Source: Heterotrichella gracilis (lineage: Eukaryota; Sar; Xanthophyceae; Tribonematales; Xanthonemataceae). From it: a stretch of DNA of 64,000 nt. The stretch covers positions 1-64,000 of the forward strand of contig JAULBX010024850.1 in NCBI GenBank assembly GCA_032358255.1, given 5' to 3'. Shown in pieces: positions 1-64,000 of the stretch (its first letter is position 1; the number at the start of each line of letters is the position of its first letter). The notes under the pieces were generated by a model. That model saw only the letters and a list, made by a program, of their open reading frames with translations. It ran no database searches and had not been told where the DNA came from. A program made the translations under genes and the position numbers.

Positions 1-633
1 CGCATGTGCAAGACTGACTGCTAATCTGGCTATTTTGCTGGAATGCATGTAACTAACTAACTAACTAACTAAGTTGACTCGTCACCATGGGCTGCAGGCA
101 AGAAGGTGCCATCAGCAGTGCTTGCCACGCTATGTTCATCCCCCTTTGCCTTATCTAGGCCCATCAACATGTGCCCCACTGAACCATTTCTGCATCTCAA
201 TGGACCAGTAATGTGTCGCGTAACCATGACATCCCACGACCATGGCATCTTCAACCGATAAATGTCATTATAGTTTGTTCAACACGTTCTTAATAACTGT
301 TGAGTTTTTCCCCCTTGGAAAACTCGGGTTTTCTGGACACGCTGGCTGGCGCTGCGGATATATGAACTTGCGGTTGTGCTTGGCAGTTATTCTGTGTTCA
401 TTCCAATTACGTTGCTGAGTGTCTGATTGGCCAAACTTTTTGGCCCTTATTTCTGTACCTTTTTCGCCGCTTTTGTTTTTTGTGTGCTTCCCATGCCGGG
501 ACTACGCTGCTTAGACGGGGGGGTCTGTGTCTGGAACATCCAGCACCCACGACCAGTTTTATCCAACAAGGCGCAGCAGCGCCTCACACTTGTCCAGCCT
601 GACAGTGTAACTACAGAAAACAATGCGGCTCAC
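1..633. other. Unresolved 3' part of the CCDC39 locus
   Basis: The last clear exon ends at 634 with a good donor, so the remaining C-terminal coding sequence should lie here or beyond the window edge. A possible terminal exon follows a TGCAG near 88 and would add eight residues before a stop, but this is too short to trust. Positions about 49-72 hold a TAAC tetranucleotide repeat next to a copy of the short dispersed motif described separately. Confidence 0.3.
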
Positions 634-3600
634 CTCATATGCCTCAGCTAGCTTGTCCAGTATCTCCGCATTCTCCTGCCGCAGCCCCAACAGCTGCACA
701 TGCTTTTCAACAATGGGTAGCTGGTCTGGCGGCAACTGTTTCTTGTGCTTCTCAATGAGTCGCTGTGCTCGCTGCAGCTTCTGTTCCTGGTCTGCTATCT
801 GCTTCTCAAGCACAGCCTGCCAGGTTGTTGAACATGAAAGTGGTGGGCTGGGTTCAAAATGGCACGACAGTAGCACCTCTTAATAGTAAGGCATGAAAAC
901 TGCCAGGGCAAACTGCCCAGCACCGATTATGCAGGGCCGTTGTTGATCAGGCTCTTCTGCTGGTCCAGGAATGCATGTAATGGCAGCATAACTAACACAA
1001 TTGCAATTGTAACATTAAGTGCATTGTTGTGACATTGCTCCCCCCATAACCATGATAGTTCAATGAACATGATAAGTTCATTTGTCATCCAGTAGAATAG
1101 CGCTGTCGGACATTCAGTGCAGAAACACCAAATTAAATAATACAGCTGAACATCAATACCGGCCCGCACCTTTTGCTTGTTGAGATCCTCTAGAGATTTT
1201 GTCAGTGCCTCATCTGCGGCTATCTCCTGCTCCAGGCTCAAACTGATACTCTCCAGCTGTTCCTGTAGCCGTGCCTCCTCTGCCTTCTTCAATCGCAAAT
1301 TTTCATGTGCCTCATCCAGTTTCTGCTGCATTTCCTGCCGCTGCGCATCAAGCTCTTTCTTTGGCACAGGCCTACAGCGGCAGTGAACACCATAACCATG
1401 AGAAATGCAGGATGATATGAAACTGGATAGATGCAGAGATATTTATAACAGGGCTGCAATCAAAAGCTTTGTTGAAGACCGTGTCAAAAGAGTAGTGCAT
1501 AATCACGCTTTGCTTGCACAGATGGGCTATCCAGCTGTATAACATACTGCAGACCATCAGACGTTATTTTTCAAAGCCCTGGGCACCCACTCACCTGAAG
1601 GTGTCAGCCAGGGCCTCGTTTGAATCCCTGGCCTGCTGCACCGCCACCTCCAGCGCCTTGTTCTCCTCCTCCATCTTCTTCACCTTGGCCTCAAGCTCCT
1701 CCTTCTCCTGGCGCAGCTCCTCCTGCTCAATAGCAGCCTTGACGATGTAGTACGCCTGCGTCTTCTCCTCCTCGCCTGTCAGGTTGGGCACCAGGCCAAT
1801 TGGTTGGTACATGAGAAGTAAGCAGTGGCAAATGCATACTTAAAAGAGTAAGGGTTGAGTCGCACGTAGGGGACAAGAGGCCAAGTTACACGGATGAATA
1901 ATGCCCGACAATGCCCAAAATGTGCTTTACTGCTTGTTTTGCACAGCAGCAAGAACCATTGACAATATACATTGGAAGGTTGTCGATTGGCAGCAAATGG
2001 TACGCCAACTGCATACACATGCATAAACAATGTACCTGCGCTGGTTCTACACCCACCTTCTTGGTACCCCCGCTTTGTCAGCAGCACATCGTAGCGCGCC
2101 TTGAGCTTCCCGATGCGCATCTCCTTCTCCCGCACATCCATCACCACCCTGTGCAGCTCATCCCTCACCACCTTCAACTCCGCCTGGAGCATCGCCTTGC
2201 GCATCTCAATCTCCACCTTCTTCTCCTGGAAGCTGCTCTCTATCTCCAGCCTCCTGGCCTCAAGGGAGAAAACATTGTCTGCATAATTGGCCAGCTCCTT
2301 GCGTAGCCTCCTCATGCGCAGCTTCTGCATGTCGATCTCCACCATTTTCTCCTCCTTTTGTTGGATGACCTGCTTGATGGCCCTGGTGGTCATGTTGGAC
2401 TCCAGCTCAACCTGGTTGATGCTCTCACGCAGCGCAGCCTCCTCCTTCTTGTACGCCTCGTTCTTCTTCTGGACGTTGCCTGCACGAATAATAAATTTTT
2501 TTGAAATGTCACTGTACTTTTATATTTTTCAATCGCTACCAGGATGGTGTGACAGACCCAGATGATGGAGGGTGGCCCCTCTGAAGACATCTACATACAA
2601 AGCTAGTGATTACATTTGGATGTACTGAGGATCACACCCGGGAACCGCGGATTCCATACAGCAACTGGGTTTCAAGGTAATGGGCAGAAACAGCCAGGCA
2701 CATTCCAGGCAAGCGGGCCCCCCCAAATCACGCACCGAGGTCCACTTGAGTTTTCTTGACCTGGGCCTCCACCATGGCGCACTCAGCCTGCACGCTGGCC
2801 AGGTTCTCCTCCAGCTGCTTGATGCGCTCCTTCAGCTGCAGGCTCTCATCCACTGTGCGCTCCCCGGCAACCCGCGCACGCTTGCGCTCCAGCTGCACCA
2901 GGCGGAACTGCACGTTGTACAGCTGCTCGTACTGCTTCTCTGACTGCTGCTCCAGCTGCTTGAGCCTGGCGGTGAGGTTCTTCAGCTCGCTCTTCAGCCC
3001 TGGTACAGGTTGACATGCGTTGTCAGTGCAAGCAGGCCAAATGCTCATATATGTATATATAATTTAGATAATTTACTACGATGTCTCATTGAGATGTGTG
3101 CACTCGTTGAGACATTCAATGGATATGGTTTGCAAACCATGGTGTGCACTAGCAGTTCGCAGGGAGCATTATAAATTATGCGTATTTATTGTATTTCAGG
3201 CATTGCAATGACAATGGCGGCAAATGGCAATGGCAAAGTCTGTTCGTTGCCTATGCTGGCCGCGGTTGCTCACCTGCCAGGTGGATTTCAGACTCCCTGG
3301 CCTGTTCCCGCACCACATGCAGCTGCTGCAAGGACTTGACTTCTTCTGCCTTGGTGCGTTGGAGGTCCTTTTCTGCCTGCTGCACCTTCTTCGCTTCGTT
3401 GGCAAGGATCTCATCCAGACGCGCCTGGCGGGCTTGGAGTGTGTCCAGCGCTGTCGACTTGTCATCCAGCTTGGCTTTAGAGGCCTCGAGCTGCTTCTGC
3501 AAGGACTCCATTTCCTGCTGCTTCTTTTCAATCCGCTGCATCAGATAGCCGTTCTGGGTCTCCTGCTTGCGAATGTCACCCTCGATTGCCTTCAGCTCGA

Positions 3601-6600
3601 GCTCTGCTAGCCTGGCTTCCTCTTGGGCCTTCTCTAGAGCAGCCCTTGCCTCAGTTTGCTCCCGCTTGAGGGCTGCAATCTCCTTCTCACGCTTCTTGAT
3701 CTCAGAGACCTTTGCAGCATTTGCCTTCTCCTGGGCTTCCAACGCTGCTGTGGCATTGTCGAGCTTGTTCTTCAGCTCCCTGTTCTCAGCCTTTTTCTGC
3801 AGAAACTGCTCCGTGGCATACTGAATCGCCTCATCCCGGCGCCCCACAGCAGCCATGCTCTCCTCCCACTGCCTGCTCAGCTCAGCACGCTCAGCGTGCA
3901 GCTGCCTGAGATCCCCTGCTGCCTTCTCCAGCTGCACCTGTGCTGCACGGGTCTCAGTCACCTCTGCTTCTAGGTCCATCTTGCGCTCATGCACCTGGAC
4001 ATTCAGCTTCTCAATCTGCAGCTCCAGCTCCTTAATTTTTGCATTATCCTGGCGCTGGTACTTTTCCAAAACCTCAGCGTCCTCCTCCTTCTGCTTCAGC
4101 TCAGCAGACCATTTCTCAAGCTCCTCTTGGTTCCAGTGCATCTCCAGCTTGAAGCGGTCCATTGTCTCATTGTTGGCAAGGATGTCACTCTCAAGGCTTT
4201 CCAGCTGGCTGACCAGTTGGTCGTGCTCCTTCTTGCTGGCAGCCATGTCCTTCTGCAGGCGGCTCTGAAAGCATGCGGAAAATGGGGTTGTCAGCATGGA
4301 TGCATGCGCAATGTGATGTAGAAATTGTGATGGTTAGCGTGGATGCGCGTGACAACTGCAAAGTCTGTATGTTCGGCGTGGGACTCTTTGATGAAGGGGT
4401 GAATATTGCGCACCCCTTGCGTGCGTGCAGAACATGATTCTCACTGATTATATAACGTAGTCATCACAAGACCCTCACCATTTCTCTGTCAATCAAGCTC
4501 TGCAGATGCTTCTCGGTCTCGATCTCGTTACGCTTGTTTTCCAACTGCAACAAAGAAAATCTGCTTGTAAGAATTGCATTGTTTTCAACAGCTGGTCATC
4601 TGAGTCTGCATGCTTGTGAAGCCATGCCAACCTGCTCCTAAGAGCAATAGCCCTCATCTGGGTAACCAAATTTGTATGAAAATATGTAAAGCAATGAGGT
4701 GCAGATACTTCATACAGAATTGGCCAACAGGTAGGAGTAGCTGGCAAATTTAGCGTGCCCCACTATCCCTGCCATGCTGTGAGTATACTGAGTAGCGTGC
4801 TAATATGCAGCGCCACCGACCAGCATCATGTTCAATCACAATGTGGCGCACCTTGCCCTGCACAAACTTAACCCCGTCCTGGACATGGTTCATGTGCTCA
4901 GCTAGCAGAGCCATCCTGTCTTCCTCACTAGCAGCATTGATTTGCAGCAGTTGCAGCTCCCGCTCAAGTTTCTACATGGTTGGAAATATTATTTGGAGGG
5001 GTTTGGATTGAAAATCATGATTTGAACGCTTGTGATATAATAAATGACATTAATCACGCTAATGCTGATGCAAATGCCTGGACGTGACAACATCATCCAG
5101 CGGCAAAATCAGGCACATTTGGGTGAATGCCTGCGGGGATTTACTGCTTTTGGTGCTGCACGACAGTATACAAGGTTGCTAATCTGGCTGTGTTGTTGGA
5201 ATGCATGTAGCTAAAAACTGACTAAGTAAGGTCCCATGTGCATGAAAACATGCGTGCAGCCATGCGAGCCTTACTCGTATCTGCAGGTCCAACCGCTTGT
5301 TCTCCTCATCAGCAAATGCAGGCAGCGTCGAAGGTGGCAGGCCATCCTCTTCTGCAGGCGTGACCAGCGTTGGTTGTCAGTACATTGCGCTATGCAATGT
5401 CGGGCCCAAGCAAACAGTTGATCAATAAGAGGGGATATATGGGACGGCAGGCAATGCCCTTCTCTTTGCTCTATTTTGATATGTTCTACACACTTTGGAC
5501 TGATCGCTGCTTTTTGTGGGCTGTACATCTCATGAGCAAACATTGCGCCCGTCATGTAGGAGCCAGCTGCGTACCTTCATTGTTGCTGTTGCTGCTACTG
5601 GTTTGGTCTTCACCCGCCATGAGCTGGAGGATATCCTGCTCTGGGGCTGCTGCCCCTCGCTCCTCTGCTTCAAGGCTCTCCTGCCATTCCACCTCGTCTT
5701 GCTCAAGGTCCTCATTCACTGCGACAGGGCACATCACAACCATGAGGTCGCGCTAGAGCAACAGTTGGTGTAAACAGAGCCTTCAGGACAATATTGCAAA
5801 TCTGTCAGGCTAATGTTGCAAATCTGTTAGGCAATTGCCTACCTTCACAAAAATTGCCATTTACAAGATTACAATATTGTAACTGGCAGTCCATCTCCAG
5901 CCATTAATATTAGGAACAGAGATCATAATATTGAGTTTCAATCAGGATATGGAGGCCAATTTGTGCAACTAATTTGCACCGCATGTTCAAGGCTGCTTGC
6001 ATTTTTGGCAGTATTGTTGAAATGCATGTAACCGACTCAGTATGCACTCACTCTGTGTGTCTCCATCAGGGTCACCGCCTGAGCCCAGTTGGGCACCAAG
6101 CAAGGCATCGCTGCCCTCCTGGTCAGCTTCAAGTGAGGAAGGACCACCTCCTGCCTGCAACTGAGCCCTGGTGGTGCCATCCCCCTTGGTCAAAGCAAGC
6201 TCTTCTTGGTCAAAGGCCTGGAGGGCCAGCATGGCAGAAGCCAGCTCCTCAGCTACCGCTCTGCTTTGGCTCTCAGTCTCCTCCTTACTCTCCACCGGCT
6301 CATCTGCTTCTTCCATGCCTTGACTCACAGCTTCCTCCCCACTGACCATAGCTTCCTCTGCTACCACTGTGCTTTGAATGTCAGCATCCTCCTTCATCGC
6401 CTCTTCCTCTGCTGGGGCCCCACTTTGGCTTTGAGCATCTTGCTCGCTCAACACCCCTTCTCCTACTTGTGCTGTGTCTTCACTTACAGCCTCCTCCCTA
6501 CTGACCTCTTGTTCAACATGATGACCAGCTTCTTCTGTACCTTGACTGCCATCATCCTGCCCCCTGACTACATTGCCCTCTGCTGAGGCCCTGCCTTGGC

Positions 6601-7309
6601 TTTCAGCAGCATCCTCGCTAATCAACTCCTCGTATGCTGCAGCCCTGTTCTGACTTGCAACATCCTCCCTGCCCATAAGCTCCACCTCTGCTTCTGCTGT
6701 GCTTTGGTGTACGACAACCTCCTGGCCAACCACATTCTCATCTGCAACGACTCTGCTTTGACTCCCAGCACCCTCCTTGCTCATTGCCTGTTCCTCTACT
6801 GCTGCGCTGCCTTGTCTTTCAAACTCCTCCTGACCCATCGCCACTTCTCCTGCACCACTACCTGCTGGCTCCACCTCCACCTCCTGTGCTGCACCGACGT
6901 CATCAGCGGCTGGTACCTCTTGGTCTGCTGGTTCTACCTCCTGTGTTGAAACGACGTCAGCAGTGGTTGGTACCTCTTGGCCTGCCAAGCTGTCAGAGGC
7001 CTCTGGCAGTGGCATGCTGTCGTTTGCCAAAGGAGCTGAGTGAGGGCTATCAGCTGGTTCCATGGTTTCGGTGGTCACGTCATCGCCCAGTGGCTGGGTT
7101 TCAGGTGCAGATACTGGCTCCTTCGCTTGTGCAACCGCAGGCATAAGGGATCCAAGAAGTAGCTGTGGTGTAGCAACCTCCTCCTGAGAGGCCACCTGCA
7201 GCCCTGAGAAAGCTCCTGCTAACTGGCTATTGACCTCCTCGTCAGTGGAGACAGGAGCTGGGTTGCTGGTGGCTTGCTCTGGTTCTCCATACCGAGTGTC
7301 TTCATCCAT
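634..7309 (-). CDS. CCDC39: CCDC39/FAP59 axonemal 96-nm ruler protein, 11 exons visible, 3' end unresolved
   Basis: CCDC39 (FAP59 in Chlamydomonas) pairs with CCDC40 as the ruler that sets the 96-nm repeat of ciliary doublets and anchors inner dynein arms and the nexin regulatory complex. Exons read on the minus strand: 7309-6052, 5718-5575, 5351-5275, 4971-4852, 4544-4479, 4264-3274, 2999-2736, 2479-2057, 1775-1595, 1371-1170, 816-634; all joins keep frame and give 1303 residues. From exon 3 on it is almost pure coiled coil with family-specific blocks, notably GEEEKTQAYYIVKAA (exon 9) and the MHWNQEELEKW region (exon 6). The first about 467 residues are an acidic low-complexity extension absent from animal CCDC39 as I know it. 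The start ATG at 7309 sits in CACCATGG. The donor after 634 predicts at least one more exon; a weak candidate acceptor lies near 90. Confidence 0.9.
6053..7309 (-). repeat. Degenerate acidic repeats coded in CCDC39 exon 1
   Basis: Within exon 1, roughly residues 170-410 form about ten imperfect repeats of 20-25 residues built around patterns such as AEEEAMKEDA and SQSRAVAEE. They are rich in Glu, Ala, Ser, Gln and Val. On the DNA level the repeats are degenerate, indicating an old expansion under continued coding constraint. The segment has no sequence feature of a folded domain. Confidence 0.7.
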
Positions 7310-8197
7310 GGTGCCAAACCACACTGCACTGCAGTGCACAGTGGTGCAACTTGTCCACCAAAGAGAGTGGTCAGAGGGTGACCTGCATAAAATCCACATC
7401 AGCTGTGATACAGACAGTGAGAAAGGCTTACAGGGCGCGGTTGCCCAGCAAAACTCAAACTGAGCTGTGAACTGGCTTTCTGGCAGCAACATGCCTGGAC
7501 GATAGAACAAGATGACTTTGTTAGTGTGGCAGAGCTGTGAGCTTAAACGACAAAACCCACTTGAAATTCACAATTGAAGAGGTGGAACACAGTAAACTAT
7601 CCGAGGATATACCTTTACCCCTGCACTCCCCCCCACATTGCCCACGACCTCGTGCCAGGCATTGGCACACATGCGGCCTGGGTGTCCCTGGCATTCAAGT
7701 AAACGGTCGGTTATGCAGATGCGACGCTTGTGCATATCGAAACCCACCTGACGCTCCACACGAAACCCCAACTTGGGGCCCAGTCTAGCGGACTCAGAGA
7801 TGCCGAGGGATGTGTGGGGCGTTTATGGTACGAACGTTGACATGACTCACATAAACGACCGCGTTACACTTCAAACGGCAGGAAAGTTTGGGGTAACCCT
7901 AGAAATGCTCTGTTATAAACTAACACGGTGTTTTGATTGGTGTGAAAAACACAATGCCAACAAGTTTTAGGTTTCAGGAAAGAGAATATAATACATGCCA
8001 CGGGAAGGGCAGAGTTATGTCAAACCACTCAGCTCAGCACCCATTTGGGCTGGCACAAGTACAAAATGATGGCAGTCAAAGTGGCCCAATGATGGCACTA
8101 CTAAAATAAATTATCTGTTCAACTGCAATTCCGGCAGAGGCAAGCACCAGTAGCCTGACAATGAATAGCGACAATCTCAACTGTTTTTGAACGCCAT
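7310..8197. other. Spacer between CCDC39 5' end and dehydrogenase 3' end
   Basis: Both flanking genes are on the minus strand, so this stretch should hold the CCDC39 promoter and 5' leader plus the 3' leader of the dehydrogenase gene. The open frame continues upstream of the ATG at 7309 to about 7510 but without protein-like composition. I see no other gene, no telomere-like repeat and no clear TATA element. Confidence 0.4.
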
Positions 8198-11100
8198 TCA
8201 GTATCCTGCTTCAAAGTCCACAACTGCGCCAGGTTCCAAGGGAACTCCAGACAGCACCCGCCTGCGGTTCTCCACCATTTGAGCCACAGCTGTCTGCAGT
8301 AGAAACAACGCTATGTAATGCCGACAGCATACATAGTGCTGAGACGTTTGCCAGGGATGCACACAAACACAACAGATCGTTAGGTGTACTGTACGCACTG
8401 ACCCATTACACAACACAAGTGGTGCAACTGGCTTGAGCGGGATCCACCATGCATCTATGCCTGCAATGGCATATGTGGCGCACGGTCTGTGCACAAGCAG
8501 TGCAGCAAAAGACACACTCCAATCCACCTTCAGATGTACCCTCCTTACAAGCCTTACCTCCAGGTTTGTCATTGCAGACGTGTGGGGCGTGATGCGCACC
8601 AGTGGGTGCTTCCACAGTGGCGACTCAGCAGGGAGCGGCTCGGGTTCAAACACATCCAGCACCGCACCAGATATCTGCAAAGCAGAACGCCCTCAACAAC
8701 AGCTCACCCAGGACAATCACAGCCAAAACATGAAATGAACCAATAAATGCATGGATTAGGCAGCAGGAAAAGCCAACATTTAATAAAAACTCTTCCAGAG
8801 CAACTGTGCACACGCGTCATGTTACTTTGCCTTGCGAGCTTACAGCAGGTGGTACATCGCCTGAATCCTCCTCAAAACCGCATGGCCACATACGGAATAC
8901 ATAACTAAGTACATGATATAATATCAGCATACCCCATTACCAACAGGGAAGAAATGGGTCCGAATGCACTGCAGTGGCAGACAAGCACGTACATGGCCGG
9001 AATCCAGCGCTGCGATGAGGTCATCCACCACCACATGGCCTCCCCGGGCCACGTTCACCACACTTGCGCCAGCTGGCAGCCAGCTCAGCAGCTCCTGGTT
9101 GATGATACCTGCAACATTGCGGTACAGCATGACCTTTAATATTTTCATTGATAAGGTTAGATGAGGTTCCTTGTGCAAAGCAGCTGTCATTTCAATAAAA
9201 ACATTGCGAGGGGCGTATCACACTTACATACCCACATACACTATCCTAATCTACAAGCCTTACTGATCTGGACCCCTCCCTTTATCCTCAAAAACACATG
9301 GCTGCTTCCGACACCAAAGCTACCCTGCTACTGTCCGGTATACTCGCCTCTCGTATCGCTGGTGAGCGGCAGAATGCACACCAGGACATCCTGCCCGCTG
9401 GCAAACGCCTGGAGCTGGTCCAAACCAAAGAAACCCTTGATGCCCTGCATGAAAACATGCTCAATAATCACAATGCATGATTACGCATGAAAATAATGTA
9501 TGCATGCATGAAACTAATAAAGCATTATCCGGCCTGGTTTTGGACATGAGTAACTCCCAATTGATTTAGAATGAAATGGACCACAAGCATGTATAAATGC
9601 AGGCCGCCCCAGACGTACCGGTTGTTCCTTTTTCCTCCTGGTCCACGATGACACCTGGTAGCCGAGCTTTGCTAGCGTGGTGGCGGTGGGCAAGCCCATG
9701 GACCCTACAAGCGCAAGGGTTCAAAATTAGCTTCAGGGTGTAGGAAGCTGGACTCGCTCGGTGGGAGTGCGCAGACACTTCTGCCAGTACATACGTAGAC
9801 ATGGTTATGAATGGGTAAGCATGCAGCCGCAGAGGTACTGGCATTCCAGTACAAATCGCCACAATCCCTTTTCCCCACAACTCTACCCCTTCCCTCCAGT
9901 TGGCCCATTACCCAACTCCACCCACAAGATCGCCTCCCTGCACCCTTCAGCTCATGATCGTCTCCCTCCACCCCTCGCCCATGCCCATGATGCCCACCAA
10001 TGGCTACAGGGTTTATATTCCAGGGTTCAATATTGCAAGTGCAGGCCCCTCGCCCATACGTTCTCATCGCAGTTCGTGATCGTCGACACTGAGCCCTTCA
10101 CCACCCTTTCCCAGTGCCAACCCCGCTGCGCTCGCCAGTAGGCATCCATCTTGCGCTGGCTGTTGAGCACCGCCCATAAAAGTATGCTTTACGGTCTAGG
10201 GTTCAGGATCAGGGTTGAGGGCCTCTCACTCACCGAGTCCCATGATCCCCACCCTCAGCTCGTGGTTGTCCACATTCTTAAACCCTTCGACATCCTTCCC
10301 CCAATGCACCTCCCGCTGCGCCCGCCAGTAGGCATCCATCTTGCGTTGGCTGTTGATCACCGCCCACAGCACATAGGTGGCCATGCGCTCCGCCATGAGG
10401 GGATCGGTTACCCTAATTAAGGGTACATGGCGGGGCAGGGTGGGGTCTTTGACCAGGAAGTCCACCCCAGCGCCCATGGAGTGGATACCCTTTAGGTTCT
10501 TGCACTGCAGGGAAGGGGTGGGGAGGGGTGGCGCTGCTGGTTTCTTGGGGGTTTGGGGGTGTGGTGTGGCCGCAGTGTAGTGCGAGTGGGCAGCCCAGGG
10601 TTTAGGTGGTGGGGTGAAACCCTAGCCAAGGGTAGCCAAGGGTAGGTGGGTGAGGCGAGACCCTACTTAAGGGGTTACCCTTTCAAACTGCACCTCGATG
10701 GCGCCTGCATTTACGCCTTGATTTATGCGCTTCACTGGGTTGGAACAGCCACTGCAGAGATGGTGTCAGGAGTGCCACGCAGGGTTGGTGCAAGGCTTGC
10801 GGGGCTGTTGATCTGGCTGGCTTTTTTGACACGCCTGTAAGTACGTGGTTGACTGAGTACCTGCATGTATATATGGCCCCCTCACCTGTGCCAATAGTCC
10901 TGGAGGAGGGTTCCAGGATATTGCAAAGGTGATGTCGTCCAGGTTCCCCACCTCTGGCCACACCCGCACGTTCAGTTCCGGGATCCCAGTCAAGTATTGG
11001 ACCCATTTTGGTGCGGATTCCCACGCTGCACAGCCACACCCATGGCGTGGGAAATGTTGGCGCTATGCAAAGCATAGATGATGCATGCATATATAATATG

Positions 11101-11396
11101 ATGCATGCATATGCATAGGCATGGCATGGACATCACACACTTCTGGAAGGCGTGCCTGCTATTGAAAAGATGGTTTGGTACAAATCAGGGCGCAACGCGT
11201 GAGAGGACGTACCGCAGTGAAACAGCGTTGCGTCTTCCTTTGAGGTCTGGTCACTGGTTGCTGATCCCATGGCTGAGCTCGATAGGAACTGCCTCGACAC
11301 TCGCCTTGATATCAGCTGGTTTACTGTGGAGGCATGTAGGGTGGAAAGCTGCGGGAAAGCACCTGTCTTACCGACCTTGCACAGCGCCGACAACAT
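8198..11396 (-). CDS. GhrA-type glyoxylate/hydroxypyruvate reductase (D-2-hydroxyacid dehydrogenase), organelle-targeted
   Basis: NAD(P)H-dependent reduction of a 2-oxoacid such as glyoxylate or hydroxypyruvate is inferred from the family. Exons: 11396-11213, 11025-10886, 10504-10234, 9704-9619, 9444-9348, 9108-8993, 8674-8558, 8293-8198; 368 residues, every junction in phase. The GhrA pattern is clear: [10 protein letters not shown] early, Rossmann loop GLGSMG near residue 200, then the catalytic triad, Arg in [10 protein letters not shown] (about 281), Glu in VFEPEPLP (about 310) and His in ITPHTSA (about 329). It ends in EAGY, like the RGY end of bacterial GhrA. Roughly the first 50 residues are Ser/Arg-rich with no acidic residue before SATSD, which suggests mitochondrial or plastid import; upstream in-frame ATGs make the exact start uncertain. 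The intron after exon 5 uses a GC donor. Intron 3 holds an echo of exon 3. Confidence 0.86.
10066..10184 (-). repeat. Echo of dehydrogenase exon 3 (3' half) inside intron 3
   Basis: About 115 bp here match the 3' half of exon 3, including the stretch CCAGTAGGCATCCATCTTGC shared exactly with the parent at about 10327-10346. The copy lies downstream of its parent in transcript direction, has lost the reading frame and has no usable splice pair. Confidence 0.75.
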
Positions 11397-12411
11397 GCTA
11401 CAGCGATACGGGGTTTGCAGTACTAGCACGGCATGCGCTTGGCCCATATACTTTGGCCCAGCAGCAGTTGTGTATAGTTTGCAGCGGGTTGCTTGCAAAT
11501 AAGCGTATAGTTGTGTGGATTAAACATCGGCCAGTTCGCTTTTATGAAAGGTCCTATGATTCCGAAACTTCGCAACAGGGCAGAGTCCAACTAGATATTA
11601 CGGGCGGGCCCAGTGCGTGTACTGCTTATGCCCGGGTCAAGGTCGTTGGCCAATCCTACTTATTGAAGTAACGCTGGCTGTGCACCGTTTCCCACGCCTA
11701 TTTGATTAGCTCGTACTCCTCACCGAGGCTTCCAAATTTCATGCATATGCCCTTTTGGGCGAAGCTGCCCTGAACTCCTTGCAGTGAACTGCGCTTGCGC
11801 TGGCTTGAAAACGGTACTTATTCAAACCCGTCACCAACCATCGTTCGATACTGTTACCTCTCCCTTGTGTCGCCCTGTCACCCATCAAACGGTATGAGTG
11901 TTTTGGGCCCGCCAAGGAGTTGCATGTCAGGACCATAGCTGCTTCCGTAACCAGACAAAATTCCGCCAGCTTCGGTGATAACTGCAAGGTGCCAACCCCT
12001 CTAACAAAGCTGCTCGGCTTCAAGCGCAGGGGGGCAGCGCTGTGTGGACAGCAGCCAAGTTGGCTCTGGTGCACAAAACAGAGCCCAGCTTCGGAGCCCT
12101 TCCCCTTCGCCATCCTGCTCTCCACCCCCACTCCCTTTCTGCTAGGCCAAGCAGTGCACACAGCCACAGCAGCAGCGTGCCACGTACCTGTGCTATAGCT
12201 TCAAAATTGGCCCTCAGCACAAGCAATGCATCGCCTGACCAACTACGCCGGCGCCATCAGCTCCCTGCCCCAGCCCCTCCACCCCTCAACCCTCCCACAC
12301 CCTCCCACCAGACCCTCCTCGAGACCCTTCCACAGGATGCAGCCCGCCCGCTCCCAGGACCCTACCCAGAACCCTACCCAGAACCCTACAGGGCTCATCG
12401 AAGCCCCAGCC
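11397..12411. other. Divergent intergenic region between dehydrogenase and VOC genes
   Basis: About 1 kb separates the two divergently read starts and should contain both promoters. Low-complexity CCAGAACCCTAC units at about 12355-12390 resemble degenerate telomere repeats. An ATG at 12226 is in frame with the VOC exon 1 and could be its true start. I see no other gene. Confidence 0.4.
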
Positions 12412-14737
12412 ATGCCTTACAGCGCGGAGGAATGCAAGACTTACTTGGGGGAGCCCTTCTGGAAAGTCCAGCCACGCAGTTTCCGGCAGCAAGGTGCGTG
12501 TGCTTTGCGAGTGTTAACCAAAGTAAGGAACCGAACCCTTGGGTTCGCCGCCATGATGTGTTGCCTACGACGCATCGCTGTGTATTGATAGCCAACCAGC
12601 GTACCCGATAGCTGCTAGTGTCACCCTGGGACTGTCGGGAACCCTATCAGAACCCAAGTGTTTCAGTAGCGACCTGTTACACTCCTCCATTGTGTAATGC
12701 AGGGACTCACAATGTCATGGAGGAGGCGGAAGCCCTATCACCACCTCCTGTCCAGCTGAAAACCCTAAACCACTTGGCGGTTGAGACCACAGACACGGAT
12801 GCCATGGTGCAATTCTACACGCGCGTGCTGGGATTCAAACAGATCCCCCGCCCCGACTTCAAATTCTGCGGGGCGTGGCTGCAGGGGGGGGGCATGACGC
12901 TGCATGTGATTGATGCGGATCCCACAGTGCCCAAGAAGGATCGCAACTGGAAGGTGGGTGGGTGTGGACCCTAGGGAAGGGGTTCCAATTATCCTGCTGA
13001 ACCCTACAGAAGGGTTTCAACTATCATGGGTACCGCTATGCAAATGTACTTCATGGGCAAGCCTTGATGCATCGGTCCCCATGGCGACACAGAACCCTCG
13101 AAACCCCAAACCTGTCCTGGCTACTGCAGGGCGCCTACGACACGGACAACCCCGAGCCATGGTTTGTGCGTCGCGGAAGACACGTGGGTAGGCCCCTGTC
13201 CCATGGTGCATGCAGGCTCAGAAGTTAGGGTTTTTGTGTAAAACCTAAGCCCTGAACTTCGGGAGGTTAGTATTTTACTGCCATGCACCCCTGGGGATCA
13301 AGGCATCTGTGCGGCGGTACATTTTTTGCTCCCCCACATGAAGCTATTACTGAAACACTAGAGATTTACCTTGCTAAGAAGGTTCAAAACGCCGCTGTAA
13401 ACATGCTTTAACACACACAGCGTTCTGAACCTTCTTAGCTAGGTCAATCTGCAGTGTCCCAATCAAAGCTTGTTCATGTGGTGGGAGCAACACATGTACT
13501 GCCACGCATACCTATGCCAAGCTCATGCACCGGAGTGTCTTGCTAACGTTTTTTTTGGCAAACCGCTGGCAGCAGCAATCTGGCCATGACAAGCTGTGCA
13601 AGGGTGACTGCACATTTGGCTGGGTTATTGGAACGCAATGCATACAATCGACTTGTGCCCCTCCAGCCTTGGAAGGGGATGATGTCAGAAATAAATTGGA
13701 TGTATTTTCATCTTATGTTTAAGTATATTTGTATATATGTACAAGTGTGTTTGTGATGTGGCAGCCGCTCAAGTATAGTACTATTGGGAGGGACCGGTGC
13801 TAGGAAGCACGTTGGTAGAACACCTGCCAAGACAGCGATGGCGGGCACACGCCGTGCAAATCTTGACTGTAGACTTGGCTGAAACGCCCTATGTGATTGA
13901 CTTCTGTTTCTGCCCCCACAGCCCTTGAAGTGGCCGATGTGGCAGCCGCTGAGGCCTCCCTGCGTGCACATGGGGTGACGTACAACAGGTTCATCGTGCC
14001 GGGGGCTGAAACCCCGCAGCTCTTCTTCTTCGACCCTGAAGGGTGAGCACCTGATGCATCACCCTCGCATGCTGTGTCCATGGGATTTTTTGCGTGTGAA
14101 ATTCGCTTGCCCGTTCTGTGGATAGTAGTTGCCTGGTCATGTACCACAACTACCTGCTGTGATTCGTTAAAAAGGTGGGTGTGTGGGCCCTAAACGTGTG
14201 CGTGTGGTGTCACCTGTCGCCTTGGCTGCGAGTGGATGGTAGGAATGTTACGTATGTAACCCAGAGAAATCCAGGAAAACTCCAGGAATTCCTAAATGTA
14301 TAGTGCACATATGTTGGCTATTCCAGGTTCCTAGCTGCCCTGGTGTGAGCCAGTGGCAGGCGCACCTACCTCCCCATGCTTTGACAAGGTCTTGTGTTGC
14401 AAAGATGGTGTACGGCAGTCACGGCAACTGAGTCAGGGCCCCCGGCTGAGCCCTGATCAGGGAGCCCTGATCAGGGAGCCACGATTAGGGAGCCATGATT
14501 AGGGAGCCATGATCAGGGAGCTGTTAAATCATGATGGGTTCACAAGGCTGCTGGGGGGATCTAGGCAATGCCACCCCTTGTAGACGACAAAATAGTGTTT
14601 GGTTCATGCGATTTGATAGATTGGCACATTCCCTACACTTTCCATCTTTCCTTCGTTGTTGCAGGAACGGCGTTGAGCTTGGGCACTACGAGGCTGTCAG
14701 GCGCTTCCTAGAGGGCAAGGGGGTGGGCACTGAGTAG
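12412..14737 (+). CDS. Glyoxalase/bleomycin-resistance (VOC) family protein, lactoylglutathione-lyase-like
   Basis: A VOC-fold metalloenzyme; family members convert methylglyoxal-glutathione adducts or carry out related chemistry, and the substrate here is not determinable. Exons 12412-12493, 12703-12953, 13130-13187, 13922-14042 and 14665-14737 join in phase to give 194 residues. Motifs: LNHLAVETTD (metal His of the first half), FYTRVLGFK, CGAWLQGG, then GRHVALEVADV, HGVTYNR, and FFFDPEGNGVEL carrying the expected metal Glu. The length matches plant glyoxalase-I-like proteins with a single VOC module. The donor of exon 3 was set at 13188 because only that choice keeps frame into exon 4. The start could instead be the in-frame ATG at 12226, which would add 62 residues. 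Intron 3 contains a hairpin element. Confidence 0.85.
13356..13456. repeat. Hairpin element (small MITE-like inverted repeat) in VOC intron 3
   Basis: Two arms of about 37 bases (13356-13392 and 13420-13456) are inverted copies with a handful of mismatches, sharing a CTAAGAAGGTTCA core, around a 27-base loop. It lies wholly inside an intron. It could be a tiny non-autonomous transposon or a source of hairpin RNA. Confidence 0.7.
14449..14518. repeat. 14-bp tandem repeat, five copies
   Basis: Five head-to-tail copies of a 14-base unit of the form AGCC(A/C)(T/C)GAT(C/T)AGGG lie inside the last intron of the VOC gene. The copies are nearly identical, indicating recent expansion. Confidence 0.8.
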
Positions 14738-14908
14738 CAGGGGGATTGATGCCATCAAAGTGTGAGGGGGAGCTCCCCCTAAGGCTTGTCATGTCCCTCC
14801 GCCAGCCTCCGCGAGGTGCTGCTGGCAGCTGCTGGGGCTGACAGCAGCAGGGCCCTCATTATCAACCACGTTCCAAGCCACTGGCTTAGTAAGCATTGGA
14901 TGGGCAGC

Positions 14909-14913
14909 TGTAA
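14909..14913 (+). terminator. Possible TGTAA polyadenylation signal of the VOC gene
   Basis: TGTAA lies about 170 bases after the stop codon. TGTAA is the usual poly(A) signal in volvocine green algae; the assignment is inferred from position only. Confidence 0.35.
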
Positions 14914-16103
14914 CACTGCTCGGGAGCCTCTCCTCCCCCATGTCATTTTGCGTTCAAGGGGTAAAGGTGCAAGTTTTAGGGTTTGCCAAAGTTTTTTAGG
15001 GTTTGTGTCCGACCGTGACGGTGACACTGATTTTTCAAGGGTTTAGGGTTTTGCTTCCTTGCTGAAGAAACGTGAACATGGTACGGTACCAACACTCTTG
15101 GCAACAGCCGTACCATTTCGAGTGCACTGATTGCAAGCACTCTTTCGTGTGTTTATCCTACACAAACCTCGGAGACCGTCCTTTGTGACAGCACCCAGCA
15201 AACAGGAACACTTTTGAAAAGCCACGTGTGGGACAAGCGGCGAACCTGATTGGCTCCCTGTTTGTTTTTGAAACAGCTCTTGGCAGAGCCGTGCAACTGC
15301 TGTCCAGGTTTTGTATTTCGACCTTGTGGGGTTCGAACTCGTAAATCAATTCGACGGGTGACTCAGACACCCTGGTATTCTGCCAGCCATGCGTTGGGTG
15401 AACAGTCTCTGTGTCATCGCCCAGTACCAGCCACTGGCCTTCACAAACCCCGAGCTCGAGGACGAGTACCTCCAGTGGCGAAGCTCGCACTGGGTTACGA
15501 AGACAGGGGAGGTGCTCACCGGGGCTTTGATAGGTTGTAGGTTCCTGTGGAGAGTGCACTTCCACTGCAGCAGTTGCCGCAATGCAGCCGGGGCACACGG
15601 CCATCACGAGCCAGGGTGGATAGCAGGTGAGCCTCGTGTGCACGCCTTTCTAATGACGAGAGGATCTTTTGTAAACGTTGTTGCGGGGGGGACTTGCGGC
15701 TGAAGCGGGGCCACGGTGGGAAACTGCAGTTTCCAGCTGGGCGAGTTGAGGTGAATCGGTGCCATGAAGAAGTAGCCAACACGTGTGCACAGGGTGGCGC
15801 AGGCACCTTACCCAGTGGCTAGGAGTTGTGTTGGCGTAGCTCAGCCACTTTTTTCATCCAATAGCAGCAAGCGTTGCGCAGTGCCCACAGCTTTCCCACA
15901 GCAGTCACACTGTCCTTAGCTGTCTTTAGAAACCCCTCCCTTTCCCCCGTATATTGGTGACCTTACGCACGACCTTGACTACAATGCCTTGCTGGTGGCG
16001 TACTTGGCCCTACCGTTACCAACGCTAGATGTCTGTTACGGGTGAGGTTTCCTTGGCACGTGGGTACACCCATAGGGTAGGCTGGAGGTGCGGCTGTTTA
16101 GGA

Positions 16104-16442
16104 CGTAGTCACATTAAGACTGGCTCAGTCGCTGGATGGATGGGATTTCGGTGGCCATCCAGCCGTGGTAGTCACATTGGCAAAAGCACCGGCTGACTGG
16201 CTGGCGCAGGTCGAGTGGTGCGCCAGCGTGGACGGGGAGGGCAACGGTGTTTAAAACTTCCAGTTTCAAACAAATCCTCCTCGTCGCTCGCAAATCTAGT
16301 TTCCCGAAGCTCGCCAGCCAGTCAGCGAACACATCCATCGACTGGCAGTCGCTGGCTGTTTTTTCGCGCTGGCTGGATGAAACCGCCCGCCACGTCAGCA
16401 AAACGTCCATCCAGCGACCGAGCCAGTCTTAATGTGACTACG
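16104..16442. mobile_element. MITE with 37-bp terminal inverted repeats
   Basis: Left end 16104-16140 and right end 16406-16442 are inverted copies differing at one position; they begin CGTAGTCACATTAAGACTGG. Subterminal inverted repeats built on CTGACTGGCTGGCG occur inside. The 339-bp element has no coding capacity, so it is non-autonomous. I find no clean target-site duplication, so the superfamily stays open. Confidence 0.85.
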
Positions 16443-16554
16443 GCCTTAGGGTCTATGGTGTAGGGACCGGCTTGTCTAGGGTTTAGGGTGCAGGACTTGC
16501 CTTGTTTAGGCAAGTAAAGTTTAGGAGACCGCTTGGGGTGGTTTCAGGCTAGGG

Positions 16555-17090
16555 CGGTGTGCGCAGGGCTGGAGGGCCTCCAGTGATAGCGCTGCTTGTA
16601 GGGTTTGAGGTTTTAGTGAATGGCTTGTTTAGGGTTTAGGGTTTGGGACTTACCCATGGTTGGGGTTTGAGGCGCGAGCTGTGTGCACAGGGCTGGAGGT
16701 GGTGCTGTATAGGGTTTGGGACTTGCCCATGCTTGGGGTTTGGGGTTTATGCTGTGTGCACAGGGCTGGAGGTGGTGTTGTGTAGGCTTTAGGGTTTAGA
16801 CTTGCCATGTTCTAGGGTTTGAGGCTTGTGATGTGTGCGCAGGGCTGGAGGTGGTGCTGATGCAGGCAAGCTCCATAGGGCTCCTCTGTAGGCAGGTGGG
16901 CCCACAGACCCTATACCCTAAACCCTACAAAACCCTTGGCGGTGTCGACGAGCTTCATAGGGCTTCCCTGGAGGCGGGTAAAGTGGGGATACTAATCACT
17001 GACCAACGTGCAAAACTCTACGCCACTGCTGCTCACGTGCGTCTCAGAAGCACAGCTGTTGTAGGGTTCAGGGTTTAGGGTTTAGGGTGA
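16555..17090. repeat. Minisatellite mixing telomere-like DNA with a GGCTGGAGGTGGTGCTG unit
   Basis: Four to five copies of GTGTGCACAGGGCTGGAGG, each followed by a variable run of TTTAGGG-like sequence, at about 70-110 bp spacing. A second pair, near 16868 and 16948, shares CATAGGGCT and a GGCAGGTGGG-like end. The copies resemble exon edges (CAG before, donor-like sequence after), so they may be echoes of an unidentified upstream exon. A TTTAGGG run closes the block at 17060-17088. Confidence 0.65.
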
Positions 17091-17359
17091 CCTATGCTGG
17101 CTACTGCTGTGTACTATTTAGTGGCTGCCACCCTTGCAATCTGGGCCATGCCTGGGTGGGTCAGACCCGACATCCTTGCCAAGTTGGAATCTCGGTCCAG
17201 CTGGGCCCAGACCCTAAGAGTGGCAAGTGGACCCTACCGCCTGCCTTTTTCAGCTGGGCCAACCCGCTGGCCAAAGGATGAATACATACTGTATGGAATG
17301 TCTGCGCTGAAATCAGGCATACATGCCCTCAGTAGCGTGGTTTGTATCGCCTGATGTGG

Positions 17360-17693
17360 GCAGGTGCAGTGGAGGCGCATTCTGGCCCTACCTTACGGAA
17401 CTTGCTGCTGATGCCAGGGGTAAAAAGATAATAAAAATATCTATTATTATCTTCTTACCCTTGGCAAGCCTGGTGGCAGGCATTACCATCACAAACTTTG
17501 GCCCTGGAAGTTAATTAAGAGTGGAATGGAATGGATCTTTTCTGTACCTTAACCCACCGACCTCCTTGCTTGCAGGTGCACCCGGGCACCTTTTGGCCAC
17601 ATGTCAGGGAATGGTTTAGGGTTTAAACCCTAAACCCTAAACTGCTGCTTGTGAGCATGGTAACAGGCACTGTGGTTATGCCAATTCCGAAGT
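17360..17693 (+). repeat. Two upstream echoes of membrane-protein exon 17800-17943
   Basis: Copy 1 (about 17360-17512) and copy 2 (about 17573-17693) both begin with CAG-GTGCA and retain the GCACC-TTTTGGCC or related stretch and the GAGCATGGT-like continuation. Copy 2 is split by 17615-17641, a head-to-head telomere-like insert. Copy 1 has a 30-50 bp A/T-rich insert at 17420-17455. Neither keeps the full reading frame. Confidence 0.75.
17615..17641. repeat. Interstitial telomeric repeat in head-to-head orientation
   Basis: One TTTAGGG unit is joined directly to inverted CCCTAAA units, meeting at TTTAAA, inside an otherwise collinear copy of an exon. The flanking exon sequence resumes at the next base, so it is an insertion or repair patch. 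Confidence 0.85.
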
Positions 17694-17799
17694 CCTGCCA
17701 TTTGTAACCAATACGGATGGAAGTAGAATACATGGGAATTTTCAAACTTGACCCGCGCTCCTGGCCCCCTCGTGTACACCTTGTTTGCACCCTGCGCAG

Positions 17800-20390
17800 G
17801 TGCACCGGGGCACCTTTTGGCCCTATGTCAGGGAGTGGTTGCTGCTGGTGAGCATGGTGGCCGGCTCTATTGTCACCCCAAAGTATGCGGTGGCATACTA
17901 CAGCAGCGGAACGGGGAGCTGCACCAGGCGCATGTGGTCGCAGGTACGGTCTCAACCACTGGACATTTGTAATGACTACCCATGAAATGTACATACATTC
18001 AAAAGTAGTAAGATAATTGCCTTTACCCTCGGCTTTACACACATTGACCACTATGTTACTCTTGAAGTTGTGTAGTGCCCATAACTTTTCTCTCCGTCTC
18101 TTCTCTTCTCTTTCTCTTCTCTTCTTCTCTTTTTCCTCTAGTCGATGACAGCCACGTGAGGTTGCAGGTGGGTGCCTCTGTGGTCCTGCGCGTAGCAATT
18201 GCGCCCATGAAAGGCATGCTGCAGCTTCAGCAGTGGGTGTGCACGCTGCTTTGGAACATTGTCATCTACATACTCTGGGCCAGAAAGGTGAGCAGCTACA
18301 AGGGAGTTGAGCGCTGTGCTTCATCTTGAAGTATCACTTCAAGTTTTACTTACTAAGCACGAAGCATTCCAACCATGCTAGCCAGGTCAGCATTACACGG
18401 GGTACGCCTCACACTTGAGGGCCAAGGGTTTGCAAGGTACTTGTGGGGGAGAGAGTGCCCCTCTCGTTCCACTCCTCTCCAATGCGTCTGTTCCAGGGAA
18501 GTGGTTACTTGCCCTCGCGTTCCAGCAGTGCGGTCAGTCAGCCTAGCAGTGCAGTGAGTCAGACTAGAGGTGCAGTGAGTCAGACTAGCAGTGCAGTGAG
18601 TCAGACCAGCAGTGCGGTCAGTCAGACTAGCAGTCAGCCTTGCACAAGCATGGCCATCCAGCTTTGTCTAACTTTGCTTGCACCATCTCCGAACGTGATT
18701 GTGCAAATGTATGCTCAAGGACAGCCTGCATAACCTATAAAACTTTCCATGTAACTGTGATTTATTTATCCTAGACAATCATATAATAGAATGAAGATGT
18801 TATAGTTGCTTGATTGCTATCATAATACCTCTGCATATATTCTTTTACCTTTGCCAAAGGCTTTGGCCTACAGGACGTGGCTCGTGGCCTCCATTGCCAG
18901 CAGTGGAGTTACGATGTTAGGGTACCTGGGCATTTACTCCCATGTTCTTGATGCACATTTCTACCTGGCAGGGTCATTGTTTATTCGTTAGTTTATTTCT
19001 GGGCTTTGCAGAATTGTAACTAATGTCTTTTTATTCCACCCGCAGGACCTGGCGCGCGGCCTGCATGGGCAGTGTCGGCAGCTCCTCAGCATGCAGCCCT
19101 GTGCAGCGGAGGTTTCTGAACAGCTCTTTGGCGCCATCCAGGCAAGTGGCACATTACAAAACCCAAAACCCTAAACAGCTTCTGGTTGTGGAGCCCTGCG
19201 CGGCGAGGTGTCTGAACAGCTGTTTGGCGCCATCCAGGCAAGGGTTGGGGAGTAGATCCTAAACCCTACACCCTAAACAGCTGTTTGGCGCCATACAGGT
19301 AAGAGGTGGGGTGTGGCGGGGGGATATGGTAGGGGAAACAGTGGACAGAAGGGCAATGCCCTCTTCTTCGCTCAATCCTCTTCTTAACCAACGCGCCTGT
19401 TCAAGGACAGGCTGCGTAGATTTTTTTTTTTTTTGCGTGGGGATCCTTGATGCCATACCAGCGTTCTCATATCCTTATGCTCTGGAATTGGTCATGTACA
19501 CCACTTGGAGCTTGATACAGGTCCCCAGATGCGCCTCCTGTCCAGCTGCACAATTTCCATGCGCTGGGCAATACCGCATGGGTGCTCTTTCACCTACCCG
19601 CCTCATATATACACGTTTAGATTGCATCTAATAACACGCCTAGTAATTTTCTCCACGTGCACACACCCTTGAAATGTCATTTTTGCTCTTTGGCCCCAGG
19701 CGCTGCTCTGCGACCTGGTCCCATACCCCACAAGCACGCTCCAGCTGTCCTGAACCCTGAACCCTAAACCCTAAACCCTGAACCCGAAACCCGAAACTGT
19801 GTGCAGCAGTGGCCTCAGCCCAGCGGCTCCACGCCAGTAAGGCAAGGGGTGTACATGAAACACCCCCCGGACTACATGAATGCACATGATACACCCATTT
19901 AATACTTTCAAAAGCGGTTATTTATAAAACCCTAAACCCTAAACCCTAAATTAATACATTTGTATGCACCCTGTTGCCCCAGGCGCCGCTGTGCTACTTG
20001 GTCCCCTCCCCTTCCTGCGCGCTCCAGCTCACCCCCCTGCAGCAGTGCGTGGCCAGCCGCGCATTCATCTTTGCCCTGTGCAACACCCTGCCAATCCTCT
20101 TTTCGCTCCACATCGAGCGCCGCAGCAGGGCGCACTTTTGCCAGATCCACTGCCCGGGAACCCCTGCCGCGGCCAACCAGCGCCAGCCGCCAGCTTGGCT
20201 CACGGCACTGTCCCAGCGAGCCAGCCGGGGATTCCAGTCCACGCTGGAGTGGATTCTAAGAATGGACACGCACCCCGACGAGAGGCAGCTGATTGCCGTA
20301 GGGTTGGGGCTGTACTGCGCGGGGTGGGGGGGCCTGTGGGGCCTGGCGGCGGCATGGGGCGCCCTGTGCAGGGCAACGCAGCAACTATGA
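17800..20390 (+). CDS. Unrecognised multi-pass membrane protein, 5' end unresolved
   Basis: I do not recognise the family. Four exons join in phase: 17800-17943, 18168-18287, 19046-19141, 19983-20390; 255 residues from the first clear exon to the stop. Hydrophobic segments that could span membranes are LLLVSMVAGSIV (exon a), a longer one ending NIVIYILW (exon b), AFIFALCNTLPILF and LIAVGLGLYCAGWGGLWG (last exon). The soluble part between the last two contains SRGFQSTLEWILRMDTHPDE. The third exon ends in ATCCAG followed by GCAAGT, a GC donor. Exon b follows a long TCTTC tract with two possible acceptors; only the one at 18168 keeps frame. Every intron carries echoes of a flanking exon. The upstream exon and start codon were not found. 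Confidence 0.5.
18524..18638. repeat. 21-bp minisatellite in an intron
   Basis: About five head-to-tail copies of a 21-base unit containing GTGCAGTGAGTCAGACTAGCA. Some copies carry GCGGTCAGTCAG instead. It lies in the intron between 18287 and 19046. Confidence 0.8.
18872..18920 (+). repeat. Upstream echo of membrane-protein exon 19046-19141
   Basis: The sequence after CTACAG at 18871 follows the start of the exon at 19046 with scattered substitutions (GACGTGGCTCGTGGCCT versus GACCTGGCGCGCGGCCT), then decays after about 50 bases. Confidence 0.65.
19180..19302 (+). repeat. Two downstream echoes of the 3' end of exon 19046-19141
   Basis: A first copy (about 19180-19246) keeps CTGTTTGGCGCCATCCAG with GCAAG after it; a second shorter one (about 19275-19302) has GGCGCCATACAG followed by GTAAGA. 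The parent has a GC donor but the distal copy has a canonical GT donor. Telomere-like CCTAAACCC lies at each join. Confidence 0.75.
19698..19800 (+). repeat. Upstream echo of last membrane-protein exon, followed by telomere-like array
   Basis: Positions 19698-19754 copy the first about 55 bases of the exon at 19983 (GACCTGGTCCCATACCCC versus CTACTTGGTCCCCTCCCC), then break into a CCCTAAA-type array at 19752-19796. A second telomere-like run, 19928-19950, lies just before the real acceptor. Confidence 0.75.
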
Positions 20391-21948
20391 TGCAGCAGTG
20401 AACCTGCAGTGCGCTGGCTGTGCGCTGGCACTTTTGATGCGACAGCACTTTCCATTACCTCACCCCCCATTGTATGCGGTAGCGCTGGCAATGCGGCAGC
20501 ACTTCAGTGGGCGGTGGGCACTTTGGCGCACTGCCAGCAACCTTCACAACTTCCATAAAGTACATGCCATTGCCGAGCAGGATTTTCTTTCCCCCAGGGT
20601 AATTATAAAGATTGTGCACCGCCGCAGAGGCAGGAGTATCATACCGAAATCCATTTCATGGGGGTCCGATATACTATCGTCCCGGGCCCTGTTCCAATTT
20701 CAAATCCAGCCCCATTTTCAATTATCTATTTGCAATCTTAGTTGCCCTTTTCAATGTCACGTGGGTCCTGTTTGGAACAGACCTGTCCTCCCATCATGTG
20801 CATGATACCCGTGCCTGCCAGCGCTGCCTGCCTGTGTGTACTGCCAAAGAGGTGGGTCGTTCTTACGCAGGTGATTCTGTTGTCTCGATTACAAATGCAA
20901 ATCCAACTTTTGCATGTACAACTAGAGTTCCAATCGCTTGCAATTGCTGTTTCAGTATTGCACACCCATGGGCCAACTTTTCAACGCGCGTGCGCTGTAT
21001 GGTACCCACTGATTTATTTACGTCGGCGTCCATCCCCATTGTTCACTCCAACCTTGCTTTTCCCACGCATTCAGCCATTATGGTATCTTTACCCCGGCGC
21101 ACCATTCCGCTATCCCCTCCGCTGCCACAACCCATTTGCCACAGCACTTTCAAATCCAGGGGACGGGTTCCCTGACTGAACTTTCATTTGGGCCATGAGT
21201 ATTTGCTACGCCGCCTTCACCACTCCTTTGCCATTTTCCCTAGTTTCTTTTCGGGTCGTTTTTTGGTGTTTTTTTCTCTTCATTTCTTCTTGCGCAAGCG
21301 CTTTTTTTGTCTTTTCTTTCGTTATTCGATTGCCGGCAAAGCACGGCCCTGGGCCCTGGGGCTGGGGTTGGGCGGACCACACCACCCCATTTGGACCAAC
21401 TTGCCAAGTTGGGCAGCCCCGGGCCTGTCTGGCAGACCACTCCTCTAAGTCAATTGACTTGCAGACTTACGCACCAAGCCTAGCCTAAGGCGCGTTCACA
21501 ATTTATGCCTGCTGCCAGTGAATTTTTAGAGTAGCTCTATGCTGAATATCTTAACCCATTGATGGGTGTTGTTCTGACACAGCAAGCGCACTACTCTTTT
21601 GCAGGACACCGCAAGCTGGCATTGCCATACACCAGGTTGGGATTTGGGGTAACTGCAGACTCAGCCAGTGTAATCAATGCTGATCATCCCTAAGAAGTAT
21701 AGTCAGCCATACTGTAGTTGCCTCAATGAGTGTGATCATGTCTGCCAGTGCTTCCTCCTGCCGCATTGAGTGTAATCAGCCCTAATCATGCTGTAGTTGC
21801 CATAATCAAGAGTAATCAGCCCTGATCATGCTGTAGTTGCCTCAATGAGTGTGATCATGCCTGCCAGTGCTTCCTCCTGCGGCATTGAGTGTGATCAGCC
21901 CTAATCATGCTGCTGTTGTCATGATTAGTTGTAATCAATCAGCCCTGA
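20391..21948. other. Convergent spacer between membrane-protein and methyltransferase genes
   Basis: The two genes end toward each other here. Open frames at 20600-21180 are long but without recognisable domains, and the T-rich block at 21230-21330 is low complexity. The last about 240 bp (21708-21948) are echoes of the methyltransferase last exon. I see no further gene. Confidence 0.4.
21700..21948 (-). repeat. Echo array downstream of methyltransferase stop codon
   Basis: The block CATGCTGTAGTTGCCTC plus following sequence, which ends the methyltransferase gene at 21949, recurs beginning near 21837, 21797 and, degenerately, 21906 and 21708. The copies include the antisense of the stop codon region and the preceding about 60 coding bases. 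The array is outside the coding region. Confidence 0.8.
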
Positions 21949-24704
21949 TCATGCTGTAGTTGCCTCGATGAGTGTGATGAGTCCTGCCAGTGCTGCCTCC
22001 TGGCGCACCACCCTCAGCCCCGCACCCTCCACCATCTCCCGCACCCGTTGGTTCCAGTAGCACCCCTTGCCACTGGCGGCAACCACACCCGCGGTCAGGT
22101 CCTGCACGGTAGGGTTTGGGTTCAGAAATGTAGGGTTTTGGTGAGGGTCTTTCGGGTGCAGCACGGTAGGGATTAGATTAAGAATATGAGGGTGTGGTGT
22201 GGAGCTGCAAAATGTCTCAACCTGATTTACACCAAGGTGCAGATGTGGCGTACACTGAAGCTCAGCATGGGAGCCTTCGTTGCAGCTGCGACTTCAAGAC
22301 CCTTAAGAAAAAGGGCGCGGCGTTGGGTTAAGGTTTCGAGCCATGCCAACATGGTGTCAATATACCCTATGAAATCGAAACCCTGTGCCCCAATACCTAC
22401 CTGGTAGGTCCCCAGCAGCGCAAAAGCCTATGTATACCCAATGCACGTAGATAACAGACCCTACCTGGTACACCCCCACCGGCACAAAAACCCTGTATAT
22501 ATCAAACCCACCTAAGGCCTGAACTCTAAACCCAACCTGATAGGCGCCTAGCGGTCCAATCCCCAACCCGGAGTGTTCCCCTGTTCTTAAAACCTAAACT
22601 GTAGGCCCATAACCCAAACCCTACCTGGTAGACGTCCATCGGCTCAATCCCATCCTGGTGTTTTCCCCTAGTCCTAAACCCTAAACCCTAGGCTCGCAAC
22701 CCTAAACCCTTACCTGGTAGGCGCCCAGCGGCGCAATCCCCGACCTCGAGTGTTCCAGCAGCAGCAGCTTCCCCCCCCGTTTCAACACGCGTGCCATCTC
22801 ACCCAGGGCCTGCTGCGGTTGGGGGATGACGCACAGGCTGAAGGTATCAACCACGCAATCGAAGGAAGAGGCGGGGTAGCTCAGCCGCTGCGCGTCACCT
22901 GAACACACACATGGAAGAAGGATTATTAGCTTTATAATTCTTTTGTATTTTCATAAATAACAGGCACCTTGCGCAATGCTCCATTCAGCTTCGGGACATG
23001 TGTTGTTGCATGGCCAATAAACTTTACATGGGGGTGGCCACCATGCAGTTGAAGGAAGATGGGGGGTAGCAAAGCCGCTGCGCATCATCTGAGCATACAA
23101 CAAGGGCGTTGTCTTGCACCTGTTGTGGTCACGGAAACTGGATCCTCATTTCCGGCATTAGAATATCCACAAAAAAACAGCAATGATCCCCCATGGAAAA
23201 CACACCCACCTTGCTCCAGCTTGACCCTTTCTCCAATCCCCAGAGAGTCCGCCTTGGTCCCCGCCATGGCCAGCATGCCCCCCGAAATGTCCATTCCTGT
23301 TATTGAAGCCACCCCCCTGGTAGGGTACAGCCCCAGGTTTATTCCAGTCCCCACCGCCACCTCCAGTACATCCCCATACGCGCGTGACAGCAGGTCCCGC
23401 CTCAATCGGTCCAACCCTAGGAGGTTCGCTAGGGGTCCGGCGTCTAGGTCGTCGTAAGACCCTACGTCAGGGTTTTCTAGGTGTCAGAGTAGGTGTTTTC
23501 TTCAACCTAGGGGGTTCGTGAAGGGTCCCGCATGGAGGTCCTGGTAAGACCCTACAGGGTTTTGGTGGGGGTCAGTGTGGGCTGTAACACACGCCACAGG
23601 TGGCAACCCGTCCTTGCATTGGTGCATGACCGCACAGTGGCATGGAAGGTTGGTGTGTCACAAAGCTGCGTGTGGTGGTCCAAGCATGACGAGCCCTGAT
23701 GGCACTCTCATTTCCCGAGGCATTACCCAAACCTTGCGGGAATTGAACCCCGCTCGCCCACCCGTAATTTCCCTGCATTTCACGAGTAACTAGCTGCTCT
23801 AGTGTATTCCACCAGAGCTCTACTGCTGGTCATCAGCACATTTCCCAGACACACCACTTGCCTGTCTTCCACTCTCACCCTGTCCCCGCCCCTTTTCCTG
23901 TGCACCCCTTGCCCATCCTTGCCCACCCCACTCACGGGCCTCACTTCACCCACTAGCGTTGTCCCCTCCATTCCTCGCCATCCCCGTGGTCGCCCCGCTG
24001 CTACCCCCCCTTCCTCCTGCCTTTTTCCCCCCGCGTGATGGCTTTCCTGATTGACTCCTTTTGGTGGGGGCTACGCGTAACTGCTATGCCGCCTTATGTA
24101 CGCCTTTGGCGTTTGTTTTCTTTTCTTTTCTACACATTAGCAAATGGGAGCCTCAGAGATATTTCGTACTTGAATTTTGAATGTTTTCAACTAAATCTAT
24201 CAGTCACCCACCTGCAAACCCATCATGGTCCAGCTGAACCTTTATAGGTGTTTAGGGTTTGAGGGTTTTGGGTTCCAGCTAGGGACGTGGGACCAAGGGG
24301 GTAGTTGGAGTATCAGTTGGCATCGCTGCAAGTTTCAATAATCAACTTCAAGTTTGATAGCACTCCTCATATCCCTAGACATTACAACCAACGAGCGGGC
24401 ATCGCATTTCTCGGCCACCCACCCCTCACCCACCTGCATACCCATCATAGTCCTGCTGCACCTGCTGGGTGTCTGCAGCGGCCAAGCTGCATGCCTCTTG
24501 GGCGCGAGGTACCAAGGGGGTGGTTGGAGTATCAACCAGGGGCGCGGCGCCAGGGGGCGATGCGCGTGCCTGGGCGGCATGAAGGGTTGTGAACCCTAGG
24601 GTAACGCAACCAAGGGAGGCAGTGAGAAGGACCTGTAGAGGGGAGGAAATCACTTGGAGTTGTGAACCTTGTGCCCAGCTGCGGCGTGGTTTTTTCATCA
24701 TCAT
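21949..24704 (-). CDS. UbiE/type-11 SAM-dependent methyltransferase with N-terminal targeting segment
   Basis: A class I methyltransferase of the UbiE/COQ5 type; the substrate is unknown. Exons 24704-24434, 23461-23210, 22898-22714 and 22101-21949 give 286 residues with all phases matching. SAM motif I is [10 protein letters not shown] (residues 121-130), followed by GMDISGGML (motif Post-I), [20 protein letters not shown] (motif II) and [15 protein letters not shown] (motif III). The N-terminus has basic residues (KKPRR), then a hydrophobic run ([13 protein letters not shown]) ending near AQARA, which suggests plastid, possibly thylakoid-lumen-side, targeting. The start is the first of three tandem ATGs at 24704. 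Three of the four exons have echoes beside them. Confidence 0.85.
22395..22711 (-). repeat. Four echoes of methyltransferase exon 3 end plus 5' splice site
   Basis: The parent exon end and donor (ACCTGGTAGGCGCC read on plus, near 22712) recurs near 22622, 22534, 22462 and 22398, spaced 89, 88, 72 and 64 bp. Each copy carries a donor-like sequence, 10-40 bases of exon and telomere-like CCTAAACC. Similarity falls with distance from the parent. Confidence 0.85.
23035..23100 (-). repeat. Upstream echo of methyltransferase exon 3 start
   Basis: About 60 bases match the exon 3 start and acceptor, sharing GGGGTAGC and GCCGCTGCGC. The copy is in the intron just before the parent in transcript direction. 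Confidence 0.7.
23495..23582 (-). repeat. Upstream echo of methyltransferase exon 2 start
   Basis: The stretch CCTAGG(A/G)GGTTCG through GGTCGTCGTAAGACCCTACG of the exon 2 start is repeated once upstream in transcript direction with about 75-80 percent identity, including the acceptor-like end. Confidence 0.75.
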
Positions 24705-27700
24705 GTCGTTCTGTATTGTGGGCAACTGGACTGCAGGGGGGGGATAGTGAGGTGGTAAGGGTTGGGTTTGGGTACCCTAGGGTTTGATCAACAGCACTGC
24801 CATGGTGGCCTTTGGCATGGCACAGGAAAGCTGAAACGGTTGGAAACTTTTGTATGCTTGCAGTGTTCATTGCATAGTGCACCACCTGTCCCGGGCAATG
24901 CATGCATATAGAATGCAGGCATGTTAGAGGCGCATATATACTGGATAGTCACTGGTGTGGAGCCACAGTACACCCACTGCCGGCAAGAAGCGTTTGGCAA
25001 TGTGTTCGGGCCTTGTAGTGGGGGTGAGGGGTGGGCCCCCATCAGTGAGGCTAGGTTTAGGGTTGGCTAGGACTAGGGTTAGCAATCGCCACCCGGGTAG
25101 CCTCAAGCTGCTAACACCTGCGGCAGATATGCCCTTGCACAGATGCCCACGAGAGGTACTGGTGTCAAGCGTGCGCCCACCTGGCGCCTGTCAATCCCCT
25201 GACAGGGTGGGGAGCTCCTCGTGGCCTCTAACGATGCTTGTTGGGGGTTGGTGTGCGCGTGGCAACTTATGACCTTGAGTGGTTGGCAGGTTGCCGCAGC
25301 TTGAGGCTCAAGGTGAGGCTTGGCAGGGCGGGCTGTGCACTGCGCTCGCTGCCTGGCGGTGATAGGAAGAGGTTTACTAGGCGTGCCATGGGCATCCCCA
25401 CCATACATGGCAGGAGTGCGTTGCATTGTCCAGGGGCTTGGAAGCTTGGTGGTGTGTGTGTGTGTGTATTGGTGAGAGCCTTAAGAGTAGTGCCAAACTG
25501 TGGTCAACGGATGACAGTGCAGTGGAGTAGGCTCGCTTTATTACAGTTGGGTGACATCAGCCCACAAACAATTGCCAAAAGGTGAGAGTCGGCTATGAAA
25601 CAGACGTACGGGAAAGTCGTATTGGTATTGTACATAAACAGCAGCCATGCCCTAGTGCCCACAGTGTCTATATGATACCAAAGAGTATCGCAACTCGAGT
25701 CACTCCTGTGCTTCCCTGTGGAAAAATTGAGTGTTTTCATAACTCAATACTTTCTATAGAGGCACTTTTCTATGAGCTAAGGCCCTAGCCTAAGGGGTGT
25801 ACTGCACTGGGAAGACTTACAATCAATTCGGTCGTAGTTTGAAGCTATCTAACGAGCTTGCCTCCTCCGTCAGCGCTATTCGAGTCGACCATTTGACTTC
25901 AATGGCATGCATATGCCGCGCGCGCGCGGAGAAAAAAACAGGCAACAAAATTTCAGGCGTAATGTCTCATACGCTGCTAGTTTTATTAGCGCAAGGTCGG
26001 GCACCATGTGTTGGCACACCGCCGAGCGGGTAGAGCATGAGAGGAAGCACTGCCATTGGACCATCATTGTTCAAGCGGCACTGCACTCAGGGTCTCTCCG
26101 TGGGGACGAGGGCTTTAGCTTGTGCCACAAAGCGTTAAAGAACGTGGGCTTGGGCGAGGTGGGTGAGGTGGGCGATGCCACAGGCTCCAGCGCGGAGTAG
26201 GTCTGCAAAAAATTCCGAAATTGAATACGATTGGGCGTCCAAAATCAGGTACCATGCTTTCAGGCACCTCAGGCAGGCACGCGCCACAAACGAATCACGC
26301 AAGGCAATGCAGTGGGCAGTCTGTAACGCAACGCTTTATTATGCTATAGGGAGGAGTTCCCTATCAGGAGGCAGTCACTCGTGGCAAAGGTGTGCACTGA
26401 AAGGGCAATGCATTCAGAGACGACACGTAAGGAAGCTCACCTGGTCCTGGCTGGTGTGCGAGGAAGCACAGCTCCTGGTCTCTTCGATGCTAGTCGAGGG
26501 TCTGACCTGGACCTTTCTGGGTGCCTTTGGAAGCGCCTGGGTGGCACCCACCTCCCCTGGTACCCCCCACCCTGGTCCCGCTGATCCCACCCGCTGCCTC
26601 TGCCGCTGCCACCCTTGGCCATACTCCTGGACAGGCACGGAAGCTCCAAAGGCACAGGAAATCGCAGCACCGCAGTGTGCGTAGTACTCTGAACACTCTT
26701 GACGAAGCATTGTACCCAGCTGGCAAGCAACTCTGTATTCAAACGCGGACTCTTTGAAGGCGATCCCAAGTGGGTTAAATGGCCAAATTGGCTGTCCGCA
26801 GTTGCCACGATAACAGTAGTGATTAGGAGGACTACTATGCAAGGCGGGACCAAAGGGGAACAACAAAGTTTTTTGAAGAGGTTGACGAGCTACAGAGCCA
26901 GGTCGGAGGTTTCGGTGCTAGCTGAAACAGTTGCGACAGGCAGGGTTTCAAGTTTCACAGGGTGTCGGACGTTGCCTTGTCGTTCACAGGAGGCAGGCTT
27001 CCTGGGAATGTGCACGTTGCTCGACTACGGGACCGCATTCTTGGTGTGTTTGTGTTCGACAAAGCCTGTTCAGTCCCTCTATTCTGCCTCGCAAGCGGAA
27101 GGCCGCGCAGCAAACACTTAGAATGCGAAGTGCCACCTGGGCATCACTTCCGTTGGGATCAGGCGTTGCGACAAAATGGCCCCAGTTTGACACCCCCGCT
27201 TGCACTAATACAACGCTTTCCAGGAGCACAATCACAGCAAGTGTACACATCGCTGCCCGTTCCAGAGCCTGCGCCGAAGTTACAGGTACTGAGAGATCCT
27301 CGGCCACGGCTGATCAGCAGGGATGGGAACACACCGATGGCTGCTGATTGGGAGTGGCATGTGGTTGGCATGTCAACACTTGTGCAGAATAAAAGGAACC
27401 CATTGGGAGCACTTCCTGCAGTGCAGCATCCTTCGCACAGCCCACAAACCTGGCCAGGTACAAGGCTCCATGTGCAACGATACTTCAATGCACATTTATA
27501 TCATACACACAGGGTCCCTCCCTGGGAGGAAATTGGGCACCTGAGGCGCAATACCCACTGACGGGCCAGGGGCCCAAATGGGCAGTTGAAGCGGGTCAAA
27601 CCCCAACATACTTGCTGCCCCTAAACTGTTTACCGTACAATATCATTCCTGAATAATTAGGCTTGTGGCGCAGCCCATCCTAAACCGTCACAACCCTGGC

Positions 27701-28023
27701 AAAACCCTAAACCCTCATCTGCTTGGCCCATTGCCTGACAGGCCACACATGTGCACCACCCCCAGCAGCCCAACCCATGGACTGCAAAAAACCCTAAATC
27801 CTAACCTTGAAACCTATCCCTCAACTGCCTGGTCCCCGTCCCCTGAAAGGCCACACTTGCACCACCCCCAACCCACCCCTGGACCAAACCCTAACCCTAA
27901 ACTCTAAACCCTTAACCTTGAATCCTCAGCTGCCTGGCCCCCGTCCCCCGACGGGCCACTCGTGCACCACCCTGTCCCCACACAGCCCAACCCCTGGAAT
28001 GCAAAACCCTAAACCCTAAAACC
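24705..28023. other. Gene-free region between methyltransferase and PLP enzyme genes
   Basis: About 3.3 kb. Open frames are common on both strands but short, overlapping and without family motifs. Positions 27700-28020 are downstream echoes of the PLP enzyme last exon. A tRNA A-box-like GCCGAGCGGGTAGAGC at about 26020 has no matching B box in a tRNA fold. I see no gene. Confidence 0.4.
27700..28020 (-). repeat. Three echoes downstream of PLP-enzyme stop codon
   Basis: The last 50-60 coding bases (CAACTGCCTGGTCCCCG on plus, parent near 28022) recur near 27924, 27819 and 27713, spaced 98, 105 and 106 bp. Each unit is closed by CCCTAAACCCTAAA-like sequence. All lie beyond the stop codon. Confidence 0.85.
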
Positions 28024-31000
28024 TCAACTGCCTGGTCCCCGCCCCCTGACTGGCCACACGTGCACCACCTTGTCCCCTCGCACCCCCACCAGCCAGTCAT
28101 ACATGTTGACTGTGGGGTCGCAGTGGCCAGGGATGAGGCGCAGCTGGGTGCCGAGGGGAGGGAGCTCGGGGGGGCCCTGCTGCCACACCTGCAGGGGGGG
28201 CATATCATGGTTGAGGAAAGGGCGCGCATATTCTGCGACTCAAAGGGTTGTGGTTCAAGGGACGCCTGGCATGGAAAGGGGCAATAGAAAGGATTCCTGT
28301 TCATACAGGTTGACAGTTGGGTTTCAGTGGCAAGGTATGAGGCGCAGCTGGGTGCCAAGGGGAGGGAGCTCGGGGGGACCCTGCTGCCACACCCGCGGGG
28401 TAGGTAGAATGATCGAGATATGGACATGTGTTTCCTGTAACCCGAAGGGAGAAAATTCAAGGACACAAACAAAACCCTGTTCTATAGGATGACACTTTGG
28501 TTGCAGTGGCTGGGTATGAGGTGTAGTTGGGTGCCCAGGGGGTTAAAACCTTGGTACCCACCTTTAAAATTTAGGGTTTCCTTCATTGCCCCCCCACCCC
28601 CCCACCCCTCCACCCCCCCCAATGCCTCCCCTGGCACCCACCTCTGGCCACAGCAGCATGCCATGTTCATCCCCTCCATTCCTGACCTCCACTTGCACCC
28701 CTTGGGTCTGCTCCGGGGGCAGCACCGGTGGCCCGGAATCGTAGGACACCGCCTTACCCCCCGCGTCAACCACCACCATGTGCCGCTCAGGGCTGCGGCT
28801 CATGACGGTGGTCAACACCCACAGGCTCTGCTCCCACTCACCCTGCAAAGGGGGGCACGTGGGCTAATGGCGGGATGCGTGCACGCATGAATGGGCAATG
28901 AAGGGCTGAAGCGAAAGCCAAGATCTGTTTTTAGGGTTGTATGAGGCTTCTTTGCAATGGTGGCATGACCAGAACCATGTGGCGAGCGGGGCTGCGGCCC
29001 ATGACGGTTGTCAGCACCCACAGGCTCTGCTCCCACTCGCCCTGCAAAAATGGACAAGTGGGCTGATGGCATGGGCAATGGAGGGCAGAAACGAAAGCCC
29101 AAATCGGGGCTTGGGGTTTAGGGTTTAGGATCTTGTGGAGCTTTTGCAATGGTGGCATGACCACCACCAAGTGGCGCTCAAAGCTGTGGCTCATGACGGT
29201 TGTGAGTACCCACAGGATCTGCTCCCACTCGCCCTGCAAAATGGACAAGTGGGCTGATTGGCGTGGTCATGCATGAGCAATGAAGGGCAGAGCCCAAAAG
29301 TCCAAGATCTGGATTTGGATTTTAGGGTTTAGGGTTTTGTGGAGCAACTGCAATGAAGTTCATGACCATTTCCATGCGCCGCTCAGGCTGTGGCACATGA
29401 GGGTTGTGAGAACCCACAGGCTCTGCTCCCATTCGCCCTGCACAGGAGGGGCATGGGGGCTGATGGCATGACCATGCATGCGCGGTGGAGGGCATAACTA
29501 AAAATGTGGGGTTAGGGTTTAAGGGTTAAGGGTTTTGTGGAGCATGTGCAATGAAGGTCATGACCACCACCAGGTGGCAAGCGGGGCTGCGGCAAGTTGA
29601 TTCCCTAATCTGTTCCCCAATCAGCATCCTTGAACTTGAGATGATGCCAGTAGCCGTTTCTCTTTGAAAAATATCTTGTTTTTATCACTCACCTGCCTGC
29701 CGTCCTCCTGCCAGTTATTGGCGTAATCCGCGTCGCCAAAGCAGAATGACCCCGGCTGCACCTCGGTGAACACTCCGCTGCCCGCCTCAATGCGGTAGCT
29801 CCCGCTGCCGCCACCTGGCAGTGGCATGCGAACACAATAACGATTATACTGCATGCTGTACTAACGCAATTCAGCATGCACCACCACAGTACAATTACGT
29901 CAGTACTTGCGCCATTTCAGCGGTGCAGCCAGATAAGCAGCCAGCTGCGCACCAGCGGCACTTCTAGCACAGTTCAGGCGTGGAGGATGCAGACATAACC
30001 AGCGCTTGAACCAACAGGCCCACACACGTAAACCCCACACAAAAGCTTGGCCTCATGCCCTTTATCGTAAATCCTACACATCCCGAGAGAACCTGTCACA
30101 TCCTAAACCCTAATGTTAAGCCCTATACCCTAAGCGCACCTGTCACCACCTCAGGCGCCAGGCCCTCCCCCCGCAGCAGCTCCACCGCCCTCCTCGTTTT
30201 CTCCACCACCTCCCCCACCTTGTGCTGCCGCTCCTCCACCTGTCTCACATGCTGCACACCGCCGTGGTAGGACTGGATGCCGCGGTACTCAATGCCTGCG
30301 GACGGGTGCAAAGCGCTGACATTTGGGTGAGGGGTGGAAGAATGTCACTGACTATTGGGTGTGGGATGGAAGAATAGGTACTCAATGGCTGCGGAGGGGT
30401 GCAAAGCGCTGACATTTGGGTGAGGAATAAGAGAATGCCGCGATGCTCAATGGCTGCGGAGGGGTGCAAAACGCTGACATTTGGGTGAGGGATTGGATAA
30501 TATCGTGATGCTCAATGCCTGCGAAGGGATGCAGATCCCTGACATTTAATAAAGGGTTGGGAGGACCTACGTGATACTCAAATGCCTGTGAAGGGGTACA
30601 CTGACCCTAATGCACATGCAACTCACAACCAGTGGCAGCATTGGCAGAAAAGATGCCCTACAAGAGCCACACACTACCCCTGCCACAGACCAGGGTTCAA
30701 CTCCACCATCTGCAACCAAATTCGTATAACACCATATGCTTTACTTCCCTCCCCTTCCACAACCCCATACCCCACCCACCCTGCGTGTTGCTGGCCAGAT
30801 GCGCTAGGCGAATCAGCGCTTCGTCGCCGTCCACGCCGCACCGGTCCTGCCCCGCGTTCATCTCGACTAACACGCCAACCTTGGTGCCCTGCCGCCGGCA
30901 CTCTGCTGCGATTGCCAGCAGGTTAGAAGGGTCATCCACGCACACAGACACCTTGGCACCTGCATACAAAAAAATGTTTCATCCTGGTTCCCACATATAT

Positions 31001-33895
31001 CCATATACACACACCAGGCACCCCATCAAGGATGGTGGCACCCATGGGATGATCTGTTCTAGGGTATTCTAGGGTTTATCTTGTTCCGATGTGGAGTTGG
31101 CACTCGGCTGCCATGGCCAGCAGGTTGGGAGGGTCATCCACGCACACCGACACCTTGGCACCTGCACGCATGGGATGATCTGTTCTAGGGTTTCCTAGGG
31201 TTTATGTTGTGCTGCCGGTGAGACATGGCGCTCTGCTGCCATGGCCAGCAGGTTGGGAGGGTCATCCACGCACACAGCACCTTGGCACCTGCATGCATGA
31301 AAATTTTCCACCTTGGGGTCCCACATATATCATCCTGCTACAAACACCAGGTGCACCCATCAAGCATGATGGCACCCATGGGATGATCTGTTCTAGGGTT
31401 TTCTAGGGTTTATGTTGTGCTGCCAGTGAGACATGGCGCTCTGCTGCCATGGCCAGGAGGTTGGAAGGGTCATCCACGCACACAGACACCTTGGCACCTG
31501 CACAAATGAAAATGTTTCACCTATAGGGTTTTCTAGGGTTCCCACATACATCATCCTGCTCACCCCATCAAGAATCATGGCACCCTTGGATGATATGTTC
31601 GAGGGTTTTCTAGGGTTTATGTTGTGTCGATGCAGAGATGGCGCTCTGCTGCAATGGCCAGCAGGTTAGAAGCGTCATCCACGCACACAGACACCTTGGC
31701 ACCTGCATGCTACCAGTTGTGTTCAGGATAGTGGGATTACCAGTTCCTAGGGTTTTAGCAGGGTTTGCCCTAGGGTTTACCTTGTGCCAGATGCCTTGAT
31801 ACGAGATAACACCGTGGCTGGTAACCAATTCCTAGGGTTTACATAGGGTTTGCCGTAGGGTTTACCTTGTGCCGCCAGCCCCACCAGTCGCCTGACCTTG
31901 TGCGGTGTGACAACTTCATTCGAAATGAACACATCATCGATGCCGCCCGCCACCATGGCTTCAGCTTCGCTCACCTTGGCAGGATGGAAAGCAAGTTCAG
32001 GGCTTTAGAGTCAGGATTTAGGGTTTAAGGGTCAGGGTCAGGGTTGGGGTCAGGGTTTTGGTTCGCCACCATGGCCTCAGCTTCGCTCACCTTGGCAGGA
32101 GAAACCCACAATTCAGGGTTTAGGGTCAGGGTTTGATTTATTTTCTGGCGGTGCATTCAAATGCACCCCATTTCTCAACCGATGCATGCCCTTTTAAGTA
32201 GGGCTAATGAGGGGGAGCTGTCATCTAGCCAGTGGAATCCGAGAAGGACCATGTGCACTGTCCCCGTTTCCTACCTTTTGGCAGCACACCCCTTGTGCTA
32301 TGGGCCCCAGCTCAGCTTGCTGCAAGCGCGCAATACCAGCACACTTGTGAGCCTGCATACCAGCACAGGGTAAGCACTATTTATTTCAATCATGAATTCT
32401 TTTAAATATATTACAAAGCTTGCTGCATGCACGCCCCACCAGGACACTTGTGGAGCCTGCATACAAGCACACATACGCTTGAATTTGGACTCGAATTTGC
32501 GTAATAGACGAGATTTTGGCATGAGAATGTTGGGCCGGTGTGGAATGGATGGGTGTCAACCTTGCTGTGTATGCCAGTACCACGCCGATGGTGTCTTCCT
32601 ATCCTGATTCTTGCACTTTCATGAAATGTTTCCTCCTGACCCGTTCCCCACCAAACCATGAACCCCATCACCCCCTCCCCCTTCTCACCACCCTTCACCT
32701 AAATCCACCTTCGTATACCTCCAATCCCAAACCCTAATCAAGGGTGTTGTACCTCCTACCTTTGCATGTGGCCGCACCATGACCCCCGCAAATTGGCTGG
32801 TCATCACGCGGCGCAGCTGGGCGCAGTTGCGGGAGAAGGCTGCAAAACACACACCGCAGCCATTGCACAACCAAGCACATATTGAAGATAATTGAATTTG
32901 CTTGGAATACTTAATAAACTAATATATATGTATATAAATCAAGCGCACTTGCGCTTTGCCCTGGGTGTGCAGTGCCCGCATATCCCACATGGCAATGGGT
33001 ACTCGAGCTGTGTAAATACATGCAGTCCACCGATCTAATCGGGTTAGCCATCCCTCCCACACAGCTTGCACCACCTAACTCTACCTTATCAACCACTGAG
33101 TGCGCAGGTTCTGGGGTGTTGGTTTTAGGGTTTAGGGTTTCACCCACCGTCCAGGTCTACCAGCAGTGCGGGTGTGTCCACGTCAGCAACTGAGTCGCCC
33201 ACGTGGGCAGTGGGGCGATCCACTGCCAGGCTCATATATGCCCTGTGGAGGAAAATGGAAGAGGGGTGGGGGGGTTGGGGGGAAATGAAGTCTGGGAAGG
33301 GGGGAGGAGGGTGTGTAGGGTTCCAGCCAAACCCTAACCCTGGCCCAGCAACGTTGGCTTGTGCGGTGTGAGACTGAGGCAGAATGTCTGGTTGGCGTGG
33401 GTGCCAGGGGGTGTGTGTATGCGCAAGGTAGGGGTGTGAACCAGTGGTAAACCCTAGCCTAGGGTGTTGGTGCATGTATACTGGGAGCATATGCATGCAT
33501 ACGGGGTGGGTGCTCCATTGGCAAGACGCAACAGCGATCAAACCCAAGTTGTCAGACAAGCTCAAGGCCTGTGACAGGGTGTGACCTTGTGGAGCGCTGC
33601 ACACATACCGTTGCCCTGTGGACGCTGCCCCGTACACCTGTTGTCGTGACACTCCCCTTGCTTTCATGGCAGCACTGGACCCCCATTGGTGCAACACAGG
33701 TGCTCCCAGCGGCTTGCGCAGCGCTTGGAGTAGGGACGCGTGGCAGGAGCTGACGGTGGTGGGCACCGGCGGGACGCGCGGTTGGAGGGCTGCAAGCGCA
33801 TGCATCCCCGCTATTGGTAGGTCAAGAAGGGTTCCAACTGGTGTGTAAGGGCACCGCAGTAGGGTCCAGGCGGCACCAGCCCGCAGCCCGCGCAT
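28024..33895 (-). CDS. PLP- and metal-dependent D-threonine aldolase / D-serine dehydratase-like enzyme
   Basis: Fold-type III enzyme of the alanine-racemase superfamily that cleaves D-threonine to glycine and acetaldehyde, or deaminates D-serine; the sequence does not decide which. Ten exons: 33895-33609, 33242-33148, 32839-32760, 32352-32275, 31974-31866, 30959-30780, 30295-30140, 29814-29693, 28842-28642, 28188-28024; 490 residues, all joins in phase. Motifs: DVDTPALLVDLD, RPHAK with the PLP lysine (about 154), GVCCQKVSEAEAM, SNEVV, LVEMNAGQDRCGV, YRGIQSYHGGVQH, TVMSRSPERHMVVVDAG, and the metal-binding LIPGHCDPTVN (His about 458, Cys about 459) near the C-terminus. The first about 97 residues are basic and Ala/Leu-rich, suggesting an organelle presequence. 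Seven exons have echoes in adjoining introns or 3' flank. Confidence 0.88.
28300..28560 (-). repeat. Two upstream echoes of PLP-enzyme last exon
   Basis: Copy 1 (about 28305-28410) keeps GAGGCGCAGCTGGGTGCC and the CCCTGCTGCCACACC acceptor-proximal part almost intact; copy 2 (about 28485-28550) is shorter and more decayed. Both lie upstream of the parent in transcript direction. Confidence 0.85.
28925..29610 (-). repeat. Echo array of PLP-enzyme exon 9 start, about 200-bp units
   Basis: The exon 9 start (parent acceptor at 28842) recurs with its acceptor near 29040, 29232 and 29436, spaced 199, 192 and 204 bp, plus a fourth partial copy near 29560. Each copy has 60-90 bases of exon (CACAGG(C/A)TCTGCTCCCA) and a telomere-like TTTAGGGTT run in the intronic half. 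Confidence 0.88.
30345..30610 (-). repeat. Echo array of PLP-enzyme exon 7 start, about 65-bp units
   Basis: The exon 7 start and acceptor (CTCAATGCCTGCGGA) recurs near 30382, 30447, 30512 and 30578 with spacings of about 92, 65, 65 and 66 bp. The copies also share the intronic GCTGACATTTGGGTGAGG. Confidence 0.85.
31085..31712 (-). repeat. Echo array of PLP-enzyme exon 6 start, four copies
   Basis: The exon 6 start with acceptor (CATCCACGCACACAGACACC and CTTGGCACCTGCA) recurs at about 31101-31170, 31211-31298, 31418-31504 and 31636-31710. Each copy keeps 55-65 exon bases and is followed by CTAGGGTTT-like DNA; exon similarity is high, but the copies stop before the rest of the exon. Confidence 0.9.
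32030..32110 (-). repeat. Upstream echo of PLP-enzyme exon 5 start
   Basis: CACCATGGC(C/T)TCAGCTTCG and CTCACCTTGGCAGGA of the exon 5 start and acceptor are repeated once just upstream in transcript direction, next to a degenerate TTTAGGGTCAGGG run. Confidence 0.8.
32425..32475 (-). repeat. Upstream echo of PLP-enzyme exon 4 start
   Basis: A single decayed copy of the exon 4 acceptor region, sharing ACACTTGTG and GAGCCTGCATAC with the parent at 32340-32360. Confidence 0.65.
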
Positions 33896-35558
33896 GCCTA
33901 AACGGCGGGTGGGACCTGGCGGCGGGAGGTCAGGGGTTCAAACCCAGCAGCGGTGGCTGTGATTCATAGCTGGGGAACCCTAGGCATGGCATGTGGGCGC
34001 TAGGCATGCGGGTGGTAGAGGGGACCGCCCATAGTGCAGATGACAGCTTTAATCAGTCCTCGACTCGCAAAAAAGAAGCGGTGCCTGGTCTACGGACTTG
34101 AACAAGTAGAAGGTTAGGCACACAGTGAAGCCAGTTGTGCGTTTTCCGGGGATTTTCACTGCATCCCCCGGGGTTTTCAACTGTGTCGAATTCCATCGAC
34201 TTGGCAAGATAACAATTTTGGGCAATCGTATGCATGCATATGCCGCTCGTACAGGTATTTGTGGGAGGGTTTCAAGCGACCCAAGTAGCATATGTGCAGT
34301 GGCAGTTGCAGAAAACCCCTCCCAACCCGTCCCCAGTGCAACTGTCGATATCAAGTGCCCGCGGGGATCCCGCCTCTAGCGAACCAAACCAGCCGGTGCC
34401 TCGTCCCTAGTAGGGAACAGCCCAAGCCCCAGGTAGCTTCAGCACAAGCAGGAGGTTGTACTTTCAAGACACGGTGGACGGGCGGCGCCTCGTGTTTGCT
34501 GCACGGCTTCGACCAACGAAAGCACTGGAGTGTCCCTCGTAAACACGGAGTGCCGCATGCAGGTGGGCGCACGGTTTAAACCGGGTGGATAGCTACGGAC
34601 AGGTGTCATCGCAGCACACTTATGCCCACGGATTTTCCAAGGTGGTGCTCCAGACGCGACGTTCGCCATATAGCGTGGATGCACCTGCATGGGTGGCATC
34701 TGAGAGGAATAGACCCCCACACCTGGTGCAGTGCATATGCATGCAGGCTACTGTATGCTGCTGACGTAGCTTATTGTTGCTTTGAGTGTGCCGTGCGACA
34801 CTAGTCTAGATTCTCTTGCAAGTCTGTGACTGGGCTCGTGAACATATATTGAGCACTCTCAACTCACCTTGGTGCACCACCTACGGAGAAGCACCACATT
34901 CAAATATGCACAGTGGACCCTGTTAGGGACTCATGATATCAAACCTCCTTGTTCACCTTCCCCAGACGCTTCAAAACCCACCTGCCAGCTTCTCCACCTC
35001 CCTCCAAGCGCGCCTCATGACCTCTCGCAGGAATAGGAGCCAGTGCCAGCCAACCAGTTAGTCAACTAATTCCAATACGCGCATTTGTTGTAACCCTCCC
35101 TCTACTAGTCTAGCGCACTCAGTCCTATGTTGAGAGGAACTGCAACAAGGGGCCCAGCCTGGTCAGCCCACCACAGCGCGAAGGTTTTAGGGTTTAGGAG
35201 GGTTACAGTGGCGCAACTGGAGGGTGGACAGCTGGCGGGACGCCCTTCAGTGGCTTGAACCAGGCCTGGCTTTGTTCCGTGGCTCAAACCAGTGCCTTTT
35301 CAAGTCAGGTTCGAGTGGCTCAAGCTTTGGGTCAGGGCCTGGTCGGTGGTATTCAGTCAGTGGTGCAGACCAGTGCCTGAATCCAGTGGGGTTCAGCAGC
35401 GCGCAAAGCAGCAAGGTCAGCAACGTCAGCAACGTCCCTCTACCAACACCAATACTCTCATCCAAAGCTCTTGCGGCACCGGACAACAGGCGCAGCTTGC
35501 TGGGGGAGCCACAAAAACCCTGGGCCCGTGCAAAGAAAACCCTAATACCCTAGGCAGG
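33896..35558. other. Divergent intergenic region between PLP enzyme and SnRK2 kinase
   Basis: About 1.66 kb with both promoters. I see no gene. It holds a few ATGCATGC-type palindromes and one TTTAGGGTTTAGG run near 35187. No clear TATA element could be assigned. Confidence 0.4.
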
Positions 35559-38500
35559 ATGAGCGCCCTCCAGAGCGCCGACACGGGCTCCAGTTCTGTC
35601 TCCCTAGCCTTTGGGGCAGAGGCGCACAGCAGTGCGGCGAAATTTGTGCTGGTCAAATTCCTGAATTCGGGGTCGTTCGGGACGGTGGAGCTGGCGCAGA
35701 ACATCCAGACAGGTGCGGGCGCAACCCTGGGGCGTAAACCCTAAACCCTAACTTTCGGTGGTGGTGGAGCTGGCGCAAAACATTCAGACAGGTGCGGCCA
35801 CAACCCTGAACCTAATCCCTAAACCTTGAATCAGGATGCTTGTGGTCGTGGGGCTTGTGCAGGATGTGAAGATAGGCACGGTTGCAACCTTGATCGCTAA
35901 CCGCTGGCTGGATCAGGCCGGTGGCGCTCGCTCAAATGTGCACCCTAAATTCGTAACAAATGAAGGATTATTTTCATTTTGTTTCATGTTCAGGGTTTTG
36001 TCTAATCCAATCCCCCATGCAGTACATTGATGTGCATTTATAATAATGACGTATTATCTCGGTGGGATGAAGTGTCACTGTCCTTCGCCAAACCCTAGCC
36101 CACCCTTCCCGCAGGCGAGCTGGTGGCCATCAAGTACATCGAGCGGGGAGTGAATATTTGAAGACCGTGCAACACATAAAAACAACAAAAAAATACTCAA
36201 GTAAACTCATTTCCCGCCGGCGTGCTTGTAGCCATGAAGTACAAATAAATACAGAATAGAAAAGTAAAAAAACCCTCACCGCCCCCCACCACGCACCCCT
36301 CGCAGGCGAGTTAGTAGCCATCAAATACATCGAGCGGGGAAGCGAGATCTCAAAGTATGTGGAGCGTGAGATCCTGCACCATCGGATGGTGTCCCGCCAC
36401 CCACACATCATTGGCTTCAAGGAGGTGTTCCTGACTGAGACGCACCTGGCAATCGTGATGCAGTATGCAGCGGGGGGCAACCTGTTCCAATACGTGTCGG
36501 CAAAGTGAGTGCATGGGGGGCTGGGGTGTGTGTGGTGGGAGGTGGGGGTTAGCAAGGGGGGCTGGGTGTTTGTGGTGGGGGTAGGGGTGGAGGCGGGGGT
36601 TTGCATGGTTCAGGAGGCGCGTGTGGGGGTGGTTGTGAGGGGAGCGTATGGTGTCTTGCAACCCGCAATTTACTGGGTTCAAATCGGTGGTTTGATGGAG
36701 ATGCATTTGGCCATCGTGATGCAGTATGCCGCGGGGGGCACCCTGTTCCAATACGTGTCGGCAAAGTGAGTGCATGTGGTGTGGGTCTGCAAGGGCTTGC
36801 AGGGTGTAGGGCGTGTCTGTGGGGTGGTTATGCGGGAAATGCATGGATTCCCGCCACTGCGCGCCATCGATTGCATGGAGATGTCTTTGGCGGGGAGGCA
36901 CATAGCCATCCTGTACGATCATAATTTGTCATGCAGGACAACGTCGCAGCGCATGCCCTACACAATTTAATTATTACACCGTGCAGCTAGCCCTGGATAA
37001 ACAGAGTTAGCCACAAAACAGTCTAGTCAATAGTGCAGACTTCCCACTCGTTTGACATTTTCCTCCCGCTCATTCCACATTTCCCTCAGCAATCCTCACC
37101 CCCTGGGTAATGACCCCCCTCCCCTAAACCCCGGTGCAGGAAGGGGCTAGACGAAACCACCGCGCGCTGGTTCTTCCAGCAGCTCATGGTGGGGGTGGAT
37201 TTCTGCCACCGAAAGGGGATCGCAAATAGGGACCTAAAGCTGGAAAATGTGCTCCTGGAATCCACCGAGAGCCTGCCGGTGGTAAAAATCTGCGATTTTG
37301 GATATGCCAAAGACAAGGATAAGGACAGCCAGTGCAGGAGCGTGGTGGGTACCCCACAGTACATGGCTCCGGAGATAATCGCATGCAGGTGGGGTGGGGT
37401 GGGGATGGGGAGTGGGCGGTAGTGGGGCGTGGGAATGTTAGTAACTGTGGTTATTGGGAATGGTGCTGGGAATAGCTGCATGCCGGTGGGTGGTATTGCT
37501 CCCCCCTTGTGCAGGACATACGATGGCCAGTTGGCCAAGATCTGGTCCTGCGGGGTGATCCTGTATGTGATGATGGTGGGCCACTACCCACATATAACCC
37601 AGGATACACTAACGCCATCGATATCCAATGACAAAACATGCCCTATCTTCTTTCCCTTCCCACCTGATTGATGCAAATGTGTCTTCTTGTGCAGGACGTA
37701 CGATGGTCAATTGGCAGACATCTGGTCATGTGGCGTGATCCTGTATGTGATGGTGGTGGGCCGCTACCCCTTTTTGACCCCCGGGGATACAAACACAAAT
37801 CCCCAGCACCTCATCAAAATCATGCTGCCGCGCATGCAGGTAAGGCCCTAGGCTAGGGTTTTGGGTCATGCATGCTGGTGACGCCCAAGGGGGTTTGCTG
37901 CCGTGCAACCAGCAAGGCCCTAGGATAGGGTTCAGGTTGGGGATTAGGCAACTCTGCAGCAGATCATCAAGGTATGCCTGCAGGCAGAACCCTGGGGTAG
38001 GGTTGCGGGACGTAGGTCTTGCCATCCTGCAACATATAACCTTTATATGTCATGCTGGCACAAGCGCAGGGGAAGTCCTATGCAAGGGTTTTCATTGGAC
38101 AGAATGGCACATATACACAGGTCCCCCCGTCTCAGTTGCGTGCCGCCACTTTCCCCCCTGCAGGCAAAGCTGCTCGAGTTCCCTCCCCACCTGTCCCCTG
38201 GCTGTACTGACCTCATCGCCCGCATGCTGGACCCGCAGCCTGCCAGCCGCATCACATTGCAACAAATCATGCAGGTGAGCACTCGAAAACCCCAAACCCC
38301 AAACCCTGAACCCCAAACAGCATGCTGGACTGCAGCCCGCCAGGCAAATCACATTGCACCAAATCATGCAGGTGAGCGCAGGCAAACCCTAACTAACGGG
38401 AAAGCAGGCAAGCCGTAAATGCCGGTAATGCAAACCCTAAATACTGGTACGCAGGCGAGCCCTGCATACCGGTAATGCAGGCAAGCCCTTGAAAACCCTG

Positions 38501-39513
38501 TGGTTATCCTGTGGATGCACCTGGAAACACAGTGTGCACCTTTAAAGCATGTTCATTTACAGCGCCTCTTCTCCATCCCCAAAAGAACAACCGGCAAATT
38601 CCATTTTGCAGCACCCCTGGTTTGTGCACAATTGGGCCCCTGTCGCCGCCTCCCTCACTTTCCGCATTGTCATACACCCCTCCCTCCACTGCTCAAGCCC
38701 CCCAGCAGCAGGAACCGACATTTGCCTCCCAATTTGCAGCACCCCTGGTTTGTGCAAATTTGGGCCCCCGCTGCTGCCGCCCTCAATGACCTCATCGTCA
38801 CACACCTCTTCCTGCACTATTCAAACATTCTTCATAGTTTCAGAACCAACATCTGTCCCCCATTTTTGCAGCACCCCTGGTTTGTGCACAATTGGGCCCC
38901 CGCAGCTGCCGCCCTCAATGACCTCATCTTCAAAAAGCGACCCAAGTCGATCCAATCGGAGGAGCAGATTGTGGCCATCATCTCCGAAGCCATGCACAGC
39001 TGCATGAAGAGCGAGGTGAAACCCTAATCCTCAAACCCTACATTATAAACCCAAATTTTTAACCCTAAACCCTAAGTGGAGCAGGTTGTGGCCATCATCT
39101 TCGAAGCTATGCACAGAGCGAGGTAAAGAGCGAGGTGAAACCCTCAAACCTGAATTATAGACCCTTACCTAAACCCTTGCAGGAGCAAACCATGGCCATC
39201 ATCTGCAAAGCCATGCACAACTGTCTGAAGAGCGAGGCAAACCCTAAATCCTAATCCTAAACCCTTGTGTTCGCTTCCTGCCCCTGCTTTGTTTCTGCCT
39301 GTCCTGCCGCAGTTCTGTTTGTTACTGCAGCTTGGCTCTCTTTCATAAAAAGTTGGACCATAACAGACCAGTGGATTGGTAAGCCCTGATCGTGATCCTG
39401 CAACCCTTTCTCAGGTGGAGGAGGAGAAAGCGATCGATCAGATGATCGACGAGGCCAACCGGATCGACTTGGAGATGGACGAGGAGGACGATATGATGCA
39501 TGAGTATGCATAG
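35559..39513 (+). CDS. SnRK2-like serine/threonine protein kinase with acidic C-terminus
   Basis: A SnRK2-family kinase; in plants these act in osmotic-stress and nutrient signalling, and in algae in sulfur-starvation responses. Exons 35559-35712, 36306-36504, 37140-37388, 37695-37839, 38164-38274, 38872-39015 and 39415-39513 give 366 residues with perfect phasing. Domain: glycine loop NSGSFGTV (about 37-43), VAIKYIERG with Lys 58, [29 protein letters not shown] (Asp 149), DFGYAK (170-172 DFG), [32 protein letters not shown]. The DFGY-K and YIERG signatures are SnRK2-specific. The tail ([14 protein letters not shown]) is acidic as in SnRK2 domain II. Odd: the usual HRD is NRD (Asn 147). Six of the seven exons have echoes next to them. 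Confidence 0.92.
35750..35905 (+). repeat. Two downstream echoes of SnRK2 exon 1 end
   Basis: GTGGAGCTGGCGCA-AACAT-CAGACAGGTGCGG, the exon 1 end with its donor, recurs at about 35763-35800 and more decayed at about 35838-35885. CCCTAAACCCTAA lies between parent and first copy. Confidence 0.85.
36108..36242 (+). repeat. Two upstream echoes of SnRK2 exon 2 start
   Basis: A near-identical copy of the acceptor and first about 38 exon bases (GCAGGCGAGCTGGTGGCCAT) lies at 36111-36150, then diverges into a stop. A second, shorter copy sits at about 36212-36242. The true acceptor is 36305, because only that copy continues the kinase domain. Confidence 0.85.
36670..36930 (+). repeat. Downstream echoes of SnRK2 exon 2 end
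   Basis: Positions about 36695-36770 copy the last about 70 bases of exon 2 and its donor (CAATACGTGTCGGCAAAG) almost perfectly, in an open frame with Asn changed to Thr (GGTLFQYV). The intron-start GTGAGTGCATG is copied too. A third very decayed copy may lie at 36880-36925. Confidence 0.85.
37505..37630 (+). repeat. Upstream pseudo-exon copy of SnRK2 exon 4
   Basis: After GTGCAG at 37514 about 90 bases copy exon 4 (ATCCTGTATGTGATG). The copy reads [14 protein letters not shown]: the invariant Asp of the DxWSxG motif is Lys, and the copy breaks at CATATAACCC with no donor. It is therefore not a working alternative exon. Confidence 0.85.
37950..37995 (+). repeat. Downstream echo of SnRK2 exon 4 end
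   Basis: CAGCAGATCATCAAGGTATGC and the following TGCAG match the last about 35 bases of exon 4 with several substitutions. The intronic CCCTAGG-TAGGGTT next to it is copied too. Confidence 0.6.
38318..38378 (+). repeat. Downstream echo of SnRK2 exon 5 end
   Basis: The exon 5 end and donor (ATCACATTGCA-CAAATCATG then CAGGTGAGC) are repeated once, after a telomere-like CCCCAAACCCC run at 38284-38320. The copy has lost the CCTGCCAGC codons and the frame. Confidence 0.8.
38600..38805 (+). repeat. Two upstream echoes of SnRK2 exon 6 start
   Basis: TTGCAGCACCCCTGGTTTGTG is present at about 38607 and 38737 as well as at the real exon 38872. Spacing is about 130 bp. Copy 2 keeps GCCCTCAATGACCTCATC before decaying. 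Confidence 0.9.
39070..39250 (+). repeat. Two downstream echoes of SnRK2 exon 6 end
   Basis: GTGGCCATCATCT-CGAAGC and ATGCACAG...AGCGAGGT recur at about 39078-39125 and 39180-39240. They are spaced about 100 bp and joined through CCCTAAACCCTAA. Confidence 0.85.
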
Positions 39514-42500
39514 GAGGGGAGGAAATCAGTTTCAGGTCTCCCCCAGGATAGGAGGGGAGGGAATTGAGCTCTAGGTCTTCCCTTGGGAAGGAGGGGACGG
39601 AGTTGAGCTCAGGTTACCCCCTGGGTAGGAGGCTGCAGAGGATAGGTGGGTGGGTTGAGTACACTACTTAGCCTCTCACAGGGGCTCAAGAGGGACCCAG
39701 CGCAGCAGCATTTGCTTGGGAGGGCCTATTTGTTTGTGTTCTCGGGTGGGGCACCCCCGAGTGGGGTGGTGGGGCAACATGCACGGCCGGCGACAAAAGA
39801 GATACAGCAATTTGCATGATTGGACTCCTATGGGGGGATGGGAGGGAGGTATGCCTTTTGAAGCACTTCCACGCGTGCTGGAAAACCAGTCACTGGACTG
39901 GGATGTCTTCACTTGGTACCAGTGAATACATTATTGCACAGTTGCTTGGCACGTGCGGCCTGCAATATGAAATTGGACATGTCTGAACTGCTTAGCCATT
40001 ACATTTTTCCTGTCAACCCAGTGTTTTTACATTTACTGTCACAGATCTACAGTGTGTGCCAGCAACCATGCGGGTTGCTGGATGCAAATAGTTTTATGAT
40101 GCAGATTACTCCACTGAATTAGTGCATGCATGTTTGGATGCCGGGGTCTGCACGTTCAACAAATTGAAGCAAGGTTTGTATTCAGAGTTTACAGGCCGTC
40201 TGATTCAGAACATTGGTGCTTGACCACATCCTTTTATTCCTGAAGTTTTGGTATTCACAACATTGTCGAGTCCAGTCCTTCGTGTTTGGTTTCGTTTCGC
40301 CGTCACTGGTGGGCGGTTAGGAGCGCTTGAAACAAAACCTGTTTTAGGGTTGTCAATGAACTCTAAGAGTAGGGTTGTCAATTACCCCTTCAAGTTGTCA
40401 ACTTGAGCCTTAAAGGCTCAATGAGGGGCCTGCCACACTGTCAGGCTCTGTCATATGTCCATGGCCAATTATTGCAATTGGCCCTGTCAGGCTCTGTCTC
40501 GCTGCGTGGACGGACTCCATGGTTGAATGATTTGTAAGCACAGTGGAGTGACTCCAAAGTTTGCTGCCACGGCTGGCGTAGATTGAGAAACTGTCGCGAC
40601 TGACGTTATTCAGCCTCGACAGCCAATTGGACAAGCTGACACCGCAGCAACTGCTGCTGAATGATTCTGATTGGATTCAATAACATTGTTGATACAGTAT
40701 TGCTGTAGCAGGTCTTGGATCAGATAATATAATGCACCTCTGAAGTTCAACAAAAACTTTTGAAACAGACCCATATGCATACACGGCGTGGATAAGGTTT
40801 GGTCTACAACGGATTGCGTTCAAACAGGCCAGTAGCCTACTAGGTAGTAGCTAGTAGCTAGCATTGGGATAAAGGTTCGTAATACTATTAGCAGTCTACA
40901 ACAGGATACGCCTCGCACTGCTTGCGACCAATGCGCACAGCGCATGTTGCGCCCGTACTTTAGGAAGAAAATGGGCATAGGAACTGTACCCGGGATAGGC
41001 ATTGCATGTAGGCAAATGACAATAAATGTGCGCTAACGAAACCAATAACTTGGGGAGTAATAATTCCCTGTACTGTAGACCAGGTTGTTACCCTTACTAG
41101 CAGCTATACTACCCTAAGTGGAACCCTAGGTCAGGATTTGGAGGTGAAGCACATGCATGGAAGTAGACCCACATAATATATTATAGAAAAGGGCAAAACA
41201 CCCACCCGGCAACCATCATAGCTCATGTAAACCAAATAAAATTGTCACGAACCCGCCAAACATTATAAACTCATCATCAGGAGTTTCAAACCCAATTCAC
41301 CACCACGATCTGCCAAACATCACAGCTCTCCTAGGGAAACCAACTACCCCTCGCCTATTCTTATCTGCTGTTATCAGGCCCTCACACAAGTGGTCGGAAA
41401 TGTGAAACCCGAAGGCACACCTATCTGCCATATGTCGCCTCCTTTTCCTCTATTACAATGAGAAACAGAAGCCCCCACAACCTATTGTGGGTCATTATAG
41501 ACCGTGCCAGGTGGCAGCACACCGAGGGGGCAACACTGATGGGTTGCCATCTAGTTCAGGCAGTGGTGCAAGATTGCGCCTGGCGCGGAAAAGGGAAAAT
41601 CTGGCAGTTGATGCAACCAATTTCGATGCAAGATAAATGCCGTATGGGCGCAGGGGCTAGAGAGCACTCCCATAAATAAGAAGTCTCCCACCCATACCCC
41701 CATGAGTGAAAAATTGCACCGCCACATAACTTCCAGCATTTTGTACCACGACATCATTCTTCAATGAACTACGATCGCATGGCATGGGTATCACGCGCAT
41801 TGTGCCGGTGTGATCACTAGACCATTTTCAGCATGGATAGCAACTCATACTACATATGGGATAGGTGTTTTATTTGGATTGAAACAGCTGGCCTAGCGTA
41901 TAAGCTTCAAGAAGAAAAAGGAGCACCCCATTCATTCCCTTTGGTGCCCCCTACTTTCTTTAGATTGGCCAAAACTGACAGCATGCTGGTGTGCAAACCG
42001 AGCACAGGTATAAAGCCAGCAGCATGATACATAAGGAAAACAAACTAACATAAATATGTGGGGTTAATCTTTGCAGGATTCGACACCTAGGCACTGCACT
42101 GAAAGCTGGTTGCTGCATTTGCGCATTGCTATGTGCAACAGGTTATTTCCTAGTGATGCGCTCCTGCAAAACAGGTCTATGAAAATAAAACAATAAAGCA
42201 ATAATCGCCTGTTATGCGGCAGCATAACAATCTACGTAAATGAAAAAAAGTACGCAAGGCCTTTGGATTGGATTTACGTTCAGGGTACCAGAATTTTCGT
42301 TGTCGCACAAAGAGTGCTGCTGCTGAGGAGGGAGGAAGATTAGGAACTAATGGATCATATTTGCTGTCATCTCACCCACACATTTTTATCTATTAAGGTG
42401 TCGCTGTGGAGTCCTCGGTCCCCGACTCCGATCCCCAACACTCCAGATCTCGGCAAGCGGGGCCAGCACTTGCTGCATAAGGGGCGCTGGCGGAAAGTGG

Positions 42501-42845
42501 AGAATCCCTGCTTGCTGTTTGGATCATCCAGACACACACGTTGACGCGCTGACCCTCTCATTGACCCAAAACCCGCCAAAAACTTAGGATGAGCATGGCC
42601 ATGGTGTCCAATGATGCTCAGCCAGGCACCACAGCCAATTGATCGCTGGTGATCGCTGGACGGATCAGCCGCCCGCCACAATTGGATGATCCATTGGATC
42701 GCTGCATCCGAATAAATGATCGCTCGTCGTTGCTGGATGATCAGCCATGCCCCGCATCTGCCATTGGACTCCAGCAGGCAAAAGCGTGGATTCGTACATG
42801 ATCGCTGGATGGTTGTTTTTATGATCCCTGGTCATTGCTGGGTTA
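39514..42845. other. Convergent gene-free region between SnRK2 and RWP-RK genes
   Basis: About 3.3 kb between two converging genes. Open frames are short and without motifs. G/A-rich tandem AGGAGGGGA-like units follow the kinase stop (39515-39650), probably degenerate 3' echoes or simple repeats. Positions 42600-42790 hold GATCGCTGG-rich repeats that echo the end of the RWP-RK gene. I see no gene. Confidence 0.4.
42590..42800 (-). repeat. GATCGCTGG-rich echoes downstream of the RWP-RK gene
   Basis: TGCTGG(G/A)T(T/G)ATCAG(G/C)CAT, found at the RWP-RK stop codon (42840), recurs near 42739 and weakly near 42615. GATCGCTGG occurs several times in the block. The copies are beyond the stop codon. 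Confidence 0.65.
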
Positions 42846-45800
42846 TCAGGCATCTCCCATGCCTTCCAGCAGTTCCAGCAGCGCAGCGGTGACCTCCAGA
42901 CTGCCATAGCTAGAAGGGTCTGTCCCTACAGCACCAAGATCAGTGATTACTGCCCATAAATGGCTTTGTGACATCAATGACCTACGGTTGTATATAAATG
43001 ACTTAGCGGCTTGGAATGGACTCCTAGCTAGCTACCAGTTGGAATGGCGGCTGCATTTCTCCGGGGGCACGCATGTGACTGTACATGGCAATGGCCTCAA
43101 GCTCACCAGCAGTTCAACGGGTTGTGCAGATGTTGGATTTGGGCCTCTAGCTAGCGAGCAATTGAATGGGTTGTGCAGATGTCGGATTTAGGCCTCTAGC
43201 TAGTCAGCACTAGAATGGGAAGTGCAGATGCTGGAATTGGGCCCCTACCTAACTAGCAGTTTAAAGGGCTGTGCAGTTACAAGGTTTGCGCAGACGTACT
43301 TTTGTCCTTCTTCCGCTTGCGCAGCCTTGAGCGCAGCCCGATGATCTTCTGCCGGAAGCTGACCAGCTCCTCCAGCAGCCCCTCCTCGCCATAAAACTGC
43401 AGGAACACAATTTAAAAATAAATAGTAATAAGAACACAGACAAGGAAATAATCAAGTTAAATGACTACGCAGGAGCACAAAACACTGTCAGGGCTTCAAT
43501 AGACAGCATAGCAGTACGTCCGTCCCCACAGCCACGCAGGCAGGGCAGTGGATCCATAAACATGGAAACCTGCCATCTATATATAATTCCATATTATTTA
43601 CCTGTGCACTTTATTTACATAATTCCATCCTATTTACCTGTGCACGATTGGCAGTGTAGAAGGCGAGCGTGTCCAGCGCTGCCTGGCACGCCGCCGCCAC
43701 CGCCCGCAGGTAGGCGGTCGGCTTCCTCACAGCAGCCACAAAGGCCATCAGGTTAGTGCACCACTGGCGCATGGCCTGCACGCTGGCGCGCTTCACATTG
43801 GGCCAGCGCTTGATGCTGATGAGGCGGCAGATCTTCTTCATGGTGGTCTGGCCCACGCCCAGCCACTGGCTGGCCTCCTGCGGTGCGAGAGAGGGCATCG
43901 AAGTGTCAGCGGCGGGAGGTGGAAATGGGGGCGTTTTGGGGTGGGGACAAAAAGGGTTTGCAGATTTGTAGATGGAGCTGAACCCTAGACAAGGCTTTAA
44001 AAGCGGGTGGGTTTGATGGTGTGACTATGTGATAGATCCCTTGACATGGCCTGCAGGCTTGCAGATACAGGGCAAAACCCCTTGATAGGGGTTCAAAGGC
44101 TTGCAGATGGGGGGCCGAAACCCTTGACAAGGGTTTGTAGGATTTTGTAGGGACACCGCACCGGCATGAGCATCTCAAACACGCCGTTCTCCTCCAGGTA
44201 CTCGATAGTCACCACATGCTCCCCGTGCATATAGATGGTGGGTTCTGCATCACCATTGTCCCCACCGGGCTCCGCATTGTCCCCGCCGGGATCTGCATTG
44301 TCCCCGATGGCGGGCTGATCCGCTGGTGCGCCTGCGTCTGACTGCGCGCTGCCGCCCGACCCCCCCGGGCTGGCAGGCGCCGCGGGCGGCGCGTGGTGGA
44401 GCGCCCCCTCTGGCGCCTCCCAATACTGCTGCAGGAGGTGGGTGCTGTGGGTGCGGGCAGGCGAGCCAATGGCCCCCGAGCCATTGAGGCTGCCCCCGCT
44501 GCCCCGCTGCTGGTGCGAGGCGGGGCATGCGGAAGGGTCGCCCTGGGGGGACATCGCCAGCGGCCCGGTGGGGTGGCCGGCGCCCCGCTTGGTGCCCCGA
44601 GGCGGCCCCCCGCGCGCGTTCACCGCCTCCATCAACGGCCGCTCATCCTCCAGGGGGACCACGCCATTCATGTCCAGCCCGCCGAACATCATGCGGGCGA
44701 TCACGCCAGGCACCTGGCCCTCCGCCCCGCCCATGGCGGCGTGAAACCCCTCGGGGAAACCCCGGCGCTGGCCGTGCTGGGGCCCTGGCTGGGGATAGCT
44801 CGCCATCCCCGTGTGTTCCTCGATACTGGAAGATCCCGAGAGCATGGAGGGGGTCAACGACTCCCCTTGCAGGATGCCTTGGAGCGGGAAGGACTGCGCG
44901 CGCATCGCGATGGGCTGCATGCCAGCTGGGATGTCAGAGGCGGACCCCGATGCGCCCGACATGTTGGAGGACAGGCCGGGGGTGTCTGATCGGAGGGAGG
45001 ATGAGCGCCAGATGTGGCTGCTTGCGCGGCTGGTGGGGCGCGAGGGCTGCAGCGGCGAAAGGGTGAAGCTCCCGGTGGTGAAGAGCGGCGCGCCCGGCTC
45101 AAAGCCCCTGGTGCTCCCGGGGAACAGCTCCATCCCCATCCTCATTCCTGCCATCCCCAGCTCATATGACAGTTGGCTGTGGGGCAGGCCTGGATGGGCA
45201 CCCGTGATGGAGGCTTCGCCTGCCCGGCTCATGCTTGGCATGGCGAAGGGCGGCTCGGGCATGTGGTGCGCCCGGTAGGAAAGGGACCCCAGGCTTCCAT
45301 CCCACAACTCCCCTGGTGCATCCATCGGGCCCCAGGGATGCTCTGGCGCCTGAGCCTGTGTCCCCGAGGCCAGGCTGGGATTGAACTGAAAGAGGTTATT
45401 TTGGTGCCCCGGAGCAACAAAGGGGCTAATCATACGATCAGTCGAGCCCGAGGAGAGCGCCCCCTGCTGCACCCCTGATTGCCCTGGCTGGGAGGAGGGT
45501 GCCAAGCCTTGCGGCGCGCCCTGAAGCTGGCCTGGTTGGGGGAAGGATGCAGCACCCACGTCCTGCCGTGGCGCTGGTTGGGAGCGGGGTGCAAAGCGCG
45601 CTTCCTGCTGCCGCCCTGGCTGGGGGGAGGGTGCCGCGCGTGTGTCCTGCCGGGGCGCTGGTTGGGAGTATTGCGCCAGGTGCCACTGGGTGTCTGCCTT
45701 GGTTAGGTTGAGCTGCTCAACCAAGTGGGCGAGGTCAGCGGGGGAGCCACTCTCCAGTGTGAGTGCGGCGGTGTTGAACAGCGCCTGCACCACAAACGCA

Positions 45801-46112
45801 AAGGTCAAAGCTCTTCTCAGTACTATCACATGCACACTGGTTACAAAGCCAGGATCAGCAACCAGCCTAAGGTCGAAATTGGCAACTCCAGTGCCATAAG
45901 TTGGCCCAATGTGGCCACACTTGATGTCCGTTACAAGCGCGAGGTGGGAGCGTGCAAGGCCGGTATGGTAGGTTAGCCCCTGGGTTTTCCCCTGGAGTGT
46001 TCCCCACACGTACCTGCTGGTTGCGCAGGGCCTGCGAGCTCACAGCGTCCGGCACCATGGGGGAGTTGAGCAGGGCTTGGACGGCAACGTCTTGGGCGTA
46101 CAGCTTGGCCCG
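42846..46112 (-). CDS. RWP-RK-type transcription factor, 5' end unresolved
   Basis: A plant/algal DNA-binding regulator; known members control nitrogen responses and gamete or sex determination. Exons 46112-46014, 45784-44162, 43877-43638, 43396-43300 and 42925-42846 join in phase, 712 residues from the first clear exon. The long second exon is Pro/Gly/Ser/Gln-rich and disordered. The RWP-RK segment spans the junction to exon 3: EASQWLGVGQTTMKKICRL then ISIKRWPNVKR, where the usual RWPxRK reads RWPNVKR. Helical sequence and a basic RSRLRKRKKDK cluster (likely nuclear signal) follow. The last exon was chosen because the donor at 43299 and the acceptor at 42926 keep phase; reading through would stop at 43276. 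The 5' exons and start codon upstream of 46112 were not found. Confidence 0.75.
43010..43275. repeat. About 55-bp tandem repeat in last RWP-RK intron
   Basis: Four or five copies of a unit containing GGCCTCTAGCTAGC, then GAATGGG and TGTGCAGATG, lie in the last intron. The copies are 70-85 percent alike. Confidence 0.7.
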
Positions 46113-46129
46113 CTGCACAGGGCAGGGTT

Positions 46130-46176
46130 TGGGTTAGGGTTGGGTTTAGGGTTGGGTTTAGGGTTGGGTTTAGGCG
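46130..46176. repeat. Degenerate telomere-like array next to an RWP-RK acceptor
   Basis: Three copies of a 14-base double unit, GGGTTGGGTTTAGG-like, lie just upstream (in transcript direction) of the exon starting at 46112. One of the two half-units is TTTAGGG and the other GGGTT. Confidence 0.8.
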
Positions 46177-49100
46177 GGACAGTGCACACAGGGTGGGGTT
46201 TGGGTTTAGGTGGAACATGCCCGCAGTGTGTGTGTTGAGCCCGGCTGCCACCTGTGGGCGTTTCCTTTCTTCCTTTCTTTCATGGGTGTAGGGTTTAGGT
46301 CGGGTGGCAGGGTTTAGGTTTAGGGATGTGAGCCTGCCTCCACTTGTGGCTGTAGTGTCATTTGACAGGAGGCGAAGCCCTGGGGGCGCACTTTACTAGT
46401 GGCTAGCAGTACCGTGGAAGAGAGAGGAGTTGGCGGTGCGCAACTGGGCTACATCACTCGAGGGTCCAGGCCATTTGGGGTTCAGGGTTCAAGGGCCCTT
46501 GGACTGCACCTGCCCCGTGCGGATGTTGCAGCCCAATGGGTACCCGCCAAGGGTGGGCAACCCTTATGGGGTTTCAGGAAAGTGCACTGACCCGTCAAGT
46601 GGCCGTGTACGCCACTACAGCCTGACTACAACACTCACTAACACTTCGCAGAGGCTGTGGCTTTGGGTGTGGTGCCGCTGGGCGTGGGCGGATGGATGGC
46701 CTGCCATCGTCCTCCCCGGATGGTTTGGAGAAAGTAGAAGGCGGCAGGGTTGTTCGATGGGTTATGTCATGGTGGGAGAACCTGCAAGGGCGCGTCCATG
46801 TTGTTAGCAGAGTAGACAGAAGGTGCAAACCTGTGGATCAGGTTAAGTGCTTTCAATGCGCAGCATGATCAGTCCAACACGCGTGGTGGCGATGTTCCAC
46901 ACATAACGGTTTTTCTCGCGCTACAGTAAACGTAAACGACGAGGACAGGTTTCAAGGGTTCCACGCTTAACAGAAACATCCCAGCATCACTAATCGGCGT
47001 GTTGAGGTGGCAGCTGGGCAGAGACACTGAACGTCGGACGGATACGAGTGACGCGGACGTGGACTCTGGCTAAAAACAGCAAAGCCCTTCAAACGTTTTG
47101 CCCACGGTTGCTCTGCTCAGGGCTGGATGGGACTACAACTGGCAAAGGCCTGCAAAGGCGAACCCACCATGCACGTGCAGCATGCGGTGCGAGTGCTTTT
47201 GCTAGTGCTTTTTGCAGGATGCAAGTGCTTTTGCACATGTACGTGCTTGCAAGCCAATGACAACGAAATGCCCACCTGTGTTCGGGCTGCCAAAGTTGCT
47301 TACGCCTTCAACTTCCGTGTAAAGCTGCCTTCAGGCTCTGCAAAGTGGCAGCCACTGTGAACGCCCAACCCAAACAAGCAGAGCCATGCCCAAAGTGACA
47401 GAGTGGCAATGCACTTCTTGAGCTACGACGGTCAGGCTTTTGCACTATAGCGCACTTACAGCCGTTTGAGGGCTTCCGCAGACAAAAGCAACGTTTCAAG
47501 TTTCTTGGTCGCCACCACTGGCCTTCGCCGTATCACGTACCAGCAGGTTGAGCTTGCATGGAAGGTCTGGTGGTGGGTGGATGTTCGCCTGGTGTGCCAC
47601 CACACCAGCTCGCTCATCGTGAAGAGAACTCGAAAGAACGGACAGGTGATGAGAAGAATCTTTTCTTGACGAGAGTACTGCTGTATCGGCTGTACCCCCC
47701 AACCCTGCTTAGGCCACCCGCAGTAAATAACGTGGTTGGGGTGCCCCCCCCCCCCGTCCGATTTTTCTCGAAAAATGCATGTAATCGATCGGATTTTGAG
47801 GGGTCAAAAAAAGCAACACTAGGGGCCCCTAAATACTCCGGAGGCTATTGAAATGGGACAAGCACGCCGAGACGAGTCCAAAACCACCCTCAAATGAATC
47901 AAAATACAAAGAGTAAATGGGGTTGGAATTGGTTCTATGAGCTGGGGATTTGGATTGGAGATGGGGATAGACGTTTGGGGATTTGAGGGTTGAGATTGGG
48001 ATTTGGTACTCAGTTGGCGCAGGAAATCTGGTGAGTGAAATCCCAAAAATTTAATGGTGGGACAGAGACATCATGATTTTTTGGGGTGGGGCAGGGGGCA
48101 GTAGGAAAAAAAGTTCTAACCCTATGCCAACATTTTTCAAAACAGACCTCTGGACCCCCCCCCCCCCCCCCCCCAAAGTCACAGAATGCGGCAAACATGG
48201 TGGCAAACTGACCCTTGCGCAGTCTTGATTCCAATGGAACAGCTGGCGGTTGCAGAAAGTTTGTAAATAAAAAGTTACAAAGCAATCAACATTTATTCTT
48301 TATGGGATACTATGATTATAATATAATAATTGTATTTCTTTTCAATTAATGTAGTCATTAAATCAATATTGCTGAATATTGTAATCATTTTGTACCCATG
48401 CATGCATATGCTGCATCAACTATATGTCCTTTTTGGGCAAGTACAATTATTGTAATAGGTGTTGTAAGGTCTTTACATCCACAGTTGCCTATGGCATTGC
48501 CCAAGCTGATGAAACAACCCCTCAAAAAACGTTGCGGGCTTTTTACTTTTGCCACTGAACTTTTTCAACGGGACCTCCCCCCCCCCCCCCCCCCCCCCCT
48601 CCAAAAAAGGTGTCAATTTTTTTATTTCCTTGGTACAGGAGGTTCCTATGGATAAGCTCTTTCCATTTCTGCACTAATAATCAGCCACTCCGGCATAGGG
48701 TCAAAAAGTTACTAAACTATAGCCCCCTGGGTGGGGAGCAATCCGAACACTGAGAGAGTCAATTTGGGACATGTTACACCCCCAAGTGAACCCAGAATAA
48801 CCCTGGATGGGCCTTGTAAAAATCTGACCAAATTCACCAATCCGATTGAATTTCAGCCCCCACCGTGGTCCCCACCGTCCCTGCCGGCACCCCAACCACG
48901 GCGGGTGGCCTTAAAGGACACCACCATATTTTTGTCCCGGCCACGACATCCCGTGAATAGGATTTTGGTACCGTATCACGTGCGCCGCTGATTCGCATAC
49001 AGGAATAGTCACAGCGACGCCAATGGCGTTTGCAAAGGCGGTAGGCCAAAGTGCACCGTCGTGTCATGCATACGCATGGTCTGGTGGCGAGATGCCGTGG

Positions 49101-51234
49101 TCGCAAGGGAGGAATGCCGTCAAAGTGATCTCGTTGATCAGGTGCTTATGCATGCTTATAACCCATTCATAATGCCTGTGTGCCGATACTCCCATTGCAG
49201 TACTGCGGCCGCTTGCGGTTGTAGTGCTGGTTCACCTCGCAGCCTTGCCTGGCGGAGACGCGAGCTGCGCGTATGCCGGACCGGTGGCATACGCTTGCAT
49301 GAGGGGGGGTCTTTCACACATGCAGACAAGCTTGCGCAGGCACGCTAGCTAGCTCACCACCCAGTTCAGCGTACCCCGGCATGCCCCCATTGCAACACTG
49401 CCCGACCTCCCAGAACGACCCAAGACGCAACGCTTTAAGGCGTCAACGAGATAGAATTGGCAACAACCATCTCTTCCATGGAGTGTCGGACTGGTACAAC
49501 CATACCTATGGGATCCCGGAGTGCGGTAGGTGCTCAGCTTAGGTGCTCGTGTACCGTGCCCTTGCCAAGTGCCCTAACGGCGAGACACTACCGTGCAACG
49601 CACCCGCATCAACTTGGGCCTCCACTTGAGTCCCTCGCAGTGTTAGCAGAGCTGCGGAGGCTGCGAAGAATCACAGGCATGTATAGGAGACTGGCAGCCC
49701 ATCTGACCAGGCAACCCAACCACTTACTAGCTTTTGGTACACTGCCTTGTCTGCTCGACAGCCACTGTACAACAGAAGCGTTGGTCTTCCCTCCCAAGCT
49801 CTTCCCTTCCACACACAGTTACCGTCAAGCCTTTGACAGGACGATTAGTGACCTCAGGGGTCAACAATGATGAAGTACGTCGCTGTGTGTTGCACGCATA
49901 GCCGTCCACCAGTGCAAGGCGTAATTGCTGCTCAATACCCCAAAAGCCAACGCCTGCAACGTTAGATTATATTAAAGGCTGGACACCGGCACATGCCTCA
50001 GATGGGCATGTACTGCAGGAGGGTTCAAAAGTCTCTCTTTTATAATAACCTGTAGTAGATCAGTGATATGCTTACAAATGTTACAAGACTACGTTGCAGA
50101 CTCTGGGCCACCATGGTCTGGATTGGGCCGAGTCTGGAATGGGGGCGAGTGCCTGGCAGCAGTGCTTGTCAAACTCACAACTTGAGTACTCTGCCCAGGT
50201 GCATTCAACTCAAATGTCCCAGTTGACTCACTTGCGTGACCTCCACATGTGTACAGTGGCTAAGTGACTTACACCACACCAGTCTGGTTTCAGGAACGGC
50301 CATTGCCTCCTGTTTTCAAGCGTGCTGGCCACTTGCAGTTAAGGTTGGCAGTAATGGCAGGCCAATCCTCATAAGAAATAGGGCCATATGGTAATACGGT
50401 ACCTGCACACCCCACCAAAGTGGCCCACAGACCCCGTATCCCCACGTAAAAGTCATATCGGTATGTCTGGGCAAGCTAATTGACAACAGCACTGCTGCAC
50501 AGACACGGCAGTGAAAAACGTTGGCTCCTGCAATATAATAAGACATGCAAAGGGGCGACACAAAAACCTGGGAGTAAAATAGCAGTTCAACCTGTAACCC
50601 CAAAATGGCTGAGCTGTTAGTCCTTCCCTCACACCCTAAAACCTCAAACTGCAACTAGCTGGCTATAAAGCCCCTCCCTCGCACCCCAAAACCCCAAACT
50701 GCAAGGAAACAGCAAGCAAGAATACTGGCCTATGACTGGTTCCTTCCCCTCACACCATTGAACCCCCCAAAAATCATTCGTAAAACAATTCCCAACGTAA
50801 AAACTTCACACCCTGTGCCCACCTAACGCCAGGGGAAGAATGATGATTCCATCATTATTCTTTCCCTTGGTCCCTTGCAACCGGTCCAATTCCAACCCCC
50901 AGCAGTCGCTACACGACCCACCACCAGTGCTGCACCGAGACTCCCGACCCAAGCAGCGGCGGGGTGCACGGCAATGCGCAATCATCGAATCATCGCCGTG
51001 CCACCACCACTCCTGTACCACACTGCCGGGCCGATGCGCATGGGCTGCGCGCGGGGTGCGCCTGGGGTACGCACCCACAAGTAAAGCTCCACGCTACCTC
51101 CTCAGCCAGCCGGGCTGGCAATGGCCTTCTGGCATCGCGCCACATGCTGGGTGCCTTCAAGGTGTCGGCGAGCCCATTGCCTCCAGATAGTGGGACCCAA
51201 TCCACAGGCTGTGCCCCGAGCTACCCATCACCAT

Positions 51235-51700
51235 CCCTTGGCGAGAAACCCCGCACCACTCCCTAACCTGGCCCACTGGTGGGCGCAGCACCCGGTGTCA
51301 TCCCCTCCAGACCCCGCCATTGCTCACCGGTGGGGGCAGCGCCAGGCTGGCACCCACCCCCACGCGCAACCCCAACCCCCCCCGGGCCTGATGTCCCACG
51401 CTGCCCCACCCGTCGCCGTCCCTTGGGGGATCATCCCCACCTCATTCCCCGCCCTTGCCCGCTGGTGGGGGCAGTAGCAAGCTGGTGCAAAGTCATCCCA
51501 CCCTCAGTTCCCACCCTCGCCCGCTGGAAGCGCAGCAACAGCCTGGCACCCGCGCCCAAGCTTAATGACCGCCGCCACCAGGAAGCGCTCCGTGCTGACG
51601 TGTACACCCGCAAACCCCGCCGACACCTTGACACCATGCCCTGCAGCTGCACTGGAGTCCCACGCTGCCCCACACCCCGCCGTCCCTTGGGGGATCGTCG
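51235..51700 (-). repeat. Echo array downstream of the TerC stop codon
   Basis: The TerC 3' coding end (CTTGCCCGC-GGTGG-GGCAG, parent 51717) recurs near 51525, 51459, 51325 and 51270. The longest copy (about 51500-51650) covers roughly 130 bases, including the CACCACCGCCAGCGAGCTC region in decayed form. The 3' flank CCGTCCCTTGGGGGATC is copied as well. Confidence 0.8.
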
Positions 51701-51705
51701 CACCC

Positions 51706-54700
51706 TCAGTCCCCGCCCTTGCCCGCCGGTGGCGGCAGCAGCAAGCTCGCCCCCACCCCCACGCCCAGCAGGCCCGCCACCACCGCCAGCGAGCTCCCGG
51801 TGCTCACATGCACATCCGCAAACTCCGCCAGCATCTTCACGCCGATGAACGCCAGGATGACCCCCACCGCCTTGTCCAAATAGTACAACTTCTCCATGAA
51901 GGAGGACAGGAAGGAGTAGAAGCCCCGCAGGCTGAGGATGGCCATGATGTTGGAGGAGTAGACCACAAAGGGGTCGAGCGTTACGCCGAGGACCGCGGGG
52001 ATGGAGTCCACTGCGAAGAGCACGTCGGACAGCTCGATGACTGCCAGCACCAGCAGCAGGGGGGTGGCCACCTTCGCCTGCGGGGGAAACGGGGAGGGGA
52101 TGGTTTGTAAATATACTCCCTTGGCACCACACACGTGGGTACAGTAGGTTTACGGAGGAAATGCTACTCTAACTTGTAAAGCCAGAGCCTCATGTGACTT
52201 GAGTCAAGTCGCGTAGGATCAATAGGCGGATAAGGAAATGCTACGATTAGTTTGGTGACTGGGGCAGTGTTGGTTTGTTTTTGGTTGCAAAGGTAGCTTG
52301 GGTCTCTTGGTGGGGCTTTTTTGGGTGTTTTCGGCACATAGGGCGTGAGTTGCCCTTGTTCCCTAAAGGCTGGGACGGATCGCGTACTGTAAATGTCGCA
52401 TAGAAATCTACCAACTGTGGCGGGAAAGTCATGATCATTCCATCACTACCCCTCTGTGTACGGTGTTCCCACTTATTCTATCCTTGTACAGTTTTATACT
52501 TTAAAGGCCAGGAGCACATGACCACTTAATGGACACAAATGCCTTCCTCGTCCACATATGTCCATCCCGTGTGTTATGCAACCCTCACCCCGTTTTGAAG
52601 CGTGAAGAAGTTGTCCCCGTCGTAGCTGTCAGTCACTGTCAGGAACCGTCGGCAGAACTTGACCACCGCATTCTCGCTCAAGTCCTCTTCTTCATCCGCG
52701 TCTCCACCTAAGACACAGGGTGCATAAAGTGAAGGGCTGAAACGAGAAAGCGACGCAGCCCATCCTTGAACCGGGGAGGGTTTAGGATTTGGCAGAGACT
52801 CACAGAATGGCTACTCAAGGCTGTCAACTCCTTATTCATGCAACGGTGGACATAGGCAATCAAGATGGGGTATCCCTCAAACACGATTTTTTATATCGGT
52901 ACATGTAAATGCATTGGGAATACAATACATGTCGAAGTGCATTCGTTATCTCTGTCAGTCTTGGGACACAGCATGGCTCCCGGGATGCTCCCGCCACAAA
53001 TTCCTTGTCCCTAAACGGTTGCGACAGCGGCAACAGTAGATGGTGCACATGCACATGCCAGTCGGCCCTTACTTGTGAATATCCCATACGCGCTGTACAC
53101 CAGGATGCCCGCAAACACCGCCAGCAGCGGCTTGAAGTAGGTGATGAGCTCCACACCCAGGCCAATCAGCACCAGCCGGAGCACCGCGGCGCTGAGGATG
53201 CCGTAGGTCAACACCTGCACCAAGAAATGGAATTCTGGTGGAAATCCTGAAAATCACGAAGAATTCTGTTATGAATCCATGAAGCGCAATTTTGGTGAAG
53301 ACGCTGGATGATGCAAACATGCAGACAATGCCACAAAACCACCAGCCAAAGCACCGCGGCGCGCAGGATGCCATATCGGATGACCAGGATGAAGCCAAAC
53401 CCTAACGCCAAAATCCCTAGACCCTAGGCCTTGGTGCGCACCTTGCGCTGCGCGTCAGAGGAGCACCGGAAGTATCTGAACACCGGGATGAACACAAATG
53501 AAACCGGATGAACACAAATCCTAACGCCAAAACCCTAAACCCTAGGTGCTCACCTTGCGCTGCGCGTCGGGGGGGCACCGGAAGTATCTGAACACCAGGA
53601 TGAACACAATCAGATTGTCCACGCTCAGCGCCTGTTCCAGCAGGTAGCAGGTGAAGTACTCCTCCCCCCGCTGGGCACCCATGCCTATCCACACCGCTGC
53701 GCCCAGCGCCACCGCGGCAAACACGCAGGCTGCCGCTTGCTCGCCGCGCTCCTCCGCCACCTCCACAGTGCCCTCCACAAAGGTCACAGCCTGCACCGGG
53801 TGGGGGGGGGAGGAGAGATGGGCTGAGGTGTTTGTTCAAGAGGACCCTAAAGCCTGACACTTTGTTCACGAGGGCCGTGCAACAGTCCAAAGGGACCCTA
53901 ACACTATCTCTATAAGAGCCGTGCAACTGTTCAGCCGGCCTGAACAATATTGGAACAGCGCTCTACATTTTCCATATATTTTGGGGCGGCCCTGGGTGCT
54001 GTCCCTTACCTGAGCCAGCTCAACAGGTGCGACACCCACCACCGCCTCCTCAATGAAACCCCCCACCCCCTCCGAACTCAACCAACAACCCCACCGACCA
54101 GGACCCTCACCTCTATTTGAGCAAGCTCTTCGCATGTTACAACAATTACATCCACCACTTCCTCAGCAACACCCCCCTGCCAACTCAACCAACAACCCCA
54201 CCCAACCAGGACCCTCACCTCTATTTGTTCTAGCTCCTCGGGCGTGATTTTGCCTGTGAGGGGCGCGGGGGCGGGGGGCACAATCTCGCCAGTACCCTGC
54301 AAGGGTCACCAAGGGGAAATAGCAACGTTGGTGTGCTGACTATTGCAATCCATATTGGCAACTGAATGCAAGTAAGCAGACACTTTCCGCAAGTGCTGCA
54401 GCGCACATGCTGGCTATGGCGTTGCACAATGGCAACTGCACGCAAGTGACCAGACACCTCCGCAAGCGCAGCGCCATATACGGTGCATGTGCACGTTCTG
54501 TGCTTGCATCAACGTCACAGGAGTGGGGACAAGGCCTGCCAACCACATGCCACCTTCCCCCGCCCCCATCCTGGGCTATCAATTGTGCCCTCAGAACCCT
54601 AAGGGTTTGCGATCATATGCCCTGCTCACCTGCTCTATCTGCTCCTTTGCGCTGAAGGCCCTCCAGTGGTGCAGGGGGGCGCGGCGGGGCGCGGCTGGTC

Positions 54701-54800
54701 GGTGGGCATAGTGCCTCAGCGACCGGGCTGTGGTGAAGGTTGTGGTGAAGGGTGTGGGGCAGTGGCTGCTGGTACAGTGTCTACTGAGCAAGGGCTTCAT
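51706..54800 (-). CDS. TERC: TerC-family integral membrane protein, plastid-type
   Basis: TerC proteins are multi-pass membrane proteins; the plant plastid member is needed for thylakoid membrane biogenesis and insertion, and bacterial members export metal ions. Exons 54800-54630, 54296-54219, 53790-53554, 53214-53073, 52707-52589 and 52077-51706 join in phase, 372 residues, close to plant TerC length. Signatures: LLEQALSVDNLIVFILVFRYF (exon 3), FRCPPDAQRK, LITYFKPLLAVFAGILVYSAYGIF (exon 4), FLTVTDSYDGDNFFTLQNG (exon 5), and ELSDVLFAVDSIPAVLG (exon 6, with the conserved Asp pair). About six or seven membrane segments. The first 57 residues are basic and Ser/Thr-rich, a likely chloroplast transit peptide. 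Introns 2, 3 and the 3' flank contain echoes. Confidence 0.9.
53325..53405 (-). repeat. Upstream echo of TerC exon 4 start
   Basis: CACCAGCC-AAGCACCGCGGCGC and AGGATGCC of exon 4 recur once upstream in transcript direction; the copy then becomes ATGACCAGGATGAAG. Confidence 0.75.
53428..53530 (-). repeat. Downstream echo of TerC exon 3 end
   Basis: The exon 3 end and donor (CACCTTGCGCTGCGCGTC, then CACCGGAAGTATCTGAACAC) are copied once at 53440-53495. GATGAACACAAAT follows twice. The copy is set off by CCCTAAACCC. Confidence 0.85.
54000..54150 (-). repeat. Two downstream echoes of TerC exon 2 end
   Basis: CAGGACCCTCACCTCTATTTG, the antisense of the exon 2 end plus donor, is repeated near 54100; a more decayed copy (CCTGAGCCAGCTC) lies near 54008. 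CCAACAACCCCACC of the intron is shared. Confidence 0.8.
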
Positions 54801-56882
54801 GGCGCCAAATAGGGGTGGGTGGCGGGCTGTGGGGGGTGGTGGTGGTTGGCTGGGAATGGTGGGATTGGTGGTGCCCTAGTGTTGTGCGGCGCTAGCTGTC
54901 CAGCCTTGTGGGGGCCTGGCCATGGACTGCGAAGCATATATTATATATTATGTATGAAGGGTGAGCTTGAACGTTGGCAGGTTTCCCCTGATTTTGTTGC
55001 TTGTGGTGTGCCAGGGTAAGGTAGGAGGTGCATGCGTGTGTGGGCAGTGTACAGAAGGCCCGCACGTTGGTGTTTGGTGCTGCACAGGAGGGAAGAGATG
55101 CGAGGAGCTGAACAGTGTCAGGTGTGTGCTGAATACGTTATGTCCAGAAATGGGGAGTAGGGAGGGATATACTCTCTCTATATTATGTTGCAGCTGCGCA
55201 GAGTTCGAAACACTGGTGGGACAAGCTAGCCCCTTGAACAAACAAAGGGTGCAGTAGGGCTGCAGTGGAGGGTAGTTGGCATGCTGTTAACAAGGGACGT
55301 ACAAACGTTCCCTAAAACCCTGTTTACTAGCACAAAGGTCACCAAAAGTACTAACACTTGTAAGAACACCGGGAACTGAGGGAAGACGTGAAAGCAAGTG
55401 TTCGCAGAGAGGGCGCACAACCCTGCAGCCCCAGTCCAATCGGTATAGCAGTGCTGAACCAGTTTTACAGGGTGCCAGGCAAGGAGAGCAAAAGGTATGG
55501 GCCATAAGACGCCTTAGACTGCAAGAAAGCCATATGTAGGTCAACCGTACCTGTGACGGCAAGCCTGTGTCACACCAGCGTCCTAAAACCGAGCAGCATG
55601 CCCCATTGCGGCTTGCCAACCATCCACTGCCCAGTTGCGCTCAGTTACTGTTACTTAGTTTGTTGACCAAGACAATAACTTGTGGTGGGGAATGTGGAAG
55701 GAATTGGCGACAGGTGGGCGTACTTAAGCAGGGAGCGTCAACAGACCTGGATGACTGGGTAATATTGGATGACACAACTTAGGTGGGAGGCGACACTAAC
55801 TGCGAAACTGCAAATTGACTGCGCTAGAGTGCACCTGTGTCTATTTTCTATTCCTTTGTTGGAGCAGTTGGCCTCTATAAGCATTCGTGGTGCAAGTTGC
55901 AAACATGGGGTGTGTTTTCGCTGGCCTTATAAGGGCGTTATCCCTTGCCAAGGGCTTGGGGGGCAAGAAGTCGTGGTGGTTGAAAGAGTAAAATTTTTTT
56001 GGCATTATCTATAGTTCCAGACAATTGGTGATAATCCTGCTGCAGGCCCAGCAAAATTGTGGTATCTTGCAGGACTCACTGTACGGGTACCACTACCCAC
56101 AGGGCCTGGTACATGTTTGGGTGGTGGTGGCATGCGGGCCTCATATGTCGCGTCCAACCGCCGTGAGCACAGTGGGCCCTGAAAAAACATTATGGCGACA
56201 AGATTTATTGCGCCCAGTTTGCCTTTTGGTAAGAAGCTTTCCTGGCACAGTGCATGGTTCCTGGCTCACACCAGTTCGGTTAGGCAGGGCATCTATTGCC
56301 TTGTCGCCCGGTGTCAGGCAGGGGGTGCCATTTTAACCCTGAAGAAACCCACTGCAATACCATGCAATGAGAGCGCCAAATTGCGCTACACAGACCACCC
56401 TCTGGGAGCGCTGCTCAGGACAGCTACTTTGTGCTGTCTTGAGTGCGGGCGCAAGCTGTGGCAATGTTGAGAAGGCGTGTACGGTGACCACCCCTCCTCA
56501 AACCTCTGTTCCCAGTTTGCACCCTGGCTGCACAATGCAATGACAGGTTGGTGCTAGGTCAAGAGCACCAGCCCCACACCCAACCACCACGTGCCACACA
56601 TAAGGATGAGGAGTGCAGCCTGTAAAAATTTGCAACTAATCCTGGTGAAGGGGGCACAGTAAAACAAGTGTTGGTCCAAAGGGCGCAAGTAAACGAAAAC
56701 CCACCCCACATATCTGTCACTGGCAGTGGGTTGTCTACCCTGGTTGCCTGCAAGCGGTGTTTGTAAAAAGCGATGTCCAAAGTGACCTGATAAACAAGTC
56801 TAAAGTGCAAGGGCGAGCATACAGAGAACTCAAAGAAGGAAAATATGAAAGAAAAGCAGAGGATCACCACCAAAACCTACCA
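54801..56882. other. Gene-free region between TerC and SF3B5
   Basis: About 2.1 kb. It should include the TerC promoter and the SF3B5 3' leader. No open frame shows domain motifs and there is no telomere-like array. A few TATATTATATT-like A/T stretches occur near 54940. Confidence 0.4.
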
Positions 56883-57149
56883 CTACTCGTCCTCCTTGGC
56901 AGGAGGAAGCCCACAAGGTAGCAGCATTTTCTGCAAGAAGTTGTACCTCACCCTCCCTATCGACTCGTTTTCGGCCACCGCAAAGTACGACAGCATGTTG
57001 TGGTGCCCGATGTACGAGGCGTAGCTGTCCCGGTGGATGTTCACTGCCCACTCAAAGCGTGTGACGTCTGCGTGGCCTGTGCCAACGTGCTTAGCTTGCA
57101 AGTGCTCGAGCTGGCTGTTGATGTTGAACCTGTCCTGCAGCGTGGTCAT
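56883..57149 (-). CDS. SF3B5: Splicing factor 3B subunit 5 (SF3b10)
   Basis: Small core subunit of the SF3b complex of U2 snRNP, acting in branch-point recognition during pre-mRNA splicing in the nucleus. A single uninterrupted frame of 88 residues (animal protein 86). Conserved along its whole length: DRFNINSQLEHLQAKHVGTG, GHADVTRFEWAVN, HRDSYASYIGHHNMLSYFA, VAENES, RVRYN and KMLLPCGLPP. The ATG at 57149 gives MTTLQDRFN, the expected N-terminus, and follows an AG that could be an acceptor for a 5' leader intron. It has no echoes and no telomere-like DNA near it. Confidence 0.95.
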   Translation of the reverse strand: MTTLQDRFNINSQLEHLQAKHVGTGHADVTRFEWAVNIHRDSYASYIGHHNMLSYFAVAENESIGRVRYNFLQKMLLPCGLPPAKEDE

Positions 57150-58849
57150 GCTGGGTCCCTGCTGTGTGCCAAACGGGGAGGGGATGGTCAGTATGGGAGA
57201 GCAGATAGCAGGATATAGTTGTGTTGCTTGGTGTATCTGTGAAACATGCAGCATGCAAGTGCTTGTCCACACAAATTGGGACACAGGGGAACGGGGTGCC
57301 GCTCCTTTGAAGTAGCAAATGGTGCAAAGGGCTACTAGATGTTGTTCACCTAGATCTTGCACGTGCAAGGACATACCTGCTTGCTTTGCACTGTGTAGGA
57401 GGTGTCCAACAGCCAGAATCTGATGGGTGAAAGAACCCGGCTGTGATTCAGTAGACTCACCCCGACAATGAGTGGGCAAGGTGCGTTTCAACAATTGCAG
57501 GATATGACGAGCCTCGCAGAGGTCATCGCTTTATGCGTTTAGCAGTAAGAGGTCACCTGAAAAGAACAGGGTTGGCGATATGCATGCATTGGAGGCAGGG
57601 TTTTGGTCACCTCGCTTTCTCTAATGATATGCATGCATTTGCTCCCCCCTGATAAACCATTTTTCGAGTGAGAAAACAGTGCTTCATGCTGCAATCCAAG
57701 CACAGCAAACACAGTCAATGTCATATCCAGCAGTGCGCTGCAACTAATCATGATGTATTCAAAGCATCTGGCACACATCCAATGATTTTCAATGCATTGC
57801 CAGCTACTACACATTGGCGTGTCACTAGGGTGAGTCATGCGCGCGGAATGCCCAAGTGAGGAAGGGTGATTCACACAGCTCACAGCAGCATTACAACTTG
57901 GAAGTGTTGCGCCAGTTTGATGTGCTGCATGCACATGGTAATACCATACATCATACCGGTGCCATGCCCAGTGACCTTGCACGTGGTATGGGCCCAGCTC
58001 AATCTCACAGTCAATAATATCCAGCTTACACTACCTTGGCAACTTCCTGACACTGGCAATCACTTGGGTCTGTGATCACACGTCTCTATACTCGTGTGCA
58101 AACGAGACAAATCAGCGGATGGGCAGCTCGTCAGGAACGCTGAGTGCCCACCGCAACACAGCAAGTCCACAGGGGAAACAAAGGGAAATTAGTCATAATA
58201 AGGCGCGGGAACTCAATACCCTTAATAAACCCTCATCAACCTGCAGTTCAACCATATTTGCCTTAAGGCGAAACTCCTGGGATGGCATAACTAATTCACC
58301 ATGACACGCGGCGCACATGATGCTCATTTTCAGCCCTACTAAAACCCGCTGAATGAAATGTGAAATTGGAGGCCCTGATTTGCACAGCTACTCACTACAC
58401 AATGAATCAATTAGAGATGTCAGGACACCAACATGCACCGTGCAACTCTCTAGAAGTACACTTTGCTTACCCCACACAGAGCCCTTAAACAATTATTAAG
58501 CAGCCACTATACCTCTTGTCAACCCACAGGAGAAGTGCCAACCATCCAGTTGAGCAGGAAGGCAGCACAGTTGCAGCACTGTAGCAGTAAGCCCTTGATC
58601 CCCAATATGCATGCGTTATTAATACAACCCAGGTGGTCGAACGCAGCATCAAGGAGCCACAAATTCTACAAGCTGCCTCAAGCAGCAAGAACGTTGTGAG
58701 TTATTCACTTCAAAGGACACCAGTGGCATCCCAAGGCAACAGACTGGGGAGGAGCCAACTATATAACTGCAGAGTCAACAGCAACAGGCACCAAGTGCCT
58801 GCGGAGAGATGTTATGGCTTTCCAAGGCATGACTCATCGGATATATGTT
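57150..58849. other. Spacer upstream of SF3B5
   Basis: About 1.7 kb holding the SF3B5 promoter and the 3' leader of the next minus-strand gene. It includes one copy of the 330-bp dispersed repeat (57335-57665). No other gene seen. Confidence 0.4.
57335..57665. repeat. 330-bp dispersed repeat, copy A
   Basis: Paired with 60233-60565 in the same orientation. Shared stretches include AGAGGTCATCGCTTT, AAGAACAGGGTTGGCGATAT, TTTTGGTCACCTCGCTT and GATATGCATGCATTTGCTCC. Overall identity is about 80 percent. No coding capacity or clear terminal repeats. Confidence 0.85.
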
Positions 58850-59531
58850 CTATTTTGACCCCTTTGTCAAGGGGCAGGGGAAGTTAATGTCCTGCCAGTT
58901 GGAGAAGGCCTCGACCAACACCTCCACCTCAGACTGTCCCCCTTTCGCCAGGGATCCAACCTTGCATCCAGGTTCCGGTCGCGCATGTGACCACCCTGCA
59001 GTTGTGAAAGGCGCGGTCTTACAAGATGAGGTGCATACACAGCAACCCGGTGTACAAACCGAAAAGGAGCGGCAGGGTAGCCCCTGTGCACTTCAAATGT
59101 CTCCTATATATCCCCCCCTCCCACCCAATACCATTTTGCCACAGCACGGGAAAGTACGGCAGCATGACAAGCGTGTGCCGTGTGAGGGAGAGATGCTTTT
59201 GCACAAACAAACAAAGGGCGCTTGTAAACTAGCCCACCATCACCCAGTTACACGCAGCGTGGACTACTGTGCCACTGGTCAGTCCCTATTGCTCACCTGA
59301 GAACATGCGCTCGCCAGTCACTTCAATCGCAGTCTCTTCGCTGCTGCCCCCCAGCTCAAAGATGTCTCCAGTAAACATGCCGTCTGCGGCAGGCTCCACG
59401 CGACGTCCTGCCAGCTCCATGGTTGACAGTCGCAGGTCAAACTTGTCAGCTATGGCCTTCAGGTAGACCATTATACTGGTGACCCAGAAGCATTCCCCGT
59501 CGTGCTTCAAGTGGAGCACCTTGGCCGGCAT
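58850..59531 (-). CDS. Small protein, possibly RNase H2 subunit C
   Basis: Two exons, 59531-59297 and 58995-58850, join in phase to 126 residues. I do not recognise it with certainty. It shows LHLKHDGE near the N-terminus, then LAGRRVEPAADGMFTGDIFEL, and ends FSNWQDINFPCPL. This order resembles RNase H2 subunit C (KHDG, then a GRxL-x-G-Y-G-F strand pair, then an F-x-x-W near the end), the accessory subunit of the nuclease that removes ribonucleotides from DNA. Similarity is weak and my recall of the family is approximate. An AG just before the ATG could be an acceptor, so an upstream exon is possible. Confidence 0.4.
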
Positions 59532-60994
59532 GGTGCGCACTGTAATGGGAAGCAGGTGTCAGTGGCAGGGTTGCAAGGGGCTGTGTGTCTTACCTCAGTG
59601 ACCAATGTGCAGACGCAGACAGAAGCACGCAGTGGTGGGTTGCAAACACTCAACAGTAACACAGATATTTCAAGCACACCGGCGTTGATGGCGGTGTGAA
59701 AAGCCCGACACGCAGTACAGGGCAGTGTGCAGGCATGCAGTCAACTTGGCAGGTGAACGCTCGTGAGATTCAATAGCTGTGAGAGTGAGGTAGCGGCTTG
59801 TCTGAACTGTTGCAGGAGACCATAAGGGCCACCCCATGCCCATCAGCGTTGACTCCACCAGTGCCAACACTGACAGGAGTTGTGCCTATGTTCACCGGTG
59901 TGCCTGCAGGGCTGTGTGCATGACGGTGGTATGCTTTCCTGTACATGGGGAAAAAGGGACTTACCTGGCAGTGTGCTGGTCAGCAGGCTCTCGTGGTGTG
60001 AAAAGGTGAAGTGAGGTACACACGCCCCTGCTAAGCATCCTGACCAGAAGCCCAGGCCAGCAGTGTAACACAGAGGCTGCTTGGCGGGGCGCAGATAACA
60101 GTCACTATGGCGGGTTGCAGCACTGGCAGAAACACGCCATGCAGAGTTTCGTAGTTTTGAGATAACAGTCACTATGGCTGCCCTTGGAAAACAGACGGTC
60201 TGACACTCCTTTGAACCCAGTAACTGGTGCGAGGGGACACTACAGGTTGTTTGCCTAGAGCCTGAACGTGCAAGGATTGCTTCGCACTCGTAAGAGGTGC
60301 CAAACAACCCGACTTAATGGTCGAAGGACACCGGCTGTGTTCAGAGGACCCACTCCACAATAGGTGGGCAAGGTGTGTTTCAACAGTCGCAGAGTATGAC
60401 GAGATTCGCAGAGGTCATCGCTTTGTGCGTTCAGCAGTCAGAGGTCAGTCGAAAGAACAGGGTTGGCGATATGCATGCATGCATTCGAGGCAGGTTTTTG
60501 GTCACCTCGCTTCTACTGATGATATGCATGCATTTGCTCCCCCTGATAACTCCATCCTTCAGTAAGCAAAAGGGTGCTTCTCTGAGAAAGCAAGCAAAAG
60601 AATGCTTGCGCTTGTGAAAACGCACGCACTAGGAACCCTTCCAAAGCGTTTTCGACGCTTGCCACCTAACAACCCATCGCACGATCCACCAATCTCCACG
60701 AGCAACTTGCGTGCATTTGACACTGGCCAAATTTCTTTTTCTAAGGCTACAAGGGACTGCAAGTTATAGCAGTCTGAAGGAGGTATCAGGAGCTGCACAC
60801 GATCATGAGCTAACGACATCGCCTGGGAAGCCCATCAACTCTTCACGGCATGGCGCCACATCTCTCCATCACCCCAGGTACACCCCTCCCTGAAAGCAAA
60901 CTCCTGCACGCATGACCTCACCCATGCAAACCCGTCGGTACACAGTGATATAACTGAGTCTCTTTCTGCGAAAACCGTGTACTCCCCCTAGCAC
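59532..60994. other. Divergent spacer before VPS16
   Basis: About 1.5 kb between the small minus-strand gene and VPS16. It contains repeat copy B (60233-60565). A first VPS16 exon may be hidden near its right end. I see no other gene. Confidence 0.4.
60233..60565. repeat. 330-bp dispersed repeat, copy B
   Basis: Direct copy of 57335-57665, about 2.9 kb away, with small indels such as an extra ATGC in the ATGCATGC palindrome. Both copies lie outside coding sequence. Confidence 0.85.
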
Positions 60995-63551
60995 ATGGGT
61001 GCATGCCATTCTATGTGTTGGCTGTTGACTACAACCCTGGTGCCTGTCACAGCGGGTGAGTGGGAGCTCTGTGGGGAGCGCTACTACTCCAACAGGGAGC
61101 TGTACGAGATGAGCTGGACACAACCCAACCTAGAGAGCAGCAGGTGAACCAAGCCACCCACCATGCCGGTGGCATGGTGGCATGGTGGCATGGTGTGTGT
61201 CACACACACACACACGACCTACCCAACCATCCATCCATCTCGCCACCATACCACCCACGCATCCATCCTCCACACATCCCTCTCTCCCCTCCCAAGCGCA
61301 TCCACTCTCCCCAAGACACACCCAACCCCCAACCCTCCACACCACCAACCTACACGTGCCTCCACCCACCCCACCCATTGACGCACACTTTACCCCACAC
61401 ACCACTGCAAGCACCCCACCACAACGCCACCCCACCCACCCAAACTGAACAATGACTCCCCCGTGGTTCCAGAGTCGCGTGCGCCCCCTACGGCGGGCCC
61501 ATCGCAGTTGTGCGAGACGATGCTAAGACTCAGCTCGTGGTGGGGTCCAGTGCGCGCCCGGTGGTGCGCATATACAACGCCGCGGGGGCGCTTCAGGGGG
61601 CGGTGGTGTGGGACGGGGGGCGCATCGCGGCACTGGGGTGGGACAGCGAAGAGGACTTGCTGGTGGTGGATGAGGCCGGGCAGGTAGGGTTTCGGGTAGG
61701 GTTCTTGGCTGGTGTGAGGTATGGGTTCATTGTATAGTTTGGCAGTGGTTAGCAGCCAAGAGCATTAAAACCTACTGATTATCAAAACCCTACTGTTTTT
61801 TATAGGGTAGGGTTTTAATGCCCGTTTAAACCCTACTGGGCATTTATAACCCTACTGGCAATAAAACCCTACTGAGCATCAAAACCCTACTGGCAATAGG
61901 CACTGACTGGTTAGGTTACAGGTAGGACCTGGGCAGGGGACTGTCCTAGCGATGCAAAACAGGTAGGGATTGGGCTGGGATTGCCCCCTGGCCTATGGAA
62001 ATCACCCCTGCTTATGTGGCTAAATTATCCTCCCCCCCTCCCGTAATCCCCAGGTGTCAGCCTATTCCCCCCAGGGGAGGTACAAGGACTCCCCCTTCTC
62101 CTTCGGCGCCCAAGTGGAGGCCCAGGGGGTGCTGCAATGCATGATGTACGGGGAGGGAATGGTGGTGCTGACTAGGGAGCTGCAGCTGTGGGCCATTGGG
62201 GATGTGGCAAATCCCCGGCCTGTTCGCCTGGCGGATCTGCCCATTTCCTCCCCTCCGCAATGCATGGCGGTCATACCCCCTGCGGCCACGGTGTCGGGGT
62301 CTGTGGAGGTGCGTCTATGATCCCCAAACTTTGCTAATATCCATGCGTAGAAAATTAGACAATAAAATGTAGTTAAGTCACCCAATTGGCGTCGCATCAT
62401 CTGACAAGTTGCATTTCCCAACATCACATTGCAAGCGCAAAAATGGAGCGGCATGCACCTGTCACTTGGCCAGCATGACGCCTTACGTTGTCCATACACT
62501 AGCTTACCACTTGTGTACAAAAGAACCCTTTGCAAAACCCTTTGCAAAACCCTTGTGCAGGTGGTCATCTGCCATGGAGAGTCCCTGCTGATCGGCGACA
62601 GGGATGCTGTCCAATCCCCAACCACGCCCCAGGGGCCCCTGAAGCTGCTGGCGGTGTCCCCAAATGGCCAATTTGTTGCGGGGCTCACCCAGGAGGGCCT
62701 ATTGACCGTCTGGCTCAGCGATTTCACCAAGGTGTTGAGTGAAGTGGATGTGGAGGGGAGGGCGGCCCCTGAAGGGGAGGCGAGCGAGCTGGTGTGGTGC
62801 GGGACTGACTCACTGGTGCTCCGCTACCCGGTGAGTGGACGGGTTTTAGGGTTTTCGTAGGATTTAGGGTTTGGGGCCAGGGTATAGGCTCAGGGGGTTG
62901 CAAAGTCTCGCGAAGATTTTGTAGGCTTTACGCCGAGGGGTGCCCTGAAGGGGATGCGAGCAAGCTGTTGTGGCGTGGGACCGACTCACCAGTGCTCCGC
63001 TACCCGGTGAGTGCTAGGGTTCATGTAGGGCCAGAGGTCTATGTAGGATGTGAGTCTAGGGTGTGGGGCTCCGGAAGGGTTTTGAGTGCAAGGGTGGCGC
63101 CACAGCGGGTGGGCAGGGAGGATGTGTGGCGTGGGGCTGAGTCAGGTTTAGGCGTTTCTGATGGAGCGGTGTGCGCCTGTCTCGATTTATCCCCGGCTCT
63201 GTTTTCCCACAGGACTCCCTGCTGATGGTGGGTCCCTATGGGGATTGGCTGTCCTACCCCTGCCACCCCTCCACCCACCTCGCCCCCGAGATAGACGGCC
63301 TGCGCACCATCACCACCACCCACCACCACATCCTCCGGAGGGTGCCAGACGCCCTCTCAGACATCTATGGCATTGGATCGACCGCGCCCGGGGCCACGCT
63401 GTTCGCGGCAAGGGGGTTGTTTGATGCGCATGATGCGCGGGCGGATGAGGAGCTTCGGGGGATTGCGGATGGGTTGGCGGGGGCGGTGGCGGCGTGCGTG
63501 GCGGCTGCGGGGGCGGAGTTGGACCCCCTGCACCAGGAGCAGCTCATGAAG
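60995..63551 (+). CDS. VPS16: VPS16, HOPS/CORVET tethering subunit; C-terminal part beyond window
   Basis: Core subunit of the HOPS and CORVET complexes that tether membranes for fusion at vacuole/lysosome and endosome. Exons 60995-61143, 61473-61683, 62054-62308, 62561-62830 and 63213-63551 are in phase, about 408 residues of the N-terminal beta-propeller; animal VPS16 is about 840. Matches: WELCGERYYSNRELYEMSW, VACAPYGGPIAVVRDD, ALGWDSEEDLLVVDEAG, LLAVSPNGQFVAGLT, LVWCGTDSLVLRYP, SLLMVGPYGDWLSYPC, EIDGLRTITTTHHHILRRVP. The ATG at 60995 is in frame but its first about 17 residues look unlike VPS16, so a separate short first exon joined near 61046 is a good alternative. Introns 4 and 5 carry echoes. 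Confidence 0.92.
61780..61900. repeat. CCCTACT repeats in VPS16 intron 2
   Basis: Six or seven AAACCCTACTG(G)-type units, several followed by GCAATA or GCAT, with one inverted TAGGGTAGGGTTT at 61804. They are variants of the telomere-like unit. Confidence 0.75.
62940..63145 (+). repeat. Downstream echoes of VPS16 exon 4 end
   Basis: The exon 4 end and donor (GTGCTCCGCTACCCGGTGAGTG) is repeated at about 62945-63018, including GAAGGGGA-GCGAG and GGGAC(C/T)GACTCA. A second shorter trace (GTGGCGTGGGGCTGAGTCAG) lies near 63127. Confidence 0.9.
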
Positions 63552-64000
63552 GTGGGGGCTGCTGGATCATGAGGGTGTAATAATCAAAATTAATTACATT
63601 TATTTTTTATCCACAAAGAAAATGGTATGTGTTTTTGACGTGGCGGCTGCGGGGGCGGAGCTGGACCCCGTGCACCAGGAGCAGCTCATGAAGGTGGGTG
63701 CTGCTAAATTAAATAAGCAAAATCAAGCACTTGTCATTCTTATATTGTCAATTGGTTTAACAAAGTGTTTGTTGAAAATATGCAGCTCTAAGGGTGGGAG
63801 CAGCTCTTGAAGGTGGGTGCTGCTGAGCACAAAAATAACAATAAGCTGGGTATAAAAAAGATGCAGCTCTGATGGTTACATGAACTAGATTTAAAAAGTT
63901 TGCAAATTGTAAAGTTGGGTGGTTATGTAATCCACCACCGTTGCTACTCTTGCATGCAAATGAGTTACAAGGTGTCAAATCATCTAAGTATGCATGCAAC
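63552..64000 (+). repeat. Downstream echoes of VPS16 exon 5 end; window end
   Basis: GCGGCTGCGGGGGCGGAG then ACCAGGAGCAGCTCATGAAG of exon 5, plus donor GTGGG-GCTGCT, is copied at about 63640-63705 and as a shorter piece at about 63788-63825. The remaining sequence to 64000 is A/T-richer intron with no exon visible. Confidence 0.85.

Follow-up and report, generated by a model that had tools for sequence, protein, structure and literature searches.

Many coding exons in this genome are accompanied by direct, local, decayed copies of their own edges, or echoes, which lie in the adjoining introns and are often separated from the parent exon by telomere-like filler. Local direct duplication with telomere-like joins, as read in the initial annotation of the window (the whole 64,000-nucleotide stretch of DNA analyzed here), is supported; a decay of the copies away from the parent is not, tests of intron length conflict, and the density of copies is not unique to this DNA. 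Intron lengthening and turnover are poorly known because their traces vanish, and the traces here are dense and young enough to read, with telomere-like filler marking the joined ends. If breaks do cluster next to coding exons, gene structure and DNA breakage are linked in a way that this genome has recorded, and the link would be open to testing by break mapping and by comparison of strains.

Exon-edge copies in the window

Self-BLAST of the window, set against 41 hand-placed exons, gave 52 direct local repeat pairs and 1 inverted pair, while 20 dinucleotide-preserving shuffles in 2-kb blocks gave none, which confirms that partial copies of exon edges lie beside the intact exons. Palindromes were removed from the local pairs. 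One member lay on a curated exon in 40 of the 52 direct pairs, and these 40 represent 29 families, of which 13 are of acceptors, 11 of donors, 3 of coding 3' ends, and 2 of exon interiors, those of B2 and I4 (Table 1). In the hand-built gene models, 24 of 72 curated splice edges had a copy. All 24 copies were on the intron side and direct, in keeping with the proposed rule that acceptor plus exon start is copied upstream and exon end plus donor downstream. Coding 3' ends had copies in 3 of 6 cases in the curated genes, versus 0 of 14 in 16 other loci. The remaining 12 direct pairs comprised 5 matches of copy to copy within the same arrays (at 19212; at 31038, 31164, and 31173; and at 63678), 3 in uncurated DNA at 16.5 to 16.9 kb, 2 representing a 21-bp minisatellite at 18.5 kb, 1 within a long open frame at 45.5 kb, and 1 that was telomere-like, at 61.8 kb. 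The E3 donor array was visible in the tandem-repeat scan only and is absent from the self-BLAST pair list.

Eight genes had been said to carry such copies. They occur in six of the seven multi-exon models, and the single exon B2 has one, but the curated glyoxalase gene (12.4 to 14.7 kb) had no edge copies by self-BLAST. A SnRK2-type kinase gene is also present, whose best PDB matches are SAPK10 and SRK2E, proteins of rice and Arabidopsis; together with the TTTAGGG-type repeat, it suggests a green-lineage host. The arrays differ in how their units adjoin: by eye, F5 and the array of locus L023 include plain head-to-tail steps, whereas the K4 copies are not contiguous, the stretch that matches at 95.5% being followed by unrelated 75-bp filler. 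That filler (63564 to 63638) had no other match in a genome search, and no source for it was found elsewhere.

Table 1. Copies of exon edges and related segments in the window, gene by gene
Feature (parent)	Position	Strand	Basis
Copy of B2 exon interior (10256-10366), lying downstream with respect to the gene and lacking the donor	10070..10176	-	Self-BLAST, 79% over 111 bp
D1 acceptor + exon start echo (17800-17943)	17572..17680	+	Self-BLAST; right end by eye
D3 exon end + donor, two echoes (19046-19141)	19189..19314	+	Self-BLAST
D4 acceptor + exon start echo (19983-20390), then telomere-like DNA 19749-19797	19693..19746	+	Tandem-repeat scan, self-BLAST
E4 coding 3' end and beyond, copies (E4 21949-22101), without splice site	21708..21949	-	Tandem-repeat scan, self-BLAST
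E3 exon end + donor array (22714-22898), period ~87 bp	22400..22713	-	Tandem repeat 22522-22756; outer limit by eye
E3 acceptor + exon start echo	23040..23099	-	Self-BLAST
E2 acceptor + exon start echo (23210-23461)	23506..23581	-	Self-BLAST
E1 exon end + donor echo (24434-24698)	24204..24241	-	Self-BLAST
F9 coding 3' end copies including stop codon (F9 28024-28188), telomere-like DNA between	27702..28010	-	Tandem-repeat scan, self-BLAST
F9 acceptor + exon start echoes	28301..28541	-	Self-BLAST
F8 acceptor + exon start echo array (28642-28842)	28951..29593	-	Tandem-repeat scan, self-BLAST
F6 acceptor echo array (30140-30295)	30377..30595	-	Tandem-repeat scan, self-BLAST
F5 acceptor + exon start, ~4 echoes (30780-30959), telomere-like filler common to copies	31099..31710	-	Tandem-repeat scan, self-BLAST
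F4 exon end + donor echo (31866-31974)	31739..31788	-	Self-BLAST
F4 acceptor + exon start echo	32064..32134	-	Self-BLAST
F3 acceptor + exon start echo (32275-32352)	32417..32471	-	Self-BLAST
G1 exon end + donor echo (35560-35712), telomere-like filler between	35763..35825	+	Self-BLAST
G2 acceptor + exon start echo (36306-36504)	36110..36149	+	Self-BLAST
G2 exon end + donor echo	36645..36779	+	Self-BLAST
G4 acceptor + exon start echo (37695-37839)	37506..37589	+	Self-BLAST
G5 exon end + donor echo (38164-38274)	38320..38392	+	Self-BLAST
G6 acceptor + exon start, two echoes (38872-39015)	38601..38800	+	Self-BLAST
G6 exon end + donor, two echoes	39078..39266	+	Self-BLAST
I6 coding 3' end and beyond, copy (I6 51706-52077)	51393..51483	-	Self-BLAST, 88% over 91 bp
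Copy of I4 exon start region (53073-53214), without acceptor	53340..53375	-	Self-BLAST
I3 exon end + donor echo (53554-53790), telomere-like joins	53387..53497	-	Self-BLAST
I2 exon end + donor echo (54219-54296)	54066..54132	-	Self-BLAST
K3 exon end + donor echo (62561-62830)	62943..63021	+	Self-BLAST
K4 exon end + donor echo (63213-63551)	63639..63705	+	Self-BLAST, 95.5% over 67 bp
Second K4 echo	63797..63824	+	Self-BLAST

Splice edges in other loci

The density of copies is not peculiar to this 50 kb: 16 other loci (147.5 kb) gave 55 direct pairs and 1 inverted pair, and all loci examined, including the paralogue cluster C378, gave 154 direct and 5 inverted. Loci were picked by contig number at fixed positions and not at random, with L001 to L008 excluded as spread loci, and exons outside the window are ab initio predictions, the curated exons of the window having served to train the model. 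The C378 loci took no part in the 16-locus test or the replicate and are treated separately, but they enter the distance profiles, the intron tests, and the 154:5 total. Overlapping copies (gap below 0) were excluded from the overhang table, and pairs with a gap below 0 or above 200 bp from the identity profiles, the spacing-identity and length statistics, and the cluster placement test.

In the 16 loci, 49 of the 55 pairs spanned a predicted splice edge (shift null, 0.52), and only 1 had no exon overlap (shift null, 0.31). A replicate on five fresh loci, with the gene model frozen, gave 16 of 23 pairs spanning an edge (null, 0.35) and 4 touching no predicted exon; single-edge cases were intron-side in 11 of 11. 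Duplication across the exon-intron boundary, with a direct local second copy that contains the edge, the splice site, and intron bases, is thus present in the window, the 16 loci, and the replicate. Copies were found at about 15% of predicted edges (55 of 380 and 17 of 114) versus 33% of curated ones. Over the 16 spread and 5 replicate loci together (192 kb), 42 repeat clusters lay at predicted splice edges, 3 were purely noncoding, and 5 were coding without a predicted edge. A placement model in which exonic events are removed and noncoding pairs are weighted by one-half or one-third, allowing for their faster loss, expects 34 to 44% at edges; with half weight the expected share is 0.34, and P = 9e-17. 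The observed 42 of 45 edge and noncoding clusters uphold the claim that copies are commoner at exon edges than chance allows. The C378 cluster, a non-random sample, showed no edge excess: of its 24 direct pairs, 8 had an edge, against a null of 0.41, and 11 touched no predicted exon. Copying is not confined to edges, since in positions sampled from the 16 loci a pair member covered 10.8% of exon interiors at least 40 bp from an edge, 3.5% of deep intron, and 0.4% of intergenic DNA. Long coding copies in locus L016 contribute to the first of these values.

Telomere-like DNA, divergence, and intron length

Counts of telomere 9-mers bore out the claim of telomere-like DNA at the joins. Their share in the window was 2.2% in introns and 0.24% in intergenic DNA, and 5.8% in filler versus 0.93% in other intron sequence; in the 16 loci it was 1.14% in introns, 0.10% in intergenic DNA, and 0.12% in exons, and 8.4% in filler between exon and copy versus 0.81% in other intron sequence. 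The telomere heptamer is raised on both strands near donors, peaking at 7.4% at +20 to 30 and falling to 0 to 1.6% per bin beyond +40, and the replicate gave 10.0% at +10 to 40 versus about 1.8% farther away. A genome-wide string search found telomere sequence 5 to 35 bp after AGGTGAGT in 23 (C-rich) and 39 (G-rich) cases and before it in 11 and 5, with 0 matches for reversed-pattern controls. Both strands are represented among the tracts at most 60 bp from donors, with 43 C-rich and 35 G-rich, and tract purity is higher near edges (rho = -0.18, P = 0.002, 301 tracts). CCCTAAA accounts for 1.56% of intron bases versus 0.03 to 0.24% for control repeat units (controls by compartment only). Counted on both strands in all loci, telomere units number about 1600 per Mb in introns, 340 in intergenic DNA, and 100 in CDS. 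A head-to-head telomere-like insert, TAGGGTTTAAACCCTAAACCCTAAA, splits the otherwise continuous D1 echo at 17617 to 17641. Head-to-head order was considered as a sign of telomerase and proved uninformative, the 6 G-then-C and 4 C-then-G pairs giving no clear excess.

Copies differ from their parents by roughly 4 to 30%, with differing flanks, across many loci and contigs. Among the 41 of 58 copies that reach at least 10 bp into the intron, identity was about 0.90 on the exon side versus about 0.80 on the intron side, the intron part diverging about twice as fast; the reach into the intron is short (medians, 13.5 to 16 bp). In the C378 sister genes the two D2 exons are identical over the 60 bp compared, whereas their echoes, numbering 1 and 2, are 88% alike. 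Copies drift, and exons are conserved. The AG or GT was kept in 55 of 58 echoes versus 44.5 expected from overall identity, which leaves room for constraint on the echoes, although the count admits only pairs that span an edge. Copies had been described as usually decaying away from the parent, yet in five testable arrays the nearer copy was more alike in two and less alike in three; spacing and identity gave a rho of +0.23 (P = 0.06, 69 pairs).

That introns lengthen by this route, as had been suggested, follows arithmetically from the added sequence, but comparisons of length disagree. Introns with a local pair of any kind were longer (medians, 393 and 427 bp versus 272 and 319 bp without), while those with an intron-side echo were not distinguishable (355 versus 312 bp, P = 0.25). 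In 288 introns, intron starts matched their own downstream exon starts no better than others (6.09 versus 6.06 of 24; outliers, 2 versus 2.9 expected), and the same was true of intron ends set against the exon ends upstream of them (6.26 versus 6.19 of 25; outliers, 2 versus 3.2 expected). The signature of AGGT duplication being absent, the findings bear on intron growth and turnover and are not shown for intron birth. Introner elements were also considered and rejected, as comparison of 294 introns, a small sample of the genome, gave 102 matches between introns, and the 40 longest of these revealed no intron families sharing sequence that includes their ends.

Origin of the copies and known systems

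We give a probability of about 0.5 to the reading that breaks with staggered ends, close to the edges of coding exons, undergo fill-in and are joined through filler that is often telomeric, and that the events sparing coding sequence survive. Staggered-ended breaks, suggested because a duplication is present, would arise recurrently near these edges, and fill-in of the overhangs would yield direct duplications of roughly 30 to 130 bp. The ends would then be joined with filler, often telomere-like, either through extension of an exposed end by telomerase or by capture of telomeric DNA. Many fillers are long, with a median gap of 69 bp, beyond what fill-in alone explains. Events within coding sequence would be purged, whereas those that copy exon end plus donor into the intron downstream, or acceptor plus exon start into the one upstream, would survive, since the message is intact if the exon-side copy, presumably the spliced one, stays in use; such copies would then drift neutrally, and repeated rounds of break and fill-in may build the arrays. 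That breaks fall at exon edges owing to chromatin or transcription is a guess. A more tentative extension, to which we lean less, is that introns in this lineage grow from their ends inward, exon-edge-directed breaks and telomere-associated repair adding edges and filler just inside the splice sites and pushing older inserts toward the center.

Ordinary tandem duplication by slippage or unequal exchange could occur everywhere, with edges seeming favored because the conserved exon copy stays recognizable. The side rule would be automatic for any message-sparing event, exon-side identity exceeds intron-side identity as predicted, and the plain steps of F5 and L023 and the lack of edge excess in C378 also fit. 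The placement model, however, already includes purging and falls far short of the observed edge share, and telomere-like inserts, visible without a conserved parent, peak at edges too, so we consider this account unlikely. We hold template-switch repair of breaks in similarly low regard, whether by polymerase theta-like joining or by abortive gap repair after loss of an intron or element, with the exon edge recopied. It would account for fillers, multiple copies, unrelated joins, and the short intron reach, but many inverted copies are predicted and 5 stand against 154 direct; nor was an intron family with common ends found, about 8 of the 40 longest inter-intron matches joining unrelated loci and none of those 8 covering both ends.

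It is quite improbable that selection retains the copies or tracts as splice decoys or regulatory DNA of the telo-box type. The retention of AG and GT speaks for it, as does the regulatory role of telo boxes described for plants (PMC3022908), but the intron part of the copies diverges faster than the exon part, sister-gene echoes differ beside identical exon stretches, donor-near tracts lie on both strands, unlike an RNA element, and tract purity drops with distance from edges. An origin of the arrays as relics of intron birth through duplicated AGGT-containing exon segments is very improbable; CAGGTG is common to exon starts and donors in the gene-finder consensus, and tandem duplication is a demonstrated intron source (PMC3443670), but intron and exon ends are no more alike than others. 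An assembly artifact is hardly credible, given how copies and flanks differ over many loci and contigs; nothing was found in its favor, though the draft genome comes in 903 pieces.

Duplication across exon-intron boundaries and insertion of telomeric DNA at breaks have each been described on their own. As in AGGT tandem duplication and break-repair models of intron gain (PMC3443670, PMC2891723), local exonic duplication and break repair would supply intron sequence here, without the AGGT signature in our 288 introns. Like the plant telo boxes described in PMC3022908, single telomere units are dispersed within genes, and the authors of that article propose that in transcribed chromatin telomerase acts at free 3' ends. 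Telo boxes, however, are reported there as enriched in the 5' UTRs of Arabidopsis and rice and as slightly under the genome average in introns (150.7 per Mb against 155.2, and 72 against 81.1), whereas here introns are the densest of introns, intergenic DNA, and CDS, at about 1600 per Mb, although counting rules may differ. In mammals, interstitial telomeric sequences are inserted at double-strand breaks (PMC7215372); as here, the inserts described are short and some have random filler, with duplication at 3 of 66 loci. The human inserts in introns (31%) are reported to fit random insertion, whereas here introns have about 11 times the intergenic density of telomere 9-mers, with the peak 10 to 40 bp from donors. 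Among the literature matches listed, from which subscription papers are mostly missing, no account combines exon-edge echoes with telomeric filler, which is weak evidence of absence. A close likeness is to the potato RdRp gene, in which a tandem duplication across an intron-exon boundary gave a new intron (PMC4974935): there too the duplicated block crosses the boundary, one copy's exon sequence turns into intron, and splicing relies on signals that were inherited. That is one case, with telomere-like filler unmentioned in the abstract, whereas here about 15% to 33% of splice edges carry a copy.

Copies at the edges of exons

Self-comparison of the window, a gene-rich part of a 68.5-Mb genome in 903 contigs, gave 61 repeat pairs, 56 of them direct. 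Local pairs (at most 1 kb apart, palindromes dropped) numbered 52 direct and 1 inverted, and 20 dinucleotide shuffles of the window in 2-kb blocks gave none. All DNA read in the analysis amounts to about 0.4% of the genome. We placed 41 exons by hand, named by gene letter and number, in in-frame models of genes C, D, E, F, G, I, and K and the exon B2. Pfam matches point to a glyoxalase-like protein (C), a methyltransferase (E), an alanine racemase/D-serine dehydratase-like enzyme (F), a kinase (G), a TerC protein (I), and a Vps16 N-terminal region (K); gene D, a protein without assigned function, and B2, a single exon of another gene, had no Pfam match at an E value of 0.001. In 40 of the 52 direct pairs one member lies on a curated exon, and these pairs group into 29 families: 13 at acceptors, 11 at donors, 3 at coding 3' ends, and 2 in exon interiors. 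Decayed partial copies, or echoes, accompany 24 of the 72 curated splice edges in the window, all 24 showing the copy on the intron side: acceptor plus exon start upstream, exon end plus donor downstream. Self-comparison of the window gave no echo in the glyoxalase gene. Copies extend beyond the stop codon at three of the six curated terminal exons (E4, F9, and I6), which indicates that copying does not need a splice site. Predicted gene ends with a copy were 0 of 14 stops and 1 of 12 starts in 16 other loci, which are small samples, and 0 of 3 of each in C378, a nonrandomly chosen paralogue cluster.

Features located by coordinates (in the window unless a locus is named)
Position	Feature	Observation
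19-73 and 5177-5230	Short dispersed element	
13313-13503	Imperfect palindrome	~190 bp (75%); within glyoxalase-gene intron
16100-16446	MITE-like inverted repeats	41 bp (95%), ~265 bp between; inside predicted intron
17617-17641	Head-to-head telomere insert	Interrupts D1 echo; about one base lost (by eye)
19142	D3 donor	GC (GCAAGT); GT (GTAAGA) in one D3 echo
~54010-54050	Third I2 copy	Readable as small extra exon; excluded from TerC model
57291-57685 and 60195-60580	Direct copies	~400 bp, separated by 2.5 kb; 78% alike
L016:3211-4604	Long tandem copies	Span several hundred bp at 72-75%; differ from the short echoes

The intron holding the ~5.2-kb copy of the dispersed element matches introns in three loci outside the window (L018, L023, and L025), which by sequence probably contain the same element.

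Exons were also predicted with a hidden Markov gene finder whose training set was the curated exons plus 15 long open frames and, in a second round, its own output. It reproduced 29 of the 41 curated exons exactly and 70 of the 82 exon ends, in a test that reuses training exons and is not independent; the 12 missed were first or last exons of curated models and B2. The 16 other loci (147.5 kb) yielded 55 direct local pairs and 1 inverted one. Of the 55 direct pairs, 49 cross a predicted splice edge, against 0.52 under the shift null, and 1 overlaps no exon (null, 0.31); 55 of 380 predicted edges have a copy. Rescoring the window with predicted exons put 35 of 52 pairs at edges (null, 0.34), with copies at 41 of 159 edges. 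A replicate of five fresh loci (44.7 kb), scored with the gene model frozen, gave 16 of 23 pairs spanning an edge (null, 0.35), 4 of 23 without exon overlap (null, 0.47), copies at 17 of 114 edges, and an intron-side copy in all 11 single-edge cases. Among the 70 single-edge cases from the window, the 16 loci, and C378, the copy sat on the intron side at 33 of 41 acceptors and 27 of 29 donors; the 10 exceptions comprise five long L016 copies, four cases with exon-edge calls on both copies, and one in L020. When pairs from the 16 and 5 loci were merged, 42 clusters lay at edges, 3 were purely noncoding, and the other 5 were in coding sequence with no predicted edge. With exonic events purged and noncoding detection halved, a placement model expects 34% at edges, and the excess over it has a P value of 9e-17 at half weight and 2.5e-12 at one-third, although clusters are perhaps not fully independent.

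Anatomy of the copies and their telomere-like filler

Intron-side copies reach a median of 15 bp into the intron at acceptors (n = 33) and 16 bp at donors (n = 27), and 60 and 37 bp, respectively, into the exon. At 85% identity or more, intron reach is 13.5 bp (n = 20) and 15 bp (n = 15). This reach is clearest in the youngest pairs, such as that of K4, which is 95.5% identical over 67 bp and stops 12 bp beyond the donor; the next 75 bp are unrelated, and a genome search with them gave no other match. Across all loci the nearest copy lies 60 to 240 bp from its parent at 101 of 103 edges and farther at only 2, with spacing peaks at about 80 to 120 bp (mode near 100) and 180 to 200 bp (mode near 190). 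In the 41 of 58 copies that extend 10 bp or more into the intron, identity to the parent is about 0.90 in the exon part and about 0.80 in the intron part, the two-fold divergence expected if one exon copy is kept while the rest drifts. Two C378 sister genes have a D2 exon identical over the 60 bp compared and echoes, numbering 1 and 2, that are 88% alike. Within the window, the D1 exon and its echo are 90% alike, and that exon is 81 to 85% like the intact D1 exons of sister genes.

In the 16 loci, telomere 9-mers on either strand make up 1.14% of bases in introns, 0.10% in intergenic DNA, and 0.12% in exons; the filler between parent and copy has 8.4% and other intron 0.81%. The corresponding window values are 2.2%, 0.24%, 0.09%, 5.8%, and 0.93%. 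Seven control repeat units, compared by compartment only, cover 0.03 to 0.24% of intron bases versus 1.56% for telomere. Cover peaks at 7.4% 20 to 30 bp from donors, with 0 to 1.6% per bin beyond 40 bp; from acceptors it is 3.6% at 20 to 30 bp, 2.2% at 30 to 40, 3.3% at 40 to 60, and 0.4 to 1.9% beyond. The donor peak also appears in 205 introns without a local pair (3.8 to 3.9% at 20 to 40 bp) and in the replicate (10.0% at 10 to 40 bp, about 1.8% farther). Genome-wide, exact strings, some overlapping, placed a telomere unit 5 to 35 bp after AGGTGAGT in 62 matches and before it in 16, and reversed-pattern controls of this search gave 0. In the 60 bp next to donors, both strands carry tracts, with 43 C-rich and 35 G-rich; in the 60 bp next to acceptors, the form that is C-rich on the sense strand prevails (27 versus 11 G-rich). 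The G-rich form there would put TAG ahead of the acceptor. Tract purity drops away from edges (rho, -0.18; P = 0.002; 301 tracts).

Proposed positional bias and mechanism

In C378 there was no edge excess: predicted edges accounted for 8 of 24 pairs, compared with a null of 0.41, and 11 of 24 touched no predicted exon; D1 and D2 echoes are nonetheless plain there by alignment. Sampled positions in the 16 loci lay under a pair member at 10.8% in exon interiors, 3.5% in deep introns, and 0.4% in intergenic DNA. Given that coverage of exon interiors, copying is exon associated and not strictly edge-only.

Orientation overall is almost purely direct (154:5), which favors staggered-end fill-in or one-strand re-copying over switch-back template use. 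Staggered ends would be filled in, or one strand copied anew, to leave a direct duplicate, and telomeric units may serve as filler when broken ends join. Telomere-insert positions agree with copy-end positions, which places the joins near coding-exon edges, and inserts are visible without a conserved partner. Purging accounts for the scarcity of inserts in exon interiors but leaves that in deep introns and intergenic DNA unaccounted for; therefore, positionally biased breakage or repair is needed.

Comparison with known systems

Published accounts describe telo boxes (PMC3022908), several routes of intron gain (PMC3443670, PMC2891723), and, in potato, one tandem duplication across an intron-exon boundary (PMC4974935). 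Among the matches listed from the open-access literature, no description was found of the genome-wide combination of edge copies and telomere-like filler, and we file the pattern as a new form of processes already known singly. The use of telomeric units as filler resembles break-repair insertions in mammals, in which target duplication and random filler also occur (PMC7215372).
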